Assembly: GCA_947497245.1 (NCBI GenBank)
Contig: CANMFO010000002.1
Location: 930,001-994,000, forward strand
DNA from: an uncultured Flavobacteriaceae bacterium
GTDB lineage: Bacteria > Bacteroidota > Bacteroidia > Flavobacteriales > Flavobacteriaceae
Direction of reading: 5' to 3'
DNA: 64,000 nucleotides
Shown: positions 1 to 64,000 of the stretch, piece after piece
How the letters are laid out: every line of letters starts with the position of its first letter
Position numbering within the stretch: position 1 is the first letter of the stretch
Translations under genes and position numbers: made by a program
The notes under the pieces: generated by a model
Told to the model about the DNA's origin: nothing
Databases searched by the model: none
The model's input: the letters and a program-made list of their open reading frames with translations, nothing else

Positions 1-75
1 TGTTTTTCTAATGAGAGACCCTTCCAATCCGAACAGACATCGGGATATTTGATCCTCAAACAACAAAAATGCTCT

Positions 76-480
76 ATGACCAGCAACAAATTTGAAAAAA
101 GAACGGTCCTGTTCTATGACAGTTGCAAGGCTCATGGGGCATACGGTAAAAAAGTGATGCAATCGAAAGGAACGTATGACATGGTGGTCCACAACATTGA
201 AAGGTTGGAAGATGCGGATCAGTACCTGCCCGCACTTACCGCTGTCGTACTGTTCATATACAACAGGAGGGCCCTGTTTCAACTGTTCCCGTTCCTGAAT
301 AGGAAGATCAAGCTCATCCTATGTACAAATTCCTACATCATGGGATGGCTAAGCCGTGTTTTTCAAAGCGACATCACCATGTTGGATATCGCAACCCCAA
401 AAACGGAGCTTTTTTACCAAATCGAAAGGAATTTGTTCCAATCTGACAGGGGTCATACGGAGAGCGATGTCCTGGGATAG
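76..480 (+). CDS. Hypothetical protein, possible receiver-like fold
   Basis: I do not recognise this protein. From the Met at 76 it has 134 residues; an upstream Met at 49 is also in frame, but the 76 start gives a cleaner polar N-terminus (MTSNKFEKR). Hydrophobic strand-like segments (VLFYDS, AVVLFIYN, IKLILCTNS, ITMLDIAT) alternate with helical stretches. That spacing resembles a CheY-type receiver, but I cannot find the acidic pocket and phospho-Asp pattern, so a degenerate receiver fold is only an inference. There is no signal peptide. It lies about 80 bp before a leucine-rich-repeat gene on the same strand. Confidence 0.5.
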   Translation: MTSNKFEKRTVLFYDSCKAHGAYGKKVMQSKGTYDMVVHNIERLEDADQYLPALTAVVLFIYNRRALFQLFPFLNRKIKLILCTNSYIMGWLSRVFQSDITMLDIATPKTELFYQIERNLFQSDRGHTESDVLG

Positions 481-562
481 CGGGATTTCCATATCCGATC
501 GCTTTGCTGTGGTACGGCCGGTCATACACCTGGGAACTGATAATGTATAGACACCGCAACCT

Positions 563-1354
563 ATGAAGGTATTCCTCGGCTTTTTGATAGTGCTCATCCC
601 GACGACCAAATTCATATTTGTCGAAGTGCCTCGACAGGAAAGAGAGGCCTTGCTGGACCTCTACAATGCCACCCAAGGTGCGGGTTGGAACAAAACCTGG
701 GATTTGCAGGCCCCTGTTTCCAGTTGGTACGGTATAAAAGTGGCCGGCGGACATGTTGTGGAAATCGACCTATTCCGGAACAAGTTGGTGGGATCCATTC
801 CCAGGAGCATCAAAAAACTAAAATATCTGGAATACCTTGACCTTTCGTTCAACGTGATCAGTGGATCACTGCCACACCACCTTATGGAGCTGGATCGCTT
901 AAAGACCCTAAAGTTGGAGATGAACGGGATGACCGGGACCCTTCCGAGGAATATAGGAAGGTTGAAAAACCTGGAGGAACTAACGATATTCAACAACTTC
1001 ATATCCGGTGACATTCCACCTAGCATGGGTGAAATGGTATGTTTAAGAGTGTTGAACCTTTCGAGCAACAAGCTCAGCGGACAGATTCCCAAAACCTTGG
1101 GAAACCTTACCAAATTGGAAAGTTTGGGACTCTTTGACAATATGCTGAGCGGTCGCTTACCTCCGGAACTGGGAAACTTGGTCCGATTACAGGAACTGGC
1201 ACTGGCCAATAACCGATTGGAGGGTGAAATACCGATAGAATTGGGTCGATTGACCAATCTTCGGGTATTTATCATCCAGAACAACAGGTTTGATTCCCTT
1301 GACAATCTAAAACAAATTGACCGTGGCCGATTTCTAATATTTGAGCATGATTAA
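563..1354 (+). CDS. Secreted plant-type leucine-rich-repeat protein
   Basis: A 263-residue protein with an N-terminal hydrophobic segment (KVFLGFLIVLIPTTKFIFV) that looks like a signal peptide. An LRR N-terminal cap follows: EREALLDLYNATQGAGWN then VSSWYGIKV, the usual 'ALxxLYNATxGxxW...W.GV' pattern. About seven repeats of 24 residues carry the plant-specific LxGxIP signature (LVGSIPRSI, ISGSLPHHL, MTGTLPRNI, ISGDIPPSM, LSGQIPKTL, LSGRLPPEL, LEGEIPIEL). The expected fold is an extracytoplasmic LRR solenoid used for binding. No lipobox, C-terminal sorting domain or membrane anchor is visible, so it may be periplasmic or secreted. The ligand is unknown. Confidence 0.85.
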   Translation: MKVFLGFLIVLIPTTKFIFVEVPRQEREALLDLYNATQGAGWNKTWDLQAPVSSWYGIKVAGGHVVEIDLFRNKLVGSIPRSIKKLKYLEYLDLSFNVISGSLPHHLMELDRLKTLKLEMNGMTGTLPRNIGRLKNLEELTIFNNFISGDIPPSMGEMVCLRVLNLSSNKLSGQIPKTLGNLTKLESLGLFDNMLSGRLPPELGNLVRLQELALANNRLEGEIPIELGRLTNLRVFIIQNNRFDSLDNLKQIDRGRFLIFEHD

Positions 1355-1518
1355 GAGCACATGATAAACGAGATGTATAGATTTTACCACGGCCGGTATG
1401 CCGTATGGAATCCACGTCCAAAACCGTTAAAAATGGGGAATGATCCATGCGTTGGGCCTGTTCTTTTCAGACGCAAATTTGGATTCTTTTCCAATTGTTT
1501 CACCAAAATTTTCCAATA

Positions 1519-2691
1519 ATGCCCAAACACTATCTGGACGAAGATGTCTGCACCACGGCCAAAAAACGGCTCAGGAGCATCTTTAGGACCTTCCCAAAGG
1601 TCTATCTTGCCTTCAGTGGGGGCAAGGACAGTTCGGTAATGCTGCATTTGGCCCTGGAAATGGCGAAATCCATGAACCGCCTGCCATTGGACGTCATGTT
1701 CATAGATTTGGAGGGACAATATGATGTAACCATAAAATATATCGAAGAAACCGTTCTTGGTACGGATGAGATCAAGCTGCATTGGATCTGTCTTCCCCTG
1801 AACCTTCGCAACTCCGTGAGCGTTTTCCAGCCCCATTGGCGCTGTTGGGACCCTGAACTATCGGACGTATGGATACGGCCCATGCCAAGGCATCCACAGG
1901 TGATATCGGACATTGGCCACTATCCGTTTTTCCGATACGGCATGGAGTTCGAGGATTTTGTCTATAAATGGGGGAACTGGTTTGCCAACGGGGAGCTGTG
2001 TACCTGCCTTTTAGGAATAAGGGCCGATGAAAGCCTGAACAGGTTCATTTCGGTAACGGAAAGCGAATGGAACGGTAAAAACTGGATGAGCGGGGCCTCC
2101 GAGAACCTGGTATTCTCCTATCCCATCTATGATTGGCGAACAGAGGATATCTGGCGTTATGTGGGAAAAAAAAGGATACCATACAATAAACTGTACGATT
2201 ACTTTTATCTGTGCGGTATCTCTATTCATAAAATGCGCATATGCCAACCGTACGGTGACGATCAGCGACAGAGCCTGGAGTACTTTCATGAAATAGAACC
2301 CGAAACATGGAATCGGGTAGTGGCAAGGGTACATGGGGTCAACTTCGGGGCCGTTTATAGCAAGACGGCGGTCCTGGGCAGAAGAAAGGTAGTACTGCCA
2401 GAGGGGCTGACCTGGAAAAAATATGCCTATCTACTATTGAGGTCGATGCCGGAAATCTCCAGGGACCATTATAGGGAAAAAATAAGGACATTTTTCAGTT
2501 GGTGGCACGACCACGGATATCCACCGGAGCTCGTTCCCGATCAGGGGAACCTAAAACTGGAGAACAGTGGAAAACAACCCTCATGGAGAAGAGTGTGCAA
2601 ATGCATTGTTAAGAATGACTGGTGGTGCCGGAGTTTGGGCTTTTGCCAAACAAAAAAGACCTATGAAAAATTATATGCAAAAAACCCCTAA
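1519..2691 (+). CDS. ibrA: IbrA-like PAPS-reductase-family protein (DUF3440)
   Basis: The N-terminal half has the adenine-nucleotide alpha-hydrolase (PP-loop) signature SGGKDSSVMLHLALEMA of the phosphoadenosine-phosphosulfate reductase superfamily. The rest, with conserved tryptophans and a central CTCLLGIRADES segment, matches the DUF3440 architecture. In E. coli, IbrA of this family works with the ParB-like IbrB to activate transcription of eib genes; the chemistry is unsettled. The next gene, 2 bp downstream, is the matching ParB-domain partner, which supports the assignment. I prefer the ATG at 1519 (MPKHYLDEDVC, 390 residues) over the in-frame ATG at 1447, whose extra 24 residues are not family-like. 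There are no sulfate-assimilation genes nearby. Confidence 0.85.
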   Translation: MPKHYLDEDVCTTAKKRLRSIFRTFPKVYLAFSGGKDSSVMLHLALEMAKSMNRLPLDVMFIDLEGQYDVTIKYIEETVLGTDEIKLHWICLPLNLRNSVSVFQPHWRCWDPELSDVWIRPMPRHPQVISDIGHYPFFRYGMEFEDFVYKWGNWFANGELCTCLLGIRADESLNRFISVTESEWNGKNWMSGASENLVFSYPIYDWRTEDIWRYVGKKRIPYNKLYDYFYLCGISIHKMRICQPYGDDQRQSLEYFHEIEPETWNRVVARVHGVNFGAVYSKTAVLGRRKVVLPEGLTWKKYAYLLLRSMPEISRDHYREKIRTFFSWWHDHGYPPELVPDQGNLKLENSGKQPSWRRVCKCIVKNDWWCRSLGFCQTKKTYEKLYAKNP

Positions 2692-2693
2692 CT

Positions 2694-3302
2694 ATGAGCT
2701 GTACCGTAAAGCATGATATTATAAACATAATAAGAGCTGCAGATTTTATCCCGGAAGGGAAAAGAGAGAAGCTCATTAACAAGGTCATGGAAGCGTTCGG
2801 TATGTACAAAGAACCCATTGCTTCCATGTTATGGGTGCCCCTCGATAAAATTTTGCCAAATTCCTACAATCCCAACAAGATGGCGGTACCGGAGAAAAGG
2901 TTGCTGCTCCGTTCCCTGCTGCTGCATGGCATCACTTCCCCTTTGGTGGTCTCTCCCGAAAGGGAGGGCAAGTACCCACTTATCGACGGGTACCACCGCT
3001 GGAACATTATAAAACAGAGCAAGGAATTGAAAAACCGATTGGACCATAAAGTACCCGTGGTGATATTGGCCCTTTCCAATAATGAAGGCATGGTTGCGAC
3101 CATTCGTCACAATAGGGCCAGAGGAAGGCACCAGATAGCGGAAATAAGCGAAGTGGTCAAAACCCTGTCGGCCAACGGTTGGTCCCCGCAAAGAATCATG
3201 GACGAACTGGGTATGGATGCCGATGAGGTGCTCCGGTTAAAACAGTTTCAAGGACTTGGGGAACTGTTCAAGGACGGTGATTATTCCGCCTCTTGGAAAT
3301 AA
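2694..3302 (+). CDS. ibrB: IbrB-like ParB/Srx-domain protein
   Basis: A 202-residue protein with a ParB N-terminal-like nuclease/CTPase domain at about residues 45-130: VPLDKILPNSYNPNKM, then ITSPLVVSP and the hallmark IDGYHRWNII, where GYHR corresponds to the GxxR box. A second hallmark, IRHNRARGRHQ, follows at about 140, and a helix-turn-helix-like segment (SPQRIMDELGMDADEVLRLKQ) near the C-terminus. It starts 2 bp after the IbrA-like gene, so the two are almost certainly co-transcribed and probably form the IbrA-IbrB regulatory pair. It is not a chromosome-partition ParB: there is no ParA and no long centromere-binding domain. Confidence 0.85.
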   Translation: MSCTVKHDIINIIRAADFIPEGKREKLINKVMEAFGMYKEPIASMLWVPLDKILPNSYNPNKMAVPEKRLLLRSLLLHGITSPLVVSPEREGKYPLIDGYHRWNIIKQSKELKNRLDHKVPVVILALSNNEGMVATIRHNRARGRHQIAEISEVVKTLSANGWSPQRIMDELGMDADEVLRLKQFQGLGELFKDGDYSASWK

Positions 3303-3486
3303 AGGTCGGGGGAACAGCGGCAATGGTGTTCGGGAAGCCATTGGTAACCTATGTTGGGAGGAACTTTGAACAGATGGTTTGTCAATAGATCAGATCACTA
3401 TTTTCAGTTGTTGTACGCAAGCCGAAAAAATCGAATAATTATTTACCTATGTTTAACTTAATGATAATCAATTAATAACAAAAAAA

Positions 3487-4077
3487 ATGAAAACACGAAT
3501 GAACAAAATTATTTTAACGACCGGATGGATTTTTTGCACCCTTCTATGTATATCCTGTGCAGAAAATAAAAATGAAAAAACGAAAACGGAGCAACCTGAA
3601 CCTCCTGTTATAGAAGCTGTATCAGCAGAATATGGAAAAATTGTTCGGAAAGTGCACGATGCTTTGCAAAGTATGGAATTTGATGCTTTTGGTAACTACT
3701 TCACCGACGATGCCGAATGGTATTGGCCAGATGGTAGTTTTGAAACCCGAACCCTTATTAAAGGAAAAGACAACCTGGTTTCGTTTTGGAAAGATTGGAA
3801 AGAAACCTTCCATATCGATACCATAGAATTTTCACAGATCAATACCTTGTCCCTAAAGAACAATGTGCCGACCAAATATTATAAGGTAGAGGGTGTTATG
3901 GTGCTTTATTATGGAGATATGACGCTTAATGCTGAGGGCAAAACCGCTAAAGTAAGACAACAAATTACGTATGTATTTAATGCTGATAAAAAAATACAAA
4001 AGGCATTTCTCTATTATGACAGGGCCACTTTATTGAAAACTATCAACACCAGTGTTGACTTAAATAAAATGGAATAA
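3487..4077 (+). CDS. SnoaL/NTF2-like lipoprotein
   Basis: A 196-residue lipoprotein. The N-terminal signal ends in LCISC with the acylated Cys at about position 24, followed by a charged linker rich in E, K and T. The mature part has an NTF2/SnoaL-like profile: an N-terminal helix (IVRKVHDALQSMEFDAF), the NYFTDDAEWYWPDGS segment typical of the cone-shaped fold, and a C-terminal strand pair (VRQQITYVFNADKKIQKAFLYYD). Such proteins bind small hydrophobic ligands or act as isomerases or accessory domains; the substrate is not readable. The upstream ~180 bp are AT-rich and probably hold the promoter. The gene stands alone before the SusC gene. Confidence 0.75.
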   Translation: MKTRMNKIILTTGWIFCTLLCISCAENKNEKTKTEQPEPPVIEAVSAEYGKIVRKVHDALQSMEFDAFGNYFTDDAEWYWPDGSFETRTLIKGKDNLVSFWKDWKETFHIDTIEFSQINTLSLKNNVPTKYYKVEGVMVLYYGDMTLNAEGKTAKVRQQITYVFNADKKIQKAFLYYDRATLLKTINTSVDLNKME

Positions 4078-4178
4078 TGGCCCAATGAATTCTTTGTTAA
4101 TTCTATGACAATGGGAATCCATTGGCTCATAAACACGGGGCAAGATTTTCCATTGCAAAAACAAGGAACGTATAAAAA

Positions 4179-7100
4179 ATGCATATGGGATTGTTACACT
4201 CCAAATACTGTTTGATGGCGCTGGGCCTTACCCTCAACCTGGCCCAGGCACAGCTAGAGGTCAGCGGAACGGTCACCGACAAAAGTGGCATTGCCTTGGC
4301 GGGGGTTACCGTACAGGCAGATGGTACCGGTACAATAACCAATTTTGAAGGCCAATACAGCCTATCCGTACCCGGCACCGATGATGCGCTACGGTTCAGT
4401 TCCGTGGGCTACCTTACTCAAACCGTCACGGTGGGCCAGCGAACAGAGATCAATGTGGTCCTACAGGAAGACATTGCCCTATTGGACGAGGTAGTGGTCA
4501 CCGCACTGGGCATAAAAAGGGAAGAGCGGGCCCTGGGCTACGCCGTTCAAAAGCTGAACCATGGGGAACTGGCAAGGATAAAACTGGTGAATCCCGTCAA
4601 TGCGCTGGCGGGCAAGGTATCCGGTGTTTACATTAGCGGTAGCGCCAACGGCCCCACGGCCTCGGCCAACATAAACATAAGGGGGGCGGCCTCCTTATTG
4701 GGCAACAACCAACCCTTGTTCGTGGTCAATGGCATGCCCATTACGAACGATCTGTACAGTTTTGACGATGGGCTCAACGGCTCATCTACCATAGACTTTG
4801 GCAATGCGGCCCAGATCGTGAACACCGATGATATTGCATCGATCAATGTGCTCAAAGGGCCCGCCGCATCAGCCTTGTACGGTTCCCGTGCAGCGGACGG
4901 GGTCATACTGATCCAGACCAAAACGGGCAGGGAGGCCACGGGTATGGGCATTGAGTTCAATACAAGCACAACATTCGAATCCCTCCTGAAATTGCCCGAT
5001 TACCAGAACACCTATGGTTTTGGGGGCGGGGGCAAGTACAGTTACCTGGATGGCACCCATTACATCGGCGATAAGGAATATTACGAGGCCTATGGGGAGA
5101 ACTGGGGGCCGGAGATGAACGGTCAGTTGATAAAACAGTTTAATTCCGATGGCCGTCCCGTACCCTTTACACCGGCCAAGGACAATGTGAAGAACTTCTT
5201 TAGGACGGGCGTCACCACCATCAACAACATTTCATTCAGCAAGTATACCGAGGATAGTAACTTGCGCATGTCCTACACCAATTTGTACAATAAGGGGATC
5301 GTGCCCAATACCGACCTGAAAAGGAATACCATCCAGATGGGCCTGGGCCGCAGCTTGATGGATAATCGGTTAAATGTGGCCCTCAATGCCATGTACATCC
5401 ATTCAGACTCGGGCAATATACCGAACGCGGGATACGACGAATCTTCATCCGTAATGTACGGCTGGCTGTGGTTTCCACGCCAGGTAAAGATCAATGACCT
5501 GCGCGATTATTGGGAGCCGGGGCAGGAAGGTATCCGGCAACGTTATGTGGAGGACCTTTGGGTGAACAATCCCTGGTTCATAGCCCATGAGAACACCAAT
5601 GCCTTCCAGGGCAACCGCTTTATCGCCAATACAAAACTGGATTATGACCTTACGGACAAGGTTTCCATAAGGTTCGGTTATGGCGTGGACATGCTGAACG
5701 AGGACCGGCAATACAGAAGGGCCCCATCCACAAAAGGGGTACTTTTGGGAAGCTATAGGGAGGACGGCATCTCGTTCAACGAGACCAATGCCGAATTGTT
5801 GCTGGGCTATAGTTCCGGAAGCGGAAACTTTGGCGATTTTGGCCTTGATGTTAGCATAGGGGGCAACCTGATGCGCCAGAATGCCTCTTTTCTGATCGCC
5901 AACAATCCCGAACTGAAACTCTTCGGGACAGGTCCCAGTATTTACACCCTGGCCAATGCGCGCTCCGGGGTCTTGGTGGGATCGCAGAAGACCCGTACGG
6001 GCATCAACAGCCTATTCGGTATCGCTACCTTAAGCTATCGGAACGGCCTCTTCTTGGATCTGGCCTACAGGAACGATTGGAACAGTACCTTGGTAGACCC
6101 GATTGCCGGCCTCAACGGGTCCGATTATAGTTTTGGTTACCCATCGGCCGCCCTGGGCGCTGTACTTTCAGACCTGCTTCAATGGCCCCAAAGCATCTTC
6201 TTAAAGCTGAGGGCGTCGTATGCCGAAGTGGGCAACGGGGCGCCCGCATACGCCTTTGGCAATACGTTTACGGCACAACCGGCCTTTGGCGACCAGGCCG
6301 TCTTTACGACCAACAGGACCATTGCCGACCCCGACTTGACGAACGAAAGAACACGGGCCCACGAATTTGGGTTGGATGTAAGGTTGTGGCAGGGAAGGCT
6401 CAAATTGGATGTTGCCCACTACAATATGTTAAGTCTTGACCAGGTGATCTTTTTGCCCGTTGGCGTAACGAGCGGGTACGATGCCAACCTTACCAACGGG
6501 GGAGCGATCAGGAACAAGGGGATCGAACTGTCCTTGGCGGGCAGGGTGGTCAACGGGAACCATTTCAGTTGGGACCTTACCCTCAATGCCGGCAGGAACA
6601 GGGGCATCGTGGAAAGCCTCCCCGATGGGATCGAAAGTGGACGCTACTCCATAGTGGCCGACCTTTTTCCGGGCGATGAAGGGGGTGCCGACCTGGAGTA
6701 TGTGGCAGAAGAAGGGAAACTACTGGGGCAATTGTACGGCCTGGGCTTTCAAAGGGGGCCGGACGGTAGGGTCATCCATGAAAATGGCCTGCCCTTGCTT
6801 ACCGATGAAAAAGTATCGGCAGGGAGCTTTCAGCCCGATTGGAGGTTGGGGGTCTATAATTCCTTGCAATACAAAAACCTTACGCTGGGCTTCCTGTTCG
6901 ATGGGCAGCTGGGGGGCAAGATCTATTCCAGGTCCCATGCACTCTATGCCACGGGGGGCGCCATTACCAATAACGACGACCCAAACCTGGACCTTTCCAC
7001 GCTGGAGGGCCGTACGGTGTACGAAGTGGATTATGACGCCCAGGGAGACCCGGTATATACGCAGGTAGCGGCCGGCGGTGTTGTGGGCCCCGGATGGAAA

Positions 7101-7478
7101 TACGACGGTAACGGCAAGCTGGTGGAGAACGATGTAGTGGTGCCCGCCGGGGGCGCCGGTTATGTGGGCTATTTCTATAACTATTATGGCAACGGCTTCA
7201 ATAGGGACAATATTGAGGCGGCCACCTACGATGCCACCTATTTTAAGCTAAGGGAGCTGAGCCTTGCCTATAAGGTGCCTGTGGCGCTCTGTAAAAAGAT
7301 CGGCATCCCAAGAATGAAGCTTTCCGTGATCGGTAGGAACCTGTTGTTGTTCTCAAAGGTCCCGACCATTGATCCGGAAACCTTTTCGATCCGGAACGGT
7401 ACCTTCATAAACGGGTTTGAAAGCACCACCTTGCCAACAACACGGAGCATCGGCTTTGCCATCAATGTGGGGTTTTAG
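4179..7478 (+). CDS. SusC/RagA-family TonB-linked outer membrane protein
   Basis: A 1099-residue TonB-dependent outer membrane transporter of the SusC family. After a signal peptide (cleavage near AQAQ, about residue 25) comes a carboxypeptidase-regulatory-like domain (VSGTVTDKSGIALAGVTV through VGYLTQTVTV). The SusC linker VVTALGIKREERALGYAVQ and the plug (NINIRGAASLLGNNQPLFVV; INVLKGPAASALYGSRAADG) follow, then a 22-strand-type barrel ending IGFAINVGF. SusC proteins take up oligosaccharides, peptides or other polymers together with a SusD lipoprotein. The partner normally follows within a few bases, but here the SusD gene lies 2.2 kb away behind small inserted genes. No glycosidase or peptidase is adjacent, so the substrate is unknown. 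Confidence 0.95.
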   Translation: MHMGLLHSKYCLMALGLTLNLAQAQLEVSGTVTDKSGIALAGVTVQADGTGTITNFEGQYSLSVPGTDDALRFSSVGYLTQTVTVGQRTEINVVLQEDIALLDEVVVTALGIKREERALGYAVQKLNHGELARIKLVNPVNALAGKVSGVYISGSANGPTASANINIRGAASLLGNNQPLFVVNGMPITNDLYSFDDGLNGSSTIDFGNAAQIVNTDDIASINVLKGPAASALYGSRAADGVILIQTKTGREATGMGIEFNTSTTFESLLKLPDYQNTYGFGGGGKYSYLDGTHYIGDKEYYEAYGENWGPEMNGQLIKQFNSDGRPVPFTPAKDNVKNFFRTGVTTINNISFSKYTEDSNLRMSYTNLYNKGIVPNTDLKRNTIQMGLGRSLMDNRLNVALNAMYIHSDSGNIPNAGYDESSSVMYGWLWFPRQVKINDLRDYWEPGQEGIRQRYVEDLWVNNPWFIAHENTNAFQGNRFIANTKLDYDLTDKVSIRFGYGVDMLNEDRQYRRAPSTKGVLLGSYREDGISFNETNAELLLGYSSGSGNFGDFGLDVSIGGNLMRQNASFLIANNPELKLFGTGPSIYTLANARSGVLVGSQKTRTGINSLFGIATLSYRNGLFLDLAYRNDWNSTLVDPIAGLNGSDYSFGYPSAALGAVLSDLLQWPQSIFLKLRASYAEVGNGAPAYAFGNTFTAQPAFGDQAVFTTNRTIADPDLTNERTRAHEFGLDVRLWQGRLKLDVAHYNMLSLDQVIFLPVGVTSGYDANLTNGGAIRNKGIELSLAGRVVNGNHFSWDLTLNAGRNRGIVESLPDGIESGRYSIVADLFPGDEGGADLEYVAEEGKLLGQLYGLGFQRGPDGRVIHENGLPLLTDEKVSAGSFQPDWRLGVYNSLQYKNLTLGFLFDGQLGGKIYSRSHALYATGGAITNNDDPNLDLSTLEGRTVYEVDYDAQGDPVYTQVAAGGVVGPGWKYDGNGKLVENDVVVPAGGAGYVGYFYNYYGNGFNRDNIEAATYDATYFKLRELSLAYKVPVALCKKIGIPRMKLSVIGRNLLLFSKVPTIDPETFSIRNGTFINGFESTTLPTTRSIGFAINVGF

Positions 7479-7498
7479 GCCATGGGCAGGAATTTGGA

Positions 7499-7636
7499 AA
7501 AAACATGGGCTAGTGGAAGCGATTGCGGAAAGAAAGAACCCTGTATAAGAAAACGATCAAACAGATCAGTTTTTATCAAAAGATGAAGATGGATAAAAAG
7601 CCGAATAATGGGTACGGATCTATGATCAATGATTAT
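7499..7636 (+). repeat. Dispersed repeat R1, copy A
   Basis: A segment of about 110-140 bp just after the susC stop. It shares long matches with copy B (8577-8731) and copy C (12985-13105), including GGAAGCGATTGCGGAAAGAA, ATCAAAAGATGAA and GGGTACGGA. Copies A and B also resemble each other beyond the core, ending in ATATA followed by ATGTTGT. All copies have the same orientation, each follows or ends a gene, and none carries a recognisable transposase. Confidence 0.75.
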
Positions 7637-7685
7637 ATACCAATGTTGTGCTACAATTAACAAGCATCGCGTAAAAATTTGACTT

Positions 7686-7909
7686 ATGGAAAAAATTTGG
7701 ATTATAATGATTGCAATATTGATTTTTATAACAATCAATTTTCTTTACGACAAAAGTATGAATGGCTATGTCAAAAAAGCATTTGGTAAAAATGGTTAAG
7801 TATTTACGGAGATAAAGTTCATTTCTGGAAAAGCTCAATATTTGTTAGTACCGTTGGAACTGTATTGATAATATTTATTCTAAAATGGTCAAATGTTTTG
7901 ACTTTTTAG
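7686..7909 (+). pseudogene. Frameshifted small two-TM membrane protein
   Basis: An ATG at 7686 opens a reading frame with one transmembrane helix (KIWIIMIAILIFITINFLY) and a short polar stretch ending KKAFGKNG, then a TAA at about 7797. A second frame continues directly with WLSIYGDKVHFWKSSIFV and a second hydrophobic helix (TVGTVLIIFILKW), stopping at 7907. Joined by one frameshift they give a ~75-residue protein with two membrane segments. The segment is more AT-rich than susC, like the adjacent toxin-antitoxin genes. I read it as a decayed cassette gene; two unrelated short frames remain possible. Confidence 0.45.
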
Positions 7910-7968
7910 AAATTTGAAATAATTACAAAATAAACTAACTGGCGATAAAGACTTGCGTTTGATTCGTT

Positions 7969-7990
7969 TTTGGTGTATATTTACACCAAA
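7969..7990. promoter_or_regulatory. Inverted-repeat operator of the parDE-like module
   Basis: TTTGGTGTA and TACACCAAA form perfect 9-bp arms around a 4-bp spacer, ending 10 bp before the antitoxin ATG at 8001. Ribbon-helix-helix antitoxins of the ParD type autorepress at such palindromes, so this is the likely operator. That role is inferred from position and symmetry. Confidence 0.6.
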
Positions 7991-8000
7991 CAATAAAATT

Positions 8001-8240
8001 ATGGCTCGACAAAGTATATCATTCACAAAGCCAAATGATGAATGGCTAAAAACCCAAGTGGACAATAAAGAATATTCAAGTAAAAGTGAACTAGTAAATG
8101 ACTTGATTCGACAAGCCCGAAGACAACAAGTTCAAATTGACTGGATCCATGCTAAACTGGAAAAAGCTGAAAATAGTGGATTTACAAATGACAAGAAAGA
8201 AGATATTTTAGCGCAATCAAAGTCTTTATTAAATGACTAA
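8001..8240 (+). CDS. ParD-like ribbon-helix-helix antitoxin
   Basis: A 79-residue protein with the RHH layout: strand MARQSISFTKPNDEWLKTQV, then SSKSELVNDLIRQARRQQ, as in ParD/CopG antitoxins. The C-terminal helix (IDWIHAKLEKAENSG, DKKEDILAQSKSLLND) is the part that usually wraps the toxin. The ATG at 8001 is chosen over an in-frame ATG at 7953 because the longer form would run through the palindromic operator and add a non-family leader. The toxin gene overlaps its end by 8 bp, implying translational coupling. Expected role: neutralise the ParE-like toxin and autoregulate the operon. Confidence 0.85.
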   Translation: MARQSISFTKPNDEWLKTQVDNKEYSSKSELVNDLIRQARRQQVQIDWIHAKLEKAENSGFTNDKKEDILAQSKSLLND

Positions 8241-8520
8241 ATACCGGTTGAGCAACGAAGCCAAAAATGACTTGATTCGGATTCATCATTACGGAGTTAA
8301 AAAATTTGGCGTGATTCAAGCGGACAAATACTTCGATTCGTTTTTTGAATATTTCGACATTATCGCACAACGACCTTTTTCGTTTGAGTCAGTTGATCAC
8401 ATAAAAAAAGATTACAGACGTTGTGTTTGTGGTATGGACAGTATTTATTTCAAAATAAATGAAAGTATTGTAGAAATAATGACGATTGTGGGAAGGCAAG
8501 ATTTGAATGAAAAGCTATAG
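8233..8520 (+). CDS. ParE/RelE-superfamily toxin
   Basis: A 95-residue protein with the ParE/RelE fold signature: YRLSNEAKNDLIRIHHYGVKKFG at the N-terminus, a central helical pair, and a C-terminal sheet (RRCVCGMDSIYFKINE, VEIMTIVGRQD) ending in the usual 'I..I.GRQD' motif. ParE toxins inhibit gyrase and RelE toxins cleave mRNA; the sequence resembles the ParE side more, but the target cannot be fixed. It overlaps the antitoxin gene by 8 bp. The frame is intact and full length, so this module is probably functional, unlike its right-hand neighbour. It lies between susC and susD. Confidence 0.85.
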   Translation: MTKYRLSNEAKNDLIRIHHYGVKKFGVIQADKYFDSFFEYFDIIAQRPFSFESVDHIKKDYRRCVCGMDSIYFKINESIVEIMTIVGRQDLNEKL

Positions 8521-8576
8521 TCAAATTAATAAAAACGTTGCCTAACCATGGTAACCGCTGCACAACCCAAGAATTT

Positions 8577-8731
8577 AAAAAAAACACCGCTGGCGGAAGC
8601 GATTGCGGAAAGAAAAGACCCCGTGCGGGAAAGTGATCAAAACGGATCCGTTTTATCAAAAGATGAAAATGTATAAAAAGTCAAATAAGGGGTACGGACC
8701 TATAAGGGATCAATGGTCATATAGCTATGTT
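8577..8731 (+). repeat. Dispersed repeat R1, copy B
   Basis: The second R1 copy follows the ParE gene. It shares GGAAGCGATTGCGGAAAGAA, TTTTATCAAAAGATGAA and GGGTACGGA with copy A, and GATCAAA..GGATC and GAAAAT with copy C. One frame reads PLAEAIAERKDPVRESDQNG then VLSKDENV and a stop, suggesting the repeat may derive from a gene 3' end. Just upstream (8535-8572) is GTTGCCTAACCATGGTAACC...GCTGCACAAC, which could be a cassette boundary; I cannot confirm that. Confidence 0.75.
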
Positions 8732-8788
8732 GTACAACATTGGTCAAACTCGTTAATTTTTAAGATACTTACATAAAGAAAATCAAAG

Positions 8789-9031
8789 ATGGCAACAGTG
8801 GACAAAATACGAAATGGATTAATAGATAAGATCCTGACTATCCGAAACAAGGAATTTTTGGGGGCACTCGACAAACTTATTTCTTCCAGTGCATCGGAAA
8901 CCGATATAGTTAAACTTTCCGACGAACAAAAACAAATGCTGCAAATGAGTGAGGAAGATATCGAAAATGGAAGATTGATTTCACAGGATGAAATGGAAAA
9001 ACGCAATCTTGAATGGCTGAACACGATGTGA
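8789..9031 (+). CDS. Small antitoxin-like protein
   Basis: An 80-residue acidic protein (ATVDKIRNGLIDKILTIRN, DEQKQMLQMSEEDIENGRL, EMEKRNLEWL). It matches the short antitoxins found upstream of RelE/ParE toxins in Bacteroidota: an N-terminal amphipathic helix, a central LSDEQKQML segment and a C-terminal charged helix with ISQDEM. Its end overlaps by 19 bp the start of a broken RelE-family toxin gene, the usual order. It is complete and may still be expressed as an orphan antitoxin. Confidence 0.7.
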   Translation: MATVDKIRNGLIDKILTIRNKEFLGALDKLISSSASETDIVKLSDEQKQMLQMSEEDIENGRLISQDEMEKRNLEWLNTM

Positions 9032-9231
9032 TCTGGACCAAAACAGCCGATATTCAATTTGTTGGAATCCTTGAATATTGGTAAAAAGAAACAAGTCTAC
9101 CAGATGTCAGAGTGGCATCGTTAGGGAACTTTAGCATCTATTATAAAATAACCGGCGAGTCTATTATAATTTCCGCTTTTTGGGACAACCGACAGAATCC
9201 CAAAAAATTACTGGAAATTCTACAGGGCTGA
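9013..9231 (+). pseudogene. Broken RelE/ParE-family toxin
   Basis: The frame starts at the ATG at 9013 (MAEHDVIWTKTADIQFVGIL), typical of Bacteroidota RelE toxins, and reaches a TAA at 9082. It then continues in the same frame with LPDVRVASLGNFSIYYKITG and ends AFWDNRQNPKKLLEILQG, the family C-terminus. The family is normally about 95-100 residues. Here the parts total about 71, so roughly 25-30 residues between EYW and the LPDVR strand are missing. The deletion junction carries a GGTAAAAAGAAAC stretch that could reflect slippage between similar A-rich sites. The toxin should be inactive while its antitoxin remains. Confidence 0.8.
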
Positions 9232-9306
9232 AAATAACGCTACGCAACAAGACCTCCTATAAAAAGCCCTGGTCCGGTTCCCTAAAGCTGATCCATATTT
9301 TCCCCG

Positions 9307-9329
9307 CCTGCCGGACGGGCAGGTTTTTT
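9307..9329 (+). terminator. Hairpin plus T-run after the toxin remnant
   Basis: CCTGCC (9307-9312) pairs with GGCAGG (9318-9323), and six T follow. The CCTGCC/GGCAGG stem is also a common dispersed hairpin in this phylum, so terminator function is likely but not certain. Confidence 0.6.
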
Positions 9330-9375
9330 CCTTACCCCCTTTTATATACAGACAACTCCTGATCTTCCCATTTAT

Positions 9376-9440
9376 TCCGATATACGCACGGTTGTTACAT
9401 GGAGTTTTCTTCCTATTCATTTTATCAGCAGTTTTGAGGG
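9376..9440 (+). repeat. Dispersed leader repeat R2, copy a (diverged)
   Basis: GCACGGTTGTTACATGGAG (from 9386) and TTTTCTT then TTATCAGCAGTTTT align with the R2 copies at 14275-14350 and, inverted, 16020-16110. This copy is the most diverged and lies about 300 bp before susD, whereas the other two sit right before outer-membrane barrel genes. Confidence 0.55.
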
Positions 9441-9486
9441 ATATAACAGTGTCCCGACTCTCTTTGACCGTTCCCGGAAAGACTTG

Positions 9487-9627
9487 TTGAACAGTTCAAG
9501 AAGATAGGTTGAACATTTCAGGATGATAGGTTGAACATTTCGAGAGGATGGGTTGAACACATCAAGAGGATAGGTTGAACATTTCAGGATGATAGGTTGA
9601 ACATTTCAAGAAGACTTGTTGAACAAC
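9487..9627 (+). repeat. Six-unit 22-bp tandem repeat upstream of susD
   Basis: Six consecutive units of exactly 22 bp start at 9487 with consensus TTGAACATTTCAGGATGATA plus GG, followed by a partial seventh (TTGAACAACGCT). Variation is concentrated in the middle of the unit; TTGAAC is invariant. The array ends about 100 bp before the susD start, within the otherwise gene-free stretch 9232-9726. Confidence 0.85.
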
Positions 9628-9642
9628 GCTAGAAAAAGCCTT

Positions 9643-9658
9643 CCCGATAGCTATCGGG
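9643..9658. repeat. CCCGATAGCTATCGGG palindrome
   Basis: A perfect 16-bp palindrome. The same element recurs widely in flavobacterial intergenic regions. It lies 68 bp before the susD ATG. Its function is unknown. Confidence 0.7.
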
Positions 9659-9726
9659 ACGGACTCTCAGGAGATAACCGATAAAACAAAATGGATAACA
9701 GAACATACTAATAGAAATAGAACCAG

Positions 9727-11202
9727 ATGAAGACCAAAACATATTTTTTAGTGTCCCTGCTCCCGATGTGTATGGCCTGTGACGGATTCGAGGAAATGAA
9801 CCTAAACCCCAACGAACCCACCCAGGTGGCTACAGACGTCTTATTGCCGTCCGCTATCCGACAGGGCATGACCACCCTGGTCACCGAATCCTTCCTGTTG
9901 GGGAACAATATTGCACAGTTGACGGCCAAAACCTTGAGAACGGAGGTAGATGCCTACCATTGGAACGCTTTCCCCACGGTTTGGGAAGGCCTTTATACCA
10001 GTCTGACGGATATATCCCAAGTGGAAACCGCGGCGATCGCAGAGCAGAATGCCGTTCTGGAAGGCGTGGCCATTGTGCTCAGGAGCTACATCTTTGCCAC
10101 CCTTACCAATGCCTATGGCGATATACCCTATAGCGGGGCCATTGGCGGGGCCGAGGACAACTTTACCCCCAGCTATGACCCTCAGGAAACCATCTATACC
10201 GATCTGCTCTCCGAGCTCCGGCGCGCGGATGCGTTGTTGGCCTCCGGGAAGGGCAGTATAGATGGGGACATTCTTTTCAACGGAGATGCCTTGCAATGGC
10301 AGCGACTGGCCAATTCGCTCCGCCTAAGGTTATTGATGACGGCAAACAACCAGTTACCCGATGCAGGGACACGGTTCGCCCGTATCGTGGATGCGGGCAA
10401 TATCATCGGCTCCAACGATGAAAATGCCGTATTTACCTTTCTAAGGGGATTTCCGAACCAGTTTCCCCTGATCCCTTTAAAAACAGGCGATTTTGATGCC
10501 GTTGCGTTGAGTCAAACTTCGTACGGCCTTATGTTGGGGCATAACGACCCGCGATTGTCCCGTTATGCCCGCCCGGACAATGATGACTATAACGATCCGG
10601 TATTCTCAGGGGCTTTCAACGGTTCAAGTACTGCCGATTGTCACAAAGCGGGGTCCAGACTGGGCGCAGCATATTTCAATGATCCGGCCCAGACCCTGAC
10701 CAGTGAACTGGGGCTTGAAACGGCAAAAGGGATTATCATGACCTATGCCGAAGTGGAGTTTTTATTGGCGGAAGCCGCTGTTAAGGGCTGGATCAACGAT
10801 CCGGTGGAAACGCATTACCGCAACGGTATAGCGGCATCCATGGCGTATTATCAGGTGGACTATACCTCCTTCGGATGGGCCGGTTTTGAGGACTATTATG
10901 CCCGATCGGGGGTAGCCTATGCACAACCAACGGATGTTTGGGAGCAAAAATGGCTTTCCCTGTTCTTTACCGGCCTGGAGCCCTATTTCGAATTAAGGAG
11001 ATGGTATTTTGAAAGCGATTTCGATTGGAAGGGCATTCCCTTCATGGGCCCCGCCTGTGGTAACCTGAACAATGACAGGTTGCCGCTGAAGTTCACCTAT
11101 CCCGGACAGGAACAGAGTTTAAACCAGGCCAACTACCGGGACGCTTTGGAAAGGATCGGCGGGTCCAATGATTTTAATGCGCCGATCTGGTTGGTGCGAT
11201 GA
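9727..11202 (+). CDS. SusD/RagB-family nutrient-binding lipoprotein
   Basis: A 491-residue SusD-like surface lipoprotein. The signal peptide ends PMCMAC with the lipidated Cys at 18, followed by DGFEEMNLNPNEPT, the usual start of the SusD_2-type subfamily. The body is helical with TPR-like segments (VLEGVAIVLRSYIFATLTNA, YGDIPYSGA, LQWQRLANSLRLRLLMTANN) and the C-terminal PNDxxP-like region with KFTYPGQEQSLN. SusD caps the SusC transporter and captures its substrate. Its SusC gene lies upstream at 4179-7478, separated by toxin-antitoxin genes, so the two may no longer share one transcript. The 22-bp tandem repeat just upstream may be part of its own regulatory region. Confidence 0.93.
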   Translation: MKTKTYFLVSLLPMCMACDGFEEMNLNPNEPTQVATDVLLPSAIRQGMTTLVTESFLLGNNIAQLTAKTLRTEVDAYHWNAFPTVWEGLYTSLTDISQVETAAIAEQNAVLEGVAIVLRSYIFATLTNAYGDIPYSGAIGGAEDNFTPSYDPQETIYTDLLSELRRADALLASGKGSIDGDILFNGDALQWQRLANSLRLRLLMTANNQLPDAGTRFARIVDAGNIIGSNDENAVFTFLRGFPNQFPLIPLKTGDFDAVALSQTSYGLMLGHNDPRLSRYARPDNDDYNDPVFSGAFNGSSTADCHKAGSRLGAAYFNDPAQTLTSELGLETAKGIIMTYAEVEFLLAEAAVKGWINDPVETHYRNGIAASMAYYQVDYTSFGWAGFEDYYARSGVAYAQPTDVWEQKWLSLFFTGLEPYFELRRWYFESDFDWKGIPFMGPACGNLNNDRLPLKFTYPGQEQSLNQANYRDALERIGGSNDFNAPIWLVR

Positions 11203-11212
11203 ACGGTTGGCG

Positions 11213-11282
11213 GTGTTCAGTAGGCAGTGCTCAGTAGGCAGTGTTCAGTAAGCAGCGTTCAGTAGGCAGTGGGCAGTAGGTA
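11213..11282 (+). repeat. Five-unit 14-bp tandem repeat; rest of 11203-11495
   Basis: Five consecutive 14-bp units with consensus GTGTTCAGTAGGCA, plus an isolated copy at about 11356. The remaining gap before the BCCT gene holds low-complexity Bacteroidota intergenic sequence (TATGAATTATGAGTGATGAG; GTCATTCAGAGCGGCGC; AACCTTAAACCTTGAACC). I see no gene in it. Confidence 0.8.
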
Positions 11283-11495
11283 GTTCTGTTATGAATTATG
11301 AGTGATGAGTTTGCGCGTTGCGTAGAGCGTTTAGCGCATTGCGCCATGTTTGACAGTGTTCAGTAGGCAGTAGGTAATGGTACTAGAGATTCCTTGTAGG
11401 TTCGGAATGATAGATCAAGGCGTATTGTCATTCAGAGCGGCGCATCGTGAAGCGAAGAATCTCAAACCTTAAACCTTGAACCAAAAACCAAATAC

Positions 11496-13079
11496 GTGAA
11501 AAACAGCAAAAAGTACTTCGATATTCACGCCCCGGTGTTCTATCCATCCGCCGGGCTCATTCTTGTCTTCATTATACTTGTCCTTTGGATCGGCGGGCCC
11601 GTGGAAGGGATTTTTACCGATGTCCGGTCCTGGATCATGGAACAGGTCGGCTGGCTTTTTATACTGACCGTTAACATACTTCTGGTCGTTGTGCTTTATT
11701 TCGCCTTCGGCAAGTTTGGAAAACTGAGGTTGGGAGGGGAGAGCAGCAGACCGGAATTCAGTCGCTTTGGCTGGTTCGCCATGCTTTTTTCCGCGGGAAT
11801 GGGTATTGGATTGCTCTTTTTTAGTGTGGCCGAACCTATGGCCAATTTTGTTTCCCCTCCCGTGGCTGTCGGGGATATGGCCGGGAAAACGCACAACGCC
11901 TTGGTGTATACTTATCTGCATTGGGGCCTGCACGCCTGGGGAATCTACGCCTTGATCGGACTGGCCCTGGCCTTTTTCGCGTTCAACAAAAAACTTCCGC
12001 TTGCCATCCGTTCCGTTTTTTTCCCGCTCCTGGGCAAGAAGATCTATGGCCCCTTTGGCGATGTGGTCGATGTGCTTAGTGTTGTGGCCACCCTTTTTGG
12101 CCTGGCCGCTTCCCTGGGCTTTGGTGCCCAACAGATCGCCTCGGGCCTCCATTACCGTTTTGGTACCCCCAACGATGTTTGGATGCAAGTAGGGCTCATT
12201 GGTGGCATTACCCTTGCCGCCACAATTTCTGTGGTGCTCGGACTGGACAAGGGTATACGGGTGTTGAGCGAGCTCAATATAAAGCTCGGCGCCGTTTTTT
12301 TGGCCTTGATGCTCCTTTTGGGCCCCACCTTCTTTCTTATGGAAGGATTTATCCAGACCGTCGGTGGCTATGTACAGGAAATTGTGGGCCTGGGCACCTG
12401 GACCGATGTATACTCGAATGGCGGACAAGATCGTGATACCCTCTTCTATTGGGCCTGGTGGATTTCGTGGTCGCCCTTTGTAGGCCTATTCATAGCGAGG
12501 GTCTCCAAAGGCCGCACCGTAAGGGAATTTGTGCTGGGGGTCCTATTGGTCCCTACCTTGCTTACCTTTTTGTGGATATCGGTTTTTGGGGGCTCGGCCC
12601 TGTTCCTGGAGATCAATGGCATTGGAAGCGTAGCCCGGGCTGTTGAAGACGATGTTTCCACGGCCCTGTTCGCCATGCTCAAAGAATTCCCCCTGGATTT
12701 TATCACGGGTCTTGTTGGGATTGTCCTGGTTACGAGCTTTTTTGTTACATCGTCCGACTCGGGTTCCCTGGTCATAGATAACATTACCAGTGGTGGAAAA
12801 TTGGATGCTCCGGTAGGACAGCGCATTTTCTGGGCCCTTTCCGAAGGAGGCGTGGCCATAACCCTATTGTTGGGCGGTGGGTTGGTGGCTTTACAGTCCG
12901 CAGCCCTGAGCGCTGGCCTTCCTTTTGCCATAATATTGTTGATTATCTGCTACAGTCTGTACAAAGGACTATCGGAAGAATATCGAAAACTACAGCGGAG
13001 GCGATTGCGGAAGGATAGGAACATGTACAAGAAAACGATCAAACGGATCATCTTCTTATCGAAAGGTGAAAATATATAA
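11496..13079 (+). CDS. BCCT-family betaine/choline/carnitine transporter
   Basis: A 527-residue inner-membrane transporter with about 12 hydrophobic helices. The BCCT signatures are clear: SAGMGIGLLFFSVAEP early, HWGLHAWGIYALIGL in the middle, and WWISWSPFVGLFIARVSKGR, the Trp-rich substrate region. These proteins couple Na+ or H+ to uptake of glycine betaine, choline or carnitine, often for osmoprotection. The start is GTG at 11496 (MKNSKKYFDIHAPVFYPSAG); no ATG in frame precedes the first helix. The last ~30 codons (from LQRRRLRKDR) lie within repeat R1 copy C, so the C-terminal tail is repeat-derived or the source of the repeat. Confidence 0.93.
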   Translation: MKNSKKYFDIHAPVFYPSAGLILVFIILVLWIGGPVEGIFTDVRSWIMEQVGWLFILTVNILLVVVLYFAFGKFGKLRLGGESSRPEFSRFGWFAMLFSAGMGIGLLFFSVAEPMANFVSPPVAVGDMAGKTHNALVYTYLHWGLHAWGIYALIGLALAFFAFNKKLPLAIRSVFFPLLGKKIYGPFGDVVDVLSVVATLFGLAASLGFGAQQIASGLHYRFGTPNDVWMQVGLIGGITLAATISVVLGLDKGIRVLSELNIKLGAVFLALMLLLGPTFFLMEGFIQTVGGYVQEIVGLGTWTDVYSNGGQDRDTLFYWAWWISWSPFVGLFIARVSKGRTVREFVLGVLLVPTLLTFLWISVFGGSALFLEINGIGSVARAVEDDVSTALFAMLKEFPLDFITGLVGIVLVTSFFVTSSDSGSLVIDNITSGGKLDAPVGQRIFWALSEGGVAITLLLGGGLVALQSAALSAGLPFAIILLIICYSLYKGLSEEYRKLQRRRLRKDRNMYKKTIKRIIFLSKGENI

Positions 13080-13105
13080 AACCGAATAACCACTATGAGT
13101 TTATA
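12985..13105 (+). repeat. Dispersed repeat R1, copy C, overlapping the BCCT 3' end
   Basis: Shares GGCGATTGCGGAA, AAGAAAACGATCAAAC, GGTGAAAAT and CCGAATAA with copies A and B. It supplies the last codons and the stop of the BCCT transporter (tail YKKTIKRIIFLSKGENI). In copy B the equivalent frame encodes a different tail, so the repeat is not conserved as one protein end. Confidence 0.7.
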
Positions 13106-13183
13106 AAGGCATATGATTCCATACCTATCGGAAGGCACGGTTTCTGACCTGGGGTCTGGATTATAGCACTAAAGCACATCGAT

Positions 13184-13600
13184 ATGGATAAGGTACCAGA
13201 TCTTGGAAAGACCATAAAAAAACTGGAGTTCCCCAATATATCGGCACACCTGATTGTCCCAAGGGGCGGACGTTTTGTCCTTAACTGTTCCACGGGGGTA
13301 AAGACATTGGCAGATTTTTACAGGGCTTGGCCGCTCTTGGAATACTTAAGGCCGGCAATCCATATCCTTGGTGGGGAGAAAGACCAGGAAGTTCTTGGTA
13401 TACGCCTGGAACGGGGCAAACACGGCGGGACCAAAATCACCTATTATCAAGGGCTCCTTGAAAACGATAGGGAAATTGCGGATGAACTTTTCAACAACTT
13501 CGATTTTCCCCCGAAAAAAGTAGCCTTGCAATACCTAAAAGGCGTCCTGGTCCTGTACCGGGAAAGGGACCTTTGGTTATGGGGACCGCTACAGAATTGA
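13184..13600 (+). CDS. Hypothetical protein, 138 residues
   Basis: Not recognised. A soluble protein without signal peptide or membrane helix. It begins MDKVPDLGKTIKKLEFPNIS and shows strand-like segments (AHLIVPRGGRFVLN, IHILGGEKDQEVLGIRL, TKITYYQGL) and a C-terminal LKGVLVLYRERDLWLWGP. Codon use matches the surrounding genes, there are no internal stops and no strong competing frame, so it is probably real. It sits alone after the BCCT transporter. Confidence 0.55.
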   Translation: MDKVPDLGKTIKKLEFPNISAHLIVPRGGRFVLNCSTGVKTLADFYRAWPLLEYLRPAIHILGGEKDQEVLGIRLERGKHGGTKITYYQGLLENDREIADELFNNFDFPPKKVALQYLKGVLVLYRERDLWLWGPLQN

Positions 13601-13723
13601 AAGTATGGACCAATTTCCCCATCCGTGGACGGGAAGGCCCATATTTTGGAAAACTTCGGTGATTCACAATAGGCCGATTTTTTTGAAAACACCGCTAGGA
13701 ATGGCAAGATATCATCAAGAGCT

Positions 13724-14158
13724 ATGAAAACAATCATGACCGTTGCTTTGGTAATACTATCCATCTATGGCCGATCACAGGACCCGGCCAATGGAATGTT
13801 GGACCGACCAGAGATACCGAACCTGAACGTTCATACCCTGGATTTGAAAAATCTGGAAGTCCAACGGAACTTGGACGAGATTTTAAGACTTGAAAGGAAA
13901 AGGAAGGGCAACAAGACGGTTGGAATCATACTGAGTTCGGTCTCTGTCACGGCCATACTTGGCGGGGGCGCCATGCTCTTAAAAGGGGGCAGGGAAGAAC
14001 ACGGCATACTGACGGCCCTTGGGGGCATAGCCATCAGCAGCGGAGTGGTCAGTGGCGGAATTTCAGTGGCCTTCTGGGACTCGTCGAAGAGGAGAAAACG
14101 GGAACGGGACCGACTGATCGAAAAAATCAACGGCAAAGACGGTTTGGGCCTCGATTGA
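13724..14158 (+). CDS. Hypothetical envelope protein with C-terminal membrane helices
   Basis: A 144-residue protein. The N-terminus MKTIMTVALVILSIYGRSQD looks like a signal peptide cut before QDP. A short polar region contains a charged helix (VQRNLDEILRLERKRKGN). Two hydrophobic, Gly-rich segments follow (TVGIILSSVSVTAILGGGAM and ILTALGGIAISSGVVSGGIS), then a basic tail (KRRKRERDRLIEKING). The layout suggests a periplasmic helix with a two-helix membrane anchor. I do not recognise a family. The next gene on the same strand encodes an outer-membrane barrel. Confidence 0.6.
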   Translation: MKTIMTVALVILSIYGRSQDPANGMLDRPEIPNLNVHTLDLKNLEVQRNLDEILRLERKRKGNKTVGIILSSVSVTAILGGGAMLLKGGREEHGILTALGGIAISSGVVSGGISVAFWDSSKRRKRERDRLIEKINGKDGLGLD

Positions 14159-14274
14159 AAAGCGTTGGGAATCGTCAGATTCCCTATAAAGTGTCAGGCA
14201 AGGTATGCGTGCCCATAGGTTTCCCTTATGTCCCGCAGTTTGCACAATCTTCAAGATTTTCCTGGTTTCATTCC

Positions 14275-14350
14275 ACCTATCACCATATACGCCCGAATAT
14301 TACATGGGTTTTTCTTTCCAACCTTTTTATCTGCAGTTTTACGGGCTAAA
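14275..14350 (+). repeat. Leader repeat R2, copy b, upstream of a barrel gene
   Basis: Contains a 26-bp core (14291-14316: GCCCGAATATTACATGGG then TTTTTCTT) identical to the inverted copy at 16063-16088. Flanking similarity includes TTATCTGCAGTTTTA. It ends about 35 bp before the ATG at 14383 and points toward that gene. Confidence 0.75.
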
Positions 14351-14382
14351 TCGGGGTTTGCCCCTTATCAAAGACCTTTCTT

Positions 14383-15057
14383 ATGAAAAAAAAGACCTTA
14401 GTTGCCATCTGCTTCCTTTTAACGGTTTGTTCAACAACAAAACTGCACTCGCAGGGAAACGTTTCGATACATTTGGGTCCCTCCTTACCTGTATCGGATT
14501 TTGCATCGGATGACGGTCCTACGGGTGCCGCTGCCGCCATTGGCTTGAATATTGGGGTTCAGTACCGCTACCCTTTCCGGGAAAACGGATTTGGCCTGTT
14601 CGGCGGTCTCGACCTCCACTACAATGGACTAAAGAAAAGTGCCAAGGATGCCACGGAGAATGTTTTGAAGATTTTGGACCTGAAGGAGGCCGACATCAAG
14701 TACCCCAAATATATCAACATACCGCTTACGGCCGGATTGGACTATACCTTTCAGGTAGATTATAGCGTTGCACTATTTGCACAAGGGGGACTGGCCGTGA
14801 ATTTCCTCAAGGCAACGGATCTGGTAATCGGGGCCAATGACTTGGAGTTCCGGTCGAAGACGGATCTGGCGACCGGTATCGGCTTCAAAGTAGGGGGCGG
14901 TGTTCTGATCAAGGACAGGTTTTCCATATCCATTGATTATCTGGGGCTGGGGAAACATGATATCGATGGTTCAGTGCAGGGACATGGGGTGTCCCAAAAA
15001 ATCGATGGGGAACAAAAGGTCACAATGCTGGCCCTGGCGTTGGGGGTCAAATTTTAG
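14383..15057 (+). CDS. Outer-membrane beta-barrel protein (PorT/OmpW-like size)
   Basis: A 224-residue protein with a signal peptide (KKKTLVAICFLLTVCSTTKL, cleavage near HSQG). Alternating-residue amphipathic strands follow (VSIHLGPSLPVSDF, IGLNIGVQYRYPF, FGLFGGLDLHYNGLKK, IPLTAGLDYTFQ, SVALFAQGGLAVNF, GIGFKVGGGVLIKDRFSISI). The last strand ends LALALGVKF with a terminal Phe, the usual barrel-assembly signal. The length fits an 8-strand barrel of the outer-membrane 'porin family' group in Bacteroidota. The function is not predictable. It lies just downstream of leader repeat R2. Confidence 0.8.
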   Translation: MKKKTLVAICFLLTVCSTTKLHSQGNVSIHLGPSLPVSDFASDDGPTGAAAAIGLNIGVQYRYPFRENGFGLFGGLDLHYNGLKKSAKDATENVLKILDLKEADIKYPKYINIPLTAGLDYTFQVDYSVALFAQGGLAVNFLKATDLVIGANDLEFRSKTDLATGIGFKVGGGVLIKDRFSISIDYLGLGKHDIDGSVQGHGVSQKIDGEQKVTMLALALGVKF

Positions 15058-15123
15058 ATTGGACCGCAAGGGCAGATCGCCCATTTTTCATTTATGGATT
15101 TCCGATCAAAGATCAAGATAGGG

Positions 15124-15969
15124 TCAAAGGGTAAACCGAAGCCCCAAAAGGATGTTATGGTTCCCAAATACTACCCGTGCCTTTCCCAAGCGGGGGTCCA
15201 GGCTGTTAAAACCGGGGGGTTCGGTCGCGAGATAGCGATAAATGGCGGAAAGGGCCAAGGTCCGGTCCATCCGAAGCGATATCCCAGCTGTTAGCTGATA
15301 GGCGAGGACCGTATCGGAGTCCTCGATCACATGGGCTCCGTCAAGTTGGGCGTCCAGGGCCATATCCATAAAACCTAAGCCGCCCCCTAGGACGAACGCC
15401 ATTTGGTCCATCTCCATACCGATCTGGGCTGGGCGGAGGTCACAATATACATTTCCCAGGCCGTACCACCCGCCGATGGTCCCATCTACTAGGGGCTCAA
15501 CGATTCGCCCACCCGCCCAGAACCTATAATCCTCCAGGGCGCTCCGTAGGTGGCCTCCGATAATTTCCCAACGAAACCAGGGACCAAGGCTGTGTCCTGC
15601 CGCTATTTCCAACAGTCGACCAGGTTTGGTATCGAAGGTACTACGGGCTCCCTTGCCAAAGACTTGTTCCAGGCGATCCACCTGTAATTTGGTATCGTTA
15701 AAAAACGAAAGGCCGCCCCGGATCTCGATATAGGGACCGCCGGCCAATCGTACGGTTTGATTTCCTGGAGCGTGCGAACCGGTAAAAGGGTGGGCAGGAA
15801 GGTGCAGATGGTGGCTTGAAACTCCAATTTCCATATCCTGTGGACCTTGCCCTTTGGATTGAAGTGGGGCAGCTGTATATTGGGGAAACAACAGATGCCC
15901 AGAACATAGCAGGACACCAAATACTAAGGTCCTTGCCTTCACGATGGATGGTATTGATCTCATTGGCAT
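15124..15969 (-). CDS. Outer-membrane barrel protein
   Basis: A 281-residue protein with an N-terminal hydrophobic segment (KARTLVFGVLLCSGHLLFPQ) serving as signal peptide. Strand-like segments follow (VRLAGGPYIEIRGGLSFF, RLLEIAAGHSLGPWFRWEII, MAFVLGGGLGFMDMAL, AYQLTAGISLRMDRTLALSA). The end, ALSAIYRYLATEPP then HNILLGLRFTL, resembles the last two strands of surface-antigen / OmpA-type barrels, where 'YRY..T..P' and 'H....GLR..F' recur. It is probably an 8- to 10-strand barrel of unknown ligand. It converges with the barrel gene at 14383-15057 and is preceded by an R2 leader repeat in its own orientation. Confidence 0.7.
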   Translation of the reverse strand: MPMRSIPSIVKARTLVFGVLLCSGHLLFPQYTAAPLQSKGQGPQDMEIGVSSHHLHLPAHPFTGSHAPGNQTVRLAGGPYIEIRGGLSFFNDTKLQVDRLEQVFGKGARSTFDTKPGRLLEIAAGHSLGPWFRWEIIGGHLRSALEDYRFWAGGRIVEPLVDGTIGGWYGLGNVYCDLRPAQIGMEMDQMAFVLGGGLGFMDMALDAQLDGAHVIEDSDTVLAYQLTAGISLRMDRTLALSAIYRYLATEPPGFNSLDPRLGKARVVFGNHNILLGLRFTL

Positions 15970-16019
15970 AGGTGTCTCGGCCCTGTTTTTGGCACCTCTT
16001 TGGAGGATTCTGTTCTACG

Positions 16020-16110
16020 AGGCCCTTTTTATACTGCCAAAACTCGGAATTAATGGACTGTGAAGAAAAACCCATGTAATATTCGGGCACATAGCGACAT
16101 AAGTGGTAAT
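16020..16110 (-). repeat. Leader repeat R2, copy c, upstream of the minus-strand barrel gene
   Basis: Reverse complement of the R2 core lies at 16063-16088 and is identical over 26 bp to copy b. It points toward the gene starting at 15969 and ends about 50 bp before it. The remaining gap to 16350 is non-coding; I see nothing else specific in it. Confidence 0.75.
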
Positions 16111-16350
16111 CGGTACCGCTATCAAAATACTTTTTTCATCCCCAAGTGTAACTTTTTGGATTTATTGAACTCCCTTATAGTGGGACTGCCTTCAAGAAGG
16201 AGGGAAAACCGTATTGCGAAAGGAAAAATATAGCGCGGTGGCCCAGGGAATAGGGAAAATTTCAGGGGGCAGGAGAAAAAATAGTGGAAAACTGTTACCA
16301 AACCGCAATGAGGGAGTCTTTTATGGTAACAGGCCAAATCCGGACAAGAA

Positions 16351-17046
16351 ATGATACAGATCCAAAATTTGAAAAAGAGTTTTAGAACCCAAGAAATCGA
16401 GACCTTGGCACTGAACAATGTCAACCTAAAGGTTGAAACTGCCGAATTTGCAGCGATCATGGGGCCTTCGGGTTGTGGTAAATCCACTTTATTGAACATT
16501 ATCGGGATGCTGGACAACCCCACAGAGGGCAGCTACCAATTTGCCGAGCACGAGGTGGGCGGGATGAAAGAGCGCCAGCGCACCGAACTGCGAAAAGGCA
16601 ACCTGGGCTTTGTCTTTCAAAGCTTCAACCTGATCGATGAACTCACCGTTTTTGAAAATGTAGAGCTACCGTTGATATATTTAAAAATGAACCGGGCCGA
16701 ACGCAAGGAAAAGGTGATGAAGGTCTTGGAACGGATGAAAATCGGCCATCGCAAAAAACACTATCCACACCAATTGTCCGGGGGACAGCAGCAGCGCGTG
16801 GCCATTTCTCGGGCCGTGGTGACCAACCCAAAGTTGATACTTGCCGATGAACCGACCGGTAACCTGGATTCCAAGAACGGTATTGAGGTCATGAACCTCT
16901 TGACCCAATTGAACCAGGAGGGCACTACCATTGTCATGGTGACCCACTCTGATCGGGACTCCCACTACGCGCATCGGGTCATCAATTTGTTCGATGGCCA
17001 GATCGTAACCGAAAGTCACAATAGGGCAGTAGAAGCCCTGGTCTGA
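16351..17046 (+). CDS. ABC transporter ATP-binding protein (MacB/LolD type)
   Basis: A 231-residue ATPase with Walker A GPSGCGKSTLLNIIG (about 39-46), the Q-loop FVFQSFNLIDELTVFENVEL, signature LSGGQQQRVAISRAV, Walker B LILADEPTGNLDSKNG and the H-loop MVTHSD. The TVFENVELPLIY segment and 'DEPTGNLDS' place it with the MacB/LolD/FtsE-like exporters, which work with FtsX-fold permeases on lipoproteins or peptides. No intact permease follows: downstream is only a fragment (17096-17239). The large permease at 18126-20858 is on the opposite strand and could be a partner, though that is a guess. Confidence 0.93.
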   Translation: MIQIQNLKKSFRTQEIETLALNNVNLKVETAEFAAIMGPSGCGKSTLLNIIGMLDNPTEGSYQFAEHEVGGMKERQRTELRKGNLGFVFQSFNLIDELTVFENVELPLIYLKMNRAERKEKVMKVLERMKIGHRKKHYPHQLSGGQQQRVAISRAVVTNPKLILADEPTGNLDSKNGIEVMNLLTQLNQEGTTIVMVTHSDRDSHYAHRVINLFDGQIVTESHNRAVEALV

Positions 17047-17095
17047 GCCGAAACAGAAGCCGTTTGAAAAAAGTCGGAAAATCCAGGTAAAAGAT

Positions 17096-17239
17096 CACTT
17101 GAAAATCGCCCGGTACCAGCTGAAATCGAACAAGATGTTTTCGGCAATCCTTATTTTGGATCTTTCCATTACAACGGTGCTATTCCTTTTTACTCTTTGC
17201 GCCCCGCCATTGACAATAAAACCCGTCCTATTAAAATAG
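17096..17239 (+). pseudogene. Possible N-terminal remnant of an FtsX-type permease
   Basis: Just after the ABC ATPase, an open frame reads HLKIARYQLKSNKMFSAILI then LDLSITTVLFLFTLC and stops at 17237. FtsX/MacB permeases in this phylum begin with a similar 'YLKIAxRxLxKNKxFSxINxLGLxxG' segment. There is no start codon, the rest of the permease is absent, and the 3' part overlaps the end of the opposite-strand gene. I read this as a truncated permease. Confidence 0.4.
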
Positions 17240-17894
17240 AAAAGACGATCCACGGAATTAAGGAAAGTAATGAAAAAACCAAGCCTAAGGTTCCCGCAGT
17301 CGAAGGTACAAGCATGAATATACCGGATATCAGTCCCCATATGGCGGCGGTTTTGCCAAATGCGCTTGATTTAAACATGGTCCTGGAAATCATCAATAGG
17401 GCAATGGCGTTGGACACATAATATATGTTAAAGGCCGTTCCCTTATATTTTGCCATCAAGCCGTGACCGGCGGCCAGTAATTGTTGCCTAAGTTCAAATG
17501 ATTCCGTTGAATAATACCGGTTGCTCAAAGACAGCATTTCGAACCCGATAGTAGAGGCATAGTAGGCCGCTATACCTATATGTCCGATGATCACCGCTGT
17601 CAGCACATTTGCATAATCGACCTTTCTCAACGAGGCAAATAAACCAAGGTATACCAGTGCTAAAAGGACATTGTTGATATAGTACAAAAAATCAAGGCTC
17701 AACAAACCAAGTACCCAGTTCTCATGAAACAGGTCAATAATCCCTATTGTGGTCTTCGGCGGGGGAAATATGGCAAAAATGACTATTTGTACGGGAATAA
17801 TACATACGATCACCAAGGCTGCTATTCCTCCTATCCTGTATAATTTATCCCAATTGTACCGTGGTTCACCCCATTCTTTTTTTTGTAAATCCAT
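17190..17894 (-). CDS. DUF4386-like integral membrane protein
   Basis: A 234-residue protein with about six hydrophobic helices (IGGIAALVIVCIIPVQIVIF, INNVLLALVYLGLFASL, VLTAVIIGHIGIAAYYAST, IYYVSNAIALLMISRTMF, AIWGLISGIFMLVPSTAGTL, LVFSLLSLIPWIVFSILIG). The N-terminal 'LYRIGGIAAL' and overall plan fit the DUF4386 group of uncharacterised membrane proteins. No enzymatic motif is visible. It is monocistronic on the minus strand, and its start at 17894 is the first Met before the first helix. The 230 bp before it show nothing specific. Confidence 0.7.
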   Translation of the reverse strand: MDLQKKEWGEPRYNWDKLYRIGGIAALVIVCIIPVQIVIFAIFPPPKTTIGIIDLFHENWVLGLLSLDFLYYINNVLLALVYLGLFASLRKVDYANVLTAVIIGHIGIAAYYASTIGFEMLSLSNRYYSTESFELRQQLLAAGHGLMAKYKGTAFNIYYVSNAIALLMISRTMFKSSAFGKTAAIWGLISGIFMLVPSTAGTLGLVFSLLSLIPWIVFSILIGRVLLSMAGRKE

Positions 17895-18125
17895 TTTATT
17901 GGTCCCAATTGTATCTCTAAACGGTCAAATAAGCAGCCTGTAACTTTTCAGCATGAACCACATCAATTTTATAAGCATTCAGGGATGCCGATTTTAATTT
18001 GTTGGCATTGCGAATGTAAGCTTTTGCAGTAAAAAGAATGCTGAGAAATACAGGAACAAGGGGATGTCCCAAAAAATGTTCATTTTATGGGGCGCGTCTC
18101 CTTAAATTCAATTTGTTGTACGTTG

Positions 18126-20858
18126 TTATTCCGACCGCAATGATTTCACCGGATTGGCTTTGGCCGTGGAATAGGTCCGGTGACTGGTGGTCAACAAGGA
18201 GATGACGAACAAAACCAGGACAGGGATCGCAAAAAGATCCCACCCAATGTTCGTTCTAAAGGCATAGCTCTCCAACCAGTATGCTCCGAAAAACAGGATT
18301 AAGGGAATGGCAAAAACAGCGGCGATCGAGAGCAGTACAAGATATTCCCTGGACAGTAGAAGCATTATTTCCCGGGTACCGGCCCCAAGGACCTTGCGAA
18401 TGCCGATTTCTTTGATCTTTAAGCTTGCTGAAAACGATACCAGGGCAAAAAGGCCAATACAGGCGATCAGGATGGCCAAGATCGTGAAGGCCAGAAACAG
18501 GTTTCCAAATTGAATGTCCGCACGATACTGTTGATTGAAATCATCCTCCAGAAAAAAGTGCTCGAACGGATTCCCTGGATAAAATGAATCGTAGGTCGTT
18601 TTGATATGGGCCAATGTTTCCGGGATATCGGATAGATCTATCTTAAAGGAAATGTAAGGGGCTCCAGATTCCCCATATGAAAAAAGATAGGGAACGTGGG
18701 GCTCTCTCAGTGAATCCCAATGGAAGTTTTTGACCACACCGACTACGGTGACAATTGGCCCGTCCGACATGAGTTTTTCCTGAATGGCATTTTGCGGTGA
18801 GCCAAATCCAAAGTGATGTACCGCCTCCTCATTTATGATCACAAACTTCTCTTCGGCCATATCTTCCGTAAATGGACTTCCAGCAATCAACTCAAGGCCG
18901 TAGGTACTCAAAAAATCAAGTCCCGCAAGAACGATCCTACCATGGTTCCCCTTGTTCCCCGGTTCCCCGAACTTTCGAATATTCGGTTCGGTCATATAAT
19001 TGATCTTACCGGGCAGGCTATAGGAACCGGTGACCCTGGAAATCGAAGGATGCACCGTAACCTGACCTTTGAAAGCCTTGAACGTGGATCTACTATAGGC
19101 CTGGTAGGCCCTTATTTGATTCATATCGGTGCCATCGGTTACCTTGGGCCCCTTCGTTATTATTTTAGGACCTTTTAGGACCAGTATTTTTTCCATTTCC
19201 ATTCCAAGTTCCTGACTTTTCATAAACACGATCTGATCATATATTAAATAAGTTCCCGCGATCAATAGCAGGGAGGTAAGAAATTGGAACGCGATCAGTC
19301 CCTTGCGAAAATTGATGTTCCCCGCCCATTTTTTCCCATTTCCGCCAAGCATGCCCATCGGCCTAAAGGATGAAAGGACAAAGGCGGGGTACAGTCCGGA
19401 AAACAATGAACCCAGTAGAACCAGAGTAAAAAAGGCCGACCAAAAATGAGGCATCGAAAAAAGATCAAAACCCAGTTCAATTGCCATGTAATTCCCTAAA
19501 AAGGGAATGGTAATAAGAGCCATCCCCATAGCGAGGAACGCGGCCATCAAATTGACCAAAATGGACTCCGTCAAAAACTGATGGATCAATTGCCCCCTTA
19601 GCGCCCCTATCGATTTACGGACACCCACTTCCTTGGACCGTTGAAATGAACGGGCCGTTGAAAGGTTGATATAATTGACCCAGGCAATGATCAGAATGAA
19701 AATGGCGATTACCAAAAAAATTCGAACATTCTGAATGTCGCCCTTGTTGTTCACATAATCGGGGATGGTAAAGGAATCGGATCTTAAATGAATATCGGCA
19801 ATTGCCTGCAAACGGGTTTTATCCACTACGTTCTCGGGATCGTTCCATTTCGCCTTGTTGGTAAGAATCAGTTGGTCCAACCTTTGGCATACCGCCTCCG
19901 GTGCTACATCTTCATTGATAAAAAGGTAAGTCCCGAACCATTCACGGGCCCATCCCCCATACCTATTGACCGAGCCCCCATTGCCCAACTCCCACAGGTT
20001 TTCCAATGGTCTTAAAAACTCAAATTGTAGGTGGCTGTTCAATGGTAACCTCTCCAACACGCCGGTAACGGTACATATCCCTGATGATGATCCCCCGTTT
20101 ATTTTCAATGTTTTGCCCATGGGATCGTCGGTCCCAAAATATTTTCTTGCCATTCTTTCCGTGATCACAATGTTGTTTATACCGTTCAGGGCGGATGCCT
20201 TGTCACCTTGTTTTAAGGGGAAATTGAAAGTGGTTAGGAAGGCACTATCGGCAAAGGCCAAATCGGCACCTTCCTCTGTGAAAATCCTGTTGTTCAAGGG
20301 GTTGCCCACTATGCCATCATATTCCGATGCATAGAATCTGACATAGTGCTCGACCCCGGGGATTTCATCCAGGGCCTTTTCGCCCAGGGCATAGGTTGTA
20401 TTTGGCCCAGCACCTTTGTTCACGCCGTTTTGGGTCTTGTCGACAATGATGCGATAGGTGTTCTGAAAATCATTATGGAATTTGTCATGGTTCAGTTCAA
20501 AATGAACGTATTGACAGATGACAAGACAAACACCCATTCCCATGGCCAAACCACCAATGTTGAGGAGGGAATACCATTTGTTTCTTGCCAAGTTGCGATA
20601 TCCTATTTTAAAATTACTTTGGTGCATACCGTAATTTAGGGATATGTTGAATCTTGATTTCCCCATGGCAAAGGGCCTCAGATAATGGAAGACCTGATAC
20701 CAATAATCCAACTTGGCACGAAAAGGCGATTTCCTTTTTTCAACTTCATGGAATTTTTCCTCCAGATCGCCCAAGATCTCCTCGGCCAAATCGTCCCTTA
20801 CAAACCAGTTTAGGAGCCTTTTGGCCAGTTTGGGCGGTATGTGTTTTTTATCGACCAT
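18126..20858 (-). CDS. FtsX/MacB-like ABC permease with N-terminal prefix domain
   Basis: A 910-residue membrane protein. Residues 1-80 form the permease-prefix domain found only in PadR-linked permeases (PPKLAKRLLNWFVRDDLAEE, ILGDLEEKFHE). Two MacB-type halves follow: NLARNKWYSLLNIGGLAMGM with its first helix, a periplasmic domain, and the 'FQRSKEVGVRKSIGALRGQL' coupling region; then a second periplasmic domain and SASLKIKEIGIRKVLGAGTR with the last helices. These permeases use a separate ATPase to export or release envelope substrates. It is the last gene of a minus-strand operon: PadR regulator, lectin-like protein (13 bp upstream), permease. A paralog lies at 43066-45705. Confidence 0.92.
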   Translation of the reverse strand: MVDKKHIPPKLAKRLLNWFVRDDLAEEILGDLEEKFHEVEKRKSPFRAKLDYWYQVFHYLRPFAMGKSRFNISLNYGMHQSNFKIGYRNLARNKWYSLLNIGGLAMGMGVCLVICQYVHFELNHDKFHNDFQNTYRIIVDKTQNGVNKGAGPNTTYALGEKALDEIPGVEHYVRFYASEYDGIVGNPLNNRIFTEEGADLAFADSAFLTTFNFPLKQGDKASALNGINNIVITERMARKYFGTDDPMGKTLKINGGSSSGICTVTGVLERLPLNSHLQFEFLRPLENLWELGNGGSVNRYGGWAREWFGTYLFINEDVAPEAVCQRLDQLILTNKAKWNDPENVVDKTRLQAIADIHLRSDSFTIPDYVNNKGDIQNVRIFLVIAIFILIIAWVNYINLSTARSFQRSKEVGVRKSIGALRGQLIHQFLTESILVNLMAAFLAMGMALITIPFLGNYMAIELGFDLFSMPHFWSAFFTLVLLGSLFSGLYPAFVLSSFRPMGMLGGNGKKWAGNINFRKGLIAFQFLTSLLLIAGTYLIYDQIVFMKSQELGMEMEKILVLKGPKIITKGPKVTDGTDMNQIRAYQAYSRSTFKAFKGQVTVHPSISRVTGSYSLPGKINYMTEPNIRKFGEPGNKGNHGRIVLAGLDFLSTYGLELIAGSPFTEDMAEEKFVIINEEAVHHFGFGSPQNAIQEKLMSDGPIVTVVGVVKNFHWDSLREPHVPYLFSYGESGAPYISFKIDLSDIPETLAHIKTTYDSFYPGNPFEHFFLEDDFNQQYRADIQFGNLFLAFTILAILIACIGLFALVSFSASLKIKEIGIRKVLGAGTREIMLLLSREYLVLLSIAAVFAIPLILFFGAYWLESYAFRTNIGWDLFAIPVLVLFVISLLTTSHRTYSTAKANPVKSLRSE

Positions 20859-20870
20859 TTACGTGACAAC

Positions 20871-21515
20871 CTATTCGGGGACAATAATTAAGTTTTTGAA
20901 CAGGCCCCGAGATTTGACGTCAGCCCAAAACCCCAACCAGCCTTTCCCTCTTGTGCTCAATTGATCCAAGACCAGGGAAGGTTTATCCGAACCATTGACG
21001 AACACCTTTATCTTAGGACTGTTGACCACTACTTTGATATGAAACCAGTCCTCGGGCTTGGGAGCCGGAGATACCCCGTTTTCATATTTTCCCTCGTGGT
21101 TTTCGCGCAATGAATACCAGGTGTGGGCAGGATGGGAAATGTACTGCATCGCATTTCCGCTTTTTTCGCTACTTCTGAAATTGAAGGGACGGAAATAAAT
21201 GGCATCATAAATTGAATCGTTCTGTCCGTGAAATGCCAGACCTAAAAAACTTTTCCCTCCTTTGTCGCCACTTTTAATATCCAGTTCAATTGTGCCGTTG
21301 GAGAAATCCAAATCCTTTAAAATGAGCATACCCTCGTTGCCCACCGCCTTCATTTCCACTGCCTTGTCCCGGTATAAGGCTTTTACTTTGGAAGGTTTCC
21401 AATACCCGGTATTTTGGACCAGGGATAGATCCGGTGTTATTTTTTGACCTTGGGCGAATGCCGACCCACCGAAAGCGAGAAGGAGGAAAATCGTAATGGT
21501 TTCAATTTTTTTCAT
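20871..21515 (-). CDS. Secreted LamG/DUF1080-like lectin-fold protein
   Basis: A 214-residue exported protein with signal peptide (ETITIFLLLAFGGSAFAQGQ). The rest fits a concanavalin A-like jelly roll of the DUF1080/LamG sort: strands DFSNGTIELDIKSGDKGG, FLGLAFHGQNDSIYDAIYF, WYSLRENHEGKYENG, WFHIKVVVNSPKIKVFVNGS and GWLGFWADVKSRGLFKNLII. Such domains bind or cleave carbohydrate; no catalytic residues can be assigned. It is placed between a PadR regulator (44 bp upstream) and a large FtsX-type permease (13 bp downstream), suggesting co-expression and perhaps a substrate-recognition role for the permease. That role is inference. Confidence 0.75.
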   Translation of the reverse strand: MKKIETITIFLLLAFGGSAFAQGQKITPDLSLVQNTGYWKPSKVKALYRDKAVEMKAVGNEGMLILKDLDFSNGTIELDIKSGDKGGKSFLGLAFHGQNDSIYDAIYFRPFNFRSSEKSGNAMQYISHPAHTWYSLRENHEGKYENGVSPAPKPEDWFHIKVVVNSPKIKVFVNGSDKPSLVLDQLSTRGKGWLGFWADVKSRGLFKNLIIVPE

Positions 21516-21558
21516 GATGTACGTTTTTTTGGATTAGTGTCTTGGGTCGATTATTGTA

Positions 21559-21900
21559 CTAGAGGGCAAATTTTGTAAGTGCCGGGTATTGGTTCCAAAG
21601 TGAGGTCCGAAGCTCCTTTGATGCGATCAGCGCCCGTTGACCGGTTGCCGAAATGGTGTATATCCTCTTTCGGCGACCTCCCCGTACCGCGGTTGGTTTG
21701 CCCAGTTCCGAGCTCAGGAACCCTTTGGTACATAGTCGGTCCAAAGTAGAGTGCGTCGCGCCGATGGAAACGGATTTTCCGGTTTGGGACTCAAATTCTT
21801 CCGCAATTTTGAAGGCATAGGCATCATCTTCCAGAATGCCCACTAGCAAAAGTATGATCTCTTCAAATTCTCCCAATCGTGTTTCCTTCATGTTGAACAA
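21559..21900 (-). CDS. PadR-family transcriptional regulator
   Basis: A 113-residue winged-helix regulator. It starts MKETRLGEFEEIILLLVGIL (Met at the fourth codon of the longer frame, 21891) and has the PadR pattern AYAFKIAEEFESQTGKSVSI, GATHSTLDRLCTKGFLSSEL, then RGGRRKRIYTISATGQRALI. PadR repressors bind palindromes in their own promoters and are often induced by envelope stress or small molecules. The gene heads the operon with the lectin-like protein and permease. An inverted repeat at 21963-22007 is the likely operator. The paralogous PadR at 42732-43079 is also followed by an FtsX permease. Confidence 0.9.
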   Translation of the reverse strand: MFNMKETRLGEFEEIILLLVGILEDDAYAFKIAEEFESQTGKSVSIGATHSTLDRLCTKGFLSSELGKPTAVRGGRRKRIYTISATGQRALIASKELRTSLWNQYPALTKFAL

Positions 21901-21962
21901 TGGTGTTTACAATTTGGTTCTCCGCCATGCGGAGAAAGCCAGCCAAAATTTAATATTATCTA

Positions 21963-22007
21963 ATTGTAGAACAAATATATAAATAAATATTCTATTTATT
22001 CTACAAT
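21963..22007. promoter_or_regulatory. Inverted repeat upstream of padR, probable operator
   Basis: ATTGTAGAA (21963-21971) and TTCTACAAT (21999-22007) are perfect 9-bp arms in a very AT-rich stretch 63 bp before the PadR frame. The second PadR gene is preceded by a TGTAGTA / TACTACA repeat, sharing the TGTAG half-site. The rest of the gap up to 22224 shows nothing else specific. Confidence 0.55.
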
Positions 22008-22224
22008 TTAGTAACTAATTAAAAAAAAGGGTCTTCCAACCATTGAAGATGTACGAAAAACCTTTCCGGGCGAAAGAACGTATCCGCGGTCCAAATTGGG
22101 CTTGGAAAGGCATGGAAATGGAACTTGTATCCAAGTTAAGTTAGGATAATACAGTTTAAATTATTGTTAAAATATTATAGTATAAGTAAGTTTTTACTTA
22201 TAATAAGTCGAGGAATATAAAATT

Positions 22225-22743
22225 ATGTGCAAAAAATTGACTTTTACAGTTTCGGGGAAGTATGAATATGCTTTTTTTATGGATGTTCGGCCAACTGGAA
22301 CTGCTGGAGATGTGGTAAACACCAACGACTGCGTAACCAGACCATTGAACCCCAGGAAGTACGAGGGTAAAGAAGATTGGGCCGTACTAAATGGCAACGT
22401 AATAACCATTGAACCCGGTAATTATTTTGTAAAGGCTACCGCCCCCCCGTACAGTACGGGAAAGCATAGACTAAGATTTTGGAACGTGACCGAGGGTAAA
22501 ACTGCCATATTGGGATTCAATTCCTACTGTCTGGCCCCGCCGAGGGGGACACAGTCCCACGCTGCCCTTTCGGGATTGCTTGAAGTAAAAGGAACTGCAA
22601 AGGAATTCATGCTTGAACACATCACCCAGGAAGATGCGGGCGGTGCACATGAAACCCTTGGCGTAGTAATGGCAAATAACCATGGCGATCCCAATGGCCC
22701 CGAGGCCTATGGTTCCATTGAGATAATCAAGTTCGTGCTCTAG
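22225..22743 (+). CDS. C1q/TNF-like jelly-roll protein
   Basis: A 172-residue protein without signal peptide. The central part, ITIEPGNYFVKATAPPYSTG, then KHRLRFWNVTEGKTAILG and a final strand YGSIEIIKFVL, follows the pattern 'I.AG.Y.V.A.AP....G.H..RL.N.T..', common in phage tail-fibre tips and some bacterial C1q/TNF-like jelly rolls. Such domains trimerise and bind ligands. No phage genes are nearby. A rho-independent terminator follows directly, so it is a single-gene transcript. Confidence 0.65.
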   Translation: MCKKLTFTVSGKYEYAFFMDVRPTGTAGDVVNTNDCVTRPLNPRKYEGKEDWAVLNGNVITIEPGNYFVKATAPPYSTGKHRLRFWNVTEGKTAILGFNSYCLAPPRGTQSHAALSGLLEVKGTAKEFMLEHITQEDAGGAHETLGVVMANNHGDPNGPEAYGSIEIIKFVL

Positions 22744-22772
22744 CATGCACTTGGAAATTATAAAAAACCACA

Positions 22773-22801
22773 AAAAGCTGCCCCAATGAAGGGTAGCTTT
22801 T
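22773..22801 (+). terminator. Rho-independent terminator
   Basis: AAAAGCTGCCC pairs with GGGTAGCTTTT (one G-U pair) around a short loop, 30 bp after the stop of the jelly-roll gene. From here to 23438 I see no gene and no strong motif. Confidence 0.75.
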
Positions 22802-23438
22802 GCATGTATAAAAAACCGCGCCCGACTTTGGACGTAAATGAAAAAAGTAAACAAATACCAATGGGGACAACCGCCCCTCGAGCAGAGCCTATCACAATGT
22901 TTCTGTGTTATTCCGATCGTTTTTTCAGCTGAAGTAGGATCTTTACCTATATTGTCTCCCTTTCCATCCCTTGTGGCCTTCCCGTTCCATTTTCCCAATA
23001 AATAGGTATGGTTGATTGGTATGGTGACTTCCCTGGTACATGGCATTATTGAGGGGGCGAAAACCAACCTTAAAATCATTTTTTTGCAAACTTGCGGTTT
23101 TATTAAGCACCGATCGCCGTTGTTGTTTGGCATTTGATCATAAGATGTTTGTCACATGGTAGTACCCTGATTATTAATTTCAAGTAACCTTTTTAAATGC
23201 ATAAACCCTTTTCAGTGGGTGTTCCAACACTCATGTCGATGATTTTGAATTCACGTATTTGGCTTTGTTTGACTTTTCAAATCAACAATACTTTATAGAT
23301 TTATCTACTGAAAAATCAATGGATGGATTCCCTAAAAAAGAGCTTAGTACAAGTTAGGTCTAGTTTTTTTGATTATCTACGGAGAATTGGGGATTAATGA
23401 ACGAAGTCGGCAAGAACCAAGAAAAACCATTCTCAATA

Positions 23439-23726
23439 TTATTTGACAGGCACTATAAAAGGCTTTTTAACCATTCTTTTAAGGTTTAATTCCCCAAAAT
23501 GAACATCGCCTTCATTCGCGCTCTGGGCAATCAATTGTTTGGATACACTTTGGGTCACGGTCATTGGGCCGCCCAAATAAACAGAGGTGTTTCCATTTAT
23601 GCTGGCTTCCCTTTTCTCAAAACGTTTCCATGAACGGTTTGGAATTTCTCCCGGATCCGTGACAAAATAAAGGCCGCGATTCCAGTAGGGTAATCCGCTT
23701 ACCTTGTAGGTTCCCGCTAAAACCAA
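23439..23726 (-). CDS. Doubtful hypothetical protein or gene fragment
   Basis: A 95-residue frame reads GTYKVSGLPYWNRGLYFVTD at the N-terminus and ends LKRMVKKPFIVPVK. There is no ATG start (TTG would be needed), and the upstream sequence in a neighbouring frame also looks weakly coding (KLEVLGFSGNLQGKRITLL). This could be a frameshifted remnant of a larger gene. I do not recognise a family. Confidence 0.25.
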   Translation of the reverse strand: MVLAGTYKVSGLPYWNRGLYFVTDPGEIPNRSWKRFEKREASINGNTSVYLGGPMTVTQSVSKQLIAQSANEGDVHFGELNLKRMVKKPFIVPVK

Positions 23727-23911
23727 GGACTTCCAGTTTTAACATTTTGCAACATCCGTTGTAATCCGTGCAACATTTCTTCACTTTTTCAAAACTTCTT
23801 GATAAATAGCGATTTACGTGCAACTTTTTTGAAAGTTTATGGCACAAATCAGGTGGCGTCGGGCCCTCTGATCGGATTAGGTTTGCGGTATAATTTTTAA
23901 ATCAAAATATT

Positions 23912-26029
23912 ATGCCGACACCATTGGAAATTTTATTGGACCCTGTATCATTGGCCATTTTGGCCATCTATATGATACTCATGATTTGGGAAGCTGCATT
24001 TCCCGCAAGACAACTACCAAAAATTAAATTTTGGAAACTAAGGGGACTGACCGCTTTTGCGTTCTTCTTCTATCTATCATCGTATTTGCCCATTTTCACC
24101 GACCCGTATTTGGAGCCCTATCGATTTTTTGACCTAACAAGACTTGGTGCTTTTGGAGGGGGGCTGGTAGGAGTGCTTCTGTATGAGTTTGGGGTGTATG
24201 TCTGGCACAGGGCACTGCATACCTCCGACTTTTTATGGCGGACCTTCCACCAAATGCATCACAGTGCAGAACGGCTGGACACCTATGGGGCCTTTTATTT
24301 TAGTCCTATGGACATGATCGGATGGACGGTCTTGGGAAGTCTGTGTTTTGCGCTTATTGTGGGGTTATCCCCGCAGGCCATTACCGTGACACTATTGGTA
24401 ACCACCTTTTTGGGAATGTTTCAGCATGCCAACATCAATACACCCAGATGGTTGGGATATGTGATACAAAGACCGGAGAGCCATACGGTACACCACGCCA
24501 AAGGCATTCACAAACACAATTATTCCGATCTACCGGTTTTCGACATCCTGTTCGGAACCTTTGAAAATCCCAAAAGCTACAAGTATCAAACAGGATTTTA
24601 TTATGGAGCTTCTGCCAAAGTCTGGAAAATGCTCTCTTTTAAAGACCTCACCAAGGAAAAGGAGGAAAGTGCCGGAAAGAGCGGCCTTAAAAAAGTAACA
24701 AAAACATCGGTCCTGGTGGCATTCGCTTTCCTGGCCTTAAACTGCAACAGGGAGGACGATACAGCGGTGATACCAGATTCCGTAGAACAAGACCCTGACC
24801 CTGTCGAGGAGGTTCTTATGCCGAATTTGAAAGGAGTGGTACCTACATCGGGTCCGCGGAAAACGCTAGTGACCATTTCAGGGACAAATTTTGGAACGGA
24901 CGCTTCCAAAGTAAGTGTTTCATTCAATGGCAAAGCGGCCGAAATTGAAAGTGTCTCTGAAACGGAGATCAAAACTTTGGTGCCTGAAAAAGCCTTTACC
25001 GGGGCCATTAAGGTAATTGTCGATGAAACAGAATTGACAGGCCCAGAATTCACCTATTTAGTATCCGAGGTAAGGGTAAGCACCTTTGCGGGGGCACAAC
25101 GAGGATTGGCCGAAGGGATAAGCTTAAACGCAAAATTCGATTCCCCGGTCAATATCGCCTTTGACAAGGATGGAAATTTATATGTAAGTGATAGGGGAAA
25201 CCGTAGAATACGGAAGATTACGCCCCATAGGGAGGTAAGCACCTTTGCAGGGAGCACAAGAGGTTATGAGGATGGTGATATCACCAATGCCAAGTTCAAC
25301 CGTCCTGAGGGCATTGCATTTGATAAGGATGGAAACCTTTACCTCGCGGATAGTGGAAGCCATACGATACGGAAGATTACACCGGAAGGCCAGGTAACCA
25401 CTTTGGCTGGAGATGGCAGTAGGGGGAATAGCGATGGGACTGGAGCCGAAGCTAGATTCAATAATCCGATGGGAATCGCCATTGATAGTGAAGGGTTTAT
25501 CTACGTGGCCGATAGGGATAACCATAGAATACGAAAGATTACACCCGAAGGAGTGGTCACTACCTTGGCGGGCGATCGTATCGGAGATATCGATGGCACT
25601 GGAACAAATGCCAGGTTTAGCGACCCAATGGGCCTGGTTATAGATAACCAGGGAGTTCTTTATGTGGCCGACACCTATAACCACAAAATAAAGAAAGTAA
25701 CCAGCGATGGCGTTGTAACCACATACACCGGAATAGACGAAGGCTACAATGATGGCATTCTGGAAAATGCAAGATTTAGCTATCCATACCACATTTCAAT
25801 AGGTGATGATGGTACTTTTTATGTTAGCGACTCTGGCAGAGACCGGATAAGGAGCATTAGCCCTCAGGGGGTTGTGGCCACTGTCGCCGGCTCAGAGGAA
25901 GGTTTTGATGACGGACTGTCCAGTGAAGCAAAATTTAATGACCCTCGAGGCATGGCCATTGATTCCGAAGGCTCGTTATACGTTGCGGACTATGCTAACC
26001 ATAAAATTAGAATCATTACCAAGAAGTGA
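23912..26029 (+). CDS. Sterol desaturase fused to an IPT-NHL lipoprotein
   Basis: A 705-residue fusion. Residues 1-250 are a complete sterol desaturase / fatty-acid hydroxylase domain with membrane helices and the di-iron histidine clusters HRALH (99-103), HQMHH (113-117), QHANIN (172), HTVHH (191-195) and HKHNYSD. A linker with KSGLKKVTKT then runs into a lipoprotein signal, VLVAFAFLALNC, whose lipobox Cys is at 278. After an acidic linker come an IPT/TIG domain (about 305-385) and six NHL blades (385-705). The lipoprotein half matches the next three genes, which have their own starts; here no Met precedes the signal. Signal peptidase II could release the propeller from the desaturase. A sequencing join error is unlikely because both parts are in frame and intact. 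Confidence 0.85.
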   Translation: MPTPLEILLDPVSLAILAIYMILMIWEAAFPARQLPKIKFWKLRGLTAFAFFFYLSSYLPIFTDPYLEPYRFFDLTRLGAFGGGLVGVLLYEFGVYVWHRALHTSDFLWRTFHQMHHSAERLDTYGAFYFSPMDMIGWTVLGSLCFALIVGLSPQAITVTLLVTTFLGMFQHANINTPRWLGYVIQRPESHTVHHAKGIHKHNYSDLPVFDILFGTFENPKSYKYQTGFYYGASAKVWKMLSFKDLTKEKEESAGKSGLKKVTKTSVLVAFAFLALNCNREDDTAVIPDSVEQDPDPVEEVLMPNLKGVVPTSGPRKTLVTISGTNFGTDASKVSVSFNGKAAEIESVSETEIKTLVPEKAFTGAIKVIVDETELTGPEFTYLVSEVRVSTFAGAQRGLAEGISLNAKFDSPVNIAFDKDGNLYVSDRGNRRIRKITPHREVSTFAGSTRGYEDGDITNAKFNRPEGIAFDKDGNLYLADSGSHTIRKITPEGQVTTLAGDGSRGNSDGTGAEARFNNPMGIAIDSEGFIYVADRDNHRIRKITPEGVVTTLAGDRIGDIDGTGTNARFSDPMGLVIDNQGVLYVADTYNHKIKKVTSDGVVTTYTGIDEGYNDGILENARFSYPYHISIGDDGTFYVSDSGRDRIRSISPQGVVATVAGSEEGFDDGLSSEAKFNDPRGMAIDSEGSLYVADYANHKIRIITKK

Positions 26030-26044
26030 CAGCTGATCAAAAAG

Positions 26045-27391
26045 ATGAATACTAAAATCAAAAAAATGAAAGCAATTATAAAATTGAGCGGAATGCTATG
26101 GATTGGAATCCTCTTCTTTAGCTGCAGTAAGGATGATGGAAATACGGTTTTTCCCGATCCTGTTCAGGAAAAACCTGGAGCGCAGTTGCCGATTCTGGAA
26201 GAAATAGTTCCACTGATTGGTCAGATGGATACGGAGGTAACCATTACGGGAAATAATTTTGGAACGGATCTCAATAAGGTTAAAGTACGCTTCAACAATA
26301 GGGAAGCGATGGTGCAAACAGTAACCGATACGCGTATCACCTCCGTTGTACCACAGAAGGCAAAAACGGGTTTGGTGAAAATCCATATTGGAGAAGTGGA
26401 ATTGACCGGGCCGGAATTTGAATATCAATTTACACCTGTTGTGAGTACCCTTTGCGGTAGTTTGGCGGGCGACGTTATAGGGGCTATCGGCGAGGCAAGG
26501 TTCGATGAGCCATCCTGCATTGCAACCGACAAGTTTGGGAATATCATTGTTGCGGATACCGATAACCACAAAATAAAAAAAATAACTCCGGATGGGGTGG
26601 TCAGCACCCTTGCAGGAACCAAAAAAGGGCTACTGGACGGAAATACAAGCATAGCACAATTCGACTCTCCAATTGGGGTGGCGGTGGACAGTCTTGGCAA
26701 TGTTTATGTGGCTGACCACGGAAATCACAGAATACGAAAAATAACCCCTTTCGGTGTTGTAATTACGCTTGCCGGTAGTACTGCGGGCTATACTGATGGT
26801 AGAGGTTTGGAGGCGCAGTTCAACTTTCCATGGGGGATTGCGCTGGATGGCGAAGGGAATTTGTACGTCTCGGATTTGCGAAACAATAGAATCCGCCAAG
26901 TGAACCCTGAAGGCGTTGTGACCACCATTGCTGGCGGCGAGTTGGGATTTGAAAATGGGCCTGGGGAAAGTGCAAGGTTTAATTTTCCAATGGGACTGGT
27001 CGTTGATGAAAATAATAGCATTTATGTCACGGACTTTCGCAATAATAAAATTCGAAAAATTTCGGGCTTGGGTAATGTGAGCACCTTTGCCGGAAGCACT
27101 GTTGGCCATGCTGATGGTGCTGGAATTGACGCAAGGTTCTCAGGGCCAAGCGATATCACATTAGGCCCCCAAGGCAATTTTTATGTGACGGATTCTGGAA
27201 ATCACAAAGTACGTAAAATCAGTCAGGACGGTCTGGTAACCACTCTGGTGGGAGCTGAACAGGGTTATGAGGATGGAATAGGGACAGGAGCTCTATTTAA
27301 TAGCCCAACGGGCATAGAATTCCTGGATCAAGAGATCCTGATTATTGCGGACGCCAACAATAACAGGATCCGAAAAGTATCCCAAGAATAG
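26045..27391 (+). CDS. IPT/TIG-NHL beta-propeller lipoprotein, copy 2
   Basis: A 448-residue lipoprotein. The start at 26045 or the internal Met at 26066 precedes the signal MLWIGILFFSCSKDDG with lipobox FSC. The IPT/TIG domain follows (ILEEIVPLIGQMDTEVTITG, NNFGTDLNKVKVRFNNREAM) and then six NHL blades, each with the pattern 'DG...F..P.GIA.D..GN.YVAD..NH.IRKI.P.G.V.TLAG'. NHL propellers bind other proteins or carbohydrate and sit on the cell surface here. It begins 15 bp after the desaturase fusion and is probably co-transcribed. Confidence 0.88.
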   Translation: MNTKIKKMKAIIKLSGMLWIGILFFSCSKDDGNTVFPDPVQEKPGAQLPILEEIVPLIGQMDTEVTITGNNFGTDLNKVKVRFNNREAMVQTVTDTRITSVVPQKAKTGLVKIHIGEVELTGPEFEYQFTPVVSTLCGSLAGDVIGAIGEARFDEPSCIATDKFGNIIVADTDNHKIKKITPDGVVSTLAGTKKGLLDGNTSIAQFDSPIGVAVDSLGNVYVADHGNHRIRKITPFGVVITLAGSTAGYTDGRGLEAQFNFPWGIALDGEGNLYVSDLRNNRIRQVNPEGVVTTIAGGELGFENGPGESARFNFPMGLVVDENNSIYVTDFRNNKIRKISGLGNVSTFAGSTVGHADGAGIDARFSGPSDITLGPQGNFYVTDSGNHKVRKISQDGLVTTLVGAEQGYEDGIGTGALFNSPTGIEFLDQEILIIADANNNRIRKVSQE

Positions 27392-27418
27392 AATTAGATA
27401 GACAATAAAAATTAAGAG

Positions 27419-28786
27419 ATGAAAGCAATATTTAAATTGAGTAGGGTACTGTTGTGCCTTGTGATGATCGCGGTGGGTTGTGGTAAAGACGATAACTCCA
27501 TAGAGTTGCCCGATTCCGTGGAACAACGACCAGATCCCGTAGAAGAAAGCCCTGACCCTGTAGAGGAAAGTACCGATCCCAGCCTTGGTGATATTTCGCC
27601 CTTGGCAGGACCCCAAAAAGCGGATGTTACGATCAGAGGTTCAAATTTTGGTGATGATCCATCCAAGGTCCGTGTTTTTTTTAACGGTAAGGAAGCCCTA
27701 TTGGAAAGCGTTTCGGATACGGTAATTAAGACCGTGGTGCCTTCAAGGGCGTATTCCGGAAATATTAAAGTCTTCATTGATGGAACGGAACTACTGGGCC
27801 CGCCGTTCAACTATATCATTACTGGAGTTCGGGTAAGCACCTTCGCGGGTGGGGACAGGGGTTTTTTTGATGGAATAGGGCTGAGCGCCAAATTCAAGTT
27901 TCCCTATAACGGCGTATTCGATCAGGAAGGGAATTTGTATGTCACGGACAGTGAAAATTACAAGATTAGAAAGATTACCCCCCATAAAGTGGTAAGCACT
28001 TTTGCAGGTAGCACAAATGGGTATGAAGATGGTGATGCCCACAATGCCAAATTCGGGCATCCTATTGGTATTGCCATAGACCAAAATGGAAATTTATATG
28101 TTTCGGATGCCGGCTACCATGTCATAAGAAAGATATCTCCGGCCGGAAATGTAAGCACTTTGGCAGGGGATGGCACCAAAGGAAATGATGATGGCATGGG
28201 ACCCAACGCAAGATTCGATTGGCCCATGGGCATAGCGGTAGATCATGCAGGGAACGTCTATGTAGCGGACTCAGGAAATGATAGAATAAGAAAGATAACC
28301 CCCGAGGGACGTGTCACAACTTTGGCAGGAGGCATCCGGGGGGACAGCGATGGAATTGGAAATAATGCGGGCTTTTACAATCCATATGGGGTAATTGTTG
28401 ATGCGCAGGGTTCCGTATACGTAGCGGACACCTACAACCATAAAATAAGAAAGGTGACCGCAGAAGGGGAAGTGACCACCATAGCGGGAACCGTCAAAGG
28501 TTTTGAAGATGGCACAATTGCAACTGCCAAGTTCGAATATCCCCAGTCTTTGGCCATGGATTCCTTGGGCACCATTTACGTAAGCGATACGGAAAGCCAC
28601 AAAATACGAAGCATTAATGGCAATGGTACGGTCAGCACGCTGGTAGGGATAGGGCCGGGCTTTGATGATGGCCTGCATACGGTCGCAAAGTTCTACGAAC
28701 CCATAGGGATGGCCATAGACAAGGAAGGTTTTTTATATGTCATGGACAAACTGAACCATAAGATCCGGATCATAAGAAAAGAGTAG
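27419..28786 (+). CDS. IPT/TIG-NHL beta-propeller lipoprotein, copy 3
   Basis: A 455-residue paralog. The signal is MKAIFKLSRVLLCLVMIAVGC with the lipid Cys at 21. An acidic linker contains a short PDPVEES tandem, the same motif that occurs once in copy 1 (DPDPVEE). IPT/TIG (LGDISPLAGPQKADVTIRGS) and six NHL blades follow (for example GIAIDQNGNLYVSDAGYHVI). It starts 27 bp after copy 2. Blade by blade it resembles copy 1 most (KITPHKVVSTFAGSTNGYED versus KITPHREVSTFAGSTRGYED), so copies 1 and 3 are probably the closest pair. Confidence 0.88.
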   Translation: MKAIFKLSRVLLCLVMIAVGCGKDDNSIELPDSVEQRPDPVEESPDPVEESTDPSLGDISPLAGPQKADVTIRGSNFGDDPSKVRVFFNGKEALLESVSDTVIKTVVPSRAYSGNIKVFIDGTELLGPPFNYIITGVRVSTFAGGDRGFFDGIGLSAKFKFPYNGVFDQEGNLYVTDSENYKIRKITPHKVVSTFAGSTNGYEDGDAHNAKFGHPIGIAIDQNGNLYVSDAGYHVIRKISPAGNVSTLAGDGTKGNDDGMGPNARFDWPMGIAVDHAGNVYVADSGNDRIRKITPEGRVTTLAGGIRGDSDGIGNNAGFYNPYGVIVDAQGSVYVADTYNHKIRKVTAEGEVTTIAGTVKGFEDGTIATAKFEYPQSLAMDSLGTIYVSDTESHKIRSINGNGTVSTLVGIGPGFDDGLHTVAKFYEPIGMAIDKEGFLYVMDKLNHKIRIIRKE

Positions 28787-28809
28787 TTGGAAATTTCTAA
28801 ACATAAAAA

Positions 28810-30156
28810 ATGAAAGCGATACATAGAGTAGTACAAGTGCTGTTGATTGTAATGGCGTTAAGTTGTGCCAAGGATGATGGTATTGGGCTGGATGCAAATC
28901 CCATTGATCAAGATCCGCAACCTCCCATTGATCACGGCCCACAACTAAAGATAACCAAAATTGAGCCCACACATGCCCGGAAGGGCGTAGATGTGCATAT
29001 TTCAATTTCTGGCTTTGATCCAAATTCAACAGGTGTACGTGTTTATTTTAATGGGAAAGAGGGTGATGTCATTAGCAAGGAGGAGAGCCACATCATAGCA
29101 ATTGTTCCCCCTTTGGCCCCCAACGGGGCACTTAGCGTTTCGGTGGAGGGCAAGACCATTATTGGCCCAATATTCCATTATGTTGAAACCCTGGTGCCCA
29201 GCACGTATGCAGGTTCTTCCCGAGGAGATACCAATGGCACTGCATTTAAGGCCAGGTTCAATTCCCCAAGAGCTCTTGCGATGGACAAATGGGGAAATAT
29301 GTACCTGGCCGATAAATTCAACCACAAAATCAAAAAAATATACAAAAATGGCACGGTGAGCACCTTGGCCGGCACTACGAAAGGATTTAAGGATGGGGCA
29401 ATCTATCAAGCACAACTGGACAACCCCAGTGCAGTGGCCGTGGACAGTTTGGGAAATGTGTACATAGCGGACTCGGGTAACCACCGGATCAGAATGGTTA
29501 CCAATGAGGGAGAAATCCATACGATTGCTGGCGGTGAGGCAGGATTTTCGGATGGTTTGGGTGGCAATGCGCAGTTTAGAAGTCCCTCAGGTCTGACCAT
29601 GGACAGGGAAGGGACGTTATACATTTCCGACAGTGGCAACAACAGTATTCGGAAAATGTCCCGGGAAGGCCTGGTAACCACCATTGCGGGCGATGTAGAA
29701 AATGGATATGCGGATGGTGAAAGAACAGAGGCCAGATTTTACAATCCCATGGGTATTTGCGTGGACCAAGGGGGTATTCTGTATGTCGCTGACAATGAAA
29801 ATCAGAGAATACGCAAGATTGCCAAGGATGGAAGGGTAAGTACGGTAGCAGGCAGTACCGAGGGTTTTGCGGATGGCATTGGCCCTGAAGCCCAATTCGA
29901 CTACCCGTCCGATTTGGTTTTGGATGCCAATGGGAATCTGTTCGTCGCGGACACTGACAATCATGTAATACGTCAAATTTCACCCCAAGGCAAGGTTACT
30001 ACGGTCGCTGGGCGCAACCTAAGTTCCCCCGTCGAGTGGCCGATGGTAGATTTTGAAAACCCTTATGGCATTGGCATGGATGGGGATGGGCAGATTTTTG
30101 TTGTAGATACCGGAAATCACCTGATCCGAAAATTGACCAGAGAACCAATAGAGTAA
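28810..30156 (+). CDS. IPT/TIG-NHL beta-propeller lipoprotein, copy 4
   Basis: A 448-residue paralog with signal MKAIHRVVQVLLIVMALSC (lipid Cys at 19), a linker (DQDPQPPIDHGPQ), an IPT/TIG domain (KITKIEPTHARKGVDVHISI) and NHL blades through the C-terminal PYGIGMDGDGQIFVVDTGNH and LIRKLTREPIE. It is the last gene of the array, 23 bp after copy 3. No regulator or enzyme follows; the next 1 kb is non-coding or degenerate. The role is unknown; surface protein or glycan binding is the family expectation. Confidence 0.88.
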   Translation: MKAIHRVVQVLLIVMALSCAKDDGIGLDANPIDQDPQPPIDHGPQLKITKIEPTHARKGVDVHISISGFDPNSTGVRVYFNGKEGDVISKEESHIIAIVPPLAPNGALSVSVEGKTIIGPIFHYVETLVPSTYAGSSRGDTNGTAFKARFNSPRALAMDKWGNMYLADKFNHKIKKIYKNGTVSTLAGTTKGFKDGAIYQAQLDNPSAVAVDSLGNVYIADSGNHRIRMVTNEGEIHTIAGGEAGFSDGLGGNAQFRSPSGLTMDREGTLYISDSGNNSIRKMSREGLVTTIAGDVENGYADGERTEARFYNPMGICVDQGGILYVADNENQRIRKIAKDGRVSTVAGSTEGFADGIGPEAQFDYPSDLVLDANGNLFVADTDNHVIRQISPQGKVTTVAGRNLSSPVEWPMVDFENPYGIGMDGDGQIFVVDTGNHLIRKLTREPIE

Positions 30157-31161
30157 AGACAAGAAAAAACATTAAAATTAGAACAACTGAAAAATGAGCT
30201 TTCTTCCATATGGTTGCCAAAAGTAACAGATCAACTTTTTGAACCAGCCGTCCAATTTATGGAGGTGTTGTATACCTACAGAGAACGGTACCGCCCACTC
30301 CCAAACATCTTATTGCCTTGTGAATACGGATAATCCGCTCACATTCCCTGTAGACTCACTGTGCCCTGCACCGTCCTTCGCGAAGGAGACGGTTACATGC
30401 AATGTGGTCATCGGGTCTGCCTTGGCGGGTGATTCCGAATAGCCGACTATGGCATACATGATATCGTAGCGAAAGTTGTCCGGGTGGTTCTGGACAACCG
30501 TCCCCTGGCCGGTCAGGCTGAACAACCTACGTGGAAAGAGTGTGTTCCATTCGATGAACTTGCCTACAACGGGAATGTCCAACCAGTGGCCGTCAAAGGT
30601 CTACCGGACCTTTGAGAGCGAGGAGCTAGGTAGTGCATTGGATTCTTTAGCAGGATTACCCCCTCTTCCCGTAATCCTTTGATCTTCCCTTTACCGTGTT
30701 CTTTATTTTGACTTCAAGATTGGAACTCCAGGGCTTTCCAGCTTTCCGTAAATCAAAAACCATAATTGACATAATGGATATTCTGCTTGTAGCGACCACC
30801 GATATACCCTATTTTGTCTACTGAATACACTTTTTTCGGTTTTGATGATATAATATAGTCAGGATAGGACAAAAAACAGATAGACTGTACAATCTCGTTT
30901 TCTGAATTTTGATTCAATTGCCTACTGAAGCTAAATTAATACAGGAACTCCCGCTTATACAAGACACAGATGGTATTAAGGGTATGGGCGGTGGTGGCAC
31001 TTTTGTTTTCATTTGGTCGGTTAAAAATGTTCCTTCCTTTCATACTGTAGGCTCCCGAGCTATGAATAGGGAAAGCCTGATCCCGGAAAGCGGTATGGGA
31101 AAAGGAAGGTCTATTGCAGAAGTTTTAAATAAGATATGCACAAACCCATAAATTCAAAAAA
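30157..31161. other. Gene-poor kilobase with degenerate fragments
   Basis: On the minus strand at 30310-30582 there is a 90-residue frame (VGKFIEWNTLFPRRLFSLTG, then VVQNHPDNFRYDIMYAIVGY) that reads like a decayed protein but which I cannot name. On the plus strand, 30909-31151 holds an 80-residue frame ending RSIAEVLNKICTNP, also unrecognised. No convincing complete gene is present. Confidence 0.4.
30701..30803. repeat. Diverged tRNA-Arg downstream repeat (leftmost copy)
   Basis: Matches 51451-51556 in order and spacing: CTTTATTTTGACTTCAAGAT / TTTATTTTATTGCAAGATTG, then TTTCCAGCTTTCCGTAAA / TTTCCATCTTTCCATAAA, a CATAATTG...ATAATGG hairpin region, and TTCTGCTTGTAGCGACC versus TTCTGCTTGTAGTGACC. 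The tRNA end itself is degraded. It is the left limit of the repeated series that ends at the intact tRNA-Arg. Confidence 0.65.
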
Positions 31162-32025
31162 ATGCCAAACCCATGGACAGGGAAAGGAAATCCCTATACG
31201 AGACAAGAAGTAAGAGATAGACTGCAAGCGACATTGGATCAAAAGAAAGCCATAATCGCGGCTGGTGCCGGAACGGGAATCAGTGCAAAATTTATTGAAA
31301 AAGGAGGTGCTGACCTTTTGATCATATACAACTCCGGGAGGTTCAGAATGTCCGGACATGGTTCTACTGCCGGAATGATGGCATATGGGGATGCCAATGC
31401 CGTCGCTATGGAAATAGGAGAGTTTGAAGTGTTGCCAGTGGTGGAGGAAATTCCTGTCGTGTGCGGAGTGCACGGTAGTGACCCGAGAAGGAGAATGTGG
31501 CATTTTCTGGGCAGGGTCAAGGAAATGGGTTTTTCAGGAATCAATAACTTTCCCACCCATTCCATCATCGATGGTCATTTCAGGAATGTTTTGGAGGAAA
31601 CAGGTATGAGTTTTCAGAAAGAGGTTGAAATGGTGCGTTTGGCTTCAAAAATGGATTTGTTTTCCATCGTTTACGTAGGAAAGCCGCAAGAGGCCGTTCA
31701 AATGGCCGATGTGGGCGCCGATGCGATCATTGCCCATGTGGGAACCACCGTTGGAGGTTCTGTTGGGGTCAAGGGAGCAAGTTGTTCCTTGGAAGAGGCC
31801 GTCGAAAGGACACAAAATATTATTGAGGCGGTAAAAAAAACCAAAAAGAATACCTTTTTTCTGGCGCATGGCGGTCCCATAAACACCCCTGAGGATGTAC
31901 AGTTTGTGCTGGACAAAACGGATGCCGATGGCTTTGTAGGGGCCTCATCTTTGGAAAGAATGGGGGTTGAAGCATCCCTGACCCAATTAACACAAACTTT
32001 TAAAGCACTCACAATAAAAAGGTAG
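31162..32025 (+). CDS. Phosphoenolpyruvate-hydrolase-like TIM-barrel protein
   Basis: A 287-residue soluble protein of the PEP_hydrolase family, a TIM barrel related to PEP mutase/isocitrate lyase. Motifs include AIIAAGAGTGISAKFIEKGG, LLIIYNSGRFRMSGHGSTAG, VVCGVHGSDPRR, GFSGINNFPTHSIIDG and FLAHGGPINTPEDV. Family members often occur with a Tm-1-like ATP-binding protein in catabolic operons; that partner is absent. It begins a tight operon with a cupin (3 bp gap) and the large multidomain lipoprotein. The substrate is not known. Confidence 0.85.
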   Translation: MPNPWTGKGNPYTRQEVRDRLQATLDQKKAIIAAGAGTGISAKFIEKGGADLLIIYNSGRFRMSGHGSTAGMMAYGDANAVAMEIGEFEVLPVVEEIPVVCGVHGSDPRRRMWHFLGRVKEMGFSGINNFPTHSIIDGHFRNVLEETGMSFQKEVEMVRLASKMDLFSIVYVGKPQEAVQMADVGADAIIAHVGTTVGGSVGVKGASCSLEEAVERTQNIIEAVKKTKKNTFFLAHGGPINTPEDVQFVLDKTDADGFVGASSLERMGVEASLTQLTQTFKALTIKR

Positions 32026-32028
32026 TAA

Positions 32029-32430
32029 ATGGGTAAAAAATGGACTTTTATAAAAGAGAAGGATACGCTTTTCGAAAAAGTAGCTGGCCGGAACCATCAC
32101 TGGCATTTCCATCCCGAGACGGCCGAACATGCCAATACGCTAATGGTCAAGGTAAATATGCCGCCCGATGGATTCCATGATTTCCATAGGCATCCCCAGA
32201 TGGGTGAAATCCTGTACATTTTAAAGGGCAAAGCAGAACAGTGGGTAGAAGATGAAATGAAAATACTGGAAGCAGGAGATTCGGTCTATATAGACCCTGA
32301 TAAGGTACATGCCACATTCAACGCAGGAACAGATGATTTGGAATTCTTGGCGATTCTTGCCCCATCCGAAGGATGGGCAGCAGGGACCATCGATGAATAC
32401 ATGAATTACCCGTATTCAAATTATAAATAA
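32029..32430 (+). CDS. Small cupin-domain protein
   Basis: A 133-residue single-domain cupin. Cupin motif 1 is seen as FHDFHRHPQMGEILYILKGK, with two His and a Glu as metal ligands, and motif 2 as AGDSVYIDPDKVHATFN, with the fourth ligand His. The N-terminal HHWHFHPE adds further histidines. Such proteins bind a divalent metal and act as isomerases, dioxygenases or sugar-binding accessories. The gene starts 3 bp after the PEP-hydrolase-like gene and is followed 50 bp later by the multidomain lipoprotein. A common catabolic substrate is inferred from the operon. Confidence 0.85.
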   Translation: MGKKWTFIKEKDTLFEKVAGRNHHWHFHPETAEHANTLMVKVNMPPDGFHDFHRHPQMGEILYILKGKAEQWVEDEMKILEAGDSVYIDPDKVHATFNAGTDDLEFLAILAPSEGWAAGTIDEYMNYPYSNYK

Positions 32431-32479
32431 GCAAATAATCACAGGGACTTGGTAAAGCTCCGAATTAATATTTTGGAAT

Positions 32480-35400
32480 ATGAATATGTATAGCAATCGA
32501 TTACTTATTTTCTCCCTTTTATTGACACTCTTTACGAGCTGTGACACGAAACAGGTTCCTCTTCCAGAACTGACATATACAGATGGAGAACTTCGTATAC
32601 AGCATCCACTGAGTCCGGAAGACTCTAAAAGACACATTCAAGTACCCGAAGGGTTCGAACTAACACTTTTTGCGGCCGAACCCAATATCGTAAACCCGAT
32701 TGCTTTTAGCTGGGATGAAAAAGGGCGACTATGGGTGGTACAGTCCCAGGACTATCCGCATGGGCTTGGTAACGATGTAGGTGGAGATCGGATTACTATT
32801 TGTGAGGACACCGATGGAGATGGGAAGGCTGATAAGTTCATAGATTTTGCAACGGCACAAAACCTTTCTACGGGAATTACGGTGGTCAAAGGCGGAGCAA
32901 TTGTCGCCCAGGCCCCAAATATGATGTTCCTGGAGGACACGGACGGAGATGATAAAATGGATAAGAGTACCGTTCTTTTTGATGGCTTTGGTACCTGGGA
33001 TACCCATGCCGGCCCTTCTAGCCTTAGATATGGTTTGGATAATAAAATTTGGGGTGCGGTAGGGTATTCCGGCTTTGAGAACATTTTCGAGGGAAAAAGC
33101 GTGAGCTTTAAAATGGGGGTATTCAATTTTGGTAAAGATGGAAATTCTTTTGAACCTATTGGCCAGTTCAATAACAATACCTGGGGCCTGGGATTTAATG
33201 AAAATTTTGAGATTTTTGGATCGACGGCCAATAATAACCACGCCTGTTACGTCGGAATTCCACTGAGGTATTATGAATATTTGGAAAAAAGACCTAAGTG
33301 GGCATTGAATGCCGATTTCATCCAGGGTCATTATGAAATAAGTCCGGTCGATACCATCCCTTTGCAACAGGTAGATGTAAGGGGAGGCTATACTGCAGCT
33401 GCCGGAGCCAATTTTTACACAGCCAGGAATTACCCACAACAATATTGGAACCAGATGTACGTGAATGAACCAACGGGCCACCTGGTACATCTTTCTAAAA
33501 TAGTTAAGGAGGGTGCGGGTTATAAAGAAGTGGATGGAGGGAATATTTTTGCCAGTACAGATGCCTGGACCGCCCCTGTATTTACCGAAACCGGCCCCGA
33601 TGGTAACCTATGGGTAGCGGATTGGTACAATCCGGTCATACAACATAACCCGGATAAGCGCGGTATGGAGAACCAAATATGGAACGATGAAAAAGGAGAG
33701 GGGAACGCCCATATTAACGAGCATAGGGATAAACGGCACGGACGTATTTATATAATCAAACATGAAGATGGCAATGAGGTGGACATTAAATCCCTGAATG
33801 CCAAGGATGAAGAAGGATTGATACAGGCCCTGCAAAGCGATAATATGTTCTGGAGGACAACGGCCCAACGTATTATTGTTGAAGAAAAACTAAGTTCCCT
33901 TGTTCCCCAACTTCTTGAGTTGGTGGTCGACTCCCATAAAGATGCTTCAGGCTTTAACGGCACAGCGCTGCACGCCCTATGGACCCTGGACGGCCTCGGT
34001 GCTTTTGAATCTGACCAGAAAGCTAGGGATGTTTTGTCCAAGGCATTGAACAATGATTCATATGCCGTAAAAAGGGCCGCTTTGGAGCTTCTTCCCATTA
34101 CAGAAGATGGGGCCGAACAACTTATGGTATCCGGGCTACTGGATTCTGAGGATCTTTTGATCCGTTCAAGAGCAATTCTCAAGGCAGGGGAATTACCTGA
34201 AATCCCCTCTCTTTATGAGGCTATGGAATCTTTAAGCAAGGATGATATTATTCATACGGACAAGTGGTTAAATGCAGCTTTTAAAGTATACCATAGGGAA
34301 AAGAACTTCGAATACGTGAAGGCCGAGAATGTTCAGATCATCGTTCCTAGCTCCGCAGAGGGAAATGCGATTTGGAAATACACCCAAACAGTGCCTTCAG
34401 AAAATTGGATCCGGGCAGATTTTGAAGATGCGGCCTGGAAAAGCGGAAAAGCAAAATTCGGAGGTAAGGAAGTCCTTAAAAATACCCTTTGGGAAAAGGA
34501 AGATATTTGGTTGAGGCGCGAAATTGTAATCAACGGGGATATTGCCGAACCTGTACTTAAAATTGCCCACGATGATGACTACGAGGTATACATCAACGGG
34601 CATTTATTGCTTGCCGAAGCAGGGGCAAGTGGTGAATACAAATACATAAAACTTGATAAAGATAAGGGGAAACTCTTCAAAAAAGGGAAGAACCTGCTTG
34701 CGGTCCATTGCCATGATAATGGGGGGCAACGCTATATAGATGTAGGAATTGGCATAGAGCTTAGGCCCTCACCGGATGTGTCCTTTACCCTTAAGACGGT
34801 CAGCCAGAAAATGGCATATGACAAAACGGTATTGGAGGCAACCGTAGGGCAGATGGTAGAAATAGTCTTGGAGAATACCGATGAAATGCCACATAACCTG
34901 GTGGTTTTGGAAAAGGGGAGCTTGGCAACCTTCGGAAAAATGGTAGATGGATTCCTTAAGAACCCTGAGGCCGCAAAAATGGGCTATGTGCCAAATTCAA
35001 GAAACGTAATAGGTGCTACCCCAATGCTCGAACCCGGTGAAAAGGCTTCCATACTGTTTAAATTGCCCAACAGGCCGGGTAGATATCCCTTCGTTTGTAC
35101 TTTTCCGGGCCATTGGCGGCTTATGCAAGGGGTCATCATTGTCAATGCCCCGGGAACCTATCTTTCGGATGATAAAGATGCGCCCAATATTGCTATGATG
35201 AGCGGAGGGGGGAGTTCTCACAACTTTGTAAGGGTATTTGGTATAATGGATGGAAAGGTACTAAGCTCAGAGGGCAAGAATTCCGTGGTATATACTGAAA
35301 ACCCAAAAGAGCTAGAGCAAAATTTACAAGATGCCCAGGTGCTGCACATCTCAAACAATAAACCCATTGGGGAGAGTACCAGAAATGCAATATTTGCCCA

Positions 35401-35818
35401 GGTAAACAAAGGGATGTCCATGTTGATATGCCACCCAAGTACATGGTATAATTGGGAAGATTGGCCCCAATACAATAAGCAACTTGTGGGAGGGGGATCA
35501 AGATCACATGAGAAATTGCAGGAATTCGAGGTTCGGGTTACAAGGCCAGACCACCCTATAATGAAAGGGGTACCTGCTAGGTTTAGAATTTTTGACGAGC
35601 TATACCGCTGGGAGAAAGATCCAGGTGGTACGCCTATAGAAGTGCTCGCCATTGGTAAAAGTCTGGAAACGGGGGATGAGTTTCCGGTGGTATGGGTTGT
35701 AAAACATCCTAAAGCCAAGATAGTTGGAAATACCTTGGGCCACGATGAAAGGGCGCATAGGACAGCACCCTATAAAAGACTCTTAAAAAATAGTGTCCAA
35801 TGGGCATTAAAAAAATAG
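32480..35818 (+). CDS. Multidomain lipoprotein: propeller, HEAT, cupredoxin, ThuA
   Basis: A 1112-residue surface or periplasmic lipoprotein (signal IFSLLLTLFTSC, lipid Cys 21). In order: a PVC-type dehydrogenase propeller (HIQVPEGFELTLFAAEPNIV; ICEDTDGDGKADKFIDFATA) at about 45-420; HEAT-like repeats at about 440-600; a beta-galactosidase-like jelly roll at about 630-760 (AHDDDYEVYINGHLLLAEAG); an azurin/plastocyanin-type domain at about 780-890 with ligand pattern MPHN...FVCTFPGHWRLM, a type 1 copper site; and a C-terminal ThuA-like domain (about 910-1112, ICHPSTWYNWEDW). Many relatives end in a cytochrome c domain, which is missing here. Oxidation of a sugar or related substrate with electron transfer to copper is the likely theme, inferred from domains. 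Confidence 0.85.
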   Translation: MNMYSNRLLIFSLLLTLFTSCDTKQVPLPELTYTDGELRIQHPLSPEDSKRHIQVPEGFELTLFAAEPNIVNPIAFSWDEKGRLWVVQSQDYPHGLGNDVGGDRITICEDTDGDGKADKFIDFATAQNLSTGITVVKGGAIVAQAPNMMFLEDTDGDDKMDKSTVLFDGFGTWDTHAGPSSLRYGLDNKIWGAVGYSGFENIFEGKSVSFKMGVFNFGKDGNSFEPIGQFNNNTWGLGFNENFEIFGSTANNNHACYVGIPLRYYEYLEKRPKWALNADFIQGHYEISPVDTIPLQQVDVRGGYTAAAGANFYTARNYPQQYWNQMYVNEPTGHLVHLSKIVKEGAGYKEVDGGNIFASTDAWTAPVFTETGPDGNLWVADWYNPVIQHNPDKRGMENQIWNDEKGEGNAHINEHRDKRHGRIYIIKHEDGNEVDIKSLNAKDEEGLIQALQSDNMFWRTTAQRIIVEEKLSSLVPQLLELVVDSHKDASGFNGTALHALWTLDGLGAFESDQKARDVLSKALNNDSYAVKRAALELLPITEDGAEQLMVSGLLDSEDLLIRSRAILKAGELPEIPSLYEAMESLSKDDIIHTDKWLNAAFKVYHREKNFEYVKAENVQIIVPSSAEGNAIWKYTQTVPSENWIRADFEDAAWKSGKAKFGGKEVLKNTLWEKEDIWLRREIVINGDIAEPVLKIAHDDDYEVYINGHLLLAEAGASGEYKYIKLDKDKGKLFKKGKNLLAVHCHDNGGQRYIDVGIGIELRPSPDVSFTLKTVSQKMAYDKTVLEATVGQMVEIVLENTDEMPHNLVVLEKGSLATFGKMVDGFLKNPEAAKMGYVPNSRNVIGATPMLEPGEKASILFKLPNRPGRYPFVCTFPGHWRLMQGVIIVNAPGTYLSDDKDAPNIAMMSGGGSSHNFVRVFGIMDGKVLSSEGKNSVVYTENPKELEQNLQDAQVLHISNNKPIGESTRNAIFAQVNKGMSMLICHPSTWYNWEDWPQYNKQLVGGGSRSHEKLQEFEVRVTRPDHPIMKGVPARFRIFDELYRWEKDPGGTPIEVLAIGKSLETGDEFPVVWVVKHPKAKIVGNTLGHDERAHRTAPYKRLLKNSVQWALKK

Positions 35819-35932
35819 CGTATTCCCTCCGAATTGGATGGGGGTACCCAGTTCAGGTTCGAGGACTACTTTTTTAAAAGGTACGGTTATCGGATATAGG
35901 CTTGGCGAGTTTATATTCTATTGTTGGTAATA

Positions 35933-36802
35933 TTACTTCATACCCCTATATTTCTGCCTGTATTTAAATGGGTTTGTCTGCATAATTCCTTTAAATTTTT
36001 TGTTGAAATTGGATAGGGTCTTATAGCCGCACTCATGTGAAATCTGTAGGATGGAAAGATCATCCTTTTTTATAAGTTTACAGGCCAAGCTAATTCTTAG
36101 TTCCGCCACAAAATCGGAAAAAGTTTTGTTGGTATGGGACTTGAAATATCGGCTAAAAGAGGTGGGGGACAGATTCGCTAATGCAGCTACGTCGGCCAGC
36201 CGGATATCTCCTCGAAAATTATCCAAAATATATGCGTGTATTCGCTGCATCCGTTTTGAATCTGAATCTGTTATGGTGTTTATGTACCCCTCTTTGTTGA
36301 TGAATACAAGATCATCGGTCTTTGATAATAGATCCAATATATTTAATAATGAAAGTACCCCATCGAAACCCTGCTGCTCCAACATACAAAGCATTATCTC
36401 CTGGACCGTATCCCTAAGATCATTTTTTATTTCGAGGCCCCTATGCGCCCTGTCCAGCAAATCTTTGATGCCTTCCATTTCCTCCTTTCCCAGGAACGTC
36501 TCTCCCATGAAATCCAAGGAAAAATAAATGACCACGCATCTTGTGGTCAATCCCCGATTTTCAAAATATACTTCATCGTTGCGCCACACATGAGGTAGGT
36601 TTGACCCTGTCAATACCATGTCGCCTGCCTCAAAGTGCCTAATATCATCACCCACAAATCTAGTGCCGGTACCTTTGAGAACTACCACCAATTGGTATTC
36701 TTGATGAAAATGCCAGTATGGGTCAAAATGAGGGGCCACTAAATCATAAATAGTATACGATTTTGATGCTTTTATAGGAAGTTTACGTATGGCCTGCTTC
36801 AT
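35933..36802 (-). CDS. AraC-family regulator with N-terminal cupin
   Basis: A 289-residue regulator. The N-terminal cupin sensing domain includes HFDPYWHFHQEYQLVVVLKG, FEAGDMVLTGSNLPHVW. The C-terminal AraC DNA-binding domain has two helix-turn-helix motifs: DIRLADVAALANLSPTSFSR then YFKSHTNKTFSDFVAELRIS, and LSILQISHECGYKTLSNFNK with FKGIMQTNPFKYRQKYR. It lies convergent to the PEP-hydrolase/cupin/ThuA operon, ending about 115 bp from it, and is the likely regulator of that operon in response to a sugar-like ligand. That link rests on position alone. Confidence 0.9.
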   Translation of the reverse strand: MKQAIRKLPIKASKSYTIYDLVAPHFDPYWHFHQEYQLVVVLKGTGTRFVGDDIRHFEAGDMVLTGSNLPHVWRNDEVYFENRGLTTRCVVIYFSLDFMGETFLGKEEMEGIKDLLDRAHRGLEIKNDLRDTVQEIMLCMLEQQGFDGVLSLLNILDLLSKTDDLVFINKEGYINTITDSDSKRMQRIHAYILDNFRGDIRLADVAALANLSPTSFSRYFKSHTNKTFSDFVAELRISLACKLIKKDDLSILQISHECGYKTLSNFNKKFKGIMQTNPFKYRQKYRGMK

Positions 36803-36930
36803 TATAACATTGATAAGTCTTAAATATAATCATTATTGATATAATAAAGTCGGTATTGGATCTGTTCCCCAAGCATCCTACCAGGCAAGATTGCTCAGCT
36901 TGTTCGTGATCCTAATAAACCCACCTTTGC

Positions 36931-37064
36931 AAATAAGAAACCTCGAGCTACCGCTCTGGTACTTTATTTCATTCCAAAACTTCAAACTGGGCCTGATTTT
37001 CCCATAAAATAAAGAACCACGTCCTTTAGACATGGTTTGTTGTTTGTAGTGAGCTCGACAGGGT
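36931..37064. repeat. tRNA-Arg 3'-end copy with downstream flank, between blocks A and B
   Basis: A 134-bp segment aligned with 51595-51727: AAATAAGAAAC, TTTATTTCATTCCAAAACTT / TTTTATTCCAAGGCTT, CATAAAATAAAGAACCACG, then GTAGTGAGCTCGACAGGGTT, a copy of the tRNA-Arg 3' end (TGACCTCGACAGGATT) with substitutions. The rest of the gap 36803-37425 is non-coding, with GTTGACCGAATTGTTGACGG at about 37124. Confidence 0.7.
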
Positions 37065-37425
37065 TCTATCGGCTGATAGAAACCCATGGTTTCACACGTT
37101 TTGAAACAACTTTACAAAATCTGTTGACCGAATTGTTGACGGTCTATTTGATGGTAAATGGTGTCATTTGACTTTCATTTCAAGGTTAAGAATCCCAAGT
37201 TCCAAAAGCAATCGATTTTACAAACCGCCCAAGTCAAGAATCAACAATCGTTCATTTTATGTGACCAAACCTATAGGTTGATCCAAATATTTTTCAAATG
37301 ATATTTAGAGTTTAAAAGAGGGTGGATTTAAAACAACCAACACCTTATTTCGGATTCATGGGAACCCAAGGATAGCAAAAGAGGAGAACTGGTCCAACAC
37401 CCAACAATGAGTTTTATATTTTCTG

Positions 37426-39798
37426 TCAATCATTAAATTGAAAATTTGGGTTGACTTCCCTCTTAATGAAATTTCTAAACGAATACCTTAAATGGAACCC
37501 GTGGTACTTTGTACTGGAAGGGTAGCTTTCCACCAATAAGGTATGCCTGTTATCATTTGAACTTGAGTCGCTATAGGTTTGTGTATAAACGTTGCCCCCG
37601 GTAAAGTCATTGGCAAATAGTGTTAATGTCAGTCCAGTCTTGGGGAATCTTTTCTCAATGGCAAAGTTTAAAAAGTGGGTTTCGGCAATCTTACTATTGG
37701 CATAAAGCGTTGGTCCATTATAGTTGGCATCAAACTGGAGTTTTAGATTGTCCATAGGCGCATAATTGGTACTGAAAACAAATCTGGAGCTATTGGTTGC
37801 CATATCATTACGAGAGCCAACATTATCTATTTTTTGCTTAAAGTACGTCCCATTAAGGGTCAAGCCAAGCTTGTACGAGGGCTTCCAATTTGCAGAAAAC
37901 TCCATGCCCGTGTTCTGTTCGTGCTCAACGGCAATGGGATAGTTTTCAAATCGATTTTCTCCAACAGACTCCAGAATCCTGAACCAACCATTGTCCGCTA
38001 GACGGTAAAATAGTTCGGCGGAAAGTGTTGTTTTTTCAAATTGCTTCTGTGCCCCAACCCCAATATTATGAACTTTGGCATCCGCAAGGGTTGGGTTGCC
38101 TTTCCAAGTGACCTGATTATCCGAATACAGTATAATAGGACTAAGATCCCTAGCGGATGGTCTCCTTATCCTTTTGGAATAGTGAAGGGTCAAACTAAAA
38201 TCATTTTCAAATGTTTTTCCAATGGACAAAGAAGGAAACAACCCCACCAACGAACTGTTTTGTGCACCTTCCAACTTTCGGGTTGAGTATTCAAAACGTG
38301 ATCCCACGGAAAAATCCATACCCTTCCAAACAATGCTGTAGTTTGCATAGGCATTGTAGATGGCAAATTTAAATTTGGCGCTGTCATCCCGTATCAATTC
38401 GTCAAAATTGAACTCCTCGATCGTGTTGGTTCTTTCATAATATTCGTGCAACAAGCCAAAGTCCAGATCTGAAGTATGGGAAAAAGCATTGCTATAGTTC
38501 AGCTCGTTGTGCCATCTGTCCCTATCTTCATTCTGGTAAAATACCGCATCTTCTCCAAGTATTTCTACTGCTGGGTTGGTCTGTGGTGCTGTAAAATAAC
38601 TTCTGAAATTATCACGTCTGGTACCTGATCGTGAAAAATCAGCTAATATTTGCAATTCTTTTTGATCGTTGATCTTTAACCTGTCCTCAATAGTGAATTG
38701 CGTATGCTGTGCGTCACGATCGTTTTTATAATCCAGCCTACCCAGAACGACGGGCTCATCATTTGATCGGTCCTCATCCATTGCAAGGGCATTGTAATTT
38801 GAGTTCCCTATGTGAATCTCTCCCCAAAGGCCTAGGGTGTTCTTTTGCCCAAGTCCAACCTCTATGCCACTACGGATATTCACGCTTTTGGCCAACAACA
38901 ATTGATTAACAATTCGATCACGGTGAAAAGCGTAGTCCTCATTTTCATTAATTATATCGATAATAGTTGGCCCTTGTAATTGTATGGTGTCCCTAGAGGC
39001 GGATGCCGAAAGATACAAATGGATCCTATTGAATTTTGCTTGGAAATTGGAATTGAGCCTTAAGACTGAATTTCCTTGATTCCGATGGTCATAGCGCAAG
39101 CCCGTCTGCCCAGAAATACCATCATTGAATTCTTTTTTTAATACTATGTTGATGATGCCCACTTCACTATCGGCTTGGTATTTGGCGGAGGGATTGGTTA
39201 CGATCTCAATGCGTGCAATGGATGAAGCAGGAATGTTCTGAAGAGCTTCGGAACCGTTAACAGCGCTTGGCCTGCCATCTATCAACACTTTGAAATTCTG
39301 GCTTCCCCTGAATGAAATCTGCCCGCCCGAATCAATGCTGAAAGAGGGGTCGTTCAGTAAAACATCGTCCAAATTGCCGCCGCTGGCACTAAGATTTCGG
39401 GCCACTTGTACGACCTTTTTGTCCAACCTTCGCTTCATGAATTCCTGACTTTCAGTAATGATAACTTCATTCAGTTGTTCGGCGCTTGAAGTTAAAGCAA
39501 TGGGGGCAAGTGCCAACGTTTTACTGTTTAGGTCCACGGAATCAAGAGTCCAAGTTTTATATCCCAGATAGGTAGCTTCTAGTTTATAGGTACCATACGG
39601 CAAATCTGTAATGAGGTAATTTCCCTGTTCATTGGTGATGGTACCCGTGATCAAACTATCTGCTTGGTACAGGGCAACAGTCGCAAACTCAAAGGCATTG
39701 CCGTTTTCATCCTGTACAAATCCTGAAATGGAACCCTGCCCATTGATTGTGGGTCCCCAAAAGATAAATACAAGGAATACATAAATATATCTCATCAA
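37426..39798 (-). CDS. TonB-dependent receptor-like outer membrane protein
   Basis: A 790-residue barrel protein. A signal peptide (YIYVFLVFIFWGPTINGQGS) precedes a carboxypeptidase-regulatory domain (ISGFVQDENGNAFEFATVAL to GTYKLEATYLGYKTW, about 22-105). A plug-like region follows (VVQVARNLSASGGNLDDVLL, SGGQISFRGSQNFKVLIDGR, IARIEIVTNPSAKYQADSEV), then a long barrel ending HGFHLRYSFRNF. It belongs to the 'outer membrane beta-barrel family protein' type of Bacteroidota, common next to LytS/LytR pairs; substrate import is not proven for this type. A LytS/LytR pair lies divergently 170 bp away. Confidence 0.9.
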   Translation of the reverse strand: MMRYIYVFLVFIFWGPTINGQGSISGFVQDENGNAFEFATVALYQADSLITGTITNEQGNYLITDLPYGTYKLEATYLGYKTWTLDSVDLNSKTLALAPIALTSSAEQLNEVIITESQEFMKRRLDKKVVQVARNLSASGGNLDDVLLNDPSFSIDSGGQISFRGSQNFKVLIDGRPSAVNGSEALQNIPASSIARIEIVTNPSAKYQADSEVGIINIVLKKEFNDGISGQTGLRYDHRNQGNSVLRLNSNFQAKFNRIHLYLSASASRDTIQLQGPTIIDIINENEDYAFHRDRIVNQLLLAKSVNIRSGIEVGLGQKNTLGLWGEIHIGNSNYNALAMDEDRSNDEPVVLGRLDYKNDRDAQHTQFTIEDRLKINDQKELQILADFSRSGTRRDNFRSYFTAPQTNPAVEILGEDAVFYQNEDRDRWHNELNYSNAFSHTSDLDFGLLHEYYERTNTIEEFNFDELIRDDSAKFKFAIYNAYANYSIVWKGMDFSVGSRFEYSTRKLEGAQNSSLVGLFPSLSIGKTFENDFSLTLHYSKRIRRPSARDLSPIILYSDNQVTWKGNPTLADAKVHNIGVGAQKQFEKTTLSAELFYRLADNGWFRILESVGENRFENYPIAVEHEQNTGMEFSANWKPSYKLGLTLNGTYFKQKIDNVGSRNDMATNSSRFVFSTNYAPMDNLKLQFDANYNGPTLYANSKIAETHFLNFAIEKRFPKTGLTLTLFANDFTGGNVYTQTYSDSSSNDNRHTLLVESYPSSTKYHGFHLRYSFRNFIKREVNPNFQFND

Positions 39799-39971
39799 AT
39801 GTTGTGTTTAATTATTTTGTTGAATGGGGACAAGCCGTCCTTTTTGATAATTTGGATCAAAACTATCCCAGTGGGCTAGGAATTAAAAGGGATTTGAAGT
39901 AAGGCGGGGCATAACTGCAGGGAATGGGAGAGAACACCGCTCGGAAGTAGTTATCTTGCAATAGGAAATTT

Positions 39972-41060
39972 ATGCCGATGATACGCCTGAGCAAGAAACA
40001 GAAATATCTATGGATTCCGATGATATGGATGATTATGGGGGTCACCTATGCATTTCAAATCTATATCTACAACAAGAGGCTCGATAGTGATTGCGAGCCG
40101 TTCAGTTTTATTGCCTATTACCTCCCAGAGTACCTGCTGTGGGCGTTCTACACGCCTTTTATCCTTAAACTATCGAATCATTTTTTGGTAAAGGGAAATA
40201 AATGGGGTACCCTGTTGAAATTGCTTCCGTTTGGAATCCTGTTATCATTGGCGCACCTGTTTCTATTGGCTACCATAAGGTGGGTGTTTTATGGTTGGTA
40301 CGCCTATCAACAGATATCGGGTACCTACAGCGACTATGTTTTGACCGAAGTGGCCACTCACTATTTCATCCCATTGCTGTTTTTTGCCCTAGTGGTGGCC
40401 ATAGGCTATATGGTCCAATATTATCATGTGCACCAACAAGCTCACTTGAATGCCGTGGAATTGGAAAACAGGCTGACCGAAGCGCAATTGGAAAACCTTA
40501 AGAACCAGTTGCAACCCCATTTTTTGTTCAATGCGCTGAATACCATCAGTATGTTGGTGCGGCAAGGAGAGAAGAAAAACGCTGTGGCCATGATTTCTGG
40601 CTTGGGCGGACTGCTACGGTATGGTTTGGAAAACAAAGAAACGCAATGGTCCATCTTGGAGCGCGAACTGGAAATCATTGGAAAATACTTGTCGATAGAA
40701 TCCGTAAGGTTTGGAGACAAATTGCAATTCAAGATAAGCTCACAAGATGACCTAAAAGGCATCCAAGTGCCCGACCTTATATTGCAGCCCTTGGTCGAAA
40801 ATGCCATTAAACATGGTCTAAAGGACCAGAAGGAGGGATGGAACCTAAATATAAATACCTATGGAATCGATCATTATTACGTGCTGGAGGTCAGGGACAA
40901 CGGCAAGGGTTTTGATCCGCTAAGCACGGATTTGGGGAATGGACTAAAGATTACCGAACAACGTTTGTTAAAATTGTATGGAGGAGGAGCAAAGATGGAG
41001 GTGCAGTCCAGCTTGGGCCATGGAACTACAGTAAGTCTAAAATTGCCCAAAACATATTAA
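39972..41060 (+). CDS. LytS-type sensor histidine kinase
   Basis: A 362-residue kinase. The N-terminal half has four membrane helices (WIPMIWMIMGVTYAFQIYI, YYLPEYLLWAFYTPFIL, LLPFGILLSLAHLFLLA, HYFIPLLFFALVVAIGYMVQ). The cytoplasmic half has the His_kinase motif NQLQPHFLFNALNTISMLV, with the phospho-His in QPHF, and an ATP-binding domain (LVENAIKHGL, VRDNGKGFD, GNGLKITEQRL). The signal has no visible sensing domain and is probably detected by the membrane helices. The cognate LytTR regulator follows 12 bp downstream. The pair is divergent from the TonB-receptor-like gene and may control it. Confidence 0.93.
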   Translation: MPMIRLSKKQKYLWIPMIWMIMGVTYAFQIYIYNKRLDSDCEPFSFIAYYLPEYLLWAFYTPFILKLSNHFLVKGNKWGTLLKLLPFGILLSLAHLFLLATIRWVFYGWYAYQQISGTYSDYVLTEVATHYFIPLLFFALVVAIGYMVQYYHVHQQAHLNAVELENRLTEAQLENLKNQLQPHFLFNALNTISMLVRQGEKKNAVAMISGLGGLLRYGLENKETQWSILERELEIIGKYLSIESVRFGDKLQFKISSQDDLKGIQVPDLILQPLVENAIKHGLKDQKEGWNLNINTYGIDHYYVLEVRDNGKGFDPLSTDLGNGLKITEQRLLKLYGGGAKMEVQSSLGHGTTVSLKLPKTY

Positions 41061-41072
41061 ACATAAAAACTT

Positions 41073-41870
41073 TTGGATTCGAAGTATAAAATAAGGGCGG
41101 TAGTAGTGGACGATGAACCCTGGGCTTTGAACGGTGTGGCCTCACTATTGAAAGATGACATGGATTTTATGTTGGTAGCCAAATGCCTTCAACCGGAAGA
41201 AGCGGTGCTGACGATAAACAATGAACTCCCGGATGTTGTTTTTTTGGATGTACAAATGCCGCGGATGAACGGATTTGAGGTTTTGGATCATGTGCAAACA
41301 GAAAAGATGCCCTTGGTGGTTTTTGTCACCGCATTCGATTCATATGCACTTCGGGCATTTAAGGTACATGCGATAGATTATCTCCTAAAACCGTTCGATG
41401 ACGACCAGTTTTATGTCATGTTGAAAAGGGTGAAAAAACTTTTTCATGCGAAACAACTGTTTGAAAATGAACAGAAAACATTAAGTCTTGTACATAATAT
41501 ACGGAATCCGGATTTGGAGCCAAAACAAGGACAGGGAACGTATTTGAACCGAATTTATCTCAAAGATTTTAAGGGGATAACGTTTTTAGAGGTCAAGGAC
41601 ATTAAATGGTTGATTGCCGAGGACTATTACGTTTGGATCCATGTTTCAGGCAAAAGACACCTGTTTCGCCAGACTATGAAATTTATGGAAGCCAAATTGG
41701 ATCCTACAAAATTTGTTAGAATCAGCAGAAGCATGACCATAAGGATGGATCTCGTACGAAAAATTGAACGATTGGCCGATAAAAATTTTATAGCGATTAC
41801 CAAAACGGAAGAACACTTTAAAATTAGTTACTCGAGATTGTCAAAGGTGAAGAGGGCGCTTCAAAAATAA
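41073..41870 (+). CDS. LytTR-family response regulator
   Basis: A 265-residue regulator starting at TTG 41073 (DSKYKIRAVVVDDEPWALNG). The receiver carries the acidic pair DDE, the phospho-acceptor in VVFLDVQMPRMNGFEVL, and the TAF and KP signature residues (FVTAFDSYALRAF, DYLLKPFDDDQ). The C-terminal LytTR DNA-binding domain begins near RIYLKDFKGITFLEVKDIKW and ends FKISYSRLSKVKRAL. It lies 12 bp after its sensor kinase, a standard LytS/LytR pair. The target is likely the neighbouring TonB-receptor-like gene, inferred from proximity. Confidence 0.92.
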   Translation: MDSKYKIRAVVVDDEPWALNGVASLLKDDMDFMLVAKCLQPEEAVLTINNELPDVVFLDVQMPRMNGFEVLDHVQTEKMPLVVFVTAFDSYALRAFKVHAIDYLLKPFDDDQFYVMLKRVKKLFHAKQLFENEQKTLSLVHNIRNPDLEPKQGQGTYLNRIYLKDFKGITFLEVKDIKWLIAEDYYVWIHVSGKRHLFRQTMKFMEAKLDPTKFVRISRSMTIRMDLVRKIERLADKNFIAITKTEEHFKISYSRLSKVKRALQK

Positions 41871-42044
41871 AGCTTCTTGTGAATCGTGGATAGGAAGACT
41901 GACTTTGCAAAAAAAAGCATTTTACGGAAAAGTGTAGGAACATTTACCATTCGGTCAACGTTGTTAAAAATAAAATGACTGTTGACCGTTTGTTGACCGG
42001 TTCCGTCAAATCAATTCAAATCTTATTATCGTCCAAAAACAACG

Positions 42045-42112
42045 AAACCTTGCAAATCATAGATTTTGCAAGGTTTTTAATTCGTTTGGAGTTTCCTCCC
42101 AGTGACCTCGAA
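42045..42112. repeat. Terminator hairpin plus tRNA-Arg 3'-end fragment
   Basis: AAACCTTGCAAA (42045-42056) pairs with TTTGCAAGGTTT (42065-42076) and a T-run follows. Twenty-four bases on, AGTGACCTCGA (42101-42111) repeats the end of tRNA-Arg; the rest of the tRNA end is lost. Hairpin plus tRNA end is the same order as at the intact tRNA. Confidence 0.55.
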
Positions 42113-42365
42113 GGGACAGAGTTCAACCTTTTTGAACAAAGATATTGATCTGATTATTTCGAAATCCCAGCAGTTGAAATTTTCAAATATGGATAATTAA
42201 AATAGGTCGACGGTCTTTTTTACTTACCTGCTAAGTCAAATATTTTGCAACAAATCTTTACTTTTTTTGTTACAAAAAATTTAGATGATGTGATTGGCGT
42301 TTCTGAAAAAATAAAAAAACGTTTTGGGAGTAAGTCTAAAGGGGCAGATTAAATTTACTTTCTTA

Positions 42366-42528
42366 GAGACTGTTTTGAAATATGTGATTAGAATTCTTTA
42401 TAGGCTATTTTTGATGCATTATGAGGCAAAATTTTGAAGCATAGCCTTAGTTACGGTTTAAAATTTTAACGAAAATAAGGCGCAAAAAGAGGCATAAAAA
42501 AATAATTGACATATTTCAAAACAGTCTC
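42366..42528. mobile_element. 163-bp MITE with 20-bp perfect terminal inverted repeats
   Basis: GAGACTGTTTTGAAATATGT (42366-42385) is exactly inverted at 42509-42528, and the element is flanked by TTA on both sides (42363-42365 and 42529-42531), a 3-bp target duplication. It has no coding capacity. Ends beginning GAG and a TNA duplication fit IS5-family (IS1031/ISL2-like) elements, so the parent may be such an IS elsewhere in the genome; that is inference. Confidence 0.85.
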
Positions 42529-42683
42529 TTAGTTCCATAAAAGGTCAATTAACAAAACTACTAAAAGAGACCACAAATGGGACATTCAAGGAAAATAATT
42601 TTTACTACGGGAAAACAGACTCATAAATCGGCCGTTTTATGGCACAATACATTACTATCTATTGTAAAGTCAATTTTCATATT

Positions 42684-42709
42684 TGTAGTATTTGATTTGT
42701 TTTACTACA
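42684..42709. promoter_or_regulatory. Inverted repeat upstream of the second padR, probable operator
   Basis: TGTAGTA (42684-42690) and TACTACA (42703-42709) lie 22 bp before the PadR start. The TGTAG half-site is shared with the repeat before the first PadR gene at 21963-22007. Confidence 0.55.
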
Positions 42710-42731
42710 TTTACAATAAACAAATAAAAGA

Positions 42732-43079
42732 ATGAAAGGAACAAATTTAGGAGAGTTTGAGGAATTGATCCTTCTGGTGGCCGGTGTGCTATACCCCGAT
42801 GCCTATGGTCTGTCCATTAGGAAAGAGGTTATGCAGCAATCAGAACGCAGTGTAGCTATCGGAGCCGTACATGCTGCTCTGAGTAGGTTGGAAAATAAAG
42901 GATATTTGAAATCCCATCTTGCCGATGCTACTCACGAAAGAGGTGGACGAAGAAAAAAACTTTTTGTTATTACTTCAGCAGGAAAAAGAGCACTCGAAAA
43001 AAATCGGATCCTTAGGAATGCACTTTGGAATCAAATCCCTGAAATAGCCTGGACAGGTTTGACTTATGGCGGTAAATAA
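42732..43079 (+). CDS. PadR-family transcriptional regulator (second copy)
   Basis: A 115-residue winged-helix PadR protein: KGTNLGEFEELILLVAGVLY, LSIRKEVMQQSERSVAIGAV, HAALSRLENKGYLKSHLADA, RGGRRKKLFVITSAGKRAL. It is clearly paralogous to the regulator at 21559-21900 (shared GEFEE..LL..G and RGGRRK motifs). Its 3' end overlaps the FtsX-type permease gene by 14 bp, implying translational coupling. The inverted repeat at 42684 is a likely self-operator. Local sequence is more AT-rich than the rest of the window, in line with transfer. Confidence 0.92.
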   Translation: MKGTNLGEFEELILLVAGVLYPDAYGLSIRKEVMQQSERSVAIGAVHAALSRLENKGYLKSHLADATHERGGRRKKLFVITSAGKRALEKNRILRNALWNQIPEIAWTGLTYGGK

Positions 43080-45705
43080 AAAATCACCAGATCCCACTCC
43101 TCCAGTTTGGGGGGAACGTTTTCTGAAATGGTTCTGTAAGGACCATTTACTGGAACCCATTCAAGGAGATCTTTATGAGCAGTTCCTGATTGACAGGACA
43201 AGTCATGGCAATCGAATAGCAAACTTTTTGTATTACCGTCATATTATTAATTTTTTAAGACCATTTGCCATTAAAAATATTTCTTCAAATTCAACAACAA
43301 TGTTTAAACTTTTTTATAAAACCTTTGCAAGAAATTTATTAAGAGATAAGCTGCACGCCATCTTAAACATTGTAGGACTCGCTTTGGGATTTACAGCGTT
43401 TCTATATATTGTCACTTATATTTTTCATGAAACAAGTTATGATAGTTTTCATGAAAAGTCCGAAAGAATTTATAGGTGTGTACAGCATATAAAGTTAGGC
43501 GATGAACCGATTTATGGATCACAAGCCGAACCTGTGCTCGCAACCACTGCTAAAAATGAACTAGCGGAGGTAGAAGATGCTGTAAGATTGTATTTACGAA
43601 ATGATGTAACTACAGAATACAAAGACAACAAGTTTACGGAAGAAGAAATCTGGTATGCTGATAGCAACATATTTAGAATATTTGATTTCAATTTGCTGGA
43701 AGGAAATCCTGAAACAGCGTTGTCAAGACCTAATTCAATTTTACTCACTAAAAAGGCGGCCCTTAAATATTTTGGGAATGAAGATGCAATTGGAAAATCC
43801 CTACTATTAAATTTAGATAAGGAACAGTATGTAGTAACCGGTATTTTGGAAGATCTACCCATGAACTCTCATTTGCAATTCGATTTTTTGGCTTCATTTT
43901 CAACGCTTCCAAGAAGCAAAGATCTTGAATGGTCCAATACAAGTACTTACACTTACATACTAGCAAAAGCTAACACAGATTTCGAAAATTTCAGCGAAAA
44001 CTACAATACCTTTTTAACGCAAAAATATATACCCATTATCGAACAAGCTACCGGTATGTCGTTCTCTGATTTTAAAAATCACGGAAGTTTTATTAACTTT
44101 TTTTTACAACCAATAGAAGATATTCATTTAAGCTCGACCCATCCATCAGCATCGAACAACGCTGGAAATATCCGATATTTGATCATCCTGTTTATCACTG
44201 GAATGTTTATCTTGATTATCGCTTGCTTTAATTTTATCAACCTTAGTACTTCTAGGGCTTCATTAAGAGCAAAAGAAATTGGTATTAAAAAAATTATTGG
44301 TTCTACAAGAAGAACAATAATATATCAAATTCTCACAGAGACTTTTTTTAATTGCCTTATTGCGCTATTGATCTCAATTGCATTACTTCTTCTTGTATTA
44401 CCTATGATCAACAATTATTCTGAAACGGTCATCGAGGCGGAATTTCTGCTTAACAAATTTATATTAATCGCTATCTGCACAATGCTAATAACTGTCACCT
44501 TTTTAGCTGGGTGTTACCCGGCATTATACATTACTCGATTTAAGCCAGCACAAATAATCAAGGGAAAGTTTGGAAATTCAGGAAAAAAATCACCTATACG
44601 GGGTGGTTTGGTTGCGTTTCAGTTTACAGTTTTCATCATACTAATTTTCTGTACCATTATTATTAACAAGCAAATATCCCTTTTACAAAATCAGAATCCT
44701 GGATTCAACAAGAACAACGTTCTGGTAATTGAAAAAGCGAACCTATTAGGCACCCACAGAAATAGTTTCAAAAAGGAAATAGCCAAAAACTCGGGAGTAC
44801 TTTCTGCATCCTACTCTTCATCAATACCTTCCCAAAATCATGGTAGTGGCGCTTTTGGAATGAAGGGAAGTGAAAAATGGTTTGCCATGGATCGAATGAA
44901 TGTGGATCATGATTTTCAAAATACACTTAAAACTCAGATGTTGGAGGGGCGTTTTTTTATCGATAACAGTGAATCTGAAATCAGTAATGTGATCATCAAT
45001 GAGGAGGCCGCCAAAATATTGGGATGGCCAGAGATCAACGAAAAACAGATCTATATTATTGATGATGGAAAAAAGCATTATTTCAATGTAGTTGGCATTA
45101 TGAAGAATTTCCACCTAAAATCATTACGTGAAAAATCTGACCCTTTAGTACTGAATTTAGTAAACACCGGTCAATATCTTTCAATTAGACTACGACCTGG
45201 CGAATACAGAACAGTTATTGGGGCAGCAAAAAATCAGTGGGAAAAATTTAAACGTGATGCTCCTTTTGAGTATTTTTTCCTTGATAAGGCTTTTGATGCC
45301 CAATACAAATCTGAAATACGGCTTGGGAAAATTATTGGATTGTTCACAATAATTGCCATCATTATCGCCTGTTTGGGTTTGTTTGGATTAGTATCTTTCA
45401 CTGCTGCCCAAAGACGAAAAGAGATTGGTGTTCGGAAGATAAATGGGGCAACAATATCAGATATTTTAACCATGTTGAATAAAGACTTTGTAAAATGGAT
45501 AGTTATGGCTTTTGGATTTGCAAGCCCAGTGGCATGGTATATTATGAGTAAATGGCTCGAAGATTTTACCTATAAAACAGCATTAAGTTGGTGGACATTC
45601 GTGTTGGCAGGATCAAGCGCATTGGTCATTGCTTTAGTTACCGTAAGCTGGCAATCCTATAAAGCGGCTAGCAAAAATCCGGTTGAAGTATTAAGGTATG
45701 AATAA
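43066..45705 (+). CDS. FtsX/MacB-like ABC permease with prefix domain (second copy)
   Basis: An 879-residue paralog of the permease at 18126-20858. The prefix domain is at residues 1-75 (FLKWFCKDHLLEPIQGDLYE), followed by the first half (FARNLLRDKLHAILNIVGLA; AKEIGIKKIIGSTRRTIIYQ) and the second (TAAQRRKEIGVRKINGATIS), ending VSWQSYKAASKNPVEVLRYE, as FtsX halves usually do. It has the standard eight membrane helices in two sets and two large periplasmic domains. No ATPase gene is adjacent; it may use one from elsewhere. It overlaps its PadR regulator by 14 bp. Marked A/T-ending codon bias sets it apart from the first copy. Confidence 0.92.
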   Translation: MAVNKKSPDPTPPVWGERFLKWFCKDHLLEPIQGDLYEQFLIDRTSHGNRIANFLYYRHIINFLRPFAIKNISSNSTTMFKLFYKTFARNLLRDKLHAILNIVGLALGFTAFLYIVTYIFHETSYDSFHEKSERIYRCVQHIKLGDEPIYGSQAEPVLATTAKNELAEVEDAVRLYLRNDVTTEYKDNKFTEEEIWYADSNIFRIFDFNLLEGNPETALSRPNSILLTKKAALKYFGNEDAIGKSLLLNLDKEQYVVTGILEDLPMNSHLQFDFLASFSTLPRSKDLEWSNTSTYTYILAKANTDFENFSENYNTFLTQKYIPIIEQATGMSFSDFKNHGSFINFFLQPIEDIHLSSTHPSASNNAGNIRYLIILFITGMFILIIACFNFINLSTSRASLRAKEIGIKKIIGSTRRTIIYQILTETFFNCLIALLISIALLLLVLPMINNYSETVIEAEFLLNKFILIAICTMLITVTFLAGCYPALYITRFKPAQIIKGKFGNSGKKSPIRGGLVAFQFTVFIILIFCTIIINKQISLLQNQNPGFNKNNVLVIEKANLLGTHRNSFKKEIAKNSGVLSASYSSSIPSQNHGSGAFGMKGSEKWFAMDRMNVDHDFQNTLKTQMLEGRFFIDNSESEISNVIINEEAAKILGWPEINEKQIYIIDDGKKHYFNVVGIMKNFHLKSLREKSDPLVLNLVNTGQYLSIRLRPGEYRTVIGAAKNQWEKFKRDAPFEYFFLDKAFDAQYKSEIRLGKIIGLFTIIAIIIACLGLFGLVSFTAAQRRKEIGVRKINGATISDILTMLNKDFVKWIVMAFGFASPVAWYIMSKWLEDFTYKTALSWWTFVLAGSSALVIALVTVSWQSYKAASKNPVEVLRYE

Positions 45706-45988
45706 GAGGCATCTATTGCACTTTCTCTTAATACCTAGTTCTCTAAAACCAACCTTTTAAGGTACTCTATTGATGTTTCTTTCATTCATGCTTTTAACTG
45801 CCTCTTTACGAAACTTCATTAGACGATATGCAGCGTTCCCTGTTTTTGGGAAATACTACATTTATAATTCTTGAAGTATCAATTAATTTCTGGAAGTGAT
45901 AAAAAAATAAATTCAATAAAAGTTCAAACCTCTAAAGCACTGAAAACAAGTAATATATCTCTAAAATTAAATATTTAGGTAAAAGCAA

Positions 45989-46056
45989 AAAGCTCTCTAA
46001 ATATTTGATTTAAAGAGCTTTATAAAAAGTGTGACCTCGGCAGGATTCAAACCTGT
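45989..46056. repeat. Hairpin plus 25-nt tRNA-Arg 3'-end copy
   Basis: AAAGCTCT (45989-45996) pairs with AGAGCTTT (46014-46021). Then TGACCTCGGCAGGATTCAAA plus CCTGT (46032-46056) matches 24 of 25 nt of the tRNA-Arg end at 51713-51737. Otherwise 45706-46157 is AT-rich and shows no gene. Confidence 0.8.
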
Positions 46057-46157
46057 CTTGTAAGTGTCAATATTTTCAAGGATCTTAGAATGCCAAAATT
46101 TATGAGGTAGCTAAATAGCTGTCTTTTTCATTGAATCAGATTGTTATAAAATGGATT

Positions 46158-46376
46158 TCAATCAAGTATAAAGGTATAATAAATACCTACAAAATGCTTA
46201 GAGTTCTTTAACTCATCTAAATATGTTTCAAAATCTTCGAGCGTATTGTGTGCCAAAGAACTTGGGTATTCATAATTCCAAATTTTTAAAATTTCTTCTT
46301 TTTGGAAAGCACTTAGTTCATTTGTTTTTTCAATGACCCTTGCTATAAGTAAAAATAGAATTATAAATATAATCAT
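46158..46376 (-). pseudogene. Remnant of a GNAT-type acetyltransferase N-terminus
   Basis: A 72-residue frame with KTNELSAFQKEEILKIWNYE, then YPSSLAHNTLEDFETYLDEL and KNSKHFVGIYY. This matches the first third of flavobacterial GNAT acetyltransferases ('KE.IL.LWN.EYP..L...TLE.FE.YL..L....H'). The acetyl-CoA-binding core is missing, and the N-terminus has a hydrophobic stretch not expected for the family. It lies near the left end of block D, which suggests leftover cargo. Confidence 0.5.
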
Positions 46377-46565
46377 TGTCCTAGTTAATGTGATAGTTGT
46401 GTTTCAGCGATTTAGGTTATAAGGCACTATTTATACTTATGGACTGATTATACCATTCATAGAACTTAATACACCATCTTAACGGAATGGCTCCCAGTAC
46501 ATTTGTGATGTGATTGTTCAACAATATTGATTGAACACATATTAACTACTAAATGTATCATTCTT

Positions 46566-47690
46566 ATGGGGTCAAAAAACTTTTCTCGCCGAAATTTCAT
46601 TCAAAAAGGGACACTGGCGACTATTGCTGCTACCACATTATCCGGTAGTAGTTTTGGTCAGTCGTCGGATATAAAAGAATTGAATACCAATAAAAATACA
46701 AGATTCAATTATCCATCCAAAGCGGCCAAAAAGCTAACTAAGCTTTTGAATATTGAATTTCCTATAATTCAGGCACCAACGGCAGGAGTTATCAGCAGCT
46801 CATTTACTGCGGCAGTTTCTAATAATGGAGGTCTAGGTGCATTGCCATTGAGTTGGTCAGAACCAGATTTTGCAATTAAACAAATTGAAGCTGTCACAGA
46901 CAAAACTAAAAACTCCTACTTCGCAAATTTCGTTTTGAATTTTGAACCTAAAGCATTTGACAATGCCATAAAATACGGAGTCCCTATTATCCAATTTTCT
47001 TGGGGTATGCCAACAAAGGAAATGGTCGCTAAAATGAAAGTCGCAAAAGTAGTATTAGGAATTCAAGTGACTAGCGAAGCAAGTGCAAAAGCGGCTTTAG
47101 ATTTAGGTGCTGATTATTTGGTTTGTCAAGGTACAGAAGCAGGAGGTCATGTACATGCATCAAGACCATTAGCAGAAGCATTAGAACGTGTTTTAAAAGT
47201 TGCTGGAGATATTCCTGTAGTTGCTTCGGGCGGTATAGCTACAGGACATAAAATGCGGGAATATATGCAAATGGGAGCAGCTGGTGTTGTTATGGGGTCA
47301 AGATTTGTTGCCACCGTAGAAAGCCAAGGACATGAAGTTTATAAAAAATCTTTGGTAAGTGCCAAAGCAGAAGACACTGTACTTACAACTTGTATGGATA
47401 AAGGTTTTGGAAATACAACCCACCGTATTTTAAGAAACTCAACCTTTGAAATGTGGGAGTCTGCAGGTTGTCCTGCAATAGGAAACAGACCTGGGGAAAA
47501 AGATATCATAGTTAAAGTTAGGGAAGATTATGAAGTGGAACGCTACAGTATCAATTCTCCAGGAAGGCAATATGCTGGAGATATAAAAGCGATGGCGAAC
47601 TATGCTGGTAAAAGTGTTAGCGACATACATGATATTCCAACAGTAGCAGAATTGATAAAGCGCATTTGGAGCGAATTCAATCAACAATAG
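46566..47690 (+). CDS. Nitronate-monooxygenase-family protein with Tat-like signal, copy 1
   Basis: A 374-residue FMN-dependent TIM barrel of the nitronate monooxygenase (2-nitropropane dioxygenase) family. Motifs: LLNIEFPIIQAPTAGVIS at the N-terminus, VCQGTEAGGHVHASRPLAEA with the GTEAGGH flavin/catalytic segment, and VVASGGIATGHKMREYMQMG for phosphate binding. It starts with a twin-arginine-like sequence, SRRNFIQKGTLATIAATTLS, so export by Tat is plausible although family members are usually cytosolic. The ATG at 46566 is chosen over 46527 because it gives this signal and matches the paralog. A second copy follows 32 bp later. Confidence 0.85.
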   Translation: MGSKNFSRRNFIQKGTLATIAATTLSGSSFGQSSDIKELNTNKNTRFNYPSKAAKKLTKLLNIEFPIIQAPTAGVISSSFTAAVSNNGGLGALPLSWSEPDFAIKQIEAVTDKTKNSYFANFVLNFEPKAFDNAIKYGVPIIQFSWGMPTKEMVAKMKVAKVVLGIQVTSEASAKAALDLGADYLVCQGTEAGGHVHASRPLAEALERVLKVAGDIPVVASGGIATGHKMREYMQMGAAGVVMGSRFVATVESQGHEVYKKSLVSAKAEDTVLTTCMDKGFGNTTHRILRNSTFEMWESAGCPAIGNRPGEKDIIVKVREDYEVERYSINSPGRQYAGDIKAMANYAGKSVSDIHDIPTVAELIKRIWSEFNQQ

Positions 47691-47722
47691 AAGTCTAATT
47701 AGTAATCTAAAAACACAAAAAA

Positions 47723-48853
47723 ATGTCAAACAATGGATTTTCTAGACGCAATTTTATTCAAAAAGGAGCACTCGCGGGTATTGCCGCTTCGAGCATGGTT
47801 GGTAGCAATTTTGGTCAATCATCGGTTATGTCAAAAGCAGCAGATAAAGAACACTCAAAATTCAATTACCCATCACTTGCGACGAAAAAATTAACCAAGT
47901 TGCTAAATATTAAATACCCAATTATACAAGCTCCCACGGCAGGTGCTGTTACTACAGCATTGGTATCCGAAGTAACAAAATCTGGCGCTTTAGGCGGATT
48001 GCCTCTTACATGGACCACTCCTCAAGATTCGCATAAAAGAATTAAAGATGTTCAAGAAATTACGAATGGCTCATTCTATGCAAATTTTGTATTGAATTTT
48101 GAACCTAAAGCTTTGGACAGTGCAATAAAATCCGGAATAAGAATCATACAATTTTCATGGGGTATACCATCCAAACAAATCATACAAAAAATTAAGAGTG
48201 CCAATATTATTTTGGGCATACAAGTGACTAGTGAAGATAGTGCAACATCTGCCATCAATGCGGGAGCAGATTATCTTGTTTGTCAAGGAACCGAAGCTGG
48301 CGGTCATGTACATGCTTCAAGACCACTGCATGAAGCTTTGGAAGAAGTACTGGCTGTGGCGGATAACATTCCAGTAGTAGCATCGGGAGGAATTGCGACA
48401 GGTGAAGACATCTATAAATATTTGTCACTTGGAGCTGCAGGCGTTGTCATGGGATCACGATTTGTAGCCACTCAGGAAAGTGGTGCACACCCAAAATATA
48501 AAGAAGCTTTACTTAATTCAGTAGCTAAAGACACTGTTTTCACAGTGTGTTTAAATAAAGGGTGGAGTAATGCAACACATCGAATTATACGAAATAAAAC
48601 ATTTAAAACATGGGAAGCAGCCGGTTGTCCTCAAGAAGGAAACAGGCCTAATGAAGGTGAAGTGTTGGCAACATATAAAAATAGTGGAGTAACTGTTAAA
48701 AGATATGAAGGAAACGTCCCAAATACAGATATGGAAGGTAAGGTCGAGGAACTTGGCATGTATGCCGGTAAAGGGGTGGGGCATATAAACGATATTCCAA
48801 AAGTAACAGAATTAGTAGAACGAATTTGGAAAGAATTCCAAGGTAAACAATAA
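47723..48853 (+). CDS. Nitronate-monooxygenase-family protein with Tat-like signal, copy 2
   Basis: A 376-residue paralog of the preceding gene with the same plan: Tat-like SRRNFIQKGALAGIAASSMV, the N-terminal FMN site KYPIIQAPTAGAVTTALVSE, CQGTEAGGHVHASRPLHEAL, VVASGGIATGEDIYKYLSLG and GVVMGSRFVATQESGAHPKY. The catalytic His of the GTEAGGH segment is kept. The two copies differ mainly in the substrate-lid part after residue 250 and in the N-terminal barrel strands. Tandem duplication inside the AT-rich block D is the simplest origin. Confidence 0.85.
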   Translation: MSNNGFSRRNFIQKGALAGIAASSMVGSNFGQSSVMSKAADKEHSKFNYPSLATKKLTKLLNIKYPIIQAPTAGAVTTALVSEVTKSGALGGLPLTWTTPQDSHKRIKDVQEITNGSFYANFVLNFEPKALDSAIKSGIRIIQFSWGIPSKQIIQKIKSANIILGIQVTSEDSATSAINAGADYLVCQGTEAGGHVHASRPLHEALEEVLAVADNIPVVASGGIATGEDIYKYLSLGAAGVVMGSRFVATQESGAHPKYKEALLNSVAKDTVFTVCLNKGWSNATHRIIRNKTFKTWEAAGCPQEGNRPNEGEVLATYKNSGVTVKRYEGNVPNTDMEGKVEELGMYAGKGVGHINDIPKVTELVERIWKEFQGKQ

Positions 48854-48869
48854 TTAAAAACAAGAAATA

Positions 48870-49430
48870 ATGAACACGGTAAACACAACATTAAACGGCT
48901 TTGATTTAGAAGCCATAGAGAACACAGTAACAGCATTAAAAGGGAATCCTAAAATTGCTGAATTCAAATTCAAAGCAACAAACAAATGGGAATCTGGCCC
49001 AAGAAACACAAGTCAAATACAAGGGTTTTATGGAGCTTGTCAAGAAGATAGAACAAGGGAAGCACCTTTTGTATGTAGTACAGATATGCCAACCGTTCTA
49101 AACGGCACAGATGTAGCACCAAGTCCGCCAGAGTTCTTGTTACACACGTTAGCAAGCTGTATTACAACATCAATGATGCTATTAGCATCTGCAAACGGTA
49201 TAGGAATAGATGAGGTTACAGTAAAAGTTGAAGGTGATTTAAATCTTAATGGGTTTTTAGGTCTTGATTCTTGTATCCTTAAAGAGTATGAACAAATAAA
49301 GGTATCAATTGATGTAGGTGGTGATTTGAGCTTTGTAAAAAGAATGAAGTTATTAGAGTTAGCTAAAAAATCACCTATCTATAATACGATACTAAACCCA
49401 GTACCAGTAAAAATAGCCTTATCAGCATAA
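48870..49430 (+). CDS. OsmC-family protein
   Basis: A 186-residue OsmC/Ohr-family protein. Motifs include the first Cys region (GFYGACQEDRTREAPFVCST) and the helix FLLHTLASCITTSMMLLASA with the second Cys, then VTVKVEGDLNLNGFLGLD and the closing helix LLELAKKSPIYNTILNPVPV. Family members with both cysteines reduce organic hydroperoxides. The gene is 16 bp after the second nitronate-monooxygenase gene and 28 bp before the MetY-like gene, so it is likely part of one AT-rich operon linked to redox or sulfur metabolism. Confidence 0.85.
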   Translation: MNTVNTTLNGFDLEAIENTVTALKGNPKIAEFKFKATNKWESGPRNTSQIQGFYGACQEDRTREAPFVCSTDMPTVLNGTDVAPSPPEFLLHTLASCITTSMMLLASANGIGIDEVTVKVEGDLNLNGFLGLDSCILKEYEQIKVSIDVGGDLSFVKRMKLLELAKKSPIYNTILNPVPVKIALSA

Positions 49431-49446
49431 ATTAATAACTACATGA

Positions 49447-50768
<1,322 letters not shown>

Positions 50769-50769
<1 letters not shown>

Positions 50770-50951
50770 TGGGTGGTGGTTTAAAAAATGTCTTGGTAGG
50801 TGCCAAAATCAATCAAGACATTCCTTTCGAACATGATATTTCATGGCCGAAGGACTACAGGTCCTATCATGGGTTCACCATTGGGGCATTCACGTTTTGC
50901 GTAGGGCTGTTTATGTTGGTCTGGGACCTAGTAACAATATTGACAGCATAA
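50769..50951 (+). CDS. Short membrane-protein frame, possible fragment
   Basis: A 60-residue frame overlapping the last base of metY. It has a C-terminal hydrophobic helix (FTIGAFTFCVGLFMLVWDLV). Its stop TAA overlaps the ATG of the next small gene (TAATG), a typical coupling arrangement. The N-terminus is not family-like, and it may be the 3' end of a truncated gene. Codons here are more GC-rich than in metY, so a junction lies nearby. Confidence 0.35.
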
Positions 50952-51172
50952 TGGACCTGTACGAATTCCAAAACCTTAAAACAGAAGACCAATGGGACGA
51001 ACTTTGGGAGAAAGGAAAATATGCGGGCAGTTTTACCTCGGAAGACTTGGCCATAGAACTATATACTGTTTATGGCTTTTATGTAGAGGTAGAATTCGAT
51101 ACCCGAAATGGCTCGACCTTGGGAATCAATGCATTCGAGGACGGGCCGAGACTGGAGAAGTACGCCGATTGA
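50951..51172 (+). CDS. Conserved small protein of Bacteroidota, unknown function
   Basis: A 73-residue protein: MDLYEFQNLKTEDQWDELWE, KGKYAGSFTSEDLAIELYTV, YGFYVEVEFDTRNGSTLGIN, ending LEKYAD. The pattern 'DQWD.LWE.G.F.GSF....LY...FYVEV' recurs in short uncharacterised Bacteroidota proteins. It is coupled to the preceding frame and lies at the right end of block D. No function is known to me. Confidence 0.65.
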   Translation: MDLYEFQNLKTEDQWDELWEKGKYAGSFTSEDLAIELYTVYGFYVEVEFDTRNGSTLGINAFEDGPRLEKYAD

Positions 51173-51346
51173 CACCGCAATTGATTTCCAAACCTGCCAA
51201 TGAAAAAAGTTAAATATGACCAATACTACCAAAACAGCCGTGAAGATAATTGGATTTATCGCCTATAAAACCTTCGGAAATAGGAATCGATGAATTGTGG
51301 TTTGAAAAATTAAAAGATTTGACACAATTTTGGCACAAAAAATGCG

Positions 51347-51700
51347 AAACCCCCAGTAAACACTGAGGGTTTTGTGACCTCGACAGGATTACCTTCGGTT
51401 TTCCCGTGAATTCCCCTTTGCAAATAGAAAGCCTTATGGCTTCGCCAAACCTTTTATTTTATTGCAAGATTGGAAAGCATTAGCTTTCCATCTTTCCATA
51501 AAACAAAAAAAACCATTACTTGCGTAATGGACTTTCTGCTTGTAGTGACCTCGACAGGATTTTCAGGGAACATCCTGAGTAAACTCTCTTCGATAAATAA
51601 GAAACTTTGCAGCTTGCGCTGCTTGTTCTTCATTTTATTCCAAGGCTTCAAACTGCGTTTGGCTTTTCATAAAATAAAGAACCACGCCATTGGCGTGGTT
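51347..51700. repeat. Two extra tRNA-Arg 3'-end copies with hairpins, left of the intact tRNA
   Basis: TGACCTCGACAGGATT occurs at 51375-51390 and 51546-51561, identical to the end of the intact tRNA-Arg at 51713. Each is preceded by a different hairpin: AAACCCCCAGT/ACTGAGGGTTT (51347-51372) and CCATTAC/GTAATGG (51513-51530). A third hairpin, ACCACGCCA/TGGCGTGGT (51681-51699), precedes the intact tRNA end. Spacers of about 155 bp between copies resemble each other (TTTTATTTTATTGCAAGATT; CATTTTATTCCAAGGCTTC). Read on the minus strand these hairpins lie after the tRNA, where its terminator belongs. Confidence 0.8.
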
Positions 51701-51712
51701 TCTTGCTTAATG

Positions 51713-51786
51713 TGACCTCGACAGGATTCAAACCTGTAACCTTCTGAGCCGTAATCAGATGCGCTATTCAGTTGCGCCACGAGGCC
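51713..51786 (-). tRNA. tRNA-Arg(ACG)
   Basis: On the minus strand the cloverleaf begins GGCCTCGTGGCGCAACTGAA. Acceptor stem GGCCTCG pairs with CGAGGTC (one G-U), the anticodon stem is TCTGA/TCAGA with loop TTACGGC giving anticodon ACG, and the T-arm is ACAGG-TTTGAAT-CCTGT. The discriminator is A, and CCA is not encoded. Partial copies of its 3' end lie at 51546, 51375, 46032, 42102 and 37050, all in the same orientation. Confidence 0.95.
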
Positions 51787-51916
51787 GATTTAATGATCGG
51801 CGATGCCCGTAGCCGTCTACAGACCCCGCCCTGGTAAGTAAATGCCGTAGCCTTTACAAAGGACGGCAAAGATATTTCTTTTTACATTTACGGGCAAACT
51901 AAGAGCGACCTAAATA

Positions 51917-52429
51917 ATGGAATTTAAAAACTACATTCGGGACATTCCGGATTTTCCCGAGCCGGGCATCCTTTTTAAGGACATCACACCTTTGCTCCAG
52001 GATAAAAAAGCTTTTAATGAAGCTGCAAATGCCCTATTGCAGATGGTGGGGGATCGACGGATAGACAAAGTAGTGGGCATGGAAAGCAGGGGTTTTTTTT
52101 TCGGCCCGGTGATGGCGACGCGGCTCCATGCCGGTTTTGTACCGGTGAGGAAGGCAGGAAAGCTCCCCGCGGCCAAAATATCCCGGTCCTATAATTTGGA
52201 ATATGGCTCCGATGCCCTTGAAATGCACGAGGATAGCATTCTGGCGGGAGAAAGGGTGCTGATCCATGACGACGTACTGGCTACAGGGGGCACCGCAAAT
52301 GCCGTATGCCACTTGGTGGAAAGCTTGGGAGGGGAGGTGGTACAATGTAATTTTTTGATCGAGCTCGACTTTTTGGGAGGGAAGGACAAATTGAACGGAT
52401 ATGAGCTAAAATCGCTCTTGCATTATTAG
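51917..52429 (+). CDS. apt: Adenine phosphoribosyltransferase
   Basis: A 170-residue enzyme that makes AMP from adenine and PRPP in purine salvage. It starts MEFKNYIRDIPDFPEPGILF and DITPLLQDKKAFNEA, with GMESRGFFFGPVMATRLHAG for adenine binding, RKAGKLPAAKISRSYNLEYG with the flexible-loop Tyr/Glu, and the PRPP motif VLIHDDVLATGGTANAVCHL. The length is normal. The gene follows the tRNA-Arg by about 130 bp and appears to be the first core gene right of the island region. A small conserved protein gene on the other strand overlaps its last bases. Confidence 0.95.
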   Translation: MEFKNYIRDIPDFPEPGILFKDITPLLQDKKAFNEAANALLQMVGDRRIDKVVGMESRGFFFGPVMATRLHAGFVPVRKAGKLPAAKISRSYNLEYGSDALEMHEDSILAGERVLIHDDVLATGGTANAVCHLVESLGGEVVQCNFLIELDFLGGKDKLNGYELKSLLHY

Positions 52430-52578
52430 CCCAACGCATTGGTAGTGACATAGTAGCGCCATCCAATAATGGCCAGTTGCAATTTGGAGGCCCTTGACAG
52501 GTCCAAACGCTTTTTCGAGTAGGAGGGAAGGAGTACCTTGTTGACTTTCGCCAAAAAACCAAAAAGCCCTTTTTTCAT
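52426..52578 (-). CDS. Small conserved flavobacterial protein (about 50 residues)
   Basis: A 50-residue basic protein: KKGLFGFLAKVNKVLLPSYS, KKRLDLSRASKLQLAIIGWR, ending YYVTTNALG. Very similar short proteins occur in many Flavobacteriaceae and are sometimes labelled SsrA-binding protein, though the sequence is far too short for SmpB. It starts with ATG at 52578 or 52581 and its stop overlaps the apt stop tail to tail. Strong family-like conservation, as I recall it, argues it is a real gene; the function is unknown. Confidence 0.6.
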   Translation of the reverse strand: MKKGLFGFLAKVNKVLLPSYSKKRLDLSRASKLQLAIIGWRYYVTTNALG

Positions 52579-52622
52579 CATCTTGTTTTTACAAATATAA
52601 TTACTTATCCCTAAGAAAGAAT

Positions 52623-52644
52623 AAGACCGTCCTCGGACGGTCTT
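52623..52644. terminator. Strong bidirectional hairpin
   Basis: AAGACCGTCC and GGACGGTCTT form a perfect 10-bp stem with a 2-base loop, followed by TTTTG on the plus side and an A-rich run on the other. It could terminate the minus-strand microORF at 52673-52735. Confidence 0.75.
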
Positions 52645-52672
52645 TTGTATATATAGGCCTATATAGCTCCGC

Positions 52673-52735
52673 TTACACCATGGTCATGACTAGTGTGAGA
52701 AGTAATAACATCAAAAACTTAACAAGTGCAATCAT
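52673..52735 (-). CDS. Candidate 20-residue hydrophobic microprotein
   Basis: On the minus strand an ATG at 52735 opens MIALVKFLMLLLLTLVMTMV and a TAA, that is 20 residues, almost all hydrophobic with one Lys. The perfect terminator hairpin at 52623-52644 follows 29 bp after the stop, so a short independent transcript is plausible. Single-helix peptides of this sort include membrane toxins and regulators of membrane complexes. No strong ribosome binding site is visible. Upstream 52739-53080 is AT-rich and shows no other gene. Confidence 0.35.
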   Translation of the reverse strand: MIALVKFLMLLLLTLVMTMV

Positions 52736-53083
52736 AGTTAGGGGGTTTTTAGGTTAGCCTTCACCCAGCTAAAAGTGGTGTGCAAGGATTGAGTAAATGC
52801 TACTCGATAATCGATTATCTAAATAAGATATAAAACAAAAAGGCATACTTCCTAACAATTTGACCGAAATTAATGAATTTGAATTCACTATTGTAATCAA
52901 AAAAATGAAAATAATTTCAAATTTTTAAGTACCTCCTTGAACAAAGTTTTAAAATGTAATAAAAAAATGATCGGATAATTACACTCTCAAACATTTCAAG
53001 GGCCTTTTCAGGATATTTTTTGATTTTCAAGGGCCGTTTTGTCCCAAAAAACGCCGTTTTCGGGCAATTTGATCTTTGGGACC

Positions 53084-53114
53084 AAAAAAACCGACCCTTT
53101 GCCAGGCCGGTTTT
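53084..53114 (-). terminator. Terminator of the M56 peptidase gene
   Basis: On the minus strand AAAACCGGCC pairs with GGGTCGGTTTT (one G-U) around TGGCAAA, and a T-run follows. It lies 27 bp after the stop of the M56 gene. Confidence 0.7.
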
Positions 53115-53140
53115 GGATCTGCCGATCATCGATCAAAGAT

Positions 53141-54829
53141 TTAGTTTTGGTTCTTTTTGGAAGTGATTTCGATAACTCCGTTCTTTCCTTTTTTACCATA
53201 TTTTTTGATGGCTTCCCCATTCTTCAGAACGGAGACGGACGCAATGGTCTCGGGATCTATAGCTTCCATTTGCTCCTTTGTTATTTCTTTTCCGTCAAGA
53301 AAGTACAGCGGATCGGGATCGCCTGCGATTTCACGAATTTTTAAGCTGACCCCATCTTTGCGTTTCTTTGAGGTAATCTCCACAACACCGTTCCGGGCCT
53401 TCTTACCGTATTTTTTTAGGGCCCCTTCCCCTTTGGAGACATCCATGCTTTCTATGCCATCCATTTCCAGACTGTCCATGATGGAGGCGGGCATTTCCCT
53501 ACCGTCCAAAATGACCAAAGGGACTTTTTCATCAAAATCCAACTGTATGGAACCCGAATCGCTGTGCAAATGCCCCACTACATTGGATGGGTGGAGTGTA
53601 ACCTCCGAACCCTTGTTTTCATGGGGTCCATTGCCCTTGATCAAATGGTCGACCTGGTGTTCAATACTGGTAATGAACGGGCCGCCCTCTTCATTTACGC
53701 CAAAATGGATGGTAGCAATACCCTCTTTTCCATTATAGCTCGAGCTTACAAAACCGTTTTCCGACTTGTACCCGATCTCGATGGAGACGATGATTCCGGC
53801 ACGGTTTCGCTTAAGGCCCTTGACCGTAAGGCGTCCCTTTTCCTTTTTGATTTCCTCGGACAGGACATCGAGCTCCACATCGGTCATTGTTTTGGAGATG
53901 GCATATACTTTGGCATCATGTCTGGGCGCCAGATCAGTAGCAATGGCCGCTCCGGATGTGCGAATTTTGGCCTCGGTCCTTACGTGGAACACCAGTATGA
54001 AGAGTAGCAATAGGGGCAGAATGAAACTGTACTTGATCAAGTTTTTCGAATGGGATTGTTTTTGGTTCATCATAACGATTCGTTTTTTTATCAATGAATT
54101 AAAAAATGGATTGACCAGCGAAGGATGTTTTGATTCCGTGCCGGATCGCAGCAACAGGTACTGGTACTGTTTTTTGTCCTGGCAATCAAGGATGACGGTA
54201 TGCGCATCGGCTATGAATTCCAGGTTCTGCTGTACGGTGGATCGGTACTGCCAGATAAATGGATTGAACCATTGCAGTACAACAAGGATATGCGTCAGAA
54301 GAATATCCAGCGAGTGCCATTGCTCGACATGCAGCCGCTCGTGAGCCAAAATAACATCAAGTTCCCTTTTGGAATGGTTCTTTGGATGGTATACCACGTA
54401 ATTGAAAAAGGAAAAGGGCGTTAGGTCCCTATCCGTTTCCACGAAATGCACATTGCCTTCCCGGGTCGTACGTCCCTGGGATATGAGTTTCCTGAGGGAG
54501 AACAGTTGTAACAGCAGTCTTGTAGTCAAAAATAGGATGCCCGTGGCATATACCAGAAATAGATAATCGTACAGATCGAGGGACGCCGCCGCGGCCGATT
54601 GCTCCATATCCAGGGTATGGGGAACTGCCCGGCCCGTCAGTTCCGCTTCCAGCCACACCGTTTTGGTAAAGTGGAGGAAGGGAAGGAAAAGTGCCAGTAT
54701 CAGACCGGTCTGTAGGAACCACCTGTTTTGGGCAAAAAAAGTTTCCTTGCGGAGAAAGAGCCAGTAACAGCCCAGAAAAAGCAGGCTGATCCCCATCGAT
54801 TTCAATAGGTAGATAAAGAATGCTTCCAT
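53141..54829 (-). CDS. BlaR1/M56-type membrane peptidase with plug-like C-terminal repeats
   Basis: A 562-residue membrane protein. The N-terminal half has BlaR1/MecR1-type helices and an M56 metallopeptidase site, LAHERLHVEQ (HExxH at 163-167), with a likely third ligand in NLEFIADAH. A further helix lies near 265 (YSFILPLLLLFILVFHV). The periplasmic C-terminus carries two tandem segments resembling SusC plug motifs: VPLVILDGREMPASIMDSLE with YGKKARNGVVEITSKK, and PLYFLDGKEITKEQMEAIDP with YGKKGKNGVIEITSKK. No penicillin-binding sensor domain is present. It probably senses envelope state and cleaves the partner BlaI-type repressor encoded 2 bp upstream. Confidence 0.88.
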   Translation of the reverse strand: MEAFFIYLLKSMGISLLFLGCYWLFLRKETFFAQNRWFLQTGLILALFLPFLHFTKTVWLEAELTGRAVPHTLDMEQSAAAASLDLYDYLFLVYATGILFLTTRLLLQLFSLRKLISQGRTTREGNVHFVETDRDLTPFSFFNYVVYHPKNHSKRELDVILAHERLHVEQWHSLDILLTHILVVLQWFNPFIWQYRSTVQQNLEFIADAHTVILDCQDKKQYQYLLLRSGTESKHPSLVNPFFNSLIKKRIVMMNQKQSHSKNLIKYSFILPLLLLFILVFHVRTEAKIRTSGAAIATDLAPRHDAKVYAISKTMTDVELDVLSEEIKKEKGRLTVKGLKRNRAGIIVSIEIGYKSENGFVSSSYNGKEGIATIHFGVNEEGGPFITSIEHQVDHLIKGNGPHENKGSEVTLHPSNVVGHLHSDSGSIQLDFDEKVPLVILDGREMPASIMDSLEMDGIESMDVSKGEGALKKYGKKARNGVVEITSKKRKDGVSLKIREIAGDPDPLYFLDGKEITKEQMEAIDPETIASVSVLKNGEAIKKYGKKGKNGVIEITSKKNQN

Positions 54830-54831
54830 GA

Positions 54832-55215
54832 TTATTTGTTTTTCTCGATGAGGTCAATGATTTCCCTGAGTTCCTCCACGGAGATTTTTTCCTCCTTGGC
54901 AAAGAAAGAGACAAGGCTCTTGTACGAGTTGTCATAGTAATCCACGATGGTGGAATTGATGAATTTTTTTCGGTAGGCCTCCTTGGTGATCAAAGGAAAG
55001 TACCGATACGTGTTTCCAAAGGCCTCATGGCCCACATACTGCTTATCCTCCAGATTCCGTACTATGGTGGAAAGCGTATTGTAGTGAGGTTTTTCGCCCT
55101 TCAACTCGGCCCTGATTTCCTTTACAAAGGCTTTTTTCAAATGCCATAGAATTTTCATCACGGTTTCTTCCTTATTGGTCAATTTTTGCATTTTGCTGTT
55201 GTTTTTCCCAAACAT
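54832..55215 (-). CDS. BlaI/MecI/CopY-family repressor
   Basis: A 127-residue winged-helix repressor: LTNKEETVMKILWHLKKAFV at the N-terminus, then EIRAELKGEKPHYNTLSTIV with the recognition helix, RNLEDKQYVGHEAFGNTYRY and a C-terminal dimerisation region (FFAKEEKISVEELREIIDLI). BlaI repressors are inactivated by cleavage through an M56 partner, encoded 2 bp downstream. The Met at 55194 (QKLTNKEE context) is an alternative start. The palindromic ACTGTTTTTATAGT-like sequence at about 55217-55270 just upstream (repeated AACTGTTTTTATAGTTATTT) may be its operator. Confidence 0.9.
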   Translation of the reverse strand: MFGKNNSKMQKLTNKEETVMKILWHLKKAFVKEIRAELKGEKPHYNTLSTIVRNLEDKQYVGHEAFGNTYRYFPLITKEAYRKKFINSTIVDYYDNSYKSLVSFFAKEEKISVEELREIIDLIEKNK

Positions 55216-55216
55216 A

Positions 55217-55272
55217 CCACTGTTTTTTTAGTTACACAACTGTTTTTATAGTTATTTAACTGTTTTTGTAGT
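55217..55272. promoter_or_regulatory. Repeated ACTGTTTTT boxes upstream of the BlaI-type gene
   Basis: ACTGTTTTTTTAGT, ACTGTTTTTATAGT and ACTGTTTTTGTAGT occur three times in 56 bp directly before the repressor start. BlaI/MecI repressors bind ACA/TGT-type dyads; here each unit resembles an ACT...AGT dyad. A role as operator is inferred. Confidence 0.6.
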
Positions 55273-55347
55273 AAATTCGTTTTCGGGCCCCGTCATCTTA
55301 CCTGTTTTAGATCGAAATCTTCCCCTATATTTGTTAAAACCAAATTA

Positions 55348-56286
55348 ATGCAGCACCTTTTCTTTATTGTCCTGGGCCTTACCCTGTTGATTGCCGGGGG
55401 CAATTGGCTTTTAAAATCTGCCGTGGCCCTTTCCATAAGGCTGAATATCCCCAAAATTGTTATTGGCATGACCGTAGTGTCCTTTGCGACCTCGGCGCCC
55501 GAACTGATCGTGAGCATAAATGCCGCCCTCGACGGTTTTCCCGACCTGGCTCTGGGCAATGTGGTGGGTTCCAACATCGCCAATTTGGGACTTGTACTGG
55601 CGGTGACCGTTTTGTTGGGTGGTATTGACGTTAACAAAAGTTTTTATACCACGGACTGGCCAGTGATGATGCTGGCTTCCCTTTTGTTCTTTGGCTTTAT
55701 TTATTTTGATGGGGAACTACAGCAGTACGAAGGGGTGGTTATGGTGGTCGTGCTGTTCCTGTTCCTGGTCTATCTGCTCCGTTTCCAAAAACCTGCGGTG
55801 GTGGACGAACTGCCCGAGGACGACCTGCCCCTTCCATTGTACAAAACGGTGCTCTTTCTGGGCCTTGGTGGCCTAGCGCTTTGGGGAGGTTCGGAACTGC
55901 TGGTAGATGGGGCCGTGGGCCTTGCCAAGGCATACGGGGTGAGTGAACGGCTCATTGGGGTAACTGTGGTTTCCATTGGTACCAGCATTCCGGAACTTGC
56001 TGCCTCGATAATAGCGGTGATCAAAAAGGAGAAGGCCATATCGTTGGGCAATCTTATCGGATCGAACATCTTCAATATTTTGGCGGTGCTCGGCATCACT
56101 ACGATCATCACACCGATCCAAGTTATGGATCAGGGGTTGTTGCGCAACGATATCTTCTGGATGCTGGGCATTTCATTTTTGGTACTTCCCTTGGTATTCA
56201 TTCCAAAAGGACTTCGGCTGGGATGGCGTGACGGTATAGTTCTTGTGGCGGTTTATTTGACCTTTGTATATTGTACAATTACTTAA
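55348..56286 (+). CDS. Calcium/sodium antiporter (YrbG-type CaCA)
   Basis: A 312-residue membrane protein of the Ca2+:cation antiporter family with the two inverted halves of the fold. The alpha repeats are SFATSAPELIVSINAALDGF with ALGNVVGSNIANLGL, and SIGTSIPELAASIIAVIKKE with SLGNLIGSNIFNILAVLG. The acidic ion-binding residues are the Glu in APEL and IPEL. An acidic loop (VVDELPEDDLPLPL) separates the halves. It exports Ca2+ in exchange for Na+. It is a single gene, divergent from the BlaI/M56 pair. Confidence 0.93.
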   Translation: MQHLFFIVLGLTLLIAGGNWLLKSAVALSIRLNIPKIVIGMTVVSFATSAPELIVSINAALDGFPDLALGNVVGSNIANLGLVLAVTVLLGGIDVNKSFYTTDWPVMMLASLLFFGFIYFDGELQQYEGVVMVVVLFLFLVYLLRFQKPAVVDELPEDDLPLPLYKTVLFLGLGGLALWGGSELLVDGAVGLAKAYGVSERLIGVTVVSIGTSIPELAASIIAVIKKEKAISLGNLIGSNIFNILAVLGITTIITPIQVMDQGLLRNDIFWMLGISFLVLPLVFIPKGLRLGWRDGIVLVAVYLTFVYCTIT

Positions 56287-56295
56287 ATCTCTTTT

Positions 56296-56481
56296 TTGGC
56301 GATGCGGAGAGAAAATTGGATCGTCCCATTCTGTTCATTGTTCGCGGCGCCCTTCTTTGCACAACAGCAGTTTATACAGGAGGTAAAAGCCCTTTGCCCA
56401 ACTGCCAAAGGACACGCTCTATACGCACCGGATGAGGCCCATTTTTCAAGATCAGCCCATCGTGAGGCCGGACAACCTTGA
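56296..56481 (+). CDS. Doubtful short frame, possible gene remnant
   Basis: A 61-residue frame with a signal-peptide-like N-terminus (WIVPFCSLFAAPFFAQQQF) and a short mature part ending in REAGQP. It follows the antiporter gene by 9 bp and may be the remnant of an exported protein. There is no ribosome binding site or family match. Confidence 0.25.
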   Translation: MAMRRENWIVPFCSLFAAPFFAQQQFIQEVKALCPTAKGHALYAPDEAHFSRSAHREAGQP

Positions 56482-56554
56482 AGATTATTGGATGAACACG
56501 CCCTTGCAGAAAGTGGAATGACGCCAGGTGCGGAAAGGGAAGCTAGGACAATAA

Positions 56555-56590
56555 AAAAAAGCGCCATTGGATTTCCAATGGCGCCTTTTG
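56555..56590. terminator. Bidirectional terminator
   Basis: GCGCCATTGG (56561-56570) and CCAATGGCGC (56575-56584) form a perfect 10-bp stem, with an A-run on the left and CTTTTG on the right. It ends the minus-strand glutamine synthetase gene. Confidence 0.85.
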
Positions 56591-56608
56591 TACAACAACT
56601 AATTCATT

Positions 56609-57622
56609 TTATGATATGTCAGCGGATTTGACGGTCGTGATAATCCTACTGGCAATCTTGTAAGGATCCCCGTTGGAAGCGGGCCGGCGGTCTTCCAACC
56701 AACCTTTCCATCCCTTTTCCACGGTCATGATCGGAATACGGATCGAAGCGCCCCTATCGGAAACGCCATAACTGAAATCGTCAATGGATGCCGTTTCGTG
56801 CAATCCGGTCAACCGTTGGTCGTTGAACTCTCCGTATACCTCAATGTGCTCTTTGGTGACCGGTCTAAACGCCTCACATATTTTTTCATATATCTCCTTC
56901 GAACCGCAGGTCCTCAAAGTGGTATTGGAGAAGTTGGCGTGCATGCCCGAACCGTTCCAATCTCCTTTGACCGGTTTTGGATGCAGTTCAATGTAATAGC
57001 CATAACTTTCGGTCAGGCGATTGAGCAGATAGCGCGCGATCCAAATTTCGTCCCCCGCCTTTTTGGCGCCTTTGGCAAAGAGTTGGAATTCCCATTGTCC
57101 GGCCGCCACTTCTTGGTTGATGCCCTCGAAATTAAGACCGGCAGCGAGACACTGGTCCGCATGCTCCTCGACAAGGTCCCTGCCCCAAGTGTTTTTCCCA
57201 CCTACCGAGCAGTAGTAAAGTCCCTGCGGGCCTGGATATCCACCAATAGGAAAACCAAGAGGTAGCTGTGTTTCCACGTCCATGATGAAATACTCTTGTT
57301 CGAACCCGAACCAAAAATCGTTGTCTCCGTCATCGATGGTGGCCCTTGCATTGGATTCATGCGGCGTTCCATCGGCGTTCAATACCTCGTTCATGACCAA
57401 AAAACCATCCTTTCTGGCAGGATCTGGATAAACGGCAACTGGCTTTAACAGGCAGTCCGAAGAACCACCTTCTGCTTGCTGCGTGGAACTTCCATCGAAA
57501 GACCACGTGGGGCAATCTTCCAGTTTACCGCTAAAATTTTCTTCGATTTTGGTTTTGCTTCTCAAGTTCGCTGTTGGTTTATAACCATCCAACCAAATGT
57601 ATTCTAACTTTGATTTGCTCAT
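56609..57622 (-). CDS. Glutamine synthetase type II
   Basis: A 337-residue enzyme of the eukaryote-like GSII class, making glutamine from glutamate, ammonia and ATP. Motifs: LEYIWLDGYKPTANLRSKTK, WSFDGSSTQQAEGGSSDCLL, the metal/glutamate site FWFGFEQEYFIMD, NGSGMHANFSNTTLRTCGSK with the ATP-binding portion, and RLTGLHETASIDDFSYGVSD. Its length is normal for GSII and much shorter than GSI or GSIII. It is divergent from the GSIII gene; the shared 212-bp intergenic region carries three GGGTA-type motifs that may coordinate both with nitrogen status. Confidence 0.95.
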   Translation of the reverse strand: MSKSKLEYIWLDGYKPTANLRSKTKIEENFSGKLEDCPTWSFDGSSTQQAEGGSSDCLLKPVAVYPDPARKDGFLVMNEVLNADGTPHESNARATIDDGDNDFWFGFEQEYFIMDVETQLPLGFPIGGYPGPQGLYYCSVGGKNTWGRDLVEEHADQCLAAGLNFEGINQEVAAGQWEFQLFAKGAKKAGDEIWIARYLLNRLTESYGYYIELHPKPVKGDWNGSGMHANFSNTTLRTCGSKEIYEKICEAFRPVTKEHIEVYGEFNDQRLTGLHETASIDDFSYGVSDRGASIRIPIMTVEKGWKGWLEDRRPASNGDPYKIASRIITTVKSADIS

Positions 57623-57697
57623 AATTTCTTGGTAGTTAATTTTACTTTTTTCGGATTAACAAAAATATGTTTTTTGCGGAAGTATACTAATTTTTGA

Positions 57698-57757
57698 GGG
57701 GGTAAAAATGATCAAATCCGATATTATTTTCAATACCCCTAAATTATCAAGGGTATT
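57698..57757. promoter_or_regulatory. Three GGGTA motifs between the two glutamine synthetase genes
   Basis: GGGGGTAA (57698-57705), its inverted form AATACCCC (57732-57739) and AAGGGTATT (57749-57757). The last two make an AATACCC / GGGTATT dyad with a 12-bp spacer. The placement between divergent GSII and GSIII genes suggests a shared operator; the binding protein is unknown. Confidence 0.45.
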
Positions 57758-57834
57758 TTGCTTTAAATTAATTTTTTTGAGAATATATTATTAAATCCCT
57801 AATTGTTAATTTAGCACCAAATAAAAAAGGAGAT

Positions 57835-60021
57835 ATGTCAAAACAACGATTTGATGCCATTTCCCAGAGCAGCGGGAGAGATCGGATTACAGTGGCCGAA
57901 AAGGGAAGACGGTCGGAACTTTTTGCGATCAATGTCTTTAATGGGGAGCGCATGCTGCAATATCTGACCAAGGATGCCCTGGAGAGTGTGAAAGGGGCCA
58001 TTTTTTCCGGATCAAAAATTGATAGGAAAATTGCGGACCAGGTGGCCGAGGCGATGAAGGCTTGGGCGATCTCCATCGGTGCCACGCACTACACCCATTG
58101 GTTCCAGCCCTTGACAGGATCCACAGCGGAGAAACACGATGCCTTTTTTGACCTGTTGCCCGATGGCAAGGCATTGGAAAAGTTCGGGGGCGGACAGCTG
58201 GTGCAGCAAGAACCGGACGCTTCCAGTTTTCCCAGCGGAGGGATCAGGAATACCTTTGAGGCAAGGGGATATACCGCTTGGGATCCCACCTCGCCCGCGT
58301 TCGTGTATGACACCACCTTGTGCATCCCCACCATTTTTGTTTCCTATACCGGGGAAGCCCTGGACAACAAAGCCCCTTTATTGCGTGCCCTGCATGCGAT
58401 GGATGAGGCGGCCACGGGCGTGGCCAAATATTTTGACAAGAATGTATCCAAGGTGAGTGCAACGCTGGGCTGGGAACAGGAGTACTTTTTGGTAGACAAG
58501 GCCCTGGCACATTCCCGCCAGGACGTGCTGATGACAGGACGTACCCTGATCGGGCATTCGGCCGCAAAAGGACAGCAATTGGATGATCACTATTTCGGGG
58601 TTATCCCCCAAAGGGCCATCAGTTTTATGAAGGACCTGGAAAAAGAGTGCACCCAATTGGGCATTCCGGTAAAAACACGGCACAACGAGGTCGCGCCGAA
58701 CCAGTTTGAACTGGCACCTGTTTTCGAAGAGGCCAACTTGGCGGTGGACCATAATCTCCTCTTGATGGACGTGATGGAGAAAATCGCGGATAAGCACCAT
58801 TTCAAGGTCCTTTTCCATGAGAAGCCCTTTGCCGGAATCAACGGCTCGGGAAAGCACAACAATTGGTCTTTGTCTACCGATACCGGCGTGAATCTGTTGA
58901 GTCCGGGCTCCACCCCCATGAAAAACCTTCAGTTCCTGACCTTTTTCGTCAATACCATCAAAGCCGTCGACAGCTATGAAGAACTTTTGAGATATTCCAT
59001 TGCCTCTGCCAGCAACGACCATCGTCTTGGCGCCAACGAGGCCCCTCCCGCCATTCTTTCGATCTTTATCGGAAAACAATTGAGTGATGTTTTGGATGAG
59101 TTGGAGGGCGTTTCCCAGGGCAAACTTTCCCCCGAGGAAAAAACGGAGCTCAAACTCAATGTAGTGGGCAAGATTCCTGAAATTTTACTGGACAATACCG
59201 ATCGTAACCGTACTTCCCCCTTTGCATTCACTGGGAATAAATTCGAAATGAGGGGGGTGGGATCGAAGACCAATTGCGCCAAACCCATGACCGTATTGAA
59301 CACCATAGTTGCCAAACAACTGTTGGCGTTCAAGAAAGAGGTGGATGCTTTGATCGATACCAAAAACCTAAAAAAGGACGAGGCCGTCTTTAACATATTA
59401 AGGGAGTATATCAAGACTTCGAAAAGGATTCGTTTTGATGGCGATGGGTATAGCGCGGAATGGCAAAAGGAAGCCAAAAGAAGGAAATTGAGCAACAACA
59501 GGACCACGCCCGAAGCCCTTCAGGTATTGACATCAAAGAAAAGCTTGGAGCTCTTTAAATCCATGGGGGTAATGAGTGAAACAGAGGTAAGGGCCCGTTT
59601 GGAAGTGGAACTGAAAGCCTATATTCTCCACATCCAAATCGAGGGGAGGGTGTTCAACGACCTGGTGTACAGCCAGGTAATCCCATCGGCCATAGGGTAT
59701 CAGAACAAGCTCATCAAGAATGTGCTGGGGATGAAGGAGATCTATGGTGCGGCGCACATGCCATTTTCAAATGGACCTTTATCGATCATCGAACAGATAG
59801 CGGAGCACATTGCTGCCCTGAAGAAGAAGACCGATGCCATGACGGATGCCAGGAAAAAAGCGAACAAGTTGATGGATACCCATAAAAAGGCCTTTGCATA
59901 CTGCGAAAATGTAAAACCCTATTTTGACGAAATACGGATGCACTGCGACAAATTGGAACAATTGGTCGACAACCAGTCCTGGCCGTTGACCAAGTATCGG
60001 GAACTTCTGTTCGTTAAATAA
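57835..60021 (+). CDS. glnN: Glutamine synthetase type III
   Basis: A 728-residue GSIII enzyme, the class common in Bacteroidota. Conserved parts: SKQRFDAISQSSGRDRITVA at the start, MKAWAISIGATHYTHWFQPL, EKHDAFFDLLPDGKALEKFG, GWEQEYFLVDKALAHSRQDV, RHNEVAPNQFELAPVFEEAN, GSGKHNNWSLSTDTGVNLLS, and SASNDHRLGANEAPPAILSI. Length and order are normal for the class. It makes glutamine as GSII does, and the presence of both suggests different affinities or regulation. The promoter lies in the divergent region with the GGGTA motifs. The purM gene follows. Confidence 0.97.
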   Translation: MSKQRFDAISQSSGRDRITVAEKGRRSELFAINVFNGERMLQYLTKDALESVKGAIFSGSKIDRKIADQVAEAMKAWAISIGATHYTHWFQPLTGSTAEKHDAFFDLLPDGKALEKFGGGQLVQQEPDASSFPSGGIRNTFEARGYTAWDPTSPAFVYDTTLCIPTIFVSYTGEALDNKAPLLRALHAMDEAATGVAKYFDKNVSKVSATLGWEQEYFLVDKALAHSRQDVLMTGRTLIGHSAAKGQQLDDHYFGVIPQRAISFMKDLEKECTQLGIPVKTRHNEVAPNQFELAPVFEEANLAVDHNLLLMDVMEKIADKHHFKVLFHEKPFAGINGSGKHNNWSLSTDTGVNLLSPGSTPMKNLQFLTFFVNTIKAVDSYEELLRYSIASASNDHRLGANEAPPAILSIFIGKQLSDVLDELEGVSQGKLSPEEKTELKLNVVGKIPEILLDNTDRNRTSPFAFTGNKFEMRGVGSKTNCAKPMTVLNTIVAKQLLAFKKEVDALIDTKNLKKDEAVFNILREYIKTSKRIRFDGDGYSAEWQKEAKRRKLSNNRTTPEALQVLTSKKSLELFKSMGVMSETEVRARLEVELKAYILHIQIEGRVFNDLVYSQVIPSAIGYQNKLIKNVLGMKEIYGAAHMPFSNGPLSIIEQIAEHIAALKKKTDAMTDARKKANKLMDTHKKAFAYCENVKPYFDEIRMHCDKLEQLVDNQSWPLTKYRELLFVK

Positions 60022-60165
60022 AGTGTGGAGCCAAAAGGGAAGGGTTATGGCGGAGAGGGATTTAACGCCCATCGCCTTTCCGACGGTGCGGAATTTTTGC
60101 ATTATTTCCAAACCCATGCCCCCTTTTTGAAGTATTCCACTATTTTTGCCTCAAACTTCCAGAGT

Positions 60166-61347
60166 ATGGGTTCCAACACTAGCGAAAGATATCACCAACG
60201 GGGCGTTTCGGCCTCCAAGGAGGACGTCCACAATGCCATTAAAAACATTGATAAAGGACTGTTCCCTAAGGCTTTCTGTAAGATCGTCCCCGATTATTTG
60301 ACCCATGATGATGCCTACTGTCTGGTAATGCACGCGGATGGTGCGGGCACCAAGTCGTCCCTCGCCTATATGTATTGGAAGGAGACCGGGGATATCTCTG
60401 TGTGGAAGGGCATCGCACAGGACGCACTGATCATGAACATAGATGATTTGATCTGTGTGGGAGCCTGCAACAATATCCTGTTGTCATCGACCATTGGAAG
60501 GAACAAAAATTTGATTCCAGGAGAGGTTATTTCTGCAATTATCAACGGTACCGAGGAATTGATATCCGATTTGGGAAAACATGGGATCACCATACATTCC
60601 ACGGGAGGGGAAACCGCCGATGTGGGCGATTTGGTACGGACCATTATTGTCGACTCCACGGTTACGGCAAGGGTAAAGCGCAGCGATGTGATCGACAATG
60701 CAAATATCCGGGCGGGCGATGTCATCGTCGGATTGGCCTCCTTCGGCCAGGCCACCTATGAAACGGACTATAATGGAGGTATGGGGAGCAACGGACTCAC
60801 CTCGGCCCGCCACGATGTTTTCTCGAAATATCTCGCGGAGAAATACCCCGAGAGCTATGATGCCGCCGTGCCACCGGAATTGGTGTATTCGGGGAAGACC
60901 AAATTAACGGATACGGTACCCGATTCTCCCTTGGATGCTGGAAAGTTGGTGCTTTCCCCGACCCGGACCTATGCCCCGGTGGTTAAGGCGATTCTCGGGG
61001 AAATGGACCCCTCCGGCATACATGGGATGGTACATTGCAGTGGTGGGGCCCAAACCAAGATCTTGCATTTTATCGATAATCTTCATGTCGTAAAGGACCA
61101 GCTTTTCCCGATCCCGCCCTTGTTCAAGTTGATACAGGAACAATCGGGCACCGATTGGAGGGAAATGTACCAGGTCTTCAATTGTGGACATCGCATGGAA
61201 CTTTATGTGGATCCCAATCTTGCCGGACGATTGATCCAAATCTCGGAAAGTTTTGGGGTGAGTGCACAAATAGTGGGAAGGGTGTCCGAAAGTCCTTCAA
61301 AAAAACTTACTATCAAAAGCGAGTTTGGCACCTTTGTTTACGACTGA
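60166..61347 (+). CDS. purM: Phosphoribosylformylglycinamidine cyclo-ligase (AIR synthetase)
   Basis: A 393-residue enzyme of purine synthesis that closes the ring of FGAM to form AIR with ATP. The start at 60166 (MGSNTSERYHQRGVSASKED) fits the family; the longer frame from 60025 adds 47 unrelated residues. Motifs include KIVPDYLTHDDAYCLVMHAD, GAGTKSSLAYMYWKETGDIS, HSTGGETADVGDLVRTIIVD, GLASFGQATYETDYNGGMGS and HGMVHCSGGAQTKILHFIDN. It is of the longer Bacteroidota type. It begins about 145 bp after glnN, so transcription may be joined but not tightly coupled. Confidence 0.95.
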   Translation: MGSNTSERYHQRGVSASKEDVHNAIKNIDKGLFPKAFCKIVPDYLTHDDAYCLVMHADGAGTKSSLAYMYWKETGDISVWKGIAQDALIMNIDDLICVGACNNILLSSTIGRNKNLIPGEVISAIINGTEELISDLGKHGITIHSTGGETADVGDLVRTIIVDSTVTARVKRSDVIDNANIRAGDVIVGLASFGQATYETDYNGGMGSNGLTSARHDVFSKYLAEKYPESYDAAVPPELVYSGKTKLTDTVPDSPLDAGKLVLSPTRTYAPVVKAILGEMDPSGIHGMVHCSGGAQTKILHFIDNLHVVKDQLFPIPPLFKLIQEQSGTDWREMYQVFNCGHRMELYVDPNLAGRLIQISESFGVSAQIVGRVSESPSKKLTIKSEFGTFVYD

Positions 61348-61515
61348 AAAAAGCAACGCACCCCGACGCCCCTCCCATAAACCGCGAATACTAATGTCAA
61401 AACATCGATTCTTGGAATGCTTGTATTTTTCGATATGGATGAATATATCGAATTATCGATTGGCGCTATACGATTCCATGGTTTCAAACGTTCTTTTTAT
61501 ATAAAAAAACTAGTT

Positions 61516-61959
61516 ATGGAAAGAAAGGAATTTTTGAGAAGTTTGGGAGCCGGAGCGGCATTTGCGCTGATTTTTCCTTGTGCACAGGGATGCTCCAAAG
61601 ATGACGATCCCGAAGGAACCATCAAGGAAGTCCCGACAGGGGTCGATTTCACGGTCGACCTTACTTCTGCTGAAGCCTCCAACCTGGCCCAAAACGGAGG
61701 GTTTATTTTGAAGAACGACGTCGTGGTGGTGAAGAACTTGGAAGGCGAGTACATAGCGGCCAGCCAAATTTGTAGCCATCAGGGGTATGATCAGGTTCGT
61801 TTCATCAATCAACAAGGGGGCATCTTCTTCTGCGACGTTCACGGTTCTCGATTCGAGCAGGATGGCAGTCCCTTGAACCAGGTGGACAATAATCCCGCAA
61901 AGGCCTTGAAAGTTTACCAAATCGAACTATCGGGCGATATTTTAAGAATTTTCGAATAA
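61516..61959 (+). CDS. Rieske [2Fe-2S] lipoprotein
   Basis: A 147-residue protein. The signal MERKEFLRSLGAGAAFALIF ends in a lipobox AQGC with Cys at 26, so it is probably a lipoprotein on the inner or outer membrane. The Rieske domain has both ligand pairs: ASQICSHQGY (C86, H88) and IFFCDVHGSRF (C106, H109). The usual disulfide cysteines next to these pairs are absent, as in the low-potential ferredoxin-type Rieske proteins. The ATG at 61516 is chosen because the signal begins there. It precedes a thioredoxin-like gene and ApbE on the same strand. Confidence 0.9.
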   Translation: MERKEFLRSLGAGAAFALIFPCAQGCSKDDDPEGTIKEVPTGVDFTVDLTSAEASNLAQNGGFILKNDVVVVKNLEGEYIAASQICSHQGYDQVRFINQQGGIFFCDVHGSRFEQDGSPLNQVDNNPAKALKVYQIELSGDILRIFE

Positions 61960-61990
61960 AAATGGCATTGATCTTGTTCTACTGGTCCCT

Positions 61991-62428
61991 ATGATGAAAC
62001 AAATGTTCCCCGTTTTTCTTTTTTTTCTGTCCTTGTCCGTCAGCGGCCAGGATTGGGAAACGGATTTTGCAAAGGCGATTTCCCGTGTTGAAGAAACGGG
62101 AAAGCCAATGGTCCTGGTTTTTTCTGGATCCGATTGGTGTGCGCCCTGTATCCGGTTGGACAGGGAAATTTGGCAATCTGAAGCCTTTAAGGCCTATGCC
62201 AAGGACCATTACGTGCTCTATCGGGCAGATTTCCCCCGAAAAAAGTCCAGTCAGCTCCCCAGTGAAAAAATGGCCGAGAACAACCAATTGGCCCAAAAAT
62301 TCAATCCCAAAGGGCACTTTCCATTGGTGGTGGTCCTCGATGGCAAGGAACAGGTTCTGGGAACCTTGGCGTACCAAAAGGTACCTCCAGAGGACTATAT
62401 TTCACAGCTAAATTCTTTTCTCAAGTGA
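61991..62428 (+). CDS. Secreted thioredoxin-fold protein
   Basis: A 145-residue exported protein: signal peptide MKQMFPVFLFFLSLSVSGQD, then a thioredoxin fold with the active site FSGSDWCAPCIRLDREIW (Cys50 and Cys53) and a cis-Pro loop (GHFPLVVVLDGKEQVLG). It is of the thioredoxin_7/DUF255-like group that keeps periplasmic thiols reduced or oxidised. Its TGA overlaps the GTG start of the apbE gene (GTGA), so the two are translationally coupled and likely work on a common envelope substrate. Confidence 0.9.
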   Translation: MMKQMFPVFLFFLSLSVSGQDWETDFAKAISRVEETGKPMVLVFSGSDWCAPCIRLDREIWQSEAFKAYAKDHYVLYRADFPRKKSSQLPSEKMAENNQLAQKFNPKGHFPLVVVLDGKEQVLGTLAYQKVPPEDYISQLNSFLK

Positions 62429-63420
62429 GGGCGCTGGTGCCCTTACTTTTTTGTCTTCTTGCCCTTAATCTTAGTGGGCAGGAGCGGAGGTACGTAACAG
62501 TGAAAAAAGCCCTTAAGCTTATGGGCAGTCGGTTCGATATCACCGTGATCTCCACCAATGAGGAACTGGGCTATATCAATATCGATGAGGCGGTCGCCGA
62601 GATTACGCGAATAGAAAAGATGATATCTTCCTGGGACCCCGAATCGGAAACCTATCAAATTAACAAAAATGCTGGGATACGGCCCGTAAAGGTTAGTTTG
62701 GAACTCTTTAAATTGATAGAACGGGCCAAGCAGATTTCCGAAATTACGGATGGCGCTTTCGATATATCCTATTCCTCGATGGATCGGATCTGGAAGTTCG
62801 ACGGATCCATGAAGGCGATGCCGACAGAGGCCGAGATCAAAAAATCGGTGGCCAGGGTAGGGTACCAAAAAATAATCCTAAATCATGACGAGCGCACAGT
62901 TTTCCTAAAACAATCTGGGATGAAGATTTCTTTTGGTGCCATCGGCAAGGGCTATGCGGCGGACAAGGCCAAAGAACTCCTGGTCTCCAAACAGGTAGTG
63001 GCCGGCATCATCAATGCTGCAGGGGATCTGACGACTTGGGGGACCAAGGCGAGCGGCGAAAAGTGGTCGATAGGAATCACCAATCCCTTCAGCCAGGGAA
63101 GGATATTTTCATGGCTGCCCATTGTGGAGTCCTCTGTGGCCACTTCCGGCAACTATGAAAAATATGTGGTGTTCCGGGGGAAAAAATACTCCCACATCAT
63201 CGATCCAAGGACGGGAATGCCGGCATCCGGGGTCAGTAGTGTATCCATTTTTGCCAAGAGCGCCGAACTTTGCGATGCCCTGGCCACAGCGGTCTTCATC
63301 ATGGGAAGGGAAGCTGGAATTTCGTTGATAGACCAACTCGGGGGAACCGAAGTGGTCCTGATCGATGATGCGGGAAAAGTACATAAGAGCAATGGGATCC
63401 TATTTGAGAACGATCGGTGA
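62425..63420 (+). CDS. apbE: FAD:protein FMN transferase (ApbE)
   Basis: A 331-residue ApbE enzyme that attaches FMN to a Thr/Ser in a target protein. It begins at GTG 62425 with a signal peptide (ALVPLLFCLLALNLSGQERR). Motifs: MGSRFDITVISTNEE, SSWDPESETYQINKNAG, FDISYSSMDRIWKFDGSMK, ISFGAIGKGYAADKAKEL, IINAAGDLTTWG, YSHIIDPRTGMPASGVSSV and a C-terminal FIMGREAGISLIDQLGG. The target flavoprotein is not in the window. With the Rieske and thioredoxin genes it resembles a cluster for envelope redox transfer. Confidence 0.95.
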   Translation: MRALVPLLFCLLALNLSGQERRYVTVKKALKLMGSRFDITVISTNEELGYINIDEAVAEITRIEKMISSWDPESETYQINKNAGIRPVKVSLELFKLIERAKQISEITDGAFDISYSSMDRIWKFDGSMKAMPTEAEIKKSVARVGYQKIILNHDERTVFLKQSGMKISFGAIGKGYAADKAKELLVSKQVVAGIINAAGDLTTWGTKASGEKWSIGITNPFSQGRIFSWLPIVESSVATSGNYEKYVVFRGKKYSHIIDPRTGMPASGVSSVSIFAKSAELCDALATAVFIMGREAGISLIDQLGGTEVVLIDDAGKVHKSNGILFENDR

Positions 63421-63481
63421 TGACAAACCTCGACGATGGATACGCAATCAGATGGCCCCCCAGGTCTTAACAAACGGAATT

Positions 63482-63943
63482 ATGAAAAAAACAATACTGC
63501 TTATCACCTTTAACTTGTTCACGGCCTTGATCATGGCACAGGATTATTCGTCCTTACCGGCTACCCAATTCAATGGCGACGGGGACTTTAAGGAAGCCGA
63601 AGAACAGGTTTTGGAGTGTGCGGAATACTTGTTGGTCCACCCCCGAACGGAAAATGAACCGAATCGGTTGAGTGCTTTCCGATACCTCTTTTTGTGGATG
63701 CAGGGCACTGCCGACCACACCTTTTCGATAGGCCAAAGGGAGATGGATCTGACCAAAGGCAAAACGCCGTATTTGACCATCTATTTGGCCGCGGCCGTGA
63801 AAACCGTTTTGGAAAGCCCGGAAAAATTGACGGACGATCAGGTTTACCAAGCTGCCAGTGCCCTTTTGGCCGCGTATTGTTCCAAACCTGGGAACCATTT
63901 GAAGCCGAATAGGGCAATCAAGAAAATAGTAAGGGATAAATAA
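63482..63943 (+). CDS. Secreted hypothetical protein, 153 residues
   Basis: Begins at 63482 with signal peptide KKTILLITFNLFTALIMAQD. The mature part is mainly helical: FKEAEEQVLECAEYLLVHPR, RLSAFRYLFLWMQGTADHTF, KGKTPYLTIYLAAAVKTVLE, SPEKLTDDQVYQAASALLAA, ending YCSKPGNHLKPNRAIKKIVR. I do not recognise a family. It follows apbE by about 60 bp in the same direction and probably belongs to the same envelope redox cluster. A longer frame from 63365 overlaps apbE and lacks a signal peptide at its start, so it is not preferred. Confidence 0.7.
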   Translation: MKKTILLITFNLFTALIMAQDYSSLPATQFNGDGDFKEAEEQVLECAEYLLVHPRTENEPNRLSAFRYLFLWMQGTADHTFSIGQREMDLTKGKTPYLTIYLAAAVKTVLESPEKLTDDQVYQAASALLAAYCSKPGNHLKPNRAIKKIVRDK

Positions 63944-63985
63944 AACTGTCATGTCGAACGGAAGGGGAATTATGCATAACTTTAA

Positions 63986-64000
63986 ATGATGAAAAAGCTG
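63986..64000 (+). CDS. Start of a gene cut by the window edge
   Basis: ATGATGAAAAAGCTG at 63986 looks like the start of an exported protein (MMKKL). In Bacteroidota, ApbE/thioredoxin clusters are often followed by DUF4266 and DUF3570 genes, which would fit, but five codons cannot show it. Confidence 0.35.

Follow-up and report, generated by a model that had tools for sequence, protein, structure and literature searches.

Integrase-less members of two element families and folded tails with tRNA-end copies at a probable insertion hotspot beside a flavobacterial tRNA-Arg(ACG) gene

The window analysed here, a stretch of 64,000 nucleotides on contig C2 of an uncultured Flavobacteriaceae bacterium, carries a tRNA-Arg(ACG) gene on the minus strand (51712..51786), the putative integration target, with apt (51917-52429) as its conserved 5' neighbour. 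The sequence TGACCTCGACAGGATT is found exactly at 51713, which is the tRNA gene itself, at 51546 and at 51375, with one mismatch at 46032 and with two at 37050. These five matches compare with 0.40 expected, and none of 100 shuffles reached five, so that chance recurrence is rejected and the copies that an earlier note on this DNA had pointed out are confirmed. Both further exact copies span the 17 nt that run from T-loop to 3' end (51545..51561 and 51374..51390, plus strand). At 46032, where 25 nt with one mismatch had been claimed, we found 27 nt with one mismatch (46030..46056, plus strand), and the short piece described at 42102 has ~10 nt (GTGACCTCGA) in common with the tRNA end. A search of C2:885000-994000 (contig coordinates) with up to three mismatches returned five forward matches, the gene included, and no reverse one, as the orientation common to all copies had suggested; the separate hairpin said to precede each copy could likewise be read at every one, on its low-coordinate side. 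Displaced tRNA 3' fragments in the same orientation, lying on the 3' side of the tRNA gene, are a mark of genomic islands. When apt-linked tRNA-Arg(ACG) loci were compared across genomes, same-strand copies were present beside 12 of 60, as against 1/60 for the opposite strand, and 48/60 had no extra copy in the sequence examined.

The copies are of two kinds. Those at 42102 and 46032 mark the ends of integrative elements, while those at 51546, 51375, 37050 and 30797 end a tail, which is a conserved folded non-coding element with a body of ~125 nt. Of the six extra sites, four are thus the ends of a single repeated structured element, and the assumption that all copies are equivalent does not hold. 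All four tails are on the minus strand. Tail uB (51588..51711; 95.9 bits) abuts the tRNA 3' end, uA (51416..51544; 105.1 bits) comes next, and U2 (36925..37048; 107.8 bits), with a degenerate tRNA end at 37049-37065, is 14.7 kb from the tRNA; these three were training sequences of the tail model. The diverged flank copy noted at 30701 is real; it is the degenerate tail U1, 21 kb from the tRNA, which was outside the training set and was detected by the covariance model at 30677..30791 (E 1.4e-5). The two tRNA-proximal copies bound no gene block, whereas U1 and U2 are tails lying away from the tRNA. In Rfam scans of 29000-53000 and 51340-51800, the tRNA alone reached a curated threshold.

Between these sites lie four blocks of genes, and GC content changes stepwise at 36-37 kb and at 42 kb. 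Block B1 (37066..42101; ~42% GC) encodes an outer-membrane beta-barrel protein, a histidine kinase and a LytTR response regulator. Its left end (37116..37180, plus strand) consists of TTGACCG/TTGACGG repeats and ATTTGACTTTCAT, and 69 nt of it are 77% identical to the corresponding left end of an element of 1.8 kb in a congener (G002). The right end (41955..42110, plus strand), with TTGACCG repeats, a hairpin and the tRNA end, is that of a wider family (family 1). Matches to it were found in 31/299 family genomes, and in 23 of these (our own included) they go beyond the hairpin alone; five of the remaining genomes match in the hairpin only, and three only in 24 nt of the start of a second family (family 2). 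Among the 20 family-1 loci that we read, 17 have a tRNA on the far side and 13 have an integrase (12 full, one partial) immediately inward of the right end, three of the seven loci without one being cut by a contig start. Family 1 is a tyrosine-integrase element family, and it is found beside seven tRNA kinds. The family-1 integrase that was scanned has PF17293, PF13102 and PF00589 domains, the same three as Bacteroidota arm-binding tyrosine integrases; the window blocks contain no such integrase. In B1, the ~410-aa integrase is absent from inside the right end, and the LytTR regulator occupies its place. The B1 histidine kinase, searched in 100 family genomes at E <= 1e-60, was matched in its own genome only.

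Block B2 (42102..46030; ~34% GC), with genes for a PadR regulator and a MacB/FtsX-type permease, is an integrase-less member of family 2. Its left end (42102..42330, plus strand) begins in the shared GTGACCTCGA and codes for a conserved short peptide, while its right end (45930..46030, plus strand) forms the hairpin AAGCTCT...AGAGCTT and is bounded by the 27-nt copy. Both ends recur in other genera, and whole family-2 elements are present in G238 (two, stacked), G059 and G309; the inner element in G238 and the element in G059 adjoin tRNA-Arg(TCG). A home-made profile restricted to tyrosine integrases gave no match in nine family-2 regions, only three of which hold complete elements, and a recombinase of another type may be present. 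The conserved left-end peptide had no phage match and a single plasmid match at E = 4.

The remaining two blocks are less well delimited. Block B3 (46058..51373; 36-40% GC), a possible element, contains two nitronate-monooxygenase-type genes, OsmC, an O-acetylhomoserine sulfhydrylase-type gene and a small ORF. Its right end (51319..51373, plus strand) has direct repeats TTGACACAA/TTGGCACAA (51319-51338) followed by a hairpin, and shares 73% identity with the end beside tRNA-Arg(ACG) in a congener (G007) across 74 nt that take in the tRNA end; with the tRNA end left out, neither B3 end matched other genomes of the 299 at E <= 1e-4. Block B0 (30800..36880), between the displaced tails, carries PEP-hydrolase-like, cupin, DUF7133/cupredoxin/ThuA and AraC-regulator genes. 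Its left piece had no match in other genomes of the 299 at the same threshold, and no ends of an element were identified for B0.

Comparison of related genomes at this locus shows that expansion is one-sided. The apt side of tRNA-Arg(ACG) is kept across genera and the opposite side is variable: in six of ten genomes of the genus, those that allowed its measurement, the distance from the tRNA to a marker gene, which we take to be YeeE-like, is 0.25, 7, 15, 25, 92 and 96 kb, the 92 kb being that of this genome and the genomes compared with it all belonging to other species. That the same neighbour gene lies at 0.25 kb in one congener and at 7-96 kb in five others supports serial insertion, although loss in G005 could account for part of the difference. 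A 774-aa gene, considered as conserved left neighbour, was set aside in favour of the YeeE-like gene, its matches beyond G005 being of at most 46% identity and elsewhere. The 92-kb interval (C2:889-982 kb) has no PF00589 match, and we describe the blocks as integrase-less relatives rather than as autonomous islands. Together, these sequence comparisons support the idea that blocks entered serially, 3' of tRNA-Arg(ACG). The proposed number, at least four, does not stand: two blocks are demonstrated (B1 and B2), a third (46058-51373) is possible, and a fourth (30.8-36.9 kb) is hinted at solely by its flanking tails.

The tails extend well beyond this locus. The tail model (R1) matches 54/149 family genomes and 22/198 class-wide. 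Of 79 matches read, 50 adjoin a tRNA or tmRNA gene, the tRNA neighbours being Arg, Val, Pro, Phe, Tyr, Ala, Met, Lys, Asp, Leu and Cys, and no adjoining tRNA gene was detected at the other 29. In a class-wide draw, the tail is directly behind a tRNA in 7/9 loci. A copy of the local tRNA end with at most three mismatches follows 30 of the 79 tails, against a mean of 5.65 and a maximum of 13 in 200 shuffles, and 49/79 are without a good 17-nt copy. Tail pairs show 761 two-sided changes versus 210.5 after shuffling, counts that are inflated since the structure of the model guided the fitting of alignment A4 and that include two-sided change in 25.2/33 pairs even after shuffling; the score is 0.683, and 0.06-0.12 when the structure is slid. 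The last tail hairpin varies with the local tRNA's T-stem, with a partner in 35/67 places (12/79 having been dropped) versus a permuted mean of 20.4. In a strict scan, a terminator follows 10/30 downstream copies and 24/365 random windows. Of 94 tRNA-Arg genes, taken from a set in which tail-type units are over-represented, 23 have such a unit. On structured RNAs or repeats downstream of tRNA genes in Bacteroidetes, titles and abstract openings of a literature from which subscription papers are largely missing held nothing matching, and the available parts of PMC2864571 and PMC8040213 name no such element. We infer the function and mobility of the tails, which may have spread as a small insertion duplicating 17 nt of the target or through tandem duplication by template switching.

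We consider it likely that the 3' side of tRNA-Arg(ACG) is a hotspot with outward accretion, where integrase-less members of two element families have accumulated together with tails that often end in a copy of the tRNA end. Elements would recombine into the tRNA 3' end or its copies, carrying their own terminator, and each new arrival would push older material away from the tRNA. A CIME has kept its att sites and lost its recombination genes, and is moved in trans; such elements accrete at tRNA genes. B1 and B2, whose ends are kept and in which no integrase was found, may be CIME-like and have been moved in this way. Tails at the tRNA would supply identical decoy ends, the right end of B3 lying at the outermost one (51374..51390), and the tails left behind, U1 and U2, would mark former positions of the tRNA end.

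Local duplication, which the earlier note had offered as its alternative, would produce all copies through slippage, or through unequal exchange, involving the tRNA 3' end and its terminator, the gene blocks arriving by other routes. It gains from nearly identical units repeated in tandem within single loci elsewhere (L050, L048, L255), which it fits, from whole tRNA-Arg genes in tandem in two genomes (L056, L057) and from the agreement of copies with the local tRNA variant. We nevertheless find it unlikely as the sole process, because the flanks of 42102 and 46032 are met with in other genera as complete elements, some of which sit directly at tRNA genes, and the one-sided expansion of 0.25-96 kb is left unexplained; moreover, a comparison of uA with uB gives no match at E <= 1e-3, yet each of the two matches tails of other genera. 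Even harder to sustain is the reading in which every copy is the attachment scar of a separate island. Orientation, position and the unrelated genes between copies speak for such scars, but 51375-51713 has no ORF of at least 90 aa, and its segments belong to a structured family found at many tRNA kinds, which contradicts this reading for the two proximal copies. As a uniform account it is rejected for the tail copies.

The tail might also be a functional RNA under selection, namely a pre-tRNA trailer and terminator with a T-arm-like 3' hairpin, in which the copy of the tRNA end serves that function instead of marking an insertion. Strong covariation, the position directly after a tRNA and the correspondence between last hairpin and local T-stem all fit this possibility, which we regard as somewhat doubtful: its distribution is patchy, both among genomes and among tRNA-Arg genes, copies are missing or decayed in many places, and the first hairpin is terminator-like, so that transcription may seldom reach a large part of the tail.

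That islands insert serially at tRNA genes is already known, and the larger point is the tail family, which offers a testable reason for self-copies behind tRNA 3' ends in these bacteria. It may represent a structured RNA that Rfam lacks, and might account for integrase landing sites at heavily used tRNA genes; titles and abstract openings on decoy attachment sites at tRNA genes held nothing matching. In the part of the Islander report available (PMC4383910), candidates without integrase or below 2 kb are rejected, and four tandems of three or more are given. Those tandem islands resemble the present stack in having tRNA 3' fragments at island ends, arrays at one tRNA and the T-loop/junction crossover class; in contrast, the blocks here are integrase-less and interleaved with non-coding tails. 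An island finder with an integrase and a certain length among its requirements would overlook most of the stack described here. The 10K genomic island of Riemerella anatipestifer, as described in the accessible text of PMC6764341, lies downstream of an Arg-tRNA and has a tyrosine integrase, its integration and excision having been tested. The likeness is in the tyrosine-integrase type at an Arg-tRNA, but that island has a 53-nt direct repeat, 12 ORFs and an integrase of its own, unlike the blocks here.

A broader proposal, which we put forward tentatively, is that unnamed elements of ~110-190 nt insert directly behind nearly any tRNA or tmRNA gene throughout this class of Bacteroidota, each time copying the 17-nt stretch between T-loop and 3' end, supplying a terminator and piling up, their duplicated ends acting as decoys that would take islands instead of the tRNA; the E. 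coli tyrT repeats would then be an independent case. Repeats of 178 bp are known at tyrT/tyrV/rttR of E. coli K-12. Downstream of tyrV, we found exact 19-nt copies of the tRNA end with a period of 178 and the same T-loop start (AATCC). Searching the tyrV region with the tail model R1 gave no hit at E <= 0.01, and homology of the repeat bodies is not seen; titles and abstract openings on E. coli tRNA repeats yielded nothing matching. The RttR-type repeats are nonetheless alike in being tandem units that each hold the tRNA 3' end from the T-loop. This comparison concerns the tyrT/tyrV locus alone, whereas in the present family one covarying body is common to many tRNA kinds.

The gene for tRNA-Arg(ACG) occupies 51712-51786 (minus strand), and its 3' end has five matches with at most three mismatches, the gene itself included, compared with 0.40 expected. 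A search across 109 kb places all five on the same strand and shows none on the opposite one. The copies named in the earlier note are present in this genome (G000; 5.25 Mb in 34 contigs, the window being C2:930001-994000). That note read them as scars of serial island insertion, of which the core, a serial accretion of blocks now without integrases, stands. The nature of the copies has to be revised, since those at 51546, 51375, 37050 and 30797 are the ends of segments from one family of "tails," folded elements that lie behind tRNA genes. Two tails adjoin the tRNA (uB, 51588-51711; uA, 51416-51544) and two are displaced (U2, 36925-37048; U1, 30677-30791).

Such units were found behind 23 of 94 tRNA-Arg genes in the fetched loci, a set enriched for them because part of the loci were fetched for having them, and they comprise 34 segments, including two duplications of an entire tRNA. 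The common fold of 11 long units has 48 pairs, with two-sided change in at least one sequence for 26. We built a covariance model of the tail body, R1, which excludes the tRNA end and leaves out a second, shorter type of unit (~113-130 nt) with a different body (e.g., L050, L117, L122, L174, and L255). R1 recovers the three training copies of the window and, independently, 30677-30791. Matches at E ≤ 0.001 occur in 54 of 149 genomes of the family, own included; in a class-wide draw, 22 of 198 genomes match, 20 of these 22 belonging to other families. The tail family stayed below every Rfam family threshold, and our literature searches did not find it. Two loci (L056 and L057) have two complete tandem tRNA-Arg(ACG) genes, spaced 213 and 226 nt.

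We read the context of 79 sense-strand R1 matches, among them two training units. The family-genome search contributed 28 of its 30 loci, and 40 other regions were added; overlaps on the antisense strand, repeat occurrences of a place and two weak matches, in L322 and L324, were excluded. A same-strand tRNA or tmRNA gene adjoins the tail in 50 places (Arg 23, Val 8, Pro 4, Phe 4, Tyr 3, tmRNA 3, Ala 2, Met 2, and Lys 1). No adjoining gene was detected for the other 29, some of which are second tandem copies or displaced tails preceded by a tRNA end alone. In the class-wide draw, a tRNA adjoins the match at seven of nine loci (Asp, Leu twice, Val twice, Pro, and Cys), one of the nine, L376, being from the same family. 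The 17 nt upstream of a tail recur within the 90 nt behind that tail (≤3 mismatches) in 30 of 79 places. Shuffling the upstream ends 200 times gave 5.65 on average and 13 at most. Of the 67 places testable for a T-stem partner (12 were dropped), 35 have a complement of the local T-stem behind the tail body (permuted mean 20.4, maximum 32); without the stems CAGG and AAGG, it is 22 of 35 vs. 10.6 permuted. Among 30 tRNA-Arg units, 17 have this partner with a 15-16 nt spacing (permutation P ~0.001). Among 92 distinct R1 matches, 94.8% of cells pair vs. 69.5% when shuffled, and two-sided change affects 761 cells vs. 210.5 and 33 of 33 pairs (25.2 expected), with a covariation score of 0.683 vs. 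0.06-0.12 with slid partners. The margin is inflated because the alignment was fitted to the model, and an effect this large is hard to produce by such fitting alone. This shows that one strand of the tail folds, whether as RNA or single-stranded DNA.

Accretion at tRNA-Arg(ACG), which is a known kind of process, has one fixed side. The apt gene adjoins the 5' side of the tRNA in a conserved arrangement at 60 of the 80 loci fetched with apt, counting those with a minus-strand tRNA to the left of apt. An additional same-strand copy of the own tRNA end (≤2 mismatches) is present at 12 of these 60 loci, and an opposite-strand copy at one, in left sequences of 9 nt to 9.9 kb per locus. When the genes of 87 relative loci and G000 were clustered (the congeners G002 and G004 each entered twice), the clusters common to many loci, apt itself aside, were on the apt side (33, 31, 31, 22, and 22 loci), while the most widely shared left-side cluster spans nine. 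Within the genus, the distance from the tRNA to the conserved left neighbor, which we take to be a YeeE-like gene, is 0.25 kb in G005, 7 in G002, 15 in G004, 25 in G001, 92 in G000, and 96 kb in G003. It was obtained in these six of ten genomes; gene and tRNA are on separate contigs in G007 and G008, the gene is far from the tRNA and also contains stops in G009, and the apt locus was not found in G006. By these distances, the window has on its left side additional DNA as compared with G005. The short distance in G005 could instead be due to loss there, but graded sizes across the genus favor gain. The integrase family PF00589 has no match within the 92 kb and ten elsewhere in the G000 genome.

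As for the individual blocks, the right end of B1 (37066-42101) consists, at 41955-42125, of TTGACCG-type repeats, a hairpin and the tRNA end. It is matched in 31 of 299 Flavobacteriaceae genomes, own included, with up to 97% identity; three match only at the 24 nt of the following block's start, five only in the hairpin part, and 23 over longer stretches. We read 20 of the 38 places listed for these family-1 ends. Beyond the end, 17 of them have a tRNA gene (Arg with ACG, TCG or TCT, Asp, Lys, Pro, and Val), and a tyrosine integrase starts just inside in 13 (12 of 405-419 aa and one partial of 232 aa). Of the seven loci without it, three (L250, L251, and L252) are truncated by the start of their contig, so an integrase there would go unseen. 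One integrase, when scanned, has Arm-DNA-bind_5, SAM-like and catalytic domains. In B1, its position is occupied by a LytTR response regulator, beside a histidine kinase and an outer-membrane protein. Both ends of B1 also have matches in the congener G002 (77% over 69 nt; 81% over 105 nt), where 1.8 kb with a single 198-aa ORF without Pfam match separates them. We therefore read B1 as a putative integrase-less relative of family-1 elements that has kept both ends, the left end being weaker evidence than the right. At L264, L265, L266, L267, L268, and L269, family-1 elements share similar right ends and adjoin tRNA-Asp, Lys, Pro, or Val genes, which implies that related integrases have switched target tRNA.

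For the adjacent B2 (42102-46030; GC ~34%), a query of five end pieces found matches in 12 of 299 genomes. The left end of this second family is present in G238 (84% and 79%), G309, G099, G196, G019, and G074, and partially in G224, and the right end in G238, G019, G059, and G309. A complete 7.3-kb element lies directly at tRNA-Arg(TCG) in G059, with anti-sigma, sigma and TonB-receptor-type genes, and G238 has two stacked complete elements of 5.8 and 11.9 kb, the inner one at tRNA-Arg(TCG). In G309, a complete 16-kb element is immediately followed by another left end, with no tRNA gene within the stretch read. A home-made integrase profile found no match in nine regions with family-2 ends. The left end codes for a conserved short peptide that starts at the GTG of the tRNA end; its type is VTSKGQSSNFLKEDIDLIISKS (window 42102-42197, L289, L291, L292, L293-L296, L298, and L299). 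The left part of B2 also contains a small MITE-like sequence (42362-42532), with 24-nt terminal inverted repeats that are 96% complementary and 123 nt apart.

Direct repeats and a hairpin mark the end of B3 (46058-51373) at 51375, and an end beside the tRNA-Arg of G007 resembles it (73% over 74 nt, tRNA end included). Among the 299 genomes, no other one matched either end of B3 once the tRNA part was removed, or the left piece of B0 (30.8-36.9 kb). Two neighboring, related nitronate-monooxygenase-type genes at 46527-48853 (74-76% DNA identity in parts) represent a tandem duplication.

The displaced tails U1 and U2 mark places formerly held by the tRNA end, an unexpected line of support for serial insertion. 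Both tails that remain next to the tRNA have exact copies of its end, i.e., decoy ends, and B3 (46-51 kb) has its right end at the outermost decoy. Elements are similarly placed beyond units at tRNA-Arg(TCT) of G000 (long type) and at L252 and L255 (short type), and directly at the tRNA elsewhere (e.g., L256, L258, and L259). We hypothesize that tails might protect the tRNA. A comparable arrangement is seen at tyrV of Escherichia coli K-12 (L370), whose own last 19 nt are copied exactly at +159, +337, and +515, with another copy between tyrT and tyrV. These repeats begin exactly at AATCC of the T-loop, which is the boundary of the flavobacterial tails too, but the region does not match the tail model. 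At tRNA-Arg(TCT) of G000 (L019; C3:628000-637175), a ~7.5-kb element with an integrase match has on one side a tRNA copy of ~45 nt that extends to the anticodon loop, and nearly identical tails at either end, as if the tail had travelled with the element.
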